From a virus, in IMG/VR virus record IMGVR_UViG_3300031651_000006, positions 1-37,953 of that record: a DNA stretch of 37,953 nt. The stretch is one strand, 5' to 3'. The number at the start of each line of letters is the position of its first letter. The stretch's first letter is position 1. Below are positions 1 to 37,953 of this stretch, piece after piece. The notes below the pieces were generated by a model that was not told the DNA's origin, did not search any database, and was given only the letters and a program-made list of their open reading frames with translations. The position numbers were made by a program, and so were the translations under genes.

Positions 1-127
1 TTCTGGAGTTTGCCATACATCGCCCTTTTCGCCTGTATATTGGAATTGCATAATAAAATTGTGCAATTTAGCCACAGAAGTTAAATCCTTAACTACCTGT
101 AAATACTTATCAGTCGGTGTAAATTTA
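1..127. repeat. Direct terminal repeat, left copy (circular-contig overlap)
   Basis: These 127 bases are identical to the last 127 bases of the window. The repeat lies inside a single reading frame that is restored when the two ends are joined, so it probably reflects the overlap of a circularised assembly rather than a biological terminal repeat. A length of exactly 127 equals a common largest k-mer setting in short-read assemblers, which supports the artefact reading. Confidence 0.95.
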
Positions 128-153
128 GTCCATTTATTTTTAAATATACACAT
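1..153 (-). CDS. Transglutaminase-like cysteine peptidase, N-terminal part (gene spans the circle junction)
   Basis: This is the first part of the gene that continues at 37494-37953. The start is the ATG at 151-153, preceded by AAGGAGA, and translation begins MCIFKNKWTKF. Reading across the 127-base overlap gives an uninterrupted 161-residue protein. The gene lies between the signal-peptide adhesin-like gene (163-711) and the lysis cassette. The function is argued under the 37494-37953 entry; this part holds only the N-terminal helix region. Confidence 0.85.
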   Translation of the reverse strand, partial: MCIFKNKWTKFTPTDKYLQVVKDLTSVAKLHNFIMQFQYTGEKGDVWQTPE

Positions 154-162
154 AATATCTCC

Positions 163-711
163 TTAAAATGCCATTCCAAAAAAAATTGCATTACCTGCTT
201 CTACAGTTGCCCCTGTGCCATAAAGACTTAAACCCCAAGTAGTATTGGGTGATAAGGTAAAAGTAACATCAGAACAAGGTATATAGTCTCCTGCAATAGA
301 CCACCAATTTGCTCCAGTAGGAGTAAGATTGCGAACTCTTATGGCACCAGCAGTCCCATATATTCCAATATAATCTCCCTCTTCTACATCAAGGTCAACT
401 ACAAAAGTATTTAATCCAGCTACAAGATCGCCAACGGATACTGTACTTCTCGTTGAAAAGTTAGTGCCACTTACCAAATAAAAAATGGCGATTTCGACAC
501 CTTTTGCATCAGCACCTGCTACACTCCATATTTCTACCGATGTTATTTTTCCAGTAGCATTCGCAGGATTATATTTAGATATTAGAGTAGTATTACCAAC
601 ACTTTGGTTGGTAATACCATCATTCTGAAGTCCTACATCAATAGCAGTAGCCAAAACCACCATTTGAAATATTGCCATTATAAGAAATATAATTATTAAT
701 GTTTTTTTCAT
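163..711 (-). CDS. Exported beta-sandwich protein (signal peptide), unknown function
   Basis: The 182-residue product begins with a basic MKKT followed by a hydrophobic stretch of about 18 residues ending near ATA, which is a typical Sec signal peptide. The rest is rich in Thr, Gly, Val and Asn with alternating hydrophobic residues, suggesting a beta-sandwich or adhesin-like domain. I see no catalytic motif. It follows the fibre-like gene at 721-2271 by only 9 nt, and that gene also has a hydrophobic N-terminus, so the two are probably one translational unit. Exported fibre-like proteins are unusual for a phage. It could be a surface-display or superinfection factor, or a virion accessory with a membrane-anchored intermediate. 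Confidence 0.7.
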   Translation of the reverse strand: MKKTLIIIFLIMAIFQMVVLATAIDVGLQNDGITNQSVGNTTLISKYNPANATGKITSVEIWSVAGADAKGVEIAIFYLVSGTNFSTRSTVSVGDLVAGLNTFVVDLDVEEGDYIGIYGTAGAIRVRNLTPTGANWWSIAGDYIPCSDVTFTLSPNTTWGLSLYGTGATVEAGNAIFFGMAF

Positions 712-720
712 ATCTTCTCC

Positions 721-2271
721 TTATGGTGTAGCAAATGCCAAAGAAGCCACGCCGAAATAGTTTGTGCCATCCCAGTAAAAACTACATATATCAATTCCAT
801 TTGCAGTAGTGGTAAGAGTTGGCTTAGTTCCACCAGCCCACAAAACATCTGCATCATAAGCAGTTATTAATCTACTTCCAGTCCCATCTTGAACTATTTT
901 CAATAATACATTGCAAGGATTTGTGGGATTTGTAAAAGCAAGTGTTCCAACATTTCCCGTAAGAGTTACGGTTGCTTTATTCCCTAATGTCCAATTTACT
1001 GTAGTTGTTGTTACATTATAAGTAATAGTTTGTTGCGTAAATCCAATAGAATGTGCTCCTGCGTCCATTTCCCCGCCAAGTTCAGGTGAAGTATCATCTA
1101 CTGTATCTTCTAAAAATAAAGTTACATCTGATAGAACTGTATACAATTCTGCCTCTGTAGTTGCAGCAAAAACATCCAATTTATCAGCTACCAAAGCAGC
1201 AGCCGTTCCTAAATTACTAATATCAGCTTCTACCAATGCCCTACTTTCCCAGCTATCACCATCAGCTACCAACACATACTTATCGGTAGGAGTAGTCGAG
1301 CCAACATCAGACATATCAGATAATTGATAAGCAAGATCAGTTTTCATTTCCGAATAACTTCTACCCTCAATAGTAGTTGCATCTGTAAATCTGGCATAAT
1401 CATATTGAACGGGAGTACCAGAAGTAGTAACTGTTCCACCACCACCTGGAGTATCAAATTCTAAAGCAGTTTCTTCTGCATTAACTTTGACATATTTTCC
1501 TGCCTGGTCTGTATAGTTAGCAGGAGTATCAGTTAATCCTGTAAAAGTAGTAGAGCCACCACCAGCCTCATCTTCACATTCAAATTTACTTGTGGTAAAG
1601 TTATATTTTAATATCTTCCCATCAGCCAAATCAGTTAAATCTACATTACTTAAACTACCTATGCTTTCCTCGGTAATATTAGAGAGCTTATTATTAAAAG
1701 TATCCCAATCGGTATCATTTAATGCTCCAGTTGTATCTGTATCTGCCACAGCTAAAGATAATTCTTGTTCATCTAAAGATAAACCGCTGGGAGTTCCCAA
1801 AGTCAATATAGTATGTAATTCTGAATCGTTAGCAAGCGAAACTCCCCAGATATTCTCAACTTCTCCTTGTGTATCTATTGCAGTTTTAAGGTAATAAAGT
1901 GTTAAATCAAGACCTAATTCTACTTTAGTTTGCCACATCATTTCACCGGCAATATAAGCAGCAATATCGTCATTTACCGGAGCATTAGAAAATTTTAATC
2001 CGGCTTCGGGGATTTGGATCGTGCCGCCAGTAGTACCGTTTTTAGGATATAGATCATCTCTTTTAGAATGGACCAGCAAGGCCCCCAGATCATCAATTAT
2101 CTGTCTCATTTCATTGGTATCTTCCAGGGCATCGGCTTTGTCTCCGATGCCTACATAAAAATTGTCTCCGCTTTCTTGGGTATATTTGTAATATGCAGTA
2201 AATCCGGGAATACTAAATACTAATAGAAGGATTGATAAAATTATCCCCATCCATAATTTATTTTTTAACAT
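721..2271 (-). CDS. Tail-fibre-like protein with N-terminal signal/anchor segment
   Basis: This 516-residue protein starts MLKNK and has a hydrophobic segment at about residues 7-26 (ILSILLLVFSIPGF). It is followed by low-complexity, Gly/Thr/Asp-rich fibre-like sequence. Repeated motifs of the type LTDTPANYTDQAGKYV and a Gly-rich linker at about 270-280 are typical of phage fibres and hydrophobic-repeat adhesins. The C-terminal ~90 residues (GNKATVTLTGNVGTLAF through YWDGTNYFGV) resemble a domain common at the end of phage fibre proteins. The fibre assignment is from composition and position after the hub gene. The signal-like N-terminus is what is odd: virion fibres normally assemble in the cytoplasm. 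Confidence 0.75.
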   Translation of the reverse strand: MLKNKLWMGIILSILLLVFSIPGFTAYYKYTQESGDNFYVGIGDKADALEDTNEMRQIIDDLGALLVHSKRDDLYPKNGTTGGTIQIPEAGLKFSNAPVNDDIAAYIAGEMMWQTKVELGLDLTLYYLKTAIDTQGEVENIWGVSLANDSELHTILTLGTPSGLSLDEQELSLAVADTDTTGALNDTDWDTFNNKLSNITEESIGSLSNVDLTDLADGKILKYNFTTSKFECEDEAGGGSTTFTGLTDTPANYTDQAGKYVKVNAEETALEFDTPGGGGTVTTSGTPVQYDYARFTDATTIEGRSYSEMKTDLAYQLSDMSDVGSTTPTDKYVLVADGDSWESRALVEADISNLGTAAALVADKLDVFAATTEAELYTVLSDVTLFLEDTVDDTSPELGGEMDAGAHSIGFTQQTITYNVTTTTVNWTLGNKATVTLTGNVGTLAFTNPTNPCNVLLKIVQDGTGSRLITAYDADVLWAGGTKPTLTTTANGIDICSFYWDGTNYFGVASLAFATP

Positions 2272-2431
2272 CTTCTTTTTTCACCTCCATTCTAGTCGGT
2301 TTATAATTTTGAATTGTAGTTATAAGCACATCTCTAAGACCCTTCATACTAAACTGGCTCATTCTATTCCCGAGATTCTCCTGTAGATATTGAGTTAATA
2401 TCTTATCAATTTCTTTCGATAGATTTTCCAT
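2258..2431 (-). CDS. Small conserved-looking protein upstream of fibre gene
   Basis: A 57-residue ORF starts at the ATG at 2429-2431 with AAAGGAT upstream (MENLSKEIDKILTQY). It overlaps the start of the fibre-like gene by 14 nt, which indicates translational coupling. It is largely helical and charged, with no recognisable motif. It lies between the HNH gene and the fibre gene. It may be a fibre-assembly helper, but that is only inferred from position. Confidence 0.65.
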   Translation of the reverse strand: MENLSKEIDKILTQYLQENLGNRMSQFSMKGLRDVLITTIQNYKPTRMEVKKEDVKK

Positions 2432-2435
2432 AATA

Positions 2436-3161
2436 TTATCCTTTCAAAAATATATTATTAATTAATAGACTTAATAATATAGTATTGTTTATCCTATCAT
2501 GTTTTAATCTATTTTCTTTTTTGGGTAATAATCTCAAATTATATAAATTCCAACAATCTTTAAATTCTTTATCTTCTGGAGTTTTAAATATAAAAGCTCT
2601 TATGGGTATAATATGGTCAATATGTAATTTACCTTCTATAAAATCTTGCCAATTATAATTTTTAGGTATAGTCTTCTTTAAATGTCCTATTAAATTTCCT
2701 AATGTATAATCAATTAGATTTTCCCAATGTCTACCATTTTTATTCCCTTTTAAAGATTTTGTTATCGCCCTTCTCATTCTACAGTTAAGATTAAATTTTA
2801 AACTTGTTCTGTATTTATTATTAAAATGTTCTTTTACTCTTTTTTTATTCTTCTCATAATATTCTTTTACTTTTTCAGGATTATCCCCTTGCCATTGTTT
2901 GATATATTTTAATGCTTTTTCAGGATTATCTTTTTGCCATCGTTTAACCTGCTCCATTATTTTTTCTCGATTATTTTTATAATATTCTTTATTTTGTCTC
3001 ATTATTTTCTCAGGATTATTTTCTCGCCATTTTTTAATGTATTTTTTTACCTCTTCGGGATTATCTTTTTCCCATTTATATTTATATTTTTTAATTTTCT
3101 CAACATTATTTTTTTGATATTCCTTTTTATATTCCCTCATATATTCTTTTCTATTAAACAT
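2436..3161 (-). CDS. HNH homing-type endonuclease with N-terminal 15-residue repeats (copy 1)
   Basis: The 241-residue protein has two parts. Residues ~1-110 are a basic, Trp/Tyr-containing array with a 15-residue period (units such as NPEEVKKYIKKWREN). Residues ~115-241 are an HNH nuclease domain with LHIDHIIPI and the downstream Asn-rich strand NLYNLRLLPKKENR, which carry the His-Asp-His and Asn residues of HNH enzymes. Free-standing HNH genes of this kind are mobile homing endonucleases in phages. The gene follows promoter-leader element R1 (3187-3250) and is probably the first gene of the fibre-lysis unit. Close relatives are at 22009-22596 and 33705-34286, with a broken copy at 35762-36151. 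Confidence 0.9.
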   Translation of the reverse strand: MFNRKEYMREYKKEYQKNNVEKIKKYKYKWEKDNPEEVKKYIKKWRENNPEKIMRQNKEYYKNNREKIMEQVKRWQKDNPEKALKYIKQWQGDNPEKVKEYYEKNKKRVKEHFNNKYRTSLKFNLNCRMRRAITKSLKGNKNGRHWENLIDYTLGNLIGHLKKTIPKNYNWQDFIEGKLHIDHIIPIRAFIFKTPEDKEFKDCWNLYNLRLLPKKENRLKHDRINNTILLSLLINNIFLKG

Positions 3162-3186
3162 ATCTATTTTTATATCCTTTCATAAT

Positions 3187-3250
3187 AAAAAAAGAGCCAA
3201 AAACAGAATGTTTTATCATTCTTATTCTTGGCTCTCTAAAGTGGAGCTCT
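3187..3250 (-). promoter_or_regulatory. Leader attenuator element R1
   Basis: On the minus strand this starts AGAGCTCCACTTTAGAGAGCCA. It then forms an outer stem AGAGCCA/TGGCTCT and an inner stem AGAATG/CATTCT around an ATAAAA loop, followed by seven T. It lies 26 nt before the HNH start codon, with GAAAGGA as ribosome binding site. R2 and R3 have the same architecture. It can act as a terminator for the upstream unit and as an attenuator for the downstream one. Confidence 0.8.
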
Positions 3251-3269
3251 TCATTATTTAATTTTTAGA

Positions 3270-3299
3270 AATTTATTTAATTATTATTTAAGTTTCCAA
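3270..3299 (-). promoter_or_regulatory. Putative promoter for R1 unit
   Basis: A possible -35 TTGGAA (3294-3299) and -10 TAAATT (3270-3275) are separated by 18 nt and end 19 nt before the AGAGCTCCA box. This is weaker than the promoters at R2 and R3 and overlaps the end of the lipoprotein gene. It is supported mainly by its equivalent position. Confidence 0.4.
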
Positions 3300-3706
3300 A
3301 CTCCATCGATCTTATTTAAATACATAGAAAAATTATTAATCGTTTCGTTTGAACTTGAACAAATTTCATCAAAACAAACGGTTGCAGTTAAAGTAAGATT
3401 GATATTTACTTTGGAATTATTACCATTTGTTTCAATATAGTTAAGGTAAGCAGTGAAAACTAAAGTTGAAGAAGCAAAATAAGGTGTATTCTGATATCCT
3501 TCAATCATCTGATAAGCATTTCCATTTGGGATACAATAAGTTTTGGCTAATTCAAATTCTCGATTAGATAATGCAACCCAATAATTATTCACCGTCATTA
3601 ATATTTCTTCTGCATTGTGGAGTGGTGGAGTAGTTATTCCAGAACACCCAACTAATGACAAAATCAAAAATATGATAAAGACCGACAATAAAATCTTTTT
3701 CCTCAT
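3284..3706 (-). CDS. Predicted lipoprotein
   Basis: The 140-residue product has a basic start (MRKK), a hydrophobic core and the lipobox LVGC with the lipidated Cys at residue 21. It should therefore be membrane-attached after signal peptidase II cleavage. The mature part has a helix followed by strands and ends DGVWKLK. This layout, with YWVALSNREFELAKTYC near the N-terminus, is reminiscent of NTF2-like/DUF4878-type domains, though that is only a visual similarity. Phage lipoproteins often act in superinfection exclusion; here this is inference. It sits between a small unknown gene and element R1 at the end of the structural unit. Confidence 0.8.
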   Translation of the reverse strand: MRKKILLSVFIIFLILSLVGCSGITTPPLHNAEEILMTVNNYWVALSNREFELAKTYCIPNGNAYQMIEGYQNTPYFASSTLVFTAYLNYIETNGNNSKVNINLTLTATVCFDEICSSSNETINNFSMYLNKIDGVWKLK

Positions 3707-3751
3707 TTAATTTCACCCCCCATATAATTATAAACCCTTTTCTCTATTCTT

Positions 3752-4168
3752 TCAACTTTTAGGGTTTTTGTTAATAATATCTTCTACCTTCATATTATAT
3801 TTCTCAAATCCTTCATCTGTTATTTCTAAATGGTCTAATATTTTTTTAAGGGTTTTTCTTAATATTTTGGCTTCCGCTGGTGGGTTATACATATCGTTTA
3901 TTTTACTTGATAATTTTGACCTTCTTTTGGTATCTCTAAAATATTGATATTTAATGTAATCAAACGCTATTATTTTATTATCTTTTAATTCGTATAATGG
4001 AAAACTATCCCAACTATCATCTCTAATTTTTATATCAAAATTCCATTCGATATTTAATTTATAATCATAACCCAATATTTCTTCTTCAGAAATATTTAGT
4101 ATAATCTCATGTTCTATTTCATTATTTTCTTCATTAAAAGTCATAGATTTAATTTTTATATATATCAT
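3752..4168 (-). CDS. Hypothetical protein downstream of tail hub
   Basis: A 138-residue, acidic protein beginning MIYIKIKSMTFNEENNEIE. The N-terminal half looks beta-rich and the C-terminal half helical (LRKTLKKILDHLEI). No signal peptide or catalytic motif is visible. It starts 9 nt after the hub gene ends, so it probably belongs to the tail transcription unit. The role is unknown. Confidence 0.7.
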   Translation of the reverse strand: MIYIKIKSMTFNEENNEIEHEIILNISEEEILGYDYKLNIEWNFDIKIRDDSWDSFPLYELKDNKIIAFDYIKYQYFRDTKRRSKLSSKINDMYNPPAEAKILRKTLKKILDHLEITDEGFEKYNMKVEDIINKNPKS

Positions 4169-4177
4169 TTTGTCTCC

Positions 4178-7084
4178 TTACCAATTTGCATACGTGTAAT
4201 GTTTTCTCCAAGCACCATTAGTATAAAGTTTAGTTTGTCCATCTCCATCGTCAAAAGCTAAATCTCCAGTATGACCTGTTGGAGCAGAAGATAAAGTAGG
4301 TAATTGTAATGTTCCCGTAGAATAAAGATAAAACACTGTTGAAGTAGCCCATAGTTCTATACTTCCCGTTCCCTTTAGTTGTAATTTCCCATCTGTGCCT
4401 AATGCCCCTGCTGTGCTACCAAGTGCTAATTGTAAATGTTTATATCCAGATTTATATATATTGATAGTTCTACTTCCAGCATCATACATCCTTATTCCAC
4501 TATCTTCAAAATAAATATCCTCGTTTGTTCCGCCACCAACTTGAATTCGAACTGACCTTAAAGTCCCTGTTCTGATATTAGTTGCGGTAAGTAGACTTGT
4601 TTTTATATAGCCGCCTACAATAATTGTATTGTCCAATAAAGCAGCTGATACTAAATTATAATAGGCTAAATCACTTACAATATCAGCAGTATGGTCAGCA
4701 TTGGTCGGAGGCTTTGTCCCTGTTATAGCTGCGTAGGCAATACTATCTAAAGTTGCCAAAGCTCCAGCGTCCGTTAAATTAGCTATACCAGAACCACCTA
4801 TTATAGTAAGACTGCCTTTTAGAGATAAGTTACTACCATCCCATTTTAGATATTGAGTATTAGTCCCGATATGCAGTTTATATTTGTCTACATTATAACC
4901 CATCCAAAAACCAGCAGTGGCTCCACCATAAGTTTTCCCGGTTGAGCGAATATAACCAGCGGTATTTAAGGTTATATTCCCTGCTGTGATAGTTCCTAAA
5001 TCTGCGAATATAGCGGCAAGGTTGGTTCCATATATTTGAGCTGCAGTAATACATTTAGCCACAAGATCATTAGCCCCCGTTTTATTGGGAGCTATACTAT
5101 CAGCAGTAGGGGTAGAGGTAGCTCCTTCTGTCCCCGTTTGAGTAAAAGCTTTAATTCTATATCGATAATATTTTGTATAAGTCAGAAGTAAATCAAGCCA
5201 CATATAAGCATCTAATCTAACCCTCTCAGTCCATTCCCCAGTCCAGGTAGTACCATCATCGCTTTCCTGTCTTTCCACCGCATAACCGGCAATATTGCCT
5301 TCGGTTGCTCCTGTCCAGGTAATTTTAATTCCCGCAAGTATTGCAGTCGCCACCGCCCCACTCACTTGATCTGGGGTCTCGCTGTCGGTAGCAGTAACCT
5401 GCGTAATCTGGGAACTCCAATTGCTTCTATTTCCGTATATATCTACTGCACGGATATATACTTCATACTCAATATTTTGTTCTAACCCAGTCCAGATAAA
5501 ACTGATATCAGTAATAGTAACCAGCCCAAAGTCAGAATAAGCAGTCTTTTTATATTTTAATTCATAATGGGAAAAATCATCTTCGGTGTTAGCATTCCAT
5601 TCCGCTTTTAGCCAGGCTAAACTGGCCTGAGTAATCGAACCCATTCCTGTAGATAAAGCCAGTCCGGTAGGAGTATCTGGAGCAGTGGTATCCCGTTTTA
5701 GGCTTTCGCTACTTTGATATAATAAACTTAACAACAGATCTTCTAAACCCTTTAATTTAGTGGCAATAGTAACATTATAAACATAATATATAACTTCTCC
5801 GCCTTCTACTGATCTATATGGTATTTCTGCATCGGCAGCCGGTTTATATCCTATAGTGGCAATAGTTGCCGGTTTGTAAGGTTCTTTAGCCTCTTCAATA
5901 ACTACATCAACCCTAATCAATTCTACCCTGTATATAAGAAAGTCCTGGTTAATATCTCTTTTGGTAGAGCTTAAAGTTATGATTTGACCGCTTCTAACAT
6001 CACTTTGATTAGTTACAAAAGTTCCCTCAATTACCGGATCAGCATTTTGTAATAAATCAGCTTTCGCCCTATCAATAGCCCATTCCTTAGTATCTATATT
6101 ATTATCAGTTATACAAAATTCATGAATACCATCCCCGCCTTCAATAGCTTTTACCGCATCGATAGAATCCTGGTCATCCCAGCGAATAATAATGGGCTCA
6201 TCGGCCCCATAGGTAATTACAATTTCATCGCCATCGGCAGGGGTAGGTGTAGAAGTCCCTAACGATAAAACTTTAGTAGTGGCATTTAACATAAAATCAT
6301 AATCATCGGGGTTATCTACTCCATCCCAACCTACCGTTTTGGCCACGTCATTTAAAGTTGCAGAAGGGGCCGGCAAAGCATTGGCCTGATATTTGCAAGT
6401 CCAGGTTACAGTTGAGCCATCCCCGATAAATAATTCGGTAAAATCAAGGGTTTCATATTTTGAGCTTTTTATATATACCCGGTTTCTTAGCTGGGATATA
6501 TCAGTATTGATGATTAGATCTTTATAATATTTTTGGTCATCATCCAATTGGAAAGAGGCCGGATAATCGGTTTTTAAAAAGAAATAAATATCTTTATCAT
6601 AATCGATATACCATTCGTAACCGCAAGTTTCTGCTATTTTAGTTATAGCTTCCGATACTTGAACATAATCGAAGGATATTCTGGTTATAGTGGGGCCATC
6701 GCTAACGTTGACATAAGTAAAACCGGTAGTATATTTATCGATAATATCTTTAATAATATAACCACCAGTTTTATCTGAATATGATTCGATAACTAATTTT
6801 TTATCTAAATCCCGGGTATGATCTATACATTCTACTTGATCTTTCAAGAGATTGGGATTTAAAAAATCTTCTTCTTTAGTCAAGATCCTTCCCGAAAATA
6901 ATTTAGTAGAGCCTTCTTCGATTAAGACTGATTCTCCATCAGTAGGGGCTAGGGCTATATCATTACAAATAAAGGCAAAAGAAGCAGAATTGACCCGATT
7001 GGTAAGTTCATCAATTATGCTTAAAGATCTTGCGTCAACATATTCAGTGCGATCCACACCCGCGATTTTAACTGTTATCCCCAT
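4178..7084 (-). CDS. Tail hub / central fibre protein with FN3 domains
   Basis: This 968-residue protein begins MGITVKIAGVDRTEYVDARS. Its N-terminal ~430 residues resemble the baseplate-hub fold of siphovirus tail-associated proteins (gp27/Dit-Tal-like). Two fibronectin type III-like domains follow at about 467-568 (DTPTGLAL to NRSNWSSQ) and 573-665 (VSGAVATAILAGIKITW to YRYRIKAF). The rest is Gly/Thr-rich fibre sequence. The C-terminus TGHTGDLAFDDGDGQTKLY with ...GAWRKH is typical of phage fibre tips. It follows the tape measure, the usual position for the host-contact tail-tip protein. Its start (GGGGATAACAGTTAAAATCG context) immediately abuts the tape-measure stop. Confidence 0.85.
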   Translation of the reverse strand: MGITVKIAGVDRTEYVDARSLSIIDELTNRVNSASFAFICNDIALAPTDGESVLIEEGSTKLFSGRILTKEEDFLNPNLLKDQVECIDHTRDLDKKLVIESYSDKTGGYIIKDIIDKYTTGFTYVNVSDGPTITRISFDYVQVSEAITKIAETCGYEWYIDYDKDIYFFLKTDYPASFQLDDDQKYYKDLIINTDISQLRNRVYIKSSKYETLDFTELFIGDGSTVTWTCKYQANALPAPSATLNDVAKTVGWDGVDNPDDYDFMLNATTKVLSLGTSTPTPADGDEIVITYGADEPIIIRWDDQDSIDAVKAIEGGDGIHEFCITDNNIDTKEWAIDRAKADLLQNADPVIEGTFVTNQSDVRSGQIITLSSTKRDINQDFLIYRVELIRVDVVIEEAKEPYKPATIATIGYKPAADAEIPYRSVEGGEVIYYVYNVTIATKLKGLEDLLLSLLYQSSESLKRDTTAPDTPTGLALSTGMGSITQASLAWLKAEWNANTEDDFSHYELKYKKTAYSDFGLVTITDISFIWTGLEQNIEYEVYIRAVDIYGNRSNWSSQITQVTATDSETPDQVSGAVATAILAGIKITWTGATEGNIAGYAVERQESDDGTTWTGEWTERVRLDAYMWLDLLLTYTKYYRYRIKAFTQTGTEGATSTPTADSIAPNKTGANDLVAKCITAAQIYGTNLAAIFADLGTITAGNITLNTAGYIRSTGKTYGGATAGFWMGYNVDKYKLHIGTNTQYLKWDGSNLSLKGSLTIIGGSGIANLTDAGALATLDSIAYAAITGTKPPTNADHTADIVSDLAYYNLVSAALLDNTIIVGGYIKTSLLTATNIRTGTLRSVRIQVGGGTNEDIYFEDSGIRMYDAGSRTINIYKSGYKHLQLALGSTAGALGTDGKLQLKGTGSIELWATSTVFYLYSTGTLQLPTLSSAPTGHTGDLAFDDGDGQTKLYTNGAWRKHYTYANW

Positions 7085-9093
7085 TAGTGCCTCCGGTTAA
7101 GATTTATTTTTCTCAATATTTCATTGCTTACCGTCATAGCCAATCTTCTAGTATCTACCTCATCAGATATTTTATTATCGTGAATGTCTACATATATTTT
7201 AGTTTCACCAAAACTGGTTGAAGTAATATTTGAAGTCCCTACCGGTCCACCACCGGCAAAGGCAGGGACCGGGGTAGGCATCCCACCTACAACTGCAGCT
7301 ATTAAATTACTGGGGATCGCCCTAAATTTTTTAATAAAATCAGTCATGGGTTTGGCTATTACATATTCCCCTAGGGTTAATCTGGCCGGTATAGTATCAG
7401 CCACCCCACCAAATTGAAACTTTTTAACCTGACCGCCCATATCATAACCTACTCCACCGCCTTTTTCCCAGCCAATACCTAACCAGGGAAATAGCCAGGA
7501 AAAGGCTGCTAATACAACTAATTTCGCTATCATTGCAGCCACTGCTTTAATTAAAATATCCTTTAATCCTTCCCAAAAATTAGACCAACTCCACTCAAAT
7601 TCTTCCGACCCGGTTAATAATGCTTCTATGGCATTGGCTAAATTACTTTCAAGATAACCCACGATAGGATCAACAATGTTAGACTTAAAATCATTCTTTA
7701 GATTTTCAAATATGCTCATAATACCAGTCGATAATGTCTCTACAGGTTCATATACTAAAGGTAATCCATCAGTTATTCCTCTTCCGAGCTCCCCTGGGAT
7801 ATTCATTCCCCATTTATGAAGATCTTTTAACGGACCATACTCAATCGGTGAACGACTTCTAATAGGTTTGGCTATTGTCTCAACAACCCCATCCATTGCT
7901 TTTTCTATTCTCGGATTACCTGCTGCCAGTCCATTACCAAGGGCTTCTGTAATCTTCTTTCCCCAACCCTTAACCCAGTCAATAAGTTTATTAAGTCTTT
8001 CAAAGCCAGCTATAACAAAATCTATCATAGGCTGTATCTTTCCAAGTATTTTATCTTTTAAATCAGTAAAGAAAGCCACTATCTTTTCTACAAATCCACT
8101 AACATATTCAACAATTTTATCCCAGTTTTTCCAGATTGCAATTATGGCAGTAACCGCGATAATAAGTAATCCGATTGGGCCGGTTGCCACTGTTCCTATT
8201 AAAGCTATTGCGGGAGCCACCGCACTAAAAGCAGAAACTAACATCAGGATTGGCCCACCTACTGCAGCAGCAACTCCCACCACCGCAGCCACTTTCGTTA
8301 TTGTGGCAACCAGTTCAGGGTTTTCTTTAGTCCAGGCAACAACCTTGCCTACTATTTCAGTAACCTTTTCTATTAGGGGAATAACCGCCGGGATTAAAGT
8401 ATCTCCAATGGTCCTACCTGCACCAGCCAAAGATCCTTTTAAATCGGTCATCCTATCGGTAAATTCGGCTGCCTTAGTGGCTGCTTCGGTAGACATAGTT
8501 ATACCTAATTCTTTGGCCTTATTCATTAATTCATCTATACCACCCTCACCCTCTTTGAGTAAAGGTAATAATTGAGGGCCGGCTCTTGCTCCAAATAAAT
8601 CCATAGCAAGGGCTGCCTGTTTTGTAGGATCTTCAATAGCCGCTATTTTGGTAGCTGCCTCTTTCAAGACATCAACCGTACCCCTTAAATTGCCTTCTGA
8701 ATCCATAACAGCAATATCTAATAATTCAAAGGCTTCCATACCCTCACCGATTCCCATTGAAGCGTCATCCATTACTTTGGTTAGGCCTTTTAAACCTTTT
8801 TCTAATGTCAAAATATCTGTTCCGGATATATCTGCAGCATAAGCCAGGGCTGATAAATCCTCTACTGCCACCCCAGTCCGTAAGCTCATCTTGTCAAACT
8901 GATCACCGACTTGAGCAGTTTTGGTTACAATAGTGGCAAATGCAGCAGTAACTATCCCACCAACAACCGTTGCAGCCTTACCGATTTTCCCTATTTTTTC
9001 AGAAAAACTGGTTACATTTTTACCTGACTTATCTAATTCACCTTTTAATTTTGAGCCATCACCTAAAATGTTAACCCATATATCAGTAGCCAA
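7084..9093 (-). CDS. Tape measure protein
   Basis: The 669-residue product starts at a TTG (9091-9093) preceded by GGGGGTG. The N-terminal ~120 residues are helical with an early hydrophobic segment (AATVVGGIVTAAFATIV). A central block at ~260-330 has several hydrophobic, Ala/Gly/Val-rich helices typical of tape-measure proteins. Further hydrophobic helices lie near 530-560. The Gly-rich C-terminal part (KGGGVGYDMGGQVKKFQFGG and LTLGEYVIAKPM) is common at tape-measure ends. By the usual 0.15 nm per residue rule, the tail would be about 100 nm. It follows the frameshifted chaperone gene, as expected. Confidence 0.92.
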   Translation of the reverse strand: MATDIWVNILGDGSKLKGELDKSGKNVTSFSEKIGKIGKAATVVGGIVTAAFATIVTKTAQVGDQFDKMSLRTGVAVEDLSALAYAADISGTDILTLEKGLKGLTKVMDDASMGIGEGMEAFELLDIAVMDSEGNLRGTVDVLKEAATKIAAIEDPTKQAALAMDLFGARAGPQLLPLLKEGEGGIDELMNKAKELGITMSTEAATKAAEFTDRMTDLKGSLAGAGRTIGDTLIPAVIPLIEKVTEIVGKVVAWTKENPELVATITKVAAVVGVAAAVGGPILMLVSAFSAVAPAIALIGTVATGPIGLLIIAVTAIIAIWKNWDKIVEYVSGFVEKIVAFFTDLKDKILGKIQPMIDFVIAGFERLNKLIDWVKGWGKKITEALGNGLAAGNPRIEKAMDGVVETIAKPIRSRSPIEYGPLKDLHKWGMNIPGELGRGITDGLPLVYEPVETLSTGIMSIFENLKNDFKSNIVDPIVGYLESNLANAIEALLTGSEEFEWSWSNFWEGLKDILIKAVAAMIAKLVVLAAFSWLFPWLGIGWEKGGGVGYDMGGQVKKFQFGGVADTIPARLTLGEYVIAKPMTDFIKKFRAIPSNLIAAVVGGMPTPVPAFAGGGPVGTSNITSTSFGETKIYVDIHDNKISDEVDTRRLAMTVSNEILRKINLNRRH

Positions 9094-9094
9094 T

Positions 9095-9669
9095 CTACTT
9101 TTTCACCCCCACAAAAGCCAAAAATGCCCTATAGAAAAGCATTTTTAACTCATATACTTCAAGAGCATCTTCCATTATCCAATCTAGATCATTCGGGGGA
9201 ATTTCCAGAATATCTCTATACCCGTAACTATAGGCAAAAGATAGGATCTTAGTTATTTCCCGGAATCCCCCGGCCTGAAATATTTTTTTAACCCAGATAT
9301 TTGAACGATTGCCGCCTGTATCCTTTCAAATTCACTAACGTCAATCATCTCTTCAAATTGATCTATGGTCAGATCCTTTGCTTCCGGATTCCATTTTTTA
9401 ATTACAGTCAATAAGGTATAAAAACTATAATCATAAGTGGCAATATCGTCATCTTTCTTTAATTTCTTTTTTTCTATGTTCAATTTCTTGATATTCAGCA
9501 TAGAGAGAGGTTTTACTATATATTCTTTGTCCCCTATTTTAACCGGGGAAGTATAGACTATATCTTCAACTTCCTTTTCTTTGGCCGGATTATAGCCATC
9601 TTTCCCGCCTACAACTTTTAATCCTTCAAGTTTAGGTTTTTTTTCAATATCTTTTTTATTTTTAGACAT
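9095..9669 (-). CDS. Tail assembly chaperone, long -1 frameshift product (gpGT-like)
   Basis: The short frame (9253-9669) contains the slippery heptamer A AAA AAA at 9283-9289, read as codons AAA AAA. A -1 slip there enters an open frame of 62 codons ending with TAG at 9095-9097 (IFQAGGFREITKILSFAYSY...). The fused product would be 191 residues. This position, directly before the tape measure, and this -1 slip match the conserved lambda G/GT tail chaperone system. The GTG/TTG start of the tape measure overlaps the end of this frame region by a few bases. The frameshift is inferred from sequence, but the open -1 frame and the classic heptamer make it strong. Confidence 0.85.
9253..9669 (-). 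CDS. Tail assembly chaperone, short product (gpG-like)
   Basis: This 138-residue, charged protein begins MSKNKKDIEKKPKLEG. Its middle (VKIGDKEYIVKPLSMLNIKKLNIEKK) and C-terminal helical half fit the tail assembly chaperone family that binds the tape measure during tail assembly. It ends ...GLKKYFRPGDSGK a few codons after the slippery site, as in other G/GT pairs. An ATG with AAGGAAGGAG upstream supports the start. Most ribosomes should make this form and a minority the fusion. Confidence 0.85.
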   Translation of the reverse strand: MSKNKKDIEKKPKLEGLKVVGGKDGYNPAKEKEVEDIVYTSPVKIGDKEYIVKPLSMLNIKKLNIEKKKLKKDDDIATYDYSFYTLLTVIKKWNPEAKDLTIDQFEEMIDVSEFERIQAAIVQISGLKKYFRPGDSGK

Positions 9670-9770
9670 AATACTCCTTCCTTATTATTAGATAATTATA
9701 CAGAATACCCTCAAAAAACGACCCTGCATACCCTATATAATGAAATTTTAAACTACCGGTTATCTTTACC

Positions 9771-11219
9771 TTAATACCCGGTTTCAAGGTTAATTAAGGT
9801 AATTTTATAAGGATATCCTAAACTTGCATCGTATTTTGCCTTACCGGTAACCCCGCAGACTATCGGTCCTGGTCCTGACATATTAATAGGATAAGTCAGG
9901 TATCTAAATTTAGGCATATCAATTATTAGAGTATAATAATATCCGGCTTCACATTCTGCCCCCACAAATTTAACCTGGAAGGCCTGTTCCGTACCGAGTA
10001 TAAATTTATCGTATTCGGTACGATCTACAAAATCGATACTAAAGTTAACCGGTATTTCTCTAAAACCACTTCTAATAATTTTTCTCAATATAGCAGTATT
10101 ATTTAAGGCATATTTTCCTACACATTTATTATCATAATTTATCCCAAAGGTATTTATATCATTGTTAGGAGATCCAGCTATACTAATAACTGCCTGCTCC
10201 CAGGTAAAAGGATCGGTAGTTTCAAAAGATGGAGCGGTCTTTGGTGTATCGCCTAAATTCTTAGCAATGATTCCATTGGTAGCCTTTAAGATTTTATCAG
10301 TGGTAGAGAAATTTAAAGCCAGGGTATTAACTATTGCCCCTAAAAACTGGAAGGCATCCCCTTGATCCCGGTAAACCTCTAAAGTATAAGGGTTAATCGG
10401 ACAATCTGCATGAAAATCAGTAGCCTGTCTGGGAATAAATACGTGCTGTTTAGCATTGGTGGCATCACTGGTAACCAATCTTCTTACATCATCAATATTA
10501 ATAGTAAATTCCCCTTTATCGGTGTGCATTTTAATTCCAAGACTGATTACTGCGTCAAAATTGGTCATAGTTCCCAAATTTATAGTACATTCCTTTTCAA
10601 CCCCAGCAGTTAAAGCAGGGATATCAACCGATTTTAAGGTAGTACCTTCAACCCCGCCACAATTGGCCAATTCACTAAGCATAAAGACTAAATCTCCGAC
10701 AGCACAGTCAACAGATGACTTTATCCAAAACTTTATATGAGTATCTAGGTGCATATCGGTTAAAGTCACTACTTCGGTGGCTAAAATAGTATCAGCAGCC
10801 ACTCCGGTAGTAACCTGTAATTTGACTGATTTAGTTCCTTTTTTGAACCAATTAGCATCTATACCGGATATTACTCCGCCATCCACCGATTCATCAAAGG
10901 CATCCTCACAGTCCTCTAATTCTGTTTCTGCTGTACCTGCCGGGGTAGCCCCTGCCGGCTCATTAATGGCACTTCTTAATAAATGGCCCAAACTTGCGGG
11001 ATGTACTTCCACAACAATATTACCAGGAAAAGCCTTTTCTCCTTGATAAGATTTTGGCTCATCAAGTATTCCCCTTTGGGCTGCAGATAAAACTTCTTCG
11101 ATGTTCGGGATCAGGGTTTCAGAAACAAATGGTAAGAAAAAATCATTATCCCCTGCTTCCTTCTGTCCCCAGATTAATTCTTTTTTAATTCCTATGTGTC
11201 CCCTTGCTCCTTGTCCCAT
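9771..11219 (-). CDS. Major tail tube protein with an inserted carbohydrate-binding-like domain
   Basis: The 482-residue product is longer than typical tube proteins (about 150-300). The N-terminal ~95 residues and the C-terminal ~225 residues together read like a siphovirus/myovirus tube protein (FIPRQATDFHADCPINPYTLEVYRDQ; GSPNNDINTFGINYDN). Between them, at about 100-250, lies a beta-rich insert (FDESVDGGVISGID..., IKFWIKSSVDCAVGDLVFML, INIDDVRRL) resembling a jelly-roll carbohydrate-binding module. It lies upstream of the chaperone and tape-measure genes, the normal place for the tube protein. The insert would decorate the outside of the tail. Confidence 0.8.
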   Translation of the reverse strand: MGQGARGHIGIKKELIWGQKEAGDNDFFLPFVSETLIPNIEEVLSAAQRGILDEPKSYQGEKAFPGNIVVEVHPASLGHLLRSAINEPAGATPAGTAETELEDCEDAFDESVDGGVISGIDANWFKKGTKSVKLQVTTGVAADTILATEVVTLTDMHLDTHIKFWIKSSVDCAVGDLVFMLSELANCGGVEGTTLKSVDIPALTAGVEKECTINLGTMTNFDAVISLGIKMHTDKGEFTINIDDVRRLVTSDATNAKQHVFIPRQATDFHADCPINPYTLEVYRDQGDAFQFLGAIVNTLALNFSTTDKILKATNGIIAKNLGDTPKTAPSFETTDPFTWEQAVISIAGSPNNDINTFGINYDNKCVGKYALNNTAILRKIIRSGFREIPVNFSIDFVDRTEYDKFILGTEQAFQVKFVGAECEAGYYYTLIIDMPKFRYLTYPINMSGPGPIVCGVTGKAKYDASLGYPYKITLINLETGY

Positions 11220-11406
11220 TATTTTTCAGCTCCTTTCTTTTTAATTTTTTAACTTTTCTTTTTTTCTCTTTTACTAAATCAAAATAGCCGGATTCTAAAT
11301 ATTTTTTTGCCTTTGATTCATCATCAGTTACTACAAATTCATTAGGTTTAAAAACCCCCAATCCGACTACTTCTAATTCAGTTTTTCGATTATACTTCAA
11401 TATCAT
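11185..11406 (-). CDS. Small phage protein before tail tube gene
   Basis: A 73-residue protein starting MILKYNRKTELEVVGLGVFK, with GAAGGTGA upstream. The first ~45 residues look like a small beta domain (VVGLGVFKPNEFVVTDDESKA). The last 28 are strongly basic (KKRKVKKLKRKELKNN). It overlaps the tube gene start by 35 nt. Similar small basic proteins occur at this position in other siphoviruses; the role is unknown. Confidence 0.7.
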   Translation of the reverse strand: MILKYNRKTELEVVGLGVFKPNEFVVTDDESKAKKYLESGYFDLVKEKKRKVKKLKRKELKNNGTRSKGTHRN

Positions 11407-11421
11407 AAGATCACCTTCTCT

Positions 11422-11868
11422 TTATTCCCTGGTTACAAAATCTTGCCTTAAAGTTATTTGCATATCAATCCCTACTCCCCTAAAAGGATAAGAATCAAAA
11501 TCAAATCTGGTATTCGGGAAGCTAAAGTATAGACATTCTCCATCTAAATCGATATGAGCACCCAGGGCTTTCTTAATATCGAAATTAACGTCAAGTATTC
11601 CTTTGGTGGTGGCATCCCCGACTATCTGTTTGTCCACATCATAAATTTTTATATAAGCCCAGATAGTAATAGTAAAATTTATCTCCATTTTGTGGGGCAT
11701 GGTTACCGGCTCTTCCGGGGCATTGGTAGGCTCCAAGATAATACAGGGAAAATTATTAACTGGAATGTTTTCCCTGGTCCCGGAATAGACAATTTTAATA
11801 TAAGGACTTAAAACAGTATCCTCTTCTAAAATAGTTTTAATTTTATTCCAGATATCCTCTAATTTCAT
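11422..11868 (-). CDS. Tail terminator / minor tail protein
   Basis: A 148-residue protein beginning MKLEDIWNKIKTILEED. It has the helix-then-beta-sheet pattern of tail terminator (gpU/TrP1) proteins: a strand with FPCIILEPTNAPEE, then INFTITIWAYIK and a C-terminal MQITLRQDF. It overlaps the gpG-like gene by 4 nt. Its position between the connector genes and the tube gene is the canonical one for the tail terminator. The assignment rests on position plus fold pattern. Confidence 0.65.
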   Translation of the reverse strand: MKLEDIWNKIKTILEEDTVLSPYIKIVYSGTRENIPVNNFPCIILEPTNAPEEPVTMPHKMEINFTITIWAYIKIYDVDKQIVGDATTKGILDVNFDIKKALGAHIDLDGECLYFSFPNTRFDFDSYPFRGVGIDMQITLRQDFVTRE

Positions 11869-12428
11869 CTTGTTATTTCCTCTAAATATTCAGTGAAGAT
11901 ATTAACTATATTCTTCTTATCATCTTCCTGAAAAAGTAAAAACTTACGCTGGGGTATTTTGGCTGTTCTGGCTTTCTGGTGAACGTGCATAGCAAAAACA
12001 TCTTCCCCTGTGCCCGGATCAACCCAATGTAAAGCCCTCGCTTTTACCGGAAAAATATCCCTAGCCGGTATCTTAATCGAACCGCCTTCCTGGTGTATCT
12101 TCATATAACTAACCGGAGTTCCTATCTGTACTTTCTGATTAGAAACTACTTTATAGACAATAGAGCCTTTTCCATGTCCAGTATCCTGTAAAATCTTAGC
12201 TCCTTTTCCTTCTTTTCTCCGCATAGCTATAGTCATGGGGGAAAGCGGGGCCCACCTTTTAGGTCTGCCCTCTGCTCTAAAGTTTTTATCGATAGAAGCA
12301 AGCATTAATATGCCACACCGCTTTAAAGGAATTCTAAGATCCTTAGCTTTATTCCCGGCTTTTTTTAATAGAGCTTTTACCTTCTCATCATTTTTGATTT
12401 CATAACTGATCAATGCCCCGTTAGTCAT
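11865..12428 (-). CDS. Phage virion morphogenesis protein (Mu gpG / HK97 gp10-like)
   Basis: The 187-residue product carries the hallmarks of the phage virion morphogenesis/tail completion family. An early helix contains MLASIDKNFRAEGRPKRW, then APLSPMTIAMRRKEGK, LQDTGHGKGSIVYKV, QIGTPVSYMKIHQEGG and a late IPQRKFLLF. These follow the family order (substrate-like S...W.pl...T, then DTG.L..S, then YA.iHqeG, then P.R.fL). The gene overlaps the gp36-like gene by 8 nt. It probably acts in head-tail joining. Confidence 0.85.
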   Translation of the reverse strand: MTNGALISYEIKNDEKVKALLKKAGNKAKDLRIPLKRCGILMLASIDKNFRAEGRPKRWAPLSPMTIAMRRKEGKGAKILQDTGHGKGSIVYKVVSNQKVQIGTPVSYMKIHQEGGSIKIPARDIFPVKARALHWVDPGTGEDVFAMHVHQKARTAKIPQRKFLLFQEDDKKNIVNIFTEYLEEITR

Positions 12429-12867
12429 CGGCCAGATCCTCTAATTTATCAGGATCGGTTTTCCAATTAGTCTCATCCCTCTCGTCAAAAGTCCGTTTAT
12501 AATCTTTGGTACTCGATTGAACAGCCCCTACTTTTAAAGTAATCCCTTCGATCTGTTTCTTGCCCTCGGCAATTTGTTTAAGGATATCTTTGGCCTCTTT
12601 ATACCGGTCAATCCACTCATTGGTACTCGGCATTTTACCGGAATATAATCCCCGCATAACATAATAGGCTGCAATATCCTCGGATAAAGATTTTATTATA
12701 GCCGGTACAGTTTCCAAAGCATCAATGGCAGTCAATAGATCAGATGAAAAAACTGCTCTTATTTCTGCATCTGCCTTTATAATCGATTTTGTAATTAAAC
12801 CTGAAGGCACATTCCCGGTTGCCATATTTATATTTATTAATATGTCTGAACTTTCACAAAAAGCCAT
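12421..12867 (-). CDS. Head-tail connector, Mu gp36-like (DUF1320)
   Basis: The 148-residue product begins MAFCESSDILININMATG. It contains the helical pattern of Mu gp36/DUF1320 adaptor proteins: IIKADAEIRAVFSSDLL, then IIKSLSEDIAAYYVMRGLYSG, then WIDRYKEAKDILKQIAEGK. These adaptors dock under the portal. It is located after the capsid and beta-helix genes and overlaps the gpG-like gene, as in Mu-like head-tail modules. Confidence 0.8.
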   Translation of the reverse strand: MAFCESSDILININMATGNVPSGLITKSIIKADAEIRAVFSSDLLTAIDALETVPAIIKSLSEDIAAYYVMRGLYSGKMPSTNEWIDRYKEAKDILKQIAEGKKQIEGITLKVGAVQSSTKDYKRTFDERDETNWKTDPDKLEDLADD

Positions 12868-12877
12868 CTATTATTCC

Positions 12878-13045
12878 TCATTCTTTTTTTATCTTAATTG
12901 AATATTTTTCACCATTGACAATGATTATTAATTTTTCATTGTCTATAATCATATTCTCTAAATTACCTTCATTAGATATAATATCCATAAACGCTTCGGG
13001 TATCCAATTAATAAGTCTTACTTTAATAATAGGGTTATTGCTCAT
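12878..13045 (-). CDS. Small hypothetical protein
   Basis: A 55-residue ORF starting ATG at 13043-13045 (MSNNPIIKVRLINWIPEAF) and ending TGA 10 nt before the gp36-like start. It is predicted to be two strands plus helix with a C-terminal beta hairpin (KLIIIVNGEKYSIKI). A hairpin (13055-13079) lies just upstream. It may be a capsid or connector accessory; no family was recognised. Confidence 0.6.
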   Translation of the reverse strand: MSNNPIIKVRLINWIPEAFMDIISNEGNLENMIIDNEKLIIIVNGEKYSIKIKKE

Positions 13046-13054
13046 AATATTTTC

Positions 13055-13079
13055 TTGGGGAGTTTAAGGCACTCCCCAA
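13055..13079 (-). terminator. Perfect 9-bp stem-loop between structural genes
   Basis: The sequence TTGGGGAGT...ACTCCCCAA forms a 9-bp perfect stem with a 7-base loop. On the minus strand it is followed by GAAAATATT rather than a T-run, so it is a weak terminator at best. A transcript-processing or stability hairpin downstream of the beta-helix gene is equally possible. Confidence 0.5.
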
Positions 13080-13091
13080 ACCTGTTAATTT

Positions 13092-14123
13092 TTAAGATGC
13101 AACAGTAAGTGCTTCTCCTTCAGTAGTACCATATATTTTTAAATCCGTAGAATTGCTAGTAAAAGTGCCTCTAATGTGCGATTTGTACAATTTGCCAACA
13201 GAATTAGCAGCCAATGTTACATTTCCTGGGAATACTGAATTGTGAGCATAAAGATGTCCGTTTGCCGGAATTGTTAATCCCATTGCTAAACCAGAATAAG
13301 AATTTCTTAACCAATATCTGACAACCCCTGCCGTACAGGTAAGAGTAGGTTCTTGACGTTGGACATAAGCACTAAGAATATAATAGGTCATCATTTCATC
13401 CATGTCGACAGGTTTATTTTCAGAGGTATCTACAACCAAGACGGTCGTTCCCGGTGCACCCACAAGATCAAATATTTCTCTATAACTCTCACCACGAATA
13501 CCACAAGAGTAAACATTTGTAAGTGCAATACCATCAAGAACGTGGATTGAACCATTCTTCCAGAAAAATCTGCCAGCATTATTAACCGTTAACATAGTTT
13601 TCCCAGTATGTCCTGTCTCGGGGCCACCATTACTAAGCAAACAATCTTCAAATACACATTCTTTTTGTAAAAAGTGTGTATTAGCATTTGCACCCAGAAA
13701 ATTAATCGGGTCCCAAAAATCAATACCTTTAACATACAAATAATGTAAGTGATCATTGTTGGAATTACACTCAAGAGCATTACCAGCTCCAGGATGTATA
13801 ATCACGCTATGCGGTCCACCCATTGCCATAAGAGAAATATTACATAATGCAGTGCTGTCAAGATCTACGGTTTCGACATAAGTCCCTGGAAAGATCATAA
13901 TTGTATATGCTAAAATATCAGAATTATCAGCTTTGGCAATAACTGCCTCTATTGCTTTACCTATACTTGCGAAAGGATAACTAAAAGAGCCTTTCCCGTT
14001 GATGTCATCCCCACCTTTGCTGACATAATAAGTATTATCAGAAACATCATAGGTTTTTATGTCTCCTCTTCCATATACATCACCTTTAAATACGGCTTTT
14101 CTATAAAATTTATCAATTCCCAT
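13092..14123 (-). CDS. Beta-helix (pectate-lyase-like) protein in the head gene cluster
   Basis: This 343-residue protein has AAAGGAG upstream. Residues ~30-65 (NTYYVSKGGDDINGKGSFSY PFASIGKAIEAV) carry the motif that opens many parallel beta-helix proteins. The following repeats (TIMIFPGTY, VIIHPGAGN, YVKGIDFWD) fit stacked beta-coils. Catalytic residues cannot be assigned. Unusually it lies between the major capsid and connector genes rather than with the tail fibres. A capsid-attached spike or head fibre, like the decoration proteins of some phages, is a reasonable inference. Confidence 0.75.
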   Translation of the reverse strand: MGIDKFYRKAVFKGDVYGRGDIKTYDVSDNTYYVSKGGDDINGKGSFSYPFASIGKAIEAVIAKADNSDILAYTIMIFPGTYVETVDLDSTALCNISLMAMGGPHSVIIHPGAGNALECNSNNDHLHYLYVKGIDFWDPINFLGANANTHFLQKECVFEDCLLSNGGPETGHTGKTMLTVNNAGRFFWKNGSIHVLDGIALTNVYSCGIRGESYREIFDLVGAPGTTVLVVDTSENKPVDMDEMMTYYILSAYVQRQEPTLTCTAGVVRYWLRNSYSGLAMGLTIPANGHLYAHNSVFPGNVTLAANSVGKLYKSHIRGTFTSNSTDLKIYGTTEGEALTVAS

Positions 14124-14152
14124 AATATTAAATCTCCTTTCGTTTTAATCTT

Positions 14153-14183
14153 TTAAGAGGGGGGCAATTTACTCCCCCCTCCG
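14153..14183 (-). terminator. G-rich stem-loop downstream of major capsid gene
   Basis: GAGGGGGG pairs with CCCCCCTC around a 9-base loop, giving an 8-bp, very GC-rich stem in AT-rich DNA just after the capsid stop. On the minus strand it is followed by TTAAAAG, not a proper T-run. It may partly terminate or stabilise the capsid mRNA, raising capsid expression over downstream genes. Confidence 0.5.
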
Positions 14184-14201
14184 TTGTTATATCTAAGTTG
14201 T

Positions 14202-15116
14202 TTAAGTTATACAAGCTTTCATTAAATAACTACAATCTACTGCAACTAATTTTTCATCGACTATCATAGAAGGCTCGAACCAATCACTATGTTTGACTTC
14301 TAATCGAGCCCTACGAACTTTATTTGTTCCAACTTTAAAGGTATAGCCCATAGAGAATTTTTTGATTCCAGGTCTAGGTTCCACATAAGCAAGTAAGGCA
14401 TATTTGCCCCAGAGATAACCATAAACCGCAGTCTGACCCTCTTTTTTGGTATTATAACCAGCAGCACCGATTATTACCTTATCCACTTCAAATATACTGG
14501 CCATAAGTTCAGGGGTAACTACGCCCTTCTGGACATATTTGATCCGATCCAAAATATCGGGATGGTGTTTCAATTGGTCATAGACCTGCACCCCCAATAA
14601 TAGTGTATTCGGATATCTGAATATCCTGCTGTGGATATCCTGTTTCCCAGTTTCGATATCACTTATAGGATCAGAATCAGCATATACATTCCATTTGGTA
14701 GAAATGGTAGCACCTTTTGTCATCAATGCCCCGGTCAATAAATTAGCTATCCTTTGTTCTTGTGCAAGTTCAATAATATCAGTTAAAAATTCTACGGTAT
14801 CTACCGTTAAATTTAAGGGTTTATCAGCGTTGTCCTTTTCTCGATCATCAATTAGATCGTTTAAAGCGTGTTCTTCGCACTGATAAGTCCCGGTGGTTAC
14901 TTTCCAATCGACTGTTTTTGATTCGGTTTTAGGTGCTCTTAATGTATTGGGAACTCTAAACCGATCAGCCTTAGAATCATATTTATAATATTTATCGCTT
15001 TCTTTTTTAACCGGCACAACCGGCATTAATTGCAATCCTACATAGGCAGCATTGCTATATTTTTCGGAAATATTACTTAAAATTGCGTCAGTATGAACGT
15101 TTGCAACATCTGGCAT
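14202..15116 (-). CDS. Major capsid protein (HK97-fold family)
   Basis: This 304-residue protein begins MPDVANVHTDAILSNISEKY. It contains features of Mu/HK97-like coat proteins: an N-terminal arm, VVPVKKESDKYYKYDSKADR, the E-loop-like AKTES...DWKVTTGTYQCEEHALND, a spine-like long helix DIIELAQEQRIANLL, and the C-terminal beta region with EVDKVIIGAAGYN and MGYTFKVGTNKVRRARLEVK. It follows the decoration gene and the protease-scaffold gene, the standard order. The length suits an HK97-fold coat without a delta domain, since scaffold is encoded separately. Confidence 0.9.
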   Translation of the reverse strand: MPDVANVHTDAILSNISEKYSNAAYVGLQLMPVVPVKKESDKYYKYDSKADRFRVPNTLRAPKTESKTVDWKVTTGTYQCEEHALNDLIDDREKDNADKPLNLTVDTVEFLTDIIELAQEQRIANLLTGALMTKGATISTKWNVYADSDPISDIETGKQDIHSRIFRYPNTLLLGVQVYDQLKHHPDILDRIKYVQKGVVTPELMASIFEVDKVIIGAAGYNTKKEGQTAVYGYLWGKYALLAYVEPRPGIKKFSMGYTFKVGTNKVRRARLEVKHSDWFEPSMIVDEKLVAVDCSYLMKACIT

Positions 15117-15153
15117 TTATTTTCAACTCCTTTCTTTTATTTATTCTTTATTA

Positions 15154-15552
15154 TTATCCTACGAATGCATTATATAAAAAGTGAACGATTAACACTTCAA
15201 TTATATCGTCAGCAAGAGTAGCATTTTCCAAAGCTATTCCCCCGACAAAATCTACATTGGTAGTGGTAGCCAATCCTTCACTATAACTTACTTCTTGATC
15301 GGAAGCAGTTAAAAAATCACCTTCATTACAAGTGCCACTCATTACCAATTTACCTGTACCCAATACTCTAACCCGGGCAGCCTTATCCTCGGCATCTGGA
15401 GCATTCATTAATATACCGATAATTGTATCGGTACTTGCAGTACAATGCTCAACTTTACCGTCTGCATCAAGTTTTACAAAATGGTATTGATATAAAGATA
15501 AATCTTCAGCGGCCTTAAAAGTTATGTCTAAGACACTAAGATCCTGAGACAT
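15154..15552 (-). CDS. Capsid decoration protein (DUF2190-like)
   Basis: A 132-residue beta-rich protein starting MSQDLSVLDITFKAAEDLSL. The motif YQYHFVKLDADGKVEHCTAS followed by IIGILMNAPDAEDKAARVRV and GTGKLVMSGTCNEGDF matches the DUF2190/capsid decoration family. These coat the capsid at three-fold sites. It lies between the scaffold and coat genes, as in many phages with this family. Confidence 0.85.
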   Translation of the reverse strand: MSQDLSVLDITFKAAEDLSLYQYHFVKLDADGKVEHCTASTDTIIGILMNAPDAEDKAARVRVLGTGKLVMSGTCNEGDFLTASDQEVSYSEGLATTTNVDFVGGIALENATLADDIIEVLIVHFLYNAFVG

Positions 15553-15594
15553 TATTTAACACCTCTCTTCAGCTAATTATTATTTTATTAATGA

Positions 15595-16173
15595 TTATTT
15601 TTTCTTTTTTTCTTCTGTATCTTCCAGAACGGCCAGGACAGCATCTCGATAGGATACATCTTTATGCTCATCCATGTACTTCTGGACCTTCTTCTCTTCT
15701 GGGGTTGATTTATCTTTATCCTCATCCCCTTCCTCTTCGCCCTTGCTTAATTCAGCAAAAATGGAGTCAGAGAAATTAGGTTGAAGTTCGATAAATTTTT
15801 CCAGTAATTCCCGCTGTGAAAGTTTAGTCTCTTTGTCATCTACCGTAAACTTGATCTTCTTTTCATCAGAAGTGGACTCTACAAGAGCCATTAAAATATC
15901 TTTCTGTTTAGGTAGAAAACGAATGTCTTTTTCGGAGCAGTGATCATCAATAAAGGTTTTTATCTCGGCTTCTCTTTTTTCCTTAGAGATTTTGCCTAGC
16001 TTATCTTCTGCTTCTTTGGTCTTTTTCTCTTCGGCTTCAAACTTTTCTTTAAATCCCTTGGCCTCTTCCTTTTCCTTATCTGATGCTTCCTTCTCCTTCT
16101 CAATTTTCTCGTAATCTTCCACTGCGACAAATTTCTTACCTTCTACTTCAGTGATCTTAATTCCGTTTGGCAT
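15595..16173 (-). CDS. Nested scaffold protein (internal in-frame start)
   Basis: An internal ATG at 16171-16173 is preceded by GGAAGG at a good distance, and opens MPNGIKITEVEGKKFVAVED. It would give a 192-residue product that is almost entirely charged coiled coil (KEKEEAKGFKEKFEAEEKK, then EEEGDEDKDKSTPEEKK). This is the same layout as lambda C/Nu3 and Mu I/Z, where the scaffold is translated from within the protease gene. The existence of the shorter product is inferred from the ribosome binding site and domain boundary. Confidence 0.65.
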   Translation of the reverse strand: MPNGIKITEVEGKKFVAVEDYEKIEKEKEASDKEKEEAKGFKEKFEAEEKKTKEAEDKLGKISKEKREAEIKTFIDDHCSEKDIRFLPKQKDILMALVESTSDEKKIKFTVDDKETKLSQRELLEKFIELQPNFSDSIFAELSKGEEEGDEDKDKSTPEEKKVQKYMDEHKDVSYRDAVLAVLEDTEEKKKK

Positions 16174-17079
16174 GATATATACCTTCCTTTCTTTGGATTT
16201 TTCTATATGTGGTTGCCCCGGTCCAGGCCTCTCAACCCTTCTCATTTGGCCACCACATTCAGGACATTTTATTTCATTACAGTGTTTATCGCTGGTCATT
16301 TTATAACCACATTTAATACATTCACAATTATATTTTTCTACTTTTTGATATATAATTAAATTGGCATCCTCATTAAAATCATATAAGGCAGCAATATCTT
16401 TTAAATTGGTTACCGCCGGTAAATCAGCACCTAAAAAAGCTATGGCTGAGAGGACTTTATTGTATTTCTTTTTGGTGCTGGGCTCTGTGTAACCGGCCAA
16501 AATCTCACTTGATATCCTCTTATATGCCCCATTTTTAATTAATTGATATAAAACCTTAGGCACTTCCTTTATATCTACTAAAATTTTATCCCCTGCCCTC
16601 TTCAACTTTGTAATCCAGCCACCAGCAGGTAATCCTGTTCTCTGTAATAGCGCTTGTTTATCGTCATGACCCAGTTTTACTTTAGGTTTTAGTTTGTCAA
16701 TTATTTCATTAGTGCCATTTACAATATCATTAAGGTCTTTATCGGTGATTTTATTACCCTTCCATACTCCAATACCAAAGACCTCAACATCTTTTAATTC
16801 ATAAGTCTGGGAATAAGCTTCCCACATTGCCAATTCCAGAGTGCTTAAATTCCCCTGGGTTTCAGTTTTAACCCAGTTACCCTCTTTATCCTTTTTCCAA
16901 CCTGCTTTTTTAAGACCGGCCCAGGCTGTGGCATTAGCTAAACCTTCCCTGTCGGCTCTATCTTTGTACTGCTCGTAAGCATTATTATAAATATCGATCC
17001 AGGTTTTCTGGGCATCAGCCGGTAAACCTTTTATCCCTTCCGGGATATCACTCGGATACTTGTAAGGCATATAACTCAA
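15595..17079 (-). CDS. ChaB-domain + Mu I-like prohead protease + scaffold fusion
   Basis: This 494-residue protein has distinct parts. Residues 1-75 form a ChaB-like domain (YKYPSDIPEGIKGLPADAQ, then YNNAYEQY). Residues ~85-245 resemble Mu gpI-like protease with His138 in KLGHDD and Ser190/191 in KRISSEI. A zinc-ribbon with four Cys pairs spans ~252-280 (CECIKCGYK, CPECGGQM). A long charged coiled-coil scaffold begins with Met303. An internal ATG (16171-16173) with GGAAGG upstream probably gives a separate scaffold product. The gene overlaps the portal gene end by 32 nt. Confidence 0.85.
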   Translation of the reverse strand: MSYMPYKYPSDIPEGIKGLPADAQKTWIDIYNNAYEQYKDRADREGLANATAWAGLKKAGWKKDKEGNWVKTETQGNLSTLELAMWEAYSQTYELKDVEVFGIGVWKGNKITDKDLNDIVNGTNEIIDKLKPKVKLGHDDKQALLQRTGLPAGGWITKLKRAGDKILVDIKEVPKVLYQLIKNGAYKRISSEILAGYTEPSTKKKYNKVLSAIAFLGADLPAVTNLKDIAALYDFNEDANLIIYQKVEKYNCECIKCGYKMTSDKHCNEIKCPECGGQMRRVERPGPGQPHIEKSKERKVYIMPNGIKITEVEGKKFVAVEDYEKIEKEKEASDKEKEEAKGFKEKFEAEEKKTKEAEDKLGKISKEKREAEIKTFIDDHCSEKDIRFLPKQKDILMALVESTSDEKKIKFTVDDKETKLSQRELLEKFIELQPNFSDSIFAELSKGEEEGDEDKDKSTPEEKKVQKYMDEHKDVSYRDAVLAVLEDTEEKKKK

Positions 17080-19237
17080 CTCCTTTTACATTTATAAAAT
17101 TTTTAGGCTTTATAGCCATAATTTTGGCCTTATCTCCTTTAGATATAGGAGTAAATTTCTCATATTTAGTTACCGGGACCAGAGTTCCCCTGCACTCATA
17201 ATGATTGGGTGGTTTTACCCTGGCTAAATCAGGATCGCCCTTTTCAAATACCTGGCCATCCAACCGTTCGCATATCTCGGTAGTCCGATCATCCATAACA
17301 GAGGAATAGGCTACTGCCGGCACAAAATCCCCTACATCCGGATCGTTCATCATGGCCCAGCGCCCCTCATTATAGGCATCGCTAAAATTGGTTCTTACTA
17401 CATTTTCAAGGTGCCAGGGAGTTAATTCTCTCCCGGTTTTTATCTCTATCGCAGTAGTCCCGATATATTCTTTAAAAAATCCATCCAATTGAAACATTAT
17501 CTCTGAGGTAGTAGTCCCGCCTTTAAGACCGTTATATAAGATCGCCCTTGCTTCTTTTAAGACATCATCTCTTATCACTCCAGCAATCCAGAAGGATTTA
17601 TTATTTAAATACTGCAGAGCCTTTTTAGGTGGCAACCCAGGGACTATATCAATAAATTTCATTTTACCCAGTTCGCTGTTTACTTCTTCCCGGCCATATT
17701 GCCATAAATCTCTTAGGTATTCCTGTATTTTATTCTTTAATTCTCCGACATAAGATAATTGTATTTTTTCAATCTGGGAAGCTGAATTAGTTTCAATGAT
17801 CTTCTTTCTTAAGATATCTTTTTTAAGAGCTTCCTTCTGTTTATTTATAATCTTTATAAGTTCTTCTTTAGCTTCTGCTTCCCAATTATTTAAATTTTTA
17901 ATTATCCTGGTAAAATCACATTTTTTTTCATACTGGTTAGTTTGCCTTTTTAACCCGGCTTGATAATCTTCTGCAAAGCCCCCGCCTTTAGGTTTGGGTT
18001 CAGGTAAAATTATCCCTTCTTCTTTGGCTGGGATCTTAAGGAATTCCCGGACCCACTCCTCTTCCGGATTAATCAGGCCACCGTCAACTAACATTTTAGC
18101 AATTTTAGCCTTTGCTTCCTGATCATCTTTTATAAGTGATTCAAATTTAAAATAAGGATATTTAGGATCTGGGAAATTAAAATCTATCAACCGCTTTATG
18201 ATCTGTTCCCGGACTATGGTATCTTCAGTTTCGCCTCCTAAATAATCAAGTATGTAAATAAAGATATCAAAATGAGTTTTAGAAAGAGCCCAACTTCCTT
18301 TTTCCCCGGTATCCATTAAAAGAGTCCCCACCAGTAAAGCCCGGGAAATCATGACATTATTGGTGTCAAAGGCTGATTTATATCCTGCATCGCCTCTTCT
18401 AACAGCCTCTAAAAGTTCAGCTTCTAAACCTTTGGGCATTACTATTGCAGTATCGGTTTGAATGGTTTTTAATATGTCTAAATATTCATCCTGTTTATTC
18501 TTGGGAGTACCGGTTTCATAACGACCTATTACAGTGGGCTGGCCAAACTTTTCTAAAAAGATATTCCAGAATCTTTGTACAATATCATTAGAGAAATAAT
18601 ACCGGTAGGCTGCCCTAAAATCAGACTCACCATATAAGCTGTCCGCATCGTCATCATTGGGATTGTAGGCAAAGAGGATAAATTTATTGACAGGCAAGTG
18701 TGTATTATAACCTTCAATCAAGCCTTTTTCTTCAATATTGCCATGTTCATCACATTTAAACATATAATTTATAGCTTTCCGGACCTTGATATTATCAATC
18801 CCGATCATCCCTTTAAATTCTCCACTGGGAAGGACCTTATAATTAATTTCAGCCACTGAAAAACCGTCACGCATAGCATTCCAAATTTTGAGCAGGGTAT
18901 TATTTACATTACCCTTCATTTCAGAAAAACAATGCTTAATAAATTCAGCCTGTTTTACTGCATCTGGATCGTCCTCATTTTCCGGCCTGATATCCCAAGG
19001 AGTAGATAATCGAGCATGCTTCTTTAACATAAATACAGCCTTAACCTGGCCATCTCTTCGTTGCATTTTCCTATATATTTCCAATCCTTTTTTTTCTACC
19101 AGGTCATCAGGATTGTAGATAGGAAGATCACCAATTCCCCAAATATCATTTTTAGAGCGGGATATTTCACCCATATCCGGTTTAGCTAATTTCTTTATGT
19201 TATCTTTAATATTTTGAAATATATTTTTAAAATCCAT
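17048..19237 (-). CDS. Portal protein (Mu gp29-like, DUF935) fused to Mu F-like head protein
   Basis: The 729-residue protein starts MDFKNIFQNIKDNIKKLAKP with AAAGGAGA upstream. Residues ~35-440 match Mu gp29/DUF935 portals (EIYRKMQRRDGQVKAVFML, NAMRDGFSVAEINYK, YYFSNDIVQRFWNIFLEKFG, VMPKGLEAELLE). The C-terminal ~130 residues match Mu gpF-like minor head protein: VRTNFSDAYNEGRW, YSSVMDDRTTEICERLDGQVF, PPNHYECRGTLVPV. In Mu these are separate genes; fusion occurs in some phages. Promoter and attenuator element R2 lie immediately upstream, so this is the first gene of the head-tail unit. Confidence 0.92.
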   Translation of the reverse strand: MDFKNIFQNIKDNIKKLAKPDMGEISRSKNDIWGIGDLPIYNPDDLVEKKGLEIYRKMQRRDGQVKAVFMLKKHARLSTPWDIRPENEDDPDAVKQAEFIKHCFSEMKGNVNNTLLKIWNAMRDGFSVAEINYKVLPSGEFKGMIGIDNIKVRKAINYMFKCDEHGNIEEKGLIEGYNTHLPVNKFILFAYNPNDDDADSLYGESDFRAAYRYYFSNDIVQRFWNIFLEKFGQPTVIGRYETGTPKNKQDEYLDILKTIQTDTAIVMPKGLEAELLEAVRRGDAGYKSAFDTNNVMISRALLVGTLLMDTGEKGSWALSKTHFDIFIYILDYLGGETEDTIVREQIIKRLIDFNFPDPKYPYFKFESLIKDDQEAKAKIAKMLVDGGLINPEEEWVREFLKIPAKEEGIILPEPKPKGGGFAEDYQAGLKRQTNQYEKKCDFTRIIKNLNNWEAEAKEELIKIINKQKEALKKDILRKKIIETNSASQIEKIQLSYVGELKNKIQEYLRDLWQYGREEVNSELGKMKFIDIVPGLPPKKALQYLNNKSFWIAGVIRDDVLKEARAILYNGLKGGTTTSEIMFQLDGFFKEYIGTTAIEIKTGRELTPWHLENVVRTNFSDAYNEGRWAMMNDPDVGDFVPAVAYSSVMDDRTTEICERLDGQVFEKGDPDLARVKPPNHYECRGTLVPVTKYEKFTPISKGDKAKIMAIKPKNFINVKGVELYALQVSE

Positions 19238-19254
19238 ATATCTCCTTTAGAAAT

Positions 19255-19319
19255 AAAAAAAAGAGAGCCAGTAAGAAGCTTTTAGGTTTCTCAAAACTGG
19301 CTCTCTAAAGTGGAGCTCT
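19255..19319 (-). promoter_or_regulatory. Leader attenuator element R2
   Basis: On the minus strand this reads AGAGCTCCACTTTAGAGAGC, then the outer stem GAGAGCCAGT/ACTGGCTCTC, an inner region with GAGAAACC/GCTTCTT, and eight T. The first 20 bases are identical to R1. The T-run ends 18 nt before the portal start codon, leaving room only for the ribosome binding site, so transcripts for the portal unit must cross the hairpin. Confidence 0.85.
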
Positions 19320-19342
19320 ATAAACAATATTTATTTTTTTTC

Positions 19343-19371
19343 AGAATAGCACAAAATTATTTATTAGTCAA
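19343..19371 (-). promoter_or_regulatory. Promoter of the portal unit
   Basis: TTGACT (19366-19371) and TATTCT (19343-19348) are spaced by 17 nt, with TGC just before the -10 (extended -10). This gives a good sigma70-like promoter in the gap after the terminase gene, 23 nt before the AGAGCTCCA box of R2. The position of the promoter upstream of a terminator-like hairpin matches R3. Confidence 0.7.
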
Positions 19372-19410
19372 ATCATTTTACTTTACATAACGCTAATTAT
19401 AGGCTAACAA

Positions 19411-20745
19411 TTACCAATCCTGGTTAGAAGTCGCCCTTTTCCCTGCACTTCTTCCTTCAATTATAAAACTATCCTCTAACATGTCAGGCATTAACTCATA
19501 CACCAGCCAAACTAAAGCATCGAGACGATCTGGGGATTTATCCCCTGGCACCCACTCACAAAGTTGATCTTCTAAATCCGGGAAGTTCCCCACGTGGTGG
19601 ATTTTATTTTGTTCATATAAGGCACTAACTGGTTCAGCTCTCACATATTTACCCCGGGAAGCCCTGACGCTCTTATATGAGATATTTGCTTCAATGGACC
19701 TTATAACATATTCAACCATATCACCGCCATTATTTACTTCTCCTACTATTCGATCCGCCAAAAGTTTATGATAAGCGGTTACCGCGGCATTGCCCCATTT
19801 ATCCGGACTTCCCTTTATGGTGGCATCTTCTAAAATCCATACGTGCCTGTCCTCACTTAAACCGCCTCCAATTATCCCGGTTTCAGAGGACATAATATTG
19901 TCAGTAGCCTCTGGATCGATGGCAATTGCAATCCTGATTAATTTAGGCGCTTTATTTCTACGATTATTTTCAATAATCTTCCTGGTCCATAAAGCATTAG
20001 GGTTATCCTCTAAGATCTGTCCATGAATCTCTTGCCTCCCCAATCTTGTACCTTCATATTTTTTAATTACATAATCAAAATATCTTTGAGGTAGATTATC
20101 CTTATTCTCGTAAGTACTGCCAGTAATATCTATAGTATCGGGGTCATCTTTCAATTCTTTAATTATTGGAATAGGTCTGGGAGTAGTGGTAACTAAAATT
20201 CTTATATCCTCTCTATTTCTCAACCCAAATTGAAGATTATTCCATACCGCTTGAGGATGCTTGAATTTGGCCAGTTCATCTATCCAGGCAATATCATGAC
20301 TTGGCCCCCTTACCTGGTCTGGCTCATCCCCTGAATAAATAGTCCCCACACAACCATTAGGCCAGGTTACTCTTCTTTTGGAAGATTCATATGTGGGCAT
20401 AAAATCAGGTCTTGAAACTTTTAGTATTGAAGCAGGCCCCAACTCTACCATTATATCTCTGGCGTCTGCTTTAGTTTCTCCAATTAAAGCTATATGTTCA
20501 GCTCCCTTTTTAGCCTGACTTATAACATATTCTGAACCTGTCCGGGTCTTTCCCCAGCCCCTTCCGGTTCTGATCAGCCAGGTCAACCAGTCTCCGAGTG
20601 GCGGTAATTGTTTCGGCCTAGCCCAGACTTCCCAATCATATAAGATATCTTCGGCTTCTTCTTCGGTCAGGCTATTTAGTAATTTGTCTCTTTGCTCTTT
20701 TGGCAATAAGGCTATCGATTCTTTCAATGAGTTTCTTTTTGGCAT
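19411..20745 (-). CDS. terL: Terminase large subunit
   Basis: The 444-residue protein is the DNA-packaging motor. The ATPase half shows the Walker A-like GRGWGKTRT (61-69), Walker B IAWIDE (152-157) and the coupling motif TTTPR (186-190). The nuclease half shows the acidic residues Asp277 in IAIDPEAT and Asp409 in DRLDALVW, as in RNase H-like terminase nucleases. It overlaps the small subunit gene by 74 nt. It ends in a 173-bp gap that holds the next promoter and R2. Confidence 0.95.
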   Translation of the reverse strand: MPKRNSLKESIALLPKEQRDKLLNSLTEEEAEDILYDWEVWARPKQLPPLGDWLTWLIRTGRGWGKTRTGSEYVISQAKKGAEHIALIGETKADARDIMVELGPASILKVSRPDFMPTYESSKRRVTWPNGCVGTIYSGDEPDQVRGPSHDIAWIDELAKFKHPQAVWNNLQFGLRNREDIRILVTTTPRPIPIIKELKDDPDTIDITGSTYENKDNLPQRYFDYVIKKYEGTRLGRQEIHGQILEDNPNALWTRKIIENNRRNKAPKLIRIAIAIDPEATDNIMSSETGIIGGGLSEDRHVWILEDATIKGSPDKWGNAAVTAYHKLLADRIVGEVNNGGDMVEYVIRSIEANISYKSVRASRGKYVRAEPVSALYEQNKIHHVGNFPDLEDQLCEWVPGDKSPDRLDALVWLVYELMPDMLEDSFIIEGRSAGKRATSNQDW

Positions 20746-21157
20746 CGATAATCTTTAATTCTCCTTCGACTTTTATATTATGTTTTTCAGAGGGATATAT
20801 CCCCATCAACTTAGCTTCCTCTTTGGTTATTTCAAATACTAATCCTAAATCAGCGATATCAACCGTCTTTTTATTATCTCCTCTTCCTATGATAACTTTT
20901 TTATTATAGGCTTTATCTTTTAAATCCCTCAATTGAGATATATGATAGCCCATTCCCGCCCTTTTCAAATTCTTAAAATATTTTTGCCATTCTTTTTTTG
21001 CTGAATTAATATAATTATAGGCTTGCCGCTTTTCCAGACCCCAGTTTTTTGCAATGAATTGCAATATAAAACTCATCGGTTTTCTTCTTAATAATAAGCT
21101 AACCTGATATATCCTTTTTTGTTTTTCTACTTTGTCTATTTCAGTCCTTTTATTCAT
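20672..21157 (-). CDS. terS: Terminase small subunit
   Basis: This 161-residue, mostly helical protein begins MNKRTEIDKVEKQKRIYQVS. It has a putative DNA-binding helix-turn-helix at about 28-55 (FIAKNWGLEKRQAYNYINSA) and a basic C-terminus (KKKLIERIDSLIAKRAKR). Adjacency to terL and overlap of its 3' end with terL identify it as the small subunit, which recognises the packaging site. It is the first gene after promoter-attenuator R3, with TTGGAGA as ribosome binding site. Confidence 0.8.
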   Translation of the reverse strand: MNKRTEIDKVEKQKRIYQVSLLLRRKPMSFILQFIAKNWGLEKRQAYNYINSAKKEWQKYFKNLKRAGMGYHISQLRDLKDKAYNKKVIIGRGDNKKTVDIADLGLVFEITKEEAKLMGIYPSEKHNIKVEGELKIIDAKKKLIERIDSLIAKRAKRQITK

Positions 21158-21181
21158 TTATCTCCAATTATCTTTTGAAAT

Positions 21182-21249
21182 AAAAAAAGAGCTACCATTC
21201 AAAGAAGGTTTTAAACTTCTTAAAAAATGGCTCTCTTATTTGGAGCTCT
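21182..21249 (-). promoter_or_regulatory. Leader attenuator element R3
   Basis: On the minus strand it reads AGAGCTCCAAATAAGAGAGC, then the outer stem GAGAGCCATT / AATGGTAGCTC, an inner stem AAGAAG/CTTCTT with a TTTAAAAC loop, and seven T. It has the same architecture as R1 and R2, but sequence changes in the stem are partly compensated. The T-run ends 24 nt before the terS start. Confidence 0.85.
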
Positions 21250-21265
21250 ACAATATTCTATTTTA

Positions 21266-21294
21266 ATTATATCACTTGGATTTAATTACTTCAA
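21266..21294 (-). promoter_or_regulatory. Strong promoter of the packaging unit
   Basis: TTGAAG (21289-21294), a 17-nt spacer and a perfect TATAAT (21266-21271) with TGA just upstream (extended -10). It is 16 nt before the AGAGCTCCA box of R3, so transcription should begin a few bases before the leader element. This is the best promoter I see in the window. Confidence 0.8.
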
Positions 21295-21346
21295 ATATCT
21301 AATATAAGTTAAATAGGAATCAAAATATAATAATTAATTTTCAGTT

Positions 21347-21553
21347 TCACTCCTTTAATCTCACAATTATTTTATCCGGATTGTGATAATCGACTATATT
21401 TATCGCACCGCAACGGTCTTTCGAGCATCTAATCTCTATCTCGGGGCCCCCTTCCTGATGATCTTTACTGATAGAAAAGAAGAGAGGCCTGCCGCATACT
21501 ACACATCTTATTTTTATCCTTTTCATTTTATATCGCTTGCCCCTTTTAGTCAA
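21347..21553 (-). CDS. Com-like zinc-ribbon protein
   Basis: A short protein, 68 residues from a TTG start with GGGAG upstream, or 60 if it starts at the internal ATG (MKRIKIRCVVCGRPLF). Two Cys pairs, RCVVCGR and RCSKDRCG, form a zinc ribbon followed by INIVDYHNPD. This resembles Mu Com-type regulators and small phage zinc-finger proteins. Com of Mu is an RNA-binding translational activator of mom. It lies between the nuclease gene and promoter-R3, which makes it one candidate for regulating the leader elements, though that is speculation. Confidence 0.65.
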   Translation of the reverse strand: MTKRGKRYKMKRIKIRCVVCGRPLFFSISKDHQEGGPEIEIRCSKDRCGAINIVDYHNPDKIIVRLKE

Positions 21554-21554
21554 T

Positions 21555-21995
21555 TTACTCCCACCCAGGAATCAACTTGCTATATTTCTCCATTTCTTTA
21601 TAGCTTAGTATTTCCTCAAAATCTATTCCCAGATTATCACATAAAAATTCAATCATTTCTCCATTAGCTTTATCCCTTGCGTATTTATCCGGTATTATAA
21701 ACTTCAACCTGGCAAATTCTTCCGGATAATATTTTTTAAACCGACTTAATTTGGTTTTATCCACTGACCTAAACCAGCCTTTAACCTCATATAAATAATA
21801 GTAATCCTCGTAATATAATATAAAATCCGGTTTATAATATCTCTGTCCTCTTTTTATTTTATTAAAGCAATACTCGAAGGGTTCATATTTCCAATTGCAT
21901 TTCCTTAGATTAAAATATCTGGCCACATTCGCTTCGAATTTTGACCTGAAATATTGTTTTAGATCTTTCCGGTAACCGCCTTTAGCTACTTCCAT
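21555..21995 (-). CDS. PD-(D/E)XK nuclease (DUF1064-like)
   Basis: The 146-residue protein shows the core of a restriction-like nuclease. FRSKFEANVARYFNLRK gives the helix with a conserved Glu. YYKPDFILYYED then YLYEVKGWF supplies the PD...ExK catalytic residues. Similar DUF1064-type proteins in phages are thought to resolve or trim DNA branches. It sits between the HNH copy 2 and the zinc-ribbon gene, at the end of the early/middle region. Confidence 0.8.
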   Translation of the reverse strand: MEVAKGGYRKDLKQYFRSKFEANVARYFNLRKCNWKYEPFEYCFNKIKRGQRYYKPDFILYYEDYYYLYEVKGWFRSVDKTKLSRFKKYYPEEFARLKFIIPDKYARDKANGEMIEFLCDNLGIDFEEILSYKEMEKYSKLIPGWE

Positions 21996-22008
21996 TTAAT
22001 TATTCCCC

Positions 22009-22596
22009 TTACATCTTGCCTAATATTTTTAATGCAGGTTGAAAAGATTTCTCTAATTTGTTACCCTTAATTCTATTTTCTTCTTCAGTTAATAGTCTTA
22101 AATTAGTTAACGCCCAGCAACGTTTAAAATCTGGATTGTTAGACGTATTATAATTAAATGCTGATATAGGAATAATATGGTCGATGTGTAACTTTCCATC
22201 TAAAAAATCTTGCCATACATAACCCCGAGGCAATGTATATTTTAACCGTTTTATTAAATCAACTTTTGTATATCCAACGAGAGTTTCCCATTTTCTATAA
22301 TTTTTCTTACCTTTTAAAGACCTGCGTATCTTACTGCTTATTTTGTTGTTAATATTAAGTTTTAAATCTGTTTTACGTTTCATATTTACATATTGCCTTC
22401 TTTGTTCAGAATTATTTTGACGATATTGTTTTCTTCGTTCTGATATCTTTTCACAATTATTTTTCTTATATTTTTTTTGTTGCTTTAATATTTTTTCGCA
22501 ATTATCTTTATAATACTTCTTCTGTTTTTTTAATATTCTTTCACGATTTTTAATATACCAATTCCTATCTCGTTCTTTTTCTTTGTCATTTTTCAT
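22009..22596 (-). CDS. HNH homing-type endonuclease (copy 2)
   Basis: The 195-residue protein has a shorter repeat region (NCEKILKQQKKYKKN-type units) and a C-terminal HNH domain with LHIDHIIPISAFNYN and WALTNLRLLTEEENR. The catalytic His-Asp-His and the later Asn match copies 1 and 3. It starts at an ATG after a GGGGGGGGTG-containing site, 20 nt downstream of a small membrane gene. It probably inserted between two early genes. Confidence 0.88.
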   Translation of the reverse strand: MKNDKEKERDRNWYIKNRERILKKQKKYYKDNCEKILKQQKKYKKNNCEKISERRKQYRQNNSEQRRQYVNMKRKTDLKLNINNKISSKIRRSLKGKKNYRKWETLVGYTKVDLIKRLKYTLPRGYVWQDFLDGKLHIDHIIPISAFNYNTSNNPDFKRCWALTNLRLLTEEENRIKGNKLEKSFQPALKILGKM

Positions 22597-22616
22597 TCAA
22601 TCACACCCCCCCCATC

Positions 22617-22796
22617 CTAAAACGTTTTTAGCCATATATGTATTTGATACAGGGTAAATATTTTAACCCACATCCAAACAATTGCACCTATGCTGGCAAT
22701 AACAACTATTAACCAACCCCACTCATTAACTTTTTCTGCTTTTTTAACCGGGCTGCTAAATCCTTTAATCTGCTGGTTAGACCATCTTAATCTCAC
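22617..22796 (-). CDS. Small membrane protein
   Basis: A 59-residue ORF starting GTG (22794-22796), overlapping the upstream stop by 2 nt with AAGGTG as ribosome binding site. One transmembrane segment spans about 26-48 (EWGWLIVVIASIGAIVWMW). The N-terminus is basic, so it is likely N-in. Function unknown; location in an early operon of small genes suggests a host-modulating role. Confidence 0.6.
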   Translation of the reverse strand: MRLRWSNQQIKGFSSPVKKAEKVNEWGWLIVVIASIGAIVWMWVKIFTLYQIHIWLKTF

Positions 22797-23059
22797 TTAA
22801 TCACCTTCTCTTTTGGCTTCGGTAAGTATTTTTGCTCAAAATCATTCATTATTTTTTCTACATATCCATCATAACTATGATGTCTCTTACATTTTTCCCA
22901 CATCAGCCGACACTTCTTGCCTTGTTGGAGTTGTGTTTCTATAATACGTATAGCTTCGTTTAATTTTGCTATATATTTATCAATTTCTCTATGAGGTAAT
23001 CTTTCAATCCATATATAATCTTGTTTCTTTAAAAATTCTATCGCTTCTTTCATATTCAT
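22793..23059 (-). CDS. Hypothetical helical protein
   Basis: An 88-residue protein starting MNMKEAIEFLKKQD with GGAGGG upstream. The sequence is helical and basic with Cys residues (KKCRLMWEKCKRHHSYDGY) that might bind metal. It is coupled to neighbours on both sides. No family recognised. Confidence 0.65.
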   Translation of the reverse strand: MNMKEAIEFLKKQDYIWIERLPHREIDKYIAKLNEAIRIIETQLQQGKKCRLMWEKCKRHHSYDGYVEKIMNDFEQKYLPKPKEKVIK

Positions 23060-23259
23060 TTAATCAGTCCCTCCATACTTTTTATCTTTAATTCTTCTTC
23101 TTGTTTCTTTTTTTCGGCTCTTCTAATATTCTCTTGGAGATAAAATTTATTAGTTCCCTTGCGGGTTTTCGCTTCATAATTTTGCTGCTTTCTATTTTTC
23201 TTTTCTCTTCGTCTGGCCTTGAGCCATTTTTTCTTTTTTAGGGTGTTTAATTTTTTCAT
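23056..23259 (-). CDS. Small highly basic protein
   Basis: A 67-residue protein of which nearly half is Lys or Arg (KKKKWLKARRREKKNRKQQ). It probably binds nucleic acid, or ribosomes. It overlaps the next gene start by 4 nt. Basic phage proteins of this type can be RNA-binding antiterminators like lambda N, but no specific motif supports this here. Confidence 0.55.
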   Translation of the reverse strand: MKKLNTLKKKKWLKARRREKKNRKQQNYEAKTRKGTNKFYLQENIRRAEKKKQEEELKIKSMEGLIK

Positions 23260-23529
23260 TTAATCATCTCCAATAAACCCAGAAATACGATATCCTTTTT
23301 GCCCCTTTTTGTGAGAATAAATAAGATCGCTTATTTTCTTATATTGATTTGGATTTATACGTTGCAGTCTTTCCCTCATATCCCGCCAAACGGTAGTTAT
23401 AGATACTTTAAATTTTATAGCAGTAGTTTTTAAGATTTCATTATTCCGGAGCATAAACTCAGACTCATCAAATACCCTTTCCACGATAGTTTTAGAAAAA
23501 TTGGATTTAATATTAACTTTGGGTTTCAC
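23260..23529 (-). CDS. SpoIIID-like DNA-binding protein
   Basis: This 89-residue protein has the pattern of the sporulation regulator SpoIIID: VERVFDESEFMLRNNEILKT, then a helix-turn-helix TAIKFKVSITTVWRDMRERL, then RINPNQYKKISDLIYSHK and a final RISG. SpoIIID is a sigmaE/sigmaK-stage transcription factor in spore-forming Firmicutes. In this phage it could redirect host transcription or control phage promoters. The match is from visible motif order; the core HTH is at about residues 34-54. Confidence 0.75.
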   Translation of the reverse strand: MKPKVNIKSNFSKTIVERVFDESEFMLRNNEILKTTAIKFKVSITTVWRDMRERLQRINPNQYKKISDLIYSHKKGQKGYRISGFIGDD

Positions 23530-23532
23530 AAT

Positions 23533-23787
23533 TTATTTCTCCTTCTTTTTTAATTTTGGATCATTTAAGATAATTTTGATATTATTTACCCCGCCAGTTT
23601 CATTAATCTCGTGATGTTCTGGATACCATAAATCTATATATCTTCTCTCAATTTCAGATATTCGCTTTTCAAAATCTTCTAAAATTGGAATAATATAATT
23701 ATTTGTGAAATTCTGCAAACCTAATCCCTCAAAAAAATTATCTTCATTATGTTCTTTTAATTCTTCTAAATTTTTACTCATTTGCAA
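23533..23787 (-). CDS. Hypothetical helical protein
   Basis: An 84-residue acidic, helical protein (MQMSKNLEELKEHNEDNFFE) ending in a basic tail (NDPKLKKKEK). It overlaps the upstream HTH gene end by 14 nt. The start may be the second Met. It has no domain I can name. Confidence 0.55.
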   Translation of the reverse strand: MQMSKNLEELKEHNEDNFFEGLGLQNFTNNYIIPILEDFEKRISEIERRYIDLWYPEHHEINETGGVNNIKIILNDPKLKKKEK

Positions 23788-24133
23788 TTGCCCTCGACTT
23801 TTTTAATATATTTTGGACCAAAAACTTATCCTTCCCAGTTTCGACCGTATCAAAAAATTTTATATGCTGATTGTTTATCCTTGTATTCTCCTTCATTTTG
23901 GCTAGTAATTCAGGGCTGAATTCTCTCTTGGTTTTATTTTCTTTATGTTTTTTCCTACGATAATATGCTCTCCGTTTAACTTGTATTCCCCATTTTTTTA
24001 ACCGCCGACAGATAGTAGTTTCCACCACTCCATATTCTCTAGCTATATTTAATATCCCAACGTTATCTTTATACATTTTAATTATTCTTTCCTTTTCGGC
24101 CTCAAATCCTAGATTAGTAAGATATTTACTCAT
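23774..24133 (-). CDS. Helix-turn-helix protein
   Basis: A 119-residue protein. Residues ~14-50 (KERIIKMYKDNVGILNIARE and then VVETTICRRLKKWGI) form a resolvase- or sigma-type helix-turn-helix. A Lys/Arg-rich tail follows (RRAYYRRKKHKENKTK). It is coupled to the DnaD-like gene (8-nt overlap). It likely binds DNA, perhaps at the origin or early promoters. Confidence 0.7.
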   Translation of the reverse strand: MSKYLTNLGFEAEKERIIKMYKDNVGILNIAREYGVVETTICRRLKKWGIQVKRRAYYRRKKHKENKTKREFSPELLAKMKENTRINNQHIKFFDTVETGKDKFLVQNILKKSRAIANE

Positions 24134-24683
24134 TGGCTTTCATCTCCTTTTTTTTATCTTTCGTAATATCTAAAAAAAGATTTTTACTTTTAGTAATATT
24201 CTCTTTATTTTTTTTAATTTCAGTTTTGCTTAATTTCTTTATCATTCTTAAATCATTCTTAATACATTCTTGTTTGTGTTGCCCTGTTCTACCTCTGTTC
24301 GGCTTCTGTTCTAGCGCCTGTTCTACCTTCTGTTCTACCCCATTACTCTCTTTAGATTGATAAAGTTCATATTTTACAATAGTTATAACGATAAATCTGT
24401 TAGTACTTCTGATAGTACACATTTCGTCTTTTTCGAGAGCTTTTAGATAAGATGATGTCCTTTTGTATGTCCAGCCAAAAATCTTTTGGAGTTTTAATTT
24501 TGAAGTTAGAAATTGCCCTCTCTTTATCTCTATATATTCATTCCTAAAATTAACTACTCCAGATTTATGGTTAGCTTGGCTATAAAGATAACACCAGGCA
24601 AAACCATCACACCAGGGTTTTCTCTCTGATATCCAATGCCCAAACTGCGCCCTATACAATTTTACCCAGCCTTTATTCTTCAT
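24126..24683 (-). CDS. DnaD-like replication initiation protein
   Basis: The 185-residue protein begins MKNKGWVKLYRAQFGHWISE. The N-terminal domain has the winged-helix signature of phage replication proteins, with GQFLTSKLKLQKIFGWTYKR then SSYLKALEKDEMCTI and ITIVKYELYQ. The C-terminal ~70 residues are Lys-rich, disordered-looking linker. Phage proteins of this kind start replication by loading helicase loader/helicase. No separate helicase is seen here, so the phage may use the host's. Confidence 0.75.
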   Translation of the reverse strand: MKNKGWVKLYRAQFGHWISERKPWCDGFAWCYLYSQANHKSGVVNFRNEYIEIKRGQFLTSKLKLQKIFGWTYKRTSSYLKALEKDEMCTIRSTNRFIVITIVKYELYQSKESNGVEQKVEQALEQKPNRGRTGQHKQECIKNDLRMIKKLSKTEIKKNKENITKSKNLFLDITKDKKKEMKANE

Positions 24684-24704
24684 TTAAAATACTCCTAAAA
24701 TAAT

Positions 24705-24875
24705 TTATCTTAATTTTATAGCTAACTTAACATATAAATCGTTTAAATTTATTTTATCCAATTTTCTTCGTTCCCCTGGTGTAGTCATAAAGATATTATT
24801 CTCAATAGAATCACTTGTTAAATAGACACAAGTCATTATTGCTCTTATCTCTTTTTTAGTTAGATTTATTTTCAT
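24705..24875 (-). CDS. Small hypothetical protein
   Basis: A 56-residue ORF starting ATG directly after the TAG of the preceding gene (MKINLTKKEIRAIMTCVYLT). It is helical with a KINLNDLYVKLAIKL end and no motif. It is followed by GGAGT and the DnaD-like gene. Coding is supported by position and coupling. Confidence 0.6.
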   Translation of the reverse strand: MKINLTKKEIRAIMTCVYLTSDSIENNIFMTTPGERRKLDKINLNDLYVKLAIKLR

Positions 24876-25235
24876 CTACCCCACCAACTCCAAACTCAAT
24901 TGCTCCATTTCTTTCTGCCTTGCCTTCTCAGCCAGGCAATTCCTGTTAATATTTCTTGCCCTTAATAATATAGATATTCCTTTATGCCTTAACCGCTTAT
25001 AGCATTCTAACCGTTCCGATTCCGTTTCATACCAATAATAGCCGCCAGCCGGAGTAGATAATATAGGATAGCCTTCATCAATTAATTCCCTCAATATTAT
25101 TCGGGTTTGCCTTTCGGTTATGTTAATACCACCCCTGGCTATACATTCATCGGTTATCTGGTATTGGGTACGCCTGTTAGCCTCGCCGGTGTAGGATTTG
25201 ATTATAGATAAAATTACAGCGTTGTTGTCAATCAT
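24876..25235 (-). CDS. Winged-helix DNA-binding protein
   Basis: A 119-residue protein starting MIDNNAVILSIIKSYTGEAN. It has a winged-helix pattern: ITDECIARGGINITERQTRI, RELIDEGYPILSTPAGGYYW, and then LECYKRLRHKGISILLRARN. This resembles phage proteins of the Gp/ORF6N-like or replication regulator kind. It is coupled to a small gene at each side. It may act on the replication or early control region. Confidence 0.65.
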   Translation of the reverse strand: MIDNNAVILSIIKSYTGEANRRTQYQITDECIARGGINITERQTRIILRELIDEGYPILSTPAGGYYWYETESERLECYKRLRHKGISILLRARNINRNCLAEKARQKEMEQLSLELVG

Positions 25236-25380
25236 TTGGCTTCGCTTCCTTCTTAATTTTTTGAAGAGCTTTTTTATACATTAAATTATTTGGATAATAT
25301 AATTTTAATTCTTTTTTAGCTTTTTCTTTTTGTTCTTTAGTCCCATATTTTATTAGATAACGTACTTCTTCATATACCAT
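25228..25380 (-). CDS. Small hypothetical protein
   Basis: A 50-residue ORF with a strong GGAGAGGAGGG site before the ATG (25378-25380), product MVYEEVRYLIKYGTKEQKEK. The stop overlaps the start of the winged-helix gene. Mostly helical and basic at the end. Too short for family recognition. Confidence 0.65.
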   Translation of the reverse strand: MVYEEVRYLIKYGTKEQKEKAKKELKLYYPNNLMYKKALQKIKKEAKPND

Positions 25381-25392
25381 TTTTCCCTCCTC

Positions 25393-25438
25393 TCCTTTTT
25401 TCGGGGACAGGTAAAATAGCCATAAAACCTGCCCCCGT
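25393..25438 (-). repeat. Long GC-rich stem-loop
   Basis: CGGGGGCAGGT pairs with ACCTGTCCCCG around a loop of about 17 nt, giving an 11-bp stem with a mismatch. On the minus strand it is followed by six A and a ribosome binding site, so it is not a classical terminator. A related stem with GGGGCAGGT is at 29880-29908. It may protect or attenuate the downstream small gene. Confidence 0.5.
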
Positions 25439-25496
25439 CCTCTTTTAGCACTCTTATATAAAAAAACATCAAACCAAAATCAAAGGCATCACCTCC

Positions 25497-25652
25497 TTAT
25501 TTTTTAATCGCTATATCTCTTATTTGTCCTATAGAAAATTTAACTCTTACAAAACCATTGCCATTTGGAAACATTTCTAATATTTCTAATACTTTTACTT
25601 TATAATTTTTCCCTCCATATTTTATTTTGATAGTTTGTCCCTCTTTTCTCAT
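25497..25652 (-). CDS. Small beta-barrel-like protein
   Basis: A 51-residue ORF starting ATG at 25650-25652 (MRKEGQTIKIKYGGKNYKVK) with AAGGGATG upstream. Alternating strands with FPNGNGFVRVKFSIG suggest a small SH3/KOW-like barrel. It might bind RNA, but no family is certain. Confidence 0.55.
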   Translation of the reverse strand: MRKEGQTIKIKYGGKNYKVKVLEILEMFPNGNGFVRVKFSIGQIRDIAIKK

Positions 25653-25671
25653 TTATTCACATCCCTTTTTA

Positions 25672-25737
25672 TTATTTATGTAAGGCTAGATATATTAAAA
25701 ATGCTATTACTATAATGCTTATAATAAAACCCCACAT
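25672..25737 (-). CDS. Tiny transmembrane peptide
   Basis: A 21-residue ORF, MWGFIISIIVIAFLIYLALH plus K, after an AAGGGGG site. It is a single hydrophobic helix. Tiny membrane peptides occur in phages, but the coding status is uncertain because of length. Confidence 0.4.
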   Translation of the reverse strand: MWGFIISIIVIAFLIYLALHK

Positions 25738-25787
25738 ATTATGTATCCCCCTTTTTTATAGAAACAGATTAAATATTTATAGTATTT

Positions 25788-25973
25788 TTATAGTTCCCCT
25801 GCCATATCTTCCAGCTTATCTCTCGCTCTAAGCAAGCAACTATAAGCCATTTCAGGCACTACGAAAATAAATATTGCTATAACTATAATTATCCATTCGT
25901 AAATATTCTCTAATGTTTTCATTGTAGAAATACCAGATAAAACCACACCATTAATCCATAACCGATTAACCAA
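25788..25973 (-). CDS. Small membrane protein
   Basis: A 61-residue frame; the true start may be the internal Met in MKTLENIYEWIIIVIAIFIF, giving 44 residues. It has one transmembrane helix (IIIVIAIFIFVV) and an amphipathic C-terminus (CLLRARDKLEDMAGEL). No family recognised. The ribosome binding site is poor for either start. Confidence 0.45.
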   Translation of the reverse strand: MVNRLWINGVVLSGISTMKTLENIYEWIIIVIAIFIFVVPEMAYSCLLRARDKLEDMAGEL

Positions 25974-25988
25974 TATATAAATTCCATA

Positions 25989-26717
25989 TTATTTTATCTC
26001 CGGGAACATCTGTATCTTTTCCGGATAGATATCTTTTAGGCTATCTTTTAGATAAACCGGAATATTATTCCACTTACAATAATTTACTATATTCTCAATC
26101 CATTCCTTTTTTGGTATGATTTTCCCTTTCCTATTCCCGGTTTCAGCCCCCAGGATTATCCAGTCAATATTTGCGTTTGAAAGTTGCCCGGGATTAATGT
26201 ATTCGAGGATAGGCTCAACCGACACAAAGGTTATATTGCAGCTTGTAATAAATAGATAAGGTATTCCTCTCTCAAAATCTTTTTCTCTTGTTATGGTTAC
26301 TCCTAACCAGCAGTTTTTCGGGAAAATATATTTATCGTAAACTTCCGGATATCTTGTCAAAAATTGGAAAATATGTTGAGGATATAATTTTACTTTTTCC
26401 AATACTTTTTCTAACCATTCATCTTTCCAATAATAAATTTCACTCATTGAGCCTATAAATATTCGTTGAGGTTTTTTGGGAAATTTCTTATTAAATTGAG
26501 ATTCTAAAAAAGTGGGTTTAAAATCTTTTAATCCGAATAAATGATCTCCGGTCCAGGCCCAGGTAGGATGTTTTCTCCAATAATGATTAAATTCAATTTC
26601 ATACATTTGTTTCCAACGGAATTTTGCTATTTTTCGGGCATAACAATACTCACAATTATTAAGACATCCCCAAACTGGATTCCAGGTGGTATTACACCAC
26701 CCAATTTTATTTTTCAT
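25989..26717 (-). CDS. Phage Gp37/Gp68-like radical-SAM-type protein (DUF5131)
   Basis: The 242-residue protein begins MKNKIGWCNTTWNPVWGC. It carries the C-x3-C-x2-C motif CLNNCEYC (Cys18, Cys22, Cys25), the hallmark for binding a 4Fe-4S cluster and S-adenosylmethionine. Further conserved-looking pieces are RIFIGSMSEIYYWKDEW, WLGVTITREKDFERGIP and WIILGAETGNRKGK, which match the phage Gp37/Gp68 (DUF5131) family. Its reaction is unknown. It follows the DNA methyltransferase by 11 nt, so a role in nucleic acid modification is possible but inferred. Confidence 0.85.
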   Translation of the reverse strand: MKNKIGWCNTTWNPVWGCLNNCEYCYARKIAKFRWKQMYEIEFNHYWRKHPTWAWTGDHLFGLKDFKPTFLESQFNKKFPKKPQRIFIGSMSEIYYWKDEWLEKVLEKVKLYPQHIFQFLTRYPEVYDKYIFPKNCWLGVTITREKDFERGIPYLFITSCNITFVSVEPILEYINPGQLSNANIDWIILGAETGNRKGKIIPKKEWIENIVNYCKWNNIPVYLKDSLKDIYPEKIQMFPEIK

Positions 26718-26728
26718 TTTTATCTCCT

Positions 26729-28282
26729 TTAAAAAATTCTTTGCTGGACTTTAGCTATTCGCCTTTTGGCCATATCGATATATTCTTGTTTTATCTCAAT
26801 ACCGATAAATCTTTTTCTTTGCTTTAAAGCCACCAACGCGGTAGTCCCGGCCCCCATAAATGGATCTAAAACTATTCCACTTTCCCAACCTGCATTGCAA
26901 CCACAATCGGAATAGCCTTTAAATTTATATTCTGCTGTGCAACTTGCCTTTTTATCTGGGGTTTCATTCATTCCTCTTTCTGCGTCGTGTTTATGTGGAT
27001 GCCAGCTTTTGCCAAGTAATTTTTTATATTCTTCAGCTGGCTCTAATATCTTTACCCTTGCCTTACCACATTTCTTACAGACAAATTCAGGGCATCCTGC
27101 CTTAATCGGTATCTCAATTAGCTTTTCTGGATATACCGCAAAATGGGCTTCCGGGAATGGCTGAGTTGGGATAGTCCAGACACAACGCTTATTACGACCC
27201 TGTGCATAACCATCTACAAAAGCCCTTTGTGTTTTTATAGCGCCACCACTATTTTGCGCCCATTTACCGCCATATTCAGTTCTTGCTTTTGCCATTCTAT
27301 TGAGGTCATAATCATTGCTTAAAAAATTCTCAAATTGCTGTTCAAACCAATAATCATGGCCAGTCCAGAAGGATACTTTAATTTTTCCTAATCCTTTACA
27401 TCTCTTACATTTTTCTTGTTTTGTTATTCTGTGATATCTGGCCCTCGGGCTTCCCATATTTTCAGCATCTTCTTCATTTATTTTTGTTTTTCCACCAGTG
27501 CCCTGACATCTTGGGCAGGGTCTCCACTCCCAATCTTTCCCTTCTATTCCCTTGATTCCCGGTGGCTTTTTGCTTATACATTCCAAAGTTTTCTCATTAG
27601 TCCAGAATATAGCTTTATTGTTTTTGGTAAAGAAAAATAGGTATTCAAAATCTACCGTGAACCGGTCATCTGCACTTGCGGGCATACAATTCGGTTTATA
27701 CCAGATAATTGTATTCCTCTTGATCCAGCCCCGGTTAGTCATTTCTATTGAAAATCGATAGGGGATATCTAATAAACTTTTAGCATATTGTTTTGGTTTT
27801 AATTGCTGCGGTACTTTTGCCCTAGTTTTGCTATCCGGCCATCCCGCATTTTTACCCTGAAAACCACCATAAGAATCGCCAATATTTACAAAGCAGGTCC
27901 CGTCTTTTCTTAATACTCTTTTGACCTCGTCGAAGATATCGCATAAGTGCTTTATATATAATTCAAAGGTAGGCTCGAGGCCCAGGCTACCCTTCCACGC
28001 CCCACATTTAATACAGAAGCAATTACCTTTATCATCAGAAGCCCCCTTATCCTTAAACCAACTTTCTTTACCGGGGTTAGTTTCGCCTGATTTATGTTTT
28101 AAAGTAATGGTTTTATTGCCCCATTCATGTTTACAATTTTTATCCCCATCCCATATAACCGGATTTACTCCATACTCTCGTAAGGACCAGTAGGGTGGGG
28201 AAGTTACCACACAATTAACTGATTCTGCCGGTAATTGTGGTAATATATTTAAAGCGTGTCCTAAGATTATGGTATTAATCAT
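26729..28282 (-). CDS. Beta-class DNA methyltransferase (N4-cytosine or N6-adenine)
   Basis: This 517-residue protein has the catalytic motif TSPPYW (27-32) near the N-terminus and the SAM-binding motif DPFMGAGTT (473-481) near the C-terminus. That order defines the beta class. Three Cys-rich inserts could bind zinc: NCFCIKCGAW (about 90-100), CPRCQGTGGK with CKRCKGLG (about 258-300), and VCKKCGKAR (about 400). The TSPPYW tetrapeptide context fits N4mC or N6mA formation. No cognate restriction enzyme is present, so it probably protects phage DNA from host restriction. Confidence 0.93.
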   Translation of the reverse strand: MINTIILGHALNILPQLPAESVNCVVTSPPYWSLREYGVNPVIWDGDKNCKHEWGNKTITLKHKSGETNPGKESWFKDKGASDDKGNCFCIKCGAWKGSLGLEPTFELYIKHLCDIFDEVKRVLRKDGTCFVNIGDSYGGFQGKNAGWPDSKTRAKVPQQLKPKQYAKSLLDIPYRFSIEMTNRGWIKRNTIIWYKPNCMPASADDRFTVDFEYLFFFTKNNKAIFWTNEKTLECISKKPPGIKGIEGKDWEWRPCPRCQGTGGKTKINEEDAENMGSPRARYHRITKQEKCKRCKGLGKIKVSFWTGHDYWFEQQFENFLSNDYDLNRMAKARTEYGGKWAQNSGGAIKTQRAFVDGYAQGRNKRCVWTIPTQPFPEAHFAVYPEKLIEIPIKAGCPEFVCKKCGKARVKILEPAEEYKKLLGKSWHPHKHDAERGMNETPDKKASCTAEYKFKGYSDCGCNAGWESGIVLDPFMGAGTTALVALKQRKRFIGIEIKQEYIDMAKRRIAKVQQRIF

Positions 28283-28284
28283 CT

Positions 28285-28437
28285 TTAGTTACGGTTTCCT
28301 TTTTGAATCTTTTTATAATTTCTCCTTCTTAAATATTCCAATAGCCTTAAAAGTTTAATATTGTTCTCTTTATCAAGTTCTCTTAATTCTTTTGCGGTTT
28401 CATGAAACGTATTCTTTTTTATTAAGACTTTAGGCAT
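28285..28437 (-). CDS. Small helical protein
   Basis: A 50-residue ORF whose ATG overlaps the stop of the upstream gene by one base (TAATG), and which ends 2 nt before the methyltransferase. The product MPKVLIKKNTFHETAKELRE is basic and helical. No motif. Translational coupling supports coding. Confidence 0.6.
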   Translation of the reverse strand: MPKVLIKKNTFHETAKELRELDKENNIKLLRLLEYLRRRNYKKIQKGNRN

Positions 28438-28619
28438 TACTTTTTACCCCCAAGCATTTTTTCGATTACTTTTTTCTTTATTTTTTCCAGTAAAGTTAAA
28501 GCGCATTTTCGGTGGTAAAGTCTATGATCATAAAAAACCATATTGTTTATACTAAGGATCTTTTTTCCACACTTGAAACATATCCAAGTAACCCCTTCCT
28601 GTAATCTGTATTTTTTCAT
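28437..28619 (-). CDS. Small zinc-binding protein
   Basis: A 60-residue protein with WICFKCGKKIL and later YHRKCALTLLEK, giving Cys/His pairs for a small treble-clef or LIM-like zinc site. It is coupled by 4 nt to another zinc protein upstream. Function unknown. Confidence 0.6.
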   Translation of the reverse strand: MKKYRLQEGVTWICFKCGKKILSINNMVFYDHRLYHRKCALTLLEKIKKKVIEKMLGGKK

Positions 28620-28885
28620 TTTTTATCCTCCGGTAAACCTAGATAACATTTTTCGCAAATTATTTTATTCATTCCTTTTTTGGTAATACAGGCCACGGTT
28701 TTATCTCCATCTTTGAATTTACCACCACAAATAAAGCACTTTCTTTTACTCCAAATAAGTCTTGTTAAATCGGTTTTCATTGAGCATTTTACTTTAACAA
28801 AATGAGTAACCTCGATTTTAGAATTTATTAATTTCCTTTTAAATTCTTTACCTATTATTTCCATTATCCCCCTCCTATTACCCAA
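28616..28885 (-). CDS. Zinc-finger protein
   Basis: An 89-residue protein starting MGNRRGIMEIIGKEFKRKLI (the internal MEIIG is an alternative start). CFICGGKFKDGDKTVACITK followed by IICEKCYLGLPED provides two CxxC pairs of a zinc finger. It overlaps the 3D-domain gene by 22 nt if the long start is used, which favours the internal start. Confidence 0.6.
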   Translation of the reverse strand: MGNRRGIMEIIGKEFKRKLINSKIEVTHFVKVKCSMKTDLTRLIWSKRKCFICGGKFKDGDKTVACITKKGMNKIICEKCYLGLPEDKK

Positions 28886-29367
28886 ACCTCTATCGGATAT
28901 TGAATTCCAAAGGCCCGGGATTCTTCAATTGTTTTTTTATAAAAATCTATATTACTGATATCAAAGGAAAGATCTTTAGCATCAGCATTTTTAAGGTATT
29001 TCACTTTAAAATAGCCAGTATCTTCAACCTTAAATAGGCCCTCGATAAATTGACCTTTCACATAAATTATTTGGCCTATCTTTAAGAATGAATTTACCTG
29101 GGGGTTACCGTTGCTATCTATATCAATATTTATAGCCACTATGCCTTCCCCAACCTTTATTCCAGTAGAAGTTATGCCGTCATTCCATACTTTATTAACG
29201 CAATCCTGGTGATCCGTGTAAGCAGTACCCGACATTATATAATGCTCGGTATAGGGTATTGGTATGTTATCCATAGCGGTAAATTCTTCTGCCCTTGCTT
29301 TAGGTATAGCTATATAAATTAATAAGATTAATATTATAATTTCAATTATAATTATCAGCTTTTTCAT
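28864..29367 (-). CDS. Secreted 3D-domain protein (cell-wall-active)
   Basis: The 167-residue protein has an N-terminal hydrophobic segment (IIIEIIILILLIYIAI) followed by an AxA-like site, so it is exported or anchored. The mature part has SGTAYTDHQDC, ITSTGIKVGEGIVAINIDID and FKVEDTGYF (EDTG at 115-118), matching the 3D double-psi barrel domain of lytic transglycosylase-like proteins (YabE/YorM relatives). Such a domain cleaves peptidoglycan. Its location in the early/middle region, not with the lysis genes, is unusual. Confidence 0.75.
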   Translation of the reverse strand: MKKLIIIIEIIILILLIYIAIPKARAEEFTAMDNIPIPYTEHYIMSGTAYTDHQDCVNKVWNDGITSTGIKVGEGIVAINIDIDSNGNPQVNSFLKIGQIIYVKGQFIEGLFKVEDTGYFKVKYLKNADAKDLSFDISNIDFYKKTIEESRAFGIQYPIEVWVIGGG

Positions 29368-29633
29368 ACCTTTACCTTCTTTTCCAATTTAGGATTGGTG
29401 ATATATCCTGCCTGTTTCCATTTCTCATCCCAAGCTATATCAGACATCTTCTTTAATTCCTTAAATTTTTTAGTTTGCCATTTTCTTATGGCAACTATAC
29501 CGACAGATAATTCCCAATCGAATAAAAAGGTCATATCAGTTTTTTTAAATGAATATTTATAAAAGCCAAATCTTATAATGCCGAAAATTAAATCATATTT
29601 CTTTTTTCTTAAATGTATAGTGCGTACTTTCAC
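29364..29633 (-). CDS. Hypothetical protein
   Basis: An 89-residue basic protein beginning at a GTG or ATG-like start (MKVRTIHLRKKKYDLIFG) with AAGGTG upstream. It has an aromatic beta-rich N-half (GFYKYSFKKTDMTFLF) and a helical C-half (KWQTKKFKELKKMSDIAW). It overlaps the 3D-domain gene by 4 nt. No family recognised. Confidence 0.6.
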   Translation of the reverse strand: MKVRTIHLRKKKYDLIFGIIRFGFYKYSFKKTDMTFLFDWELSVGIVAIRKWQTKKFKELKKMSDIAWDEKWKQAGYITNPKLEKKVKV

Positions 29634-29925
29634 CTTTTAATCCCCCTTATTTTTTTGTGCATTTGTATAAATAATAAAATATAAATACAGGAGATAGGAA
29701 CAGACAAACCCTCTCCTTTTTATTCCTACCACGCGGAATTTTCTTATTTCATATTCGGGGAAGTTACCTAAACCCTCTATGGTTTAGTTATAGAAAATTT
29801 ATCGTATTCTGTTTTTTTAACCCTTGTAATCTTCCCGTTTTGGGTTTTCACTTAAATAAAATATAAATTGATATAATTGCAGGGCAGGACTTTCAACCTG
29901 CCCCTGGAGCGTAAAAATGAAAAAA
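29634..29925 (-). other. Gene-free stretch with structured elements
   Basis: This 292-bp gap has a GC-rich hairpin (29880-29908). It also has nested complementary blocks near 29689-29729 (AGGAA, GGAGA, TTCCT, TCTCC on the minus strand), which could fold as an H-type pseudoknot. One 24-codon frame (GTG start, VKTQNGKITRVKKTEYDKFS) may be a small gene or remnant, but lacks a ribosome binding site. I see no clear promoter. Confidence 0.45.
29880..29908 (-). terminator. GC-rich stem-loop after the Gp3-like gene
   Basis: On the minus strand AGGGGCAGG pairs with CCTGCCCTG around a loop of 8 nt. It begins 18 nt after the stop of the 29926-31524 gene and is followed by CAATTATATC rather than a T-run. 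It may be a weak terminator or a processing hairpin. It shares the GGGGCAGGT half-site with 25393-25438. Confidence 0.5.
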
Positions 29926-31524
29926 TTAATCCGGTGTATCCTCATCGCTGATTTCTTCATCTGGGAAAGGCGCTTCCTTATTTATTATTTCAAGTGACTT
30001 TTTATTATCCGGGATATTTTCGTTAATAGTTTCCTGTTTCTCTTCACTTTTTGCCATCTTTATTATTTTTTCTACTGCTTCCGGATTATCAAGTAAGGTT
30101 CGTTTCAATTCCTCAATGGGACTTCCCGGCTCTTTTACATCGGCTTTTACAGCAAACCAGGCAATCTCTTTCCAGGTATCCAGCCCAGCCTTCTTAAATG
30201 TTTCAAACATCTTATCCAATTTTTCTTTATCCGATTCGGAGGGTGGTTCCAGGGCTTTCATTAGCTGGTTATATTTCTCCTTGTTAGTAGTTAAGACCTT
30301 TCTGGCCAGAGGCTCGCTAAGCATAGTTTTGAATATACCCATCTCTACAGCAAATTTAACCAGTTTTTCAAAGTTATTAAGACCTGCCTTTTGGGCCTTT
30401 TTTGATATAGCTAATAAGAGTTTAGTTTCTTCCGCAACCCTTTTCTTATATATTGTTTTTGCTTCTTTATAAGATTTGAGTTTGTCTTTTCCTTCTTCAT
30501 GATCCTTTTTCAACTGGGCTTCCTGGATCTTTGATTTTTCAATCTCTTTTTTTGTATCCGGTTTTTCTACTTTTTTTTGCTTTTCCTGATCTTCGGTTTT
30601 TTTCTCTTTTTCTTTTTTAACTTCTTCCTCGGGTTCCAGTTTACCTATAACCGCCCCTTCTTTCTCACTATCTAATTTAGGATTTTCGTCCGGGATATCA
30701 GGGATTTGGTATATTCTTTTTTGACCTAGGAATAACGTCTGACCTTCTCTAATCTTCTTTATTTCCGGTATAGGTAGATCCAATTCGCAAGTTAAAGGCC
30801 AGTGCTTATCTTTTCTACCCTCGTGCTGGGTTTCTTTTTGTGTTCGCCTTAATATAAAAGGCAACATTGTAATACTGTTATATCGGTTAGTTATAGGATC
30901 TTTTAATAGTTCTAAAGCCAGGTAAATACCACTCTGGACATCCACCATAGTATTCCAGGAGCCGGAGTCAATAACGTAAATACCCCCCATCGATATATCC
31001 GGTATAAAAAAGAAGAGGCTGGCACGTTTACTACAACCGTCCTTTTGACCAAATTTATCACAGGGGCATTCTACCTCTTCAAAAATCCCTTTTTCGTTTG
31101 CCCTCATAGCCCTTTCACCATTCCCTACACATTTGAGCCCCCTAGAGCTTCCATACCATTTATAAGCCTGAGGGAATAAACCCCCAATATCCGGTAAACT
31201 GTTTTCGTCCAGACCGGATAAAGGAAAAGCTATTTTTAATTCAGTAGGTTTATCTCCAAACATTGCCTTAACTTCTTTAGGGCATATAAAATAAGGTATA
31301 TCTTTAGGATGGAATTCTAATTCTCCATATTTATCCCTTTTCTGTACAAAATCCCCGTTCTGGTCTTTTATATATTTTTTATTTTTATCTTTTGCTATGG
31401 TAGGAACCCTTATCCCCAATCGGATTTTCCCCTTCCAGGTTAACCTCCGGATACTGCTAATAGGATGATCACCTACAATCTTAGTAAATTTTTTAAAAAA
31501 ACTTGTACCACCAGTATTATTCAT
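29926..31524 (-). CDS. Recombination directionality factor-like / Gp3-like protein
   Basis: The 532-residue protein shows the N-terminal signature of the phiC31 Gp3-like family (PF18897 type): IAFPLSGLDENSLPDIGGLF, YKWYGSSRGLKCVGNG, VECPCDKFGQKDGCSKRASL, FFIPDISMGGIYVIDSGSWN and ITMLPFILRRTQKE. Four Cys at about 140-165 could bind zinc. In phages with a serine integrase this family controls excision; in others it occurs in recombination/replication clusters. No integrase is present here, so a DNA recombination role is more likely. Residues ~290-532 are a charged coiled-coil extension not typical of the family. Confidence 0.75.
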   Translation of the reverse strand: MNNTGGTSFFKKFTKIVGDHPISSIRRLTWKGKIRLGIRVPTIAKDKNKKYIKDQNGDFVQKRDKYGELEFHPKDIPYFICPKEVKAMFGDKPTELKIAFPLSGLDENSLPDIGGLFPQAYKWYGSSRGLKCVGNGERAMRANEKGIFEEVECPCDKFGQKDGCSKRASLFFFIPDISMGGIYVIDSGSWNTMVDVQSGIYLALELLKDPITNRYNSITMLPFILRRTQKETQHEGRKDKHWPLTCELDLPIPEIKKIREGQTLFLGQKRIYQIPDIPDENPKLDSEKEGAVIGKLEPEEEVKKEKEKKTEDQEKQKKVEKPDTKKEIEKSKIQEAQLKKDHEEGKDKLKSYKEAKTIYKKRVAEETKLLLAISKKAQKAGLNNFEKLVKFAVEMGIFKTMLSEPLARKVLTTNKEKYNQLMKALEPPSESDKEKLDKMFETFKKAGLDTWKEIAWFAVKADVKEPGSPIEELKRTLLDNPEAVEKIIKMAKSEEKQETINENIPDNKKSLEIINKEAPFPDEEISDEDTPD

Positions 31525-31552
31525 TTTAAAATTACCTCCTTAAATTTTTTAC

Positions 31553-31813
31553 TTAAATTGAACTTCCTGCTATTTTATATCCAGACAATTTATCATTTGT
31601 TTTTTCTAATTCACCATCAACGATATCAGAAAAATGAGCAGCAATATTAAATATTTTATAAGCAGGCCACTTAAATTCTCTATAAAGCTTGCCATTTTTT
31701 GTTATTTCTACTAAAGCATCACCTGACTTATCTTCTGGTTTTCCCCACCAAGCTTTAACATTAAATCCTCTATCTTTTATATCAAAAAGTGGTTTTTTAT
31801 TTTTATCAATCAT
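31553..31813 (-). CDS. Small phage protein of recombination cluster
   Basis: An 86-residue protein (MIDKNKKPLFDIKDRGFNVK) with strand-rich middle NGKLYREFKWPAYKIFN and a helical end. AGGAGG lies upstream. It sits between a 55-residue ORF and the Gp3-like gene. Its compact beta plus helix form suggests a single-strand DNA or coactivator-like binder, but no motif confirms this. Confidence 0.6.
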   Translation of the reverse strand: MIDKNKKPLFDIKDRGFNVKAWWGKPEDKSGDALVEITKNGKLYREFKWPAYKIFNIAAHFSDIVDGELEKTNDKLSGYKIAGSSI

Positions 31814-31819
31814 ATTACT

Positions 31820-31987
31820 TTAACCTCCTAAATTTTTTATTTTGTGGCCATATTTATTTATCTTTACCTCGGCCCCAAATAATTTTTCATAATCGATTTG
31901 CTCTTTTGCTTTGAGCCACTTCATTTCTTCTTTAACGCTAGTATCATTTTTTCTAGCCCGGTATTTAGCGATAGATTTTAGGCTCAT
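31820..31987 (-). CDS. Small hypothetical protein
   Basis: A 55-residue ORF with GGGAGG before its ATG at 31985-31987 (MSLKSIAKYRARKNDTSVKE). Its last codons contain the AGGAGG site of the next gene, indicating coupling. Charged and helical. No family recognised. Confidence 0.6.
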   Translation of the reverse strand: MSLKSIAKYRARKNDTSVKEEMKWLKAKEQIDYEKLFGAEVKINKYGHKIKNLGG

Positions 31988-32020
31988 TTTATTTACCTCC
32001 CGTTATATTATTTTTTCATA

Positions 32021-33349
32021 TTAGAATGGAACATCATCGTTTTCGGCTTTTTTTTCAGCCTTTATTTCAGCTTTTACTTCGGTCTTTACTTTAACCTCTC
32101 CATTTTCGGTTTTCACTTCTCCATTCTCAATATAGAATCCCTTAGTCCCAGTATCGTCTACTTCTTCAGCCCAGATTTGATAACCGAACTCTTTTGCCAG
32201 TTGGCGAACTATTTCTTTGCTTTTGCTATCCAATAAAGTCCAATCTGAAATCCTTAAAACTTTAAGTTTGGGATTTAAGGCCATACCTATTTTTATACAT
32301 ATTCTTAATTGTTCGGAATATGATATCTGAGAAAATGGAGTTCCATCGTAGGCAATTTCTGTTTCGGTTAGACTTAATTTTTGGTCGGGGATCTTATGCC
32401 AATTCTCTCTTAGGCCGTCTACTTTAATTTTGGTTTGCTCGTCTATTTCCTGGGTAAAATCGTTATATTCATTTCTGGCCTTATTTTCTTTTCTGTCTGC
32501 TATTCTGTTACGATCCCTAGCTCTTACCTGCTCATTTATTTTTTGGGATTCAGATAATTTTTCTCTTAGGGAATCAATAGGGATTTTTTCATTTTCCAGC
32601 AGATAATTTCCGCAATTATTAACAAGCGTTTTTAACCTTTCTATTTCTTTTAATGCATTTTCTTTATTCCTAATTGCTTCATCGATTTTGGTATTAATCA
32701 TCATTGCCGCTTGTAGTTCATTATTAATATTGTCTACTGATATTAATTCTTCCGGTAAATCTTTAATTGTTATTTCTTCCCTATTCCCAGTTAACATTTT
32801 TACTTCCCGGCCTTTTTCCAATCTCTGATCATAAAGAAAAGCAATCTTTTTTTCTATTTCGGTAATATCAAATCCGGTTAAATCAATAAGAACCTGCCGT
32901 TGTTCCCTTCCCTTCATTTGTGAAAATAGCCGTGGGTCAAAACTTAGATAACCGATAAAATCATCTAATAGCTTTTGCGGGGTAGTATATTTTAGCCCTT
33001 TCCCGTTAGTTACTTTTAATTGGGTATTGCCATTAGCTTTCCATATTCTATTTACGACAAATAGGACTTCCGGTATTTTCCCAGCAGCCAGGTCTTCAGG
33101 TGATAAATCTTCACATAAAGTTACCTCACCTTCCGCCTCTTTTTCGCCTTTTCTAATTGGCATTGGGGTTGCTTTTGCCCCGGCTTTCCAACACAATATA
33201 TACCAAATAGAATCTAAAGCCGAGGTTTTGCCAGCACCGTTTTTGCCAGATATAATTATTACATCATCTTTTGGAGTTATATCTATTGCTTTAATTCCTT
33301 TTATGTTTGTACTTTTTAGATTTAATATTTTTAAACCATTGTTTTTCAC
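32021..33349 (-). CDS. SMC/Rad50-type AAA ATPase
   Basis: The 442-residue protein has the Rad50-like N-terminus LKILNLKSTNIKGIKAIDIT, Walker A GKNGAGKTS (35-43), and a helical/coiled-coil centre (about 200-310). An ABC-signature-like region SYSEQLRICIKIGMAL is followed by LLDSKSKEI, which resembles a D-loop. The C-terminal ~45 residues are Lys/Glu-rich repeats (VKTENGEVKVKTEVKAEIK). Phage proteins of this type act in recombination with an exonuclease or annealing partner. The Gp3-like protein two genes downstream may be that partner. Confidence 0.85.
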   Translation of the reverse strand: MKNNGLKILNLKSTNIKGIKAIDITPKDDVIIISGKNGAGKTSALDSIWYILCWKAGAKATPMPIRKGEKEAEGEVTLCEDLSPEDLAAGKIPEVLFVVNRIWKANGNTQLKVTNGKGLKYTTPQKLLDDFIGYLSFDPRLFSQMKGREQRQVLIDLTGFDITEIEKKIAFLYDQRLEKGREVKMLTGNREEITIKDLPEELISVDNINNELQAAMMINTKIDEAIRNKENALKEIERLKTLVNNCGNYLLENEKIPIDSLREKLSESQKINEQVRARDRNRIADRKENKARNEYNDFTQEIDEQTKIKVDGLRENWHKIPDQKLSLTETEIAYDGTPFSQISYSEQLRICIKIGMALNPKLKVLRISDWTLLDSKSKEIVRQLAKEFGYQIWAEEVDDTGTKGFYIENGEVKTENGEVKVKTEVKAEIKAEKKAENDDVPF

Positions 33350-33373
33350 CTTTAATTACCTCCTAAAAATATA

Positions 33374-33637
33374 TTACTTTTTTGAAAATCCATTACATTT
33401 TAAAAGCCATGTAGGATCAAAATTTGCTGGCCACATAAACCAACCTCTTTTTATCCCCGTAGGATGCCCTTTTATTCCCAACTTTTTTGCTGCTTTTATA
33501 TTTTTGCCCTGTAACATTTCAACTAAAGCTCCAAATTCATTACCATCTTGTTTTACTTCTGGGTGGTTACAGCGGGAATGTGCGTCCCCTGGAATTGTTC
33601 CCCTATATTTACATTTATAACAATCTGGTTTATCCAA
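33374..33637 (-). CDS. Small Cys-containing conserved phage protein
   Basis: The best start is the TTG at 33635-33637, which follows TTAGGAGG at ideal distance, giving 87 residues (LDKPDCYKCKYRGTIPGDAH). A longer frame starts at 33676, but has no such site. CYKCKYRGTIPGDAHSRCNH and the end FMWPANFDPTWLLKC read like a conserved phage family with a four-Cys/His zinc site. The function is unknown. Neighbours are the SMC-type ATPase and HNH copy 3. Confidence 0.7.
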   Translation of the reverse strand: MDKPDCYKCKYRGTIPGDAHSRCNHPEVKQDGNEFGALVEMLQGKNIKAAKKLGIKGHPTGIKRGWFMWPANFDPTWLLKCNGFSKK

Positions 33638-33704
33638 TTTTTTACCTCCTAAAATTTTAATAATTTTGCATACCAATTTTGGTATATATATTGTCCTCCT
33701 TTCT

Positions 33705-34286
33705 TTAAATTTTTAATGCAAGTTGAAATGGTTTTGATAACTTATTGCTTTTAACTAAATTCTCTCTTACTGGTAATAGTCTTAAATTAGATAAATACCA
33801 ACATCTTTTAAAATCGGTATGTTCGGGTTTAGTAAAGTTAAAAGCCGATATTGGGATTTTATGGTCAATGTGAAGTTTACCTTGTAGGAAATCTTGCCAA
33901 GTATAATATATAGGCATAGTTTTTTTTAATCTCTTGATTAAGTCTTTCAAGGTATAACCGACTAAATCTTCCCAATGTCTACCATACTTATTGCCTTTTA
34001 ATGCTTTCAATATCGCTTTACTTACTTTATGATTAAGATTAAATTTCAAATCCGTTTTACGCTTCATATTCATATATTGTCTATGAGATATTTTTATTTT
34101 TTCATAATTTTCATTATGATATTTTTTAAAACGTTCAGGATGATTTTCATAATAATGCTTAGAATTTTTACTTACTTTTTCAGGATTATTTTTCTGCCAT
34201 TCTATATGTTTTTTTATTAATCGTTTGTGATTATTTTTCCAATATAATTTGCGATATTCCTTCATATATTCTTTTTTATTAAACAT
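33705..34286 (-). CDS. HNH homing-type endonuclease (copy 3)
   Basis: This 193-residue protein starts MFNKKEYMKEYRKLYWKNNH, nearly the same as copy 1. It has the 15-residue repeat array (WQKNNPEKVSKNSKHYYEN) and an HNH domain with LHIDHKIPISAFNFT and YLSNLRLLPVRENL. Its catalytic residues are intact. It begins 2 nt after a small TTG-start gene. It is likely an independent mobile insertion. Confidence 0.9.
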   Translation of the reverse strand: MFNKKEYMKEYRKLYWKNNHKRLIKKHIEWQKNNPEKVSKNSKHYYENHPERFKKYHNENYEKIKISHRQYMNMKRKTDLKFNLNHKVSKAILKALKGNKYGRHWEDLVGYTLKDLIKRLKKTMPIYYTWQDFLQGKLHIDHKIPISAFNFTKPEHTDFKRCWYLSNLRLLPVRENLVKSNKLSKPFQLALKI

Positions 34287-34288
34287 AC

Positions 34289-34462
34289 TTATTCCTTTCT
34301 TTCAGTAGCCCTTATCTTGACTTCCATTAAAAGTTCATTCACCATATCATCTTCAGTAAAAGCATATCTTCTACTTTTATTATAAAAACCCAATGGAACA
34401 AAATAACTAAATACAATTTTCTCAAAAAATTTTCTTAATTGCTCTAGCTTTTCTTTTTTCAA
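34289..34462 (-). CDS. Small hypothetical protein (TTG start)
   Basis: A 57-residue ORF with AAGGGGGTG before a TTG at 34460-34462 (MKKEKLEQLRKFFEKIVFSY). It is helical with FVPLGFYNKSRRYAF in the middle. No motif was recognised. The start site choice rests on the strong ribosome binding site. Confidence 0.6.
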   Translation of the reverse strand: MKKEKLEQLRKFFEKIVFSYFVPLGFYNKSRRYAFTEDDMVNELLMEVKIRATERKE

Positions 34463-34466
34463 TTTT

Positions 34467-34658
34467 TCACCCCCTTAAAATATTTAATAATTTCTGAGTA
34501 TTTTTTTGAGAAACATTACATTTATATTGAGGTCTTTCTTTAAAAGTTAGAATATTATTAATTTTTAATTTACCCAAATATATTATTTTTTCGTTACTAA
34601 GGATTGGAGTATAACCGTAAGTTTTAGCAATTTTGACGAATGTCTTTTGTGTAAACAT
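34467..34658 (-). CDS. Small hypothetical protein after tRNA-like element
   Basis: A 63-residue protein with GAAGGAGG upstream, beginning MFTQKTFVKIAKTYGYTPIL. Its strand-turn-strand core (EKIIYLGKLKINNILTF) and size are loosely like HicA-type small proteins, but the key His-containing motif is missing, so I do not assign it. It is the first gene after the tRNA-like element. Confidence 0.6.
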   Translation of the reverse strand: MFTQKTFVKIAKTYGYTPILSNEKIIYLGKLKINNILTFKERPQYKCNVSQKNTQKLLNILRG

Positions 34659-34679
34659 TTTTTGCCTCCTTCTTATTTG

Positions 34680-34798
34680 TCTGCCCTGCCGGATTCGAAC
34701 CGGCTTTACTCTATCGTTCTATGAGTATCTATATTTGCTCCTATTATTTTATGGAGTATACTCAAGGGTATTCCTTCAATACTCAGGGCAGACAAATA
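34680..34798 (-). ncRNA. tRNA-like element with long middle arm
   Basis: On the minus strand the parts of a tRNA can be seen. There is an acceptor-like stem CTGCCCT/AGGGCAG (34785-34791 with 34681-34687), a D-arm-like GTATTGAAGGAATAC (34768-34782), and a T-arm GCCGG TTCGAAT CCGGC (34688-34704) with the canonical T-loop. A third arm has the 7-bp stem TGAGTAT/ATACTCA and an inner CTCC/GGAG. The body is 111-112 nt, too long for a normal tRNA, and I cannot assign an anticodon. The acceptor stem continues to a 15-bp perfect inverted repeat. No CCA is encoded. Confidence 0.55.
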
Positions 34799-34813
34799 TT
34801 CCTAAAATAAAAA

Positions 34814-34886
34814 TGACCAAATAAAAAGCCCGGGAACATACAGGCAAGCGTCAAACCTGCTTATATCCGAGCTAATTATTTGGCCA
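34814..34886 (-). terminator. Long hairpin with T-run (terminator or attenuator)
   Basis: TGGCCAAATAATTAGCTCGG pairs with CCCGGGCTTTTTATTTGGTC A with two wobble pairs and two mismatches, forming a 20-position stem. Inside is a second weaker stem with CAGG/CCTG. The inner part (AGCTCGG/CCCGGGCT followed by TTTTTATTT) is a recognisable intrinsic terminator. It lies between the candidate early promoter and the tRNA-like element. Confidence 0.65.
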
Positions 34887-34945
34887 TATTAAATTTTAAA
34901 TTATTAAACTTTTAAAGATATTTACATATGATTAACATACGATAT

Positions 34946-34951
34946 ATTATA
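34946..34951 (-). promoter_or_regulatory. Candidate early promoter -10 box
   Basis: A perfect TATAAT (minus strand) lies here, with only a weak TTTTTA-like -35 at 17 nt. Transcription would begin near 34940, ahead of the hairpin and tRNA-like element. The strength is uncertain without the -35. Confidence 0.4.
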
Positions 34952-35053
34952 GGACGTTGTATAATCTCTAAAAAAATGTTACTCGGATACCCATTACCTA
35001 TTTAATTGTGGTAATCTAAAGGCATTTGAGTATCATAACGCTTTTCCCCTTTA

Positions 35054-35254
35054 TTATTTATTTTTATAACTATATTCTTCTATAATTCTATCAATTATGT
35101 TCCTTGTATTTTGACCCTGCGGGACAGTTTCTCCATTTTTGTATCGATAATAAGTAGTTAAACTCACTCCAATTGCATGAGCCATAATTACAGGACTAAT
35201 TCTATGTAAATCGGCAATCTCCATTAATTTTTTAATTCTTTCATCTTTTATCAT
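35054..35254 (-). CDS. Cro/CI-type HTH regulator
   Basis: A 66-residue protein with a helix-turn-helix at about 22-42 (MAHAIGVSLTTYYRYKNGET), typical of Cro/C1/XRE proteins. Its size matches Cro. It is the first gene after the control region, with promoter TTGCAT-17-TAATAT just upstream. It probably represses its own or a neighbouring promoter. No CI partner was found. Confidence 0.85.
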   Translation of the reverse strand: MIKDERIKKLMEIADLHRISPVIMAHAIGVSLTTYYRYKNGETVPQGQNTRNIIDRIIEEYSYKNK

Positions 35255-35269
35255 TTTTTATCCTAACTA

Positions 35270-35298
35270 ATATTATCATATGAAAATACAAAATGCAA
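35270..35298 (-). promoter_or_regulatory. Promoter of the Cro-like gene
   Basis: TTGCAT (35293-35298), a 17-nt spacer and TAATAT (35270-35275), with overlapping GATAAT. It leaves a very short leader to the ATG at 35254. The same ATGATAATAT motif recurs at 35421-35430, which may be a second promoter or operator. Confidence 0.65.
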
Positions 35299-35517
35299 AT
35301 CTTTTTTAAAATAAATGAAAATTCGTATATATGAACAAAATAATAGCAAAGAAATAGCAATATACCAACTTATTTTTGTGCAAATTGTATAAAATCGATT
35401 CTAAGGAGTCTGTGGGGCTCATATTATCATTTTATGAATTTTACATACAATCATAAACAGATATAACAAAATATCGCAGAATAATATCAGATATAGGGTA
35501 GATTTTGATATATAAAT

Positions 35518-35549
35518 AAAAAAAGCCGGGACTCTTGCATTCCCGGCTC
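35518..35549 (-). terminator. Intrinsic terminator of the late operon
   Basis: On the minus strand GGAGCCGGGA, a 9-nt loop and TCCCGGC are followed by seven T and ATTTATATA. This is a textbook rho-independent terminator about 70 nt after the last late gene. It separates the late operon from the control region. Confidence 0.85.
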
Positions 35550-35554
35550 CAATT

Positions 35555-35585
35555 TAGGAGGTATAAAAATGAAAAAGCTAAGTTA
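35555..35585 (+). other. Plus-strand mini-ORF with strong ribosome binding site
   Basis: AGGAGG, a spacer and ATG AAA AAG CTA AGT TAA would encode only MKKLS. It lies on the opposite strand to all genes, just beside the terminator hairpin. It could be a leader peptide, the remnant of a lost gene, or chance. The start signal is much better than expected at random. Confidence 0.35.
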
Positions 35586-35616
35586 AAGTCATTAGCCGAC
35601 TTGGGGAGGAAATTAT

Positions 35617-35757
35617 TTAAGCATATCCTAATATTAAATTTCTTGAAATACGTAAATCCGGATATTTCTCCATTAATCCTTCTTCAATCTCAATTACCCA
35701 TTCAGGTTCTTTGAATATTTCTTCTAATAATTCTTCGGTAGATTTTTTATTAGCCAT
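35617..35757 (-). CDS. Small hypothetical protein at the end of the late operon
   Basis: A 46-residue ORF starting at ATG 35755-35757 (MANKKSTEELLEEIFKEPEW), 4 nt after the stop of the decayed HNH copy. Acidic, helical and without a motif. A longer in-frame start at 35907 lies entirely within the HNH remnant's other frame and is rejected. The ribosome binding site is weak. Confidence 0.5.
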   Translation of the reverse strand: MANKKSTEELLEEIFKEPEWVIEIEEGLMEKYPDLRISRNLILGYA

Positions 35758-35761
35758 AAAT

Positions 35762-36151
35762 CTATTTACTTCTTTTAATATTATTTTCTCTATATTTTTT
35801 ACTCTTTTCGAATATTTTTTCCTTATTTTCCCTATAGAAATTTGCCCACCAATTTTTCTTATATTCTTTACGATATTCCTTATTATCATCATTCCACTTT
35901 TTGGCAACTTCTATCTTTTTTATCCTATTCCTTCTATAATATTTCTCATCATATTTCTTCTTTTTTAATTTTAATATGTCGCGATTCTTTTCATAATATT
36001 TTTTATTATATTCAGGATTAGATTTTTTCCATCTTTTTCTATACTCTTTAATATGTTCTGGATTTTCTTCCCGATATTTTTTTTGGTATTCCAATAACTT
36101 TTCTCTATTTTTTATATAGTATTTTTTATCGTGTTCTTTTCAATTATACAT
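35762..36151 (-). pseudogene. Decayed HNH-family gene (copy 4)
   Basis: From ATG at 36149-36151 (with AAGGG upstream) the frame reads M Y N, then an in-frame TGA (36140-36142), and then KEHDKKYYIKNREKLLEYQK and more 15-residue repeat-like units (NPEHIKEYRKRWKKS). This matches the N-terminus of copies 1 and 3 (MFNKKEYMKEY). The HNH domain is absent. So the copy has both a premature stop at codon 4 and a C-terminal loss. Other genes here use TGA as stop, so recoding is unlikely. Confidence 0.75.
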
Positions 36152-36153
36152 AA

Positions 36154-36402
36154 TTACCCTTCTATTTTGAATTCTGGCTTTGCAAATTTCTTATACATTA
36201 ATTCCTGGATTTGTTTTTTGTTCATTGTTCTAATGTTATTCTTTATATCTTCCAAGACCATATCTATATAATTATTATACCGCTTTTTATGTATAAAATC
36301 ACGATATTTTTTGTGAAAATTTTCATCGAAGATGCCTGTAACTTTGAATATTTTGGTCCACAAAGGGATAGTTAAATTCTTTTCAAGCCAGGAATCTCCC
36401 AA
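36154..36402 (-). CDS. Hypothetical protein in the lysis region
   Basis: An 82-residue basic protein starting MGDSWLEKNLTIPLWTKIFK, following the holin gene by 5 nt. The C-terminus is helical (NKKQIQELMYKKFAKPEFK). It ends 3 nt before the decayed HNH copy, with its last codons carrying the latter's ribosome binding site. Unknown function. Confidence 0.6.
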   Translation of the reverse strand: MGDSWLEKNLTIPLWTKIFKVTGIFDENFHKKYRDFIHKKRYNNYIDMVLEDIKNNIRTMNKKQIQELMYKKFAKPEFKIEG

Positions 36403-36407
36403 AAAGC

Positions 36408-36668
36408 CTATGTAGGGTTTGAGTTTTTAAACCAGCCTGTCACATTTAATAAGCCGACAATGATATCACATAATCCGCCTACGATACCTAACAACTTCTC
36501 TTTAGAAATAGCAGTAATCCCTAAATTATCATAGAATAAACCAATTGCGTCCAAAACTGCTTTTTTCTTTTCAGCACCAAATCCAGGTGTTTCGACTTGT
36601 TTTATTAATGTTATCACTATAGGAACTATACCTACTAATAGACCAAGTATTTCTAATATCTTAGTCAT
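36408..36668 (-). CDS. Putative holin
   Basis: From ATG at 36666-36668 (GGAGG upstream at 10 nt) the product is 86 residues, MTKILEILGLLVGIVPIVIT. It has one strong N-terminal hydrophobic helix and a second moderately hydrophobic one (LLGIVGGLCDIIVGLLNVTG) near the C-terminus. Its position after the endolysin and its membrane topology suggest a holin. The upstream GTG (36680) is a poor start, since the ribosome binding site would be too close. Confidence 0.6.
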   Translation of the reverse strand: MTKILEILGLLVGIVPIVITLIKQVETPGFGAEKKKAVLDAIGLFYDNLGITAISKEKLLGIVGGLCDIIVGLLNVTGWFKNSNPT

Positions 36669-37155
36669 CTGTTTTTTCACCTCCTTTTCCGGTTATTATT
36701 TGATAAAACTTTAATAAACTCTCATTCTCTATCTTTGCCGAATAAATAATATTATTCTCATATATCCAGAACTTACTTGGACTCGGTGGCCTGATATCCA
36801 AGTGGCAATATGTTCTGGCTATCCCGATTCTAAGGCCCCCAATTTTTTCAGCAGCTAATCCGATATCAATAGGCTTTACCCCTTTTATCTTTATATCAGC
36901 AGCCTCTCCATCCGGGTTAGGTATATGAGCAGAGCTAGGATAGCCACCTACTCTTTTATTTTCCTCCGGGCACCGGTTACCACTGTTAATAATTATAGGT
37001 AAATTACCTGAGGCAATCCTTAACATCTCTAACTTAAATATTAATAAATTACTTACCCGGACCTTTTTTCTTTTGCATTTTTTGCAGGGGCATCTAAATT
37101 CTGACTTCCAGAAATGGGTTGAAAGATCACCTAAGGATTTTTTATTACCGTCCAT
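36661..37155 (-). CDS. Endolysin, peptidase M15 family
   Basis: The 164-residue protein matches the M15 D-Ala-D-Ala carboxypeptidase/L-Ala-D-Glu endopeptidase family. It has LSTHFWKSEFRCPCKKC, IIINSGNRCPEEN, the zinc motif SSAHIPNPDGEAADI (His77, Asp87) and YCHLDIRP (His118). It would cut peptide bonds in host peptidoglycan to release phage. It overlaps the holin gene and follows the BhlA-like gene. Confidence 0.9.
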   Translation of the reverse strand: MDGNKKSLGDLSTHFWKSEFRCPCKKCKRKKVRVSNLLIFKLEMLRIASGNLPIIINSGNRCPEENKRVGGYPSSAHIPNPDGEAADIKIKGVKPIDIGLAAEKIGGLRIGIARTYCHLDIRPPSPSKFWIYENNIIYSAKIENESLLKFYQIITGKGGEKTDD

Positions 37156-37480
37156 TTATCCTCCTATCTACGCTTTCTATTAATTTGCATAGTTTGTTTT
37201 GGTTCCCGCCGATATCTTTAAGTAAGACTATACTCTGATTATTCAATTCAGCATTTTTGAGATTATCCTTATGTAATTCTTTTACATCATTGGTAAGCAA
37301 ATTCCTGAAATATTCCCTATCTTTTTTTTGTTCCTCATCGAGTTTATCTTGTCTTTTAATTCGTTCTGTATCCTGCTTATCTTCTCTTTTGGTTTGCTGT
37401 TTTGTCTGATACTTTAAATACCAAACAAACAATCCAACAAGTATTGATAATGCTCCAATCTCTGTTCCGCCCATTGGCAT
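37145..37480 (-). CDS. BhlA/UviB-like holin accessory
   Basis: A 111-residue protein starting MPMGGTEIGALSILVGLFVW. One transmembrane helix is followed by a long charged coiled coil (YQTKQQTKREDKQDTERIKR). This layout is shared by BhlA/UviB-type phage holin-like proteins. It overlaps the endolysin gene by 11 nt. With the endolysin and downstream holin it forms the lysis cassette. Confidence 0.7.
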   Translation of the reverse strand: MPMGGTEIGALSILVGLFVWYLKYQTKQQTKREDKQDTERIKRQDKLDEEQKKDREYFRNLLTNDVKELHKDNLKNAELNNQSIVLLKDIGGNQNKLCKLIESVDRRINGR

Positions 37481-37493
37481 TGCCCCCTTTCGC

Positions 37494-37953
37494 TTAAAAT
37501 GTCCCGAATATTTTAAATTTTCTACTTAATACTTTCCCTTGCCAGTCTCTTATTTCCATATATTTCAATCCATCTGGGAACGTATATTTACAAGCGTCCT
37601 CGTAACTGTTATATCCTGTCTTAAATTCCATATTGCTAAATAAAGCCAACTTACCCCTGTAAGGGAATACAGTAATTGCATGGCATAATTTTTTATTACC
37701 CCATCTTGCCTTATCATAACCATTACTAATTACACCTTTAGCGTCAATCCCCATTACCCTCTTTAAAACATCTACGGTAAATCTCATAAAGTCATCACAG
37801 TCTAAATGTTTGTTCTTGAGAAATTCTTCTGGAGTTTGCCATACATCGCCCTTTTCGCCTGTATATTGGAATTGCATAATAAAATTGTGCAATTTAGCCA
37901 CAGAAGTTAAATCCTTAACTACCTGTAAATACTTATCAGTCGGTGTAAATTTA
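37494..37953 (-). CDS. Transglutaminase-like cysteine peptidase, C-terminal part (continues at 1-153)
   Basis: This is the main part of the 161-residue protein that starts at 153. Numbered in the full protein, LDCDDFM holds Cys61 and CHAITVF holds His100, with Asn116 in LFSNMEF as possible third residue. This Cys-His arrangement is seen in transglutaminase-like (BTLCP) peptidases. It lies between fibre-like genes and the lysis cassette, so a role in virion entry, cell wall processing or lysis is possible. A separate start at GTG 37901 is not needed, since the frame continues upstream through the junction. Confidence 0.8.
   Translation of the reverse strand, partial: KFTPTDKYLQVVKDLTSVAKLHNFIMQFQYTGEKGDVWQTPEEFLKNKHLDCDDFMRFTVDVLKRVMGIDAKGVISNGYDKARWGNKKLCHAITVFPYRGKLALFSNMEFKTGYNSYEDACKYTFPDGLKYMEIRDWQGKVLSRKFKIFGTF
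37827..37953. repeat. Direct terminal repeat, right copy
   Basis: This is the second copy of the 127-base end repeat, identical to positions 1-127. Joining the copies gives a circle of about 37,826 bp. A circularly permuted (headful-packaged) genome or a cohesive-end genome assembled from concatemers would both produce this. Confidence 0.95.

Follow-up and report, generated by a model that had tools for sequence, protein, structure and literature searches.

A Com-type RNA hairpin overlaps the terminators ahead of three late-gene modules of a phage: a candidate antitermination switch

The Com/mom switch of phage Mu combines a zinc-ribbon protein (PF10122) with an RNA hairpin of the form GA-N4-C-loop-GA-N4'-C; a second, inhibitory structure overlaps the hairpin or lies at its edge, and com adjoins its target. 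Mu Com acts on translation, its target in the mom mRNA is GAAUGCCUGCGAGCAUC, and the SELEX consensus for Com is NGAGNNCC(N)2-3GAGNNCCNN (PMC6483171). The locus described below shares the protein type, the hairpin, the overlap, and the gene adjacency. Mu, however, has a single site, where a translational inhibition structure stands before mom, and mom is the target; the genomes considered here have several sites each, with an intrinsic terminator as the second structure and late structural and lysis genes as the targets.

Several antitermination systems resemble the locus in other ways. In the BglG/LicT RAT and ANTAR (EutV/NasR) systems the hairpin of an RNA-binding protein excludes an overlapping leader terminator, as a putative protein would here; the likeness is in mechanism only, because those systems control sugar or nitrogen metabolism rather than phage late genes, and we found a small zinc ribbon but neither proteins nor motifs of the PRD/CAT or ANTAR type. 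At lambda pR'-tR', as here, a promoter, a short leader, and a terminator precede the late genes, and read-through is expected from a phage protein made early. Lambda Q loads via a DNA element at the promoter, after which the polymerase ignores many terminators; unlike Q, the likely factor here would act at the RNA level, leader by leader, each module having a single site, and a general PHROGs scan of window proteins gave no Q-like match. The HK022 put RNAs are also phage leader hairpins tied to antitermination, and tandem hairpins occur in some copies of the element studied here. The put RNAs act without a protein on distant terminators, whereas here the hairpin and the terminator that it overlaps belong to one leader, and the hairpin fits a protein target.

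The DNA analyzed, hereafter the window, is the whole 37,953-base virus record IMGVR_UViG_3300031651_000006 of IMG/VR. A sequence-only reading of it had described a three-copy element, and the copies were borne out, all on the minus strand (R1, 3250-3187; R2, 19319-19255; R3, 21249-21182). The pattern AGAGCTCCA-N(3-8)-AGAGAGCC matched exactly R1–R3 in the record, and the reversed control gave 0 matches. In a covariance model search of the window, R1–R3 scored 69.2, 66.6, and 59.2 bits, followed by their own antisense strands. No relative of the window turned up among isolated phages by blastn. The features of the modules are listed in Table 1.

Table 1. Positions of the late-module genes and leader features of the window
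Feature	Coordinates	Strand	Basis or sequence
com-like zinc-ribbon gene, probable ATG start near 21526	21347..21553	-	phrog_6417 translational regulator, E=6.7e-6; Com HMM, of which this sequence is itself one seed, E=5e-24
R3 promoter, sigma-70-type	21266..21294	-	TTGAAG-17-TATAAT, extended TG
R3 Com-type antiterminator hairpin (candidate)	21229..21248	-	GA-GCTC-C-AAATAA-GA-GAGC-C
R3 intrinsic terminator and T-run	21182..21236	-	overlaps R3 hairpin
terS-like gene, first of packaging module	20672..21157	-	translation and position beside terL
terL	19411..20745	-	Pfam PF03237, PF17289
R2 promoter, sigma-70-type	19343..19371	-	TTGACT-17-TATTCT, extended TG
R2 Com-type antiterminator hairpin (candidate)	19299..19318	-	GA-GCTC-C-ACTTTA-GA-GAGC-C
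R2 intrinsic terminator and T-run	19255..19306	-	overlaps R2 hairpin
Mu-type portal containing a Mu F-like domain, first of head-tail module	17048..19237	-	Pfam PF06074, PF04233
R1 Com-type antiterminator hairpin (candidate)	3230..3249	-	GA-GCTC-C-ACTTTA-GA-GAGC-C
R1 intrinsic terminator and T-run	3187..3237	-	overlaps R1 hairpin
HNH endonuclease-like gene	2436..3161	-	HIDHIIP...N motif in translation
Tail fibre gene, R1 module	721..2271	-	phrog_9017

The sequence-only reading had placed a promoter just upstream of every copy. This was correct for R2 and R3, where the −10 element ends approximately 16–24 nt ahead of the box and where the R2 promoter is kept upstream of homologous portals; a promoter scan found none directly at R1. 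The T-runs of R1, R2, and R3 end approximately 17–25 nt upstream of the HNH, portal, and terS-like starts, respectively, in agreement with the short distances claimed earlier. There is also good support for the claim that late transcripts must cross their own terminator, and with it for the element as a promoter-leader-terminator unit gating the late modules. In gene order, R3 is followed by the terS-like gene and terL, R2 by the Mu-type portal, and R1 by the HNH gene and then the fibre genes. The copies were said to begin packaging, head-tail, and fibre-lysis units; the first two do begin in this way, but in the third the HNH gene intervenes. In two related contigs, G003 and G009, the element directly precedes the fibre gene with no HNH gene between, so the HNH gene of the window was probably inserted. 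The name terS was assigned from position and relatives, there being no family match above phrog_34910.

The AGAGCTCC box and the 5' arm of the terminator (AGAGAGCC) pair as a small hairpin, GA-N4-C-loop-GA-N4'-C, with a 6-nt spacer between box and arm in R1–R3. The second half of this hairpin is the lower part of the terminator 5' arm, and because both structures use the same bases they cannot coexist. Folded with RNAfold as far as the 5' arm, the leader gave the small hairpin, with two symmetric bulged adenines, at −4.5 to −4.7 kcal/mol. With the 3' arm added, the terminator formed in R1 (−24.2) and R2 (−21.3), while in R3 (−17.4) the box itself paired with part of the altered 3' arm. The R3 alteration is a 3'-arm insertion (GGTAGCTCT) that the covariance model treats as a bulge; it is not a clean compensation, contrary to the earlier claim that stem changes in R3 keep pairing. 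Function as RNA, which had been argued from that change, is supported instead by covariation between the box and the 5' arm (see below). The upstream hairpin is thus predicted to be mutually exclusive with an intrinsic terminator, with support from covariation, as in the RAT and ANTAR leaders. The box contains the palindrome GAGCTC. A AAATTAAATAA-like stretch upstream of the box, outside the Com motif, is also conserved.

The native Mu site, read as GA-AUGC-C-UGC-GA-GCAU-C, has the form of the window hairpin. R1–R3 fit the SELEX motif at all fixed positions, with their 6-nt spacer compared to 2–3 nt in SELEX; a SELEX-like spacer of 2–3 nt is present in many relatives. By hairpin form, therefore, R1–R3 are predicted Com targets of the Mu type. 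Phages chosen by Com homology alone had 1–2 perfect hairpins at com, where 0.01–0.17 were expected per locus; they included phages of Pseudomonas, Moraxella, and Stenotrophomonas, an uncultured member of the Peduoviridae, and Mu. These hairpins lie approximately 104 and 126 nt into com, mostly just ahead of a modification gene or a DNA methyltransferase gene. One hairpin with a single mismatch was present in Escherichia phage Chuche, and no hairpin was found near the Com-like genes of Anaerostipes phage AC844P2 and two bacterial loci.

Com-dependent antitermination of the late operons is quite probably the best explanation of these features. Each element would be a protein-controlled attenuator of one late-gene module. 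When Com is absent, the terminator would win and the module would be off. The com gene, upstream of the first late module, would be expressed before the late modules; its product, likely a trans-acting RNA-binding protein, would bind and hold the nascent hairpin so that the terminator could not form, and polymerase would read through into the packaging, head-tail, and fibre-lysis genes. We infer both Com binding to the window leaders and read-through as its effect. The likeness to lambda pR'-tR' with Q drawn in the sequence-only reading, which left the com-like gene upstream unremarked, fits the promoter-leader-terminator arrangement but goes only part of the way, since the target of the likely factor would be RNA.

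The element is not confined to the window. An exact pattern scan of IMG/VR gave 76 stretches, most having a hairpin and T-run with a start codon close behind, and two looser scans plus a covariance model found further copies, some of which break the first search patterns. The fetched loci, mostly IMG/VR contigs, contained 143 distinct element sequences, with up to 4–6 copies per genome. A ribosome site and open frame followed within 70 nt of the T-run in 103 of the 143 (median gap, 24 nt). The genes downstream encode the Mu-type portal, two other portal-like families, scaffold-like, terS-like, ParB-like, and fibre/lipoprotein products, and a small protein of 57–64 amino acids; all of these names except the Mu-type portal are our reading of the sequences. 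A hairpin-plus-terminator scan of 17 phage contigs found 33 sites, compared to 0–3 (mean 0.7) in Markov controls, and a structural scan of two capsid-protein relatives found no element. Ten matches were obtained in bacterial genomes. One was a true late-operon element, which opens the com-terS-terL-portal late operon of a Clostridium ljungdahlii prophage, and a second Clostridium genome has the same arrangement; several Lachnospiraceae loci have the same box and arm near com, and the remaining matches look like chance.

The earlier statement that no described family has this sequence is true of the whole element, which had no Rfam match at threshold, but half of the element is the known Com target. 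Membership in the DUF2800 RNA family (RF02960) was rejected because the one locus concerned (L169) scored 33.7 bits, far below the gathering cut-off of 60.2; the window copies did not match. DUF2800 RNAs likewise have a hairpin after a TAAATAACTG-like stretch and occur in clostridial genomes, but the GA-N4-C hairpin was not seen in the DUF2800 loci read. A coding origin was also rejected: box and arm would translate as RAPREP, a sequence seen at the C-terminus of Com in L190, but the window copies lie outside called genes.

Because Mu Com is a translational and not a transcriptional regulator (PMC6483171), Com might bind the hairpin with translation or RNA stability as the main output, as for Mu mom, leaving the T-run secondary or insulating. 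A second structure of the type that blocks the translation start in Mu was found only in the clostridial loci L149, L185, and L193 and at G014:29330, where a second hairpin holds the Shine-Dalgarno sequence. In the window, by contrast, no such structure was found and the ribosome site is free; there and in most relatives it lies beyond both the hairpin and the run of 7–8 T that follows the G+C-rich stem, and the T-runs are preserved across divergent copies. We consider a mainly translational output unlikely for the element as a whole. Alongside Com-dependent antitermination, a translational branch may nevertheless exist at those loci with a Shine-Dalgarno sequence in the second hairpin.

The com-like gene of the window lies approximately 100 nt upstream of R3. 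Its product was not reported at the cut-off of Pfam PF10122, which its relatives in C. ljungdahlii and contigs G006 and G015 pass; Com is short and divergent, and was missed by blastp clustering of whole contigs but detected by the HMM. With the HMM, a homologue was found in 14 of 15 long element-bearing contigs and 0 of 2 element-less relatives, counts that are not wholly independent because the HMM seeds include sequences from some of the contigs counted. Among loci fetched by portal or capsid homology, com was present in 13 of the 15 that had the element, compared with 5 of the 22 that lacked it (Fisher p=1.9e-4, uncorrected for relatedness of the contigs), and 4 of the 5 com-positive, element-less loci have a long-leader or GCGA variant missed by the strict scan. 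In com loci, 86 of 87 elements followed com and shared its strand; in the C. ljungdahlii prophage, the sole exception, the element is just ahead of com. Two of 291 Clostridia genomes scanned for Pfam Com were above the cut-off. As in Mu, com lies near the target in the same phage.

These results also bear on whether com could be a mere neighbor, with the leaders controlled by another phage or host RNA-binding protein or by RNA-only, put-like action on polymerase. One element-bearing contig (G007) has no Com recognizable by the HMM, the AAATTAAATAA-like stretch is conserved outside the Com motif, and tandem hairpins precede one terminator in some copies. Exact agreement with both the SELEX and native Com motifs, the hairpin that follows com in unrelated phages, and the association of com with the element make such a factor improbable.

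Copies found by the covariance model had the boxes GAGC-TA-C, GAGC-GA-C, and GAGC-TT-C with the arms GA-TA-GCC, GA-TC-GCC, and GA-AA-GCC, and we therefore rescanned with both dinucleotides free. The 82 unique copies obtained comprised 42 with TC/GA, 11 with TA/TA, 8 with TT/AA, 3 with GA/TC, 5 wobble variants, 12 with one mismatch (CC/GA or AC/GA), and 1 chance match; the mismatched copies, approximately 15% of the total, include that of C. ljungdahlii. After removal of near-duplicates, 96 of 106 pairs were standard, compared to 73.2 (sd 2.5) in shuffles, and none of 20,000 shuffles reached 96. The outer helix also changes with pairing kept (ACGC/GCGT, GTGC/GCAC, ACCC/GGGT), and all four positions vary across copies. 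The homologues and covariation in related phages that the sequence-only reading had proposed as a check were thus found. Conservation of the arms in the early searches is partly a result of selection, because the patterns fixed AGAGRGCC and GGYTYTY; the covariation test and the Com-selected phages are independent of those patterns.

Terminators between phage modules are common, and a generic terminator scan of the region found no excess (13 versus 12.6 in shuffles), as would suit ordinary insulating intergenic terminators whose stem is shared by descent or recombination and has no regulatory role. However, the R2 and R3 promoters precede the terminator rather than follow it, the covariation of box and arm far exceeds that in shuffles, the genes downstream are many and unrelated, and the stem has both the Com motif and the association with com; simple insulation is very improbable. 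A DNA site (operator, origin, or pac/cos packaging signal), suggested by the copy adjoining terS and the GAGCTC palindrome, can be dismissed, because several copies per genome precede different genes, the box-arm spacing varies from 2 to approximately 10 nt (approximately 28 in one variant) with pairing retained and a fixed T-run position, which is incompatible with an operator dyad, and copies before portal, scaffold, and fibre genes do not fit pac/cos.

Sequence comparison establishes the predicted RNA structure, its overlap with the terminator, the covariation, the motif identity, the association with Com, and the gene order. RNA-binding antiterminators (BglG/RAT, ANTAR) and RNA binding by Com are known separately; in the literature searched, with most subscription journals outside its scope, Com was nowhere described as an antiterminator that has several late-gene targets in one phage. 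It is fairly likely that Com zinc ribbons are late-gene antiterminators of a large, mostly uncultured phage group, and that the translational control of mom in Mu represents one branch of a broader Com switch whose output can be transcriptional or translational. The helix sequence can vary freely, which would let a single protein read many leaders. The hairpin is easily found computationally, and C. ljungdahlii, through its prophage, offers a cultured host for the system. The role of Com, which already serves CRISPR tools as an RNA aptamer tag, would widen from translational activation of a single target to probable antitermination across a regulon. If true, this would give com-like genes ahead of terS a likely function and many uncultured phages a concrete mechanism for the early-to-late switch.

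The box and arm of the element are the two halves of the Com-type hairpin. At three fetched loci (L149, L185, and L193) and on one long contig (G014), the second hairpin contains a Shine-Dalgarno sequence, with box and arm unchanged; this placement suggests a translational version of the switch. Elsewhere, three tandem Com-type hairpins with the helices GCTC, ACCC, and GCTC precede a single terminator (L163 and L039). A long-leader variant, TGAGCCCCGGAATATACTTAATGATTTGATTAACTAC-AGAGAGCC, was found upstream of the portal gene (L086, L090, L091, L094–L096, and L104); its box and arm are separated by approximately 28 nt, and the intervening bases have a small stem of their own.

Immediately 5′ of the box, a AAATTAAATAA-like stretch is kept in the window and at the equivalent position in other copies, and its conservation is independent of a visible promoter. 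The Rfam DUF2800 RNA contains a similar sequence, TAAATAACTG. The gene found most often immediately 3′ of the element encodes a protein of 57–64 aa (IKAVEIRKDKKLM...ISEVLRNSALK; 17 loci, e.g., L007, L014, L016, and L157).

Coordinates of individual features
Feature	Source	Position
Copy with Shine-Dalgarno in second hairpin	G014:C1	29330
Tandem hairpins	G005:C1 (L163)	22311-22362
Tandem hairpins	L039	near 2504-2590
AAATTAAATAA-like stretch	window	3257-3272 region
Box and arm in Com-like frame	L190	242-287
Endolysin gene	window	36661-37155
Fibre genes	window	163-3161

In the window, the endolysin and fibre genes lie at opposite contig ends; this arrangement fits a circularly permuted genome in which the R1 module (HNH and tail fibre genes) runs on across the contig ends.

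At L190, the end of a Com-like frame contains the box and arm, translated as RAPREP; therefore, the Com-like C-terminus and the RNA site use common bases. Among phages with Com homologues (L280–L287, from Pseudomonas, Moraxella, Stenotrophomonas, and Escherichia), a DNA methyltransferase or modification gene is usually overlapped or preceded by com, and one or two Com hairpins lie within the com reading frame. The com and modification genes of these phages are a general com-mom-like pair.
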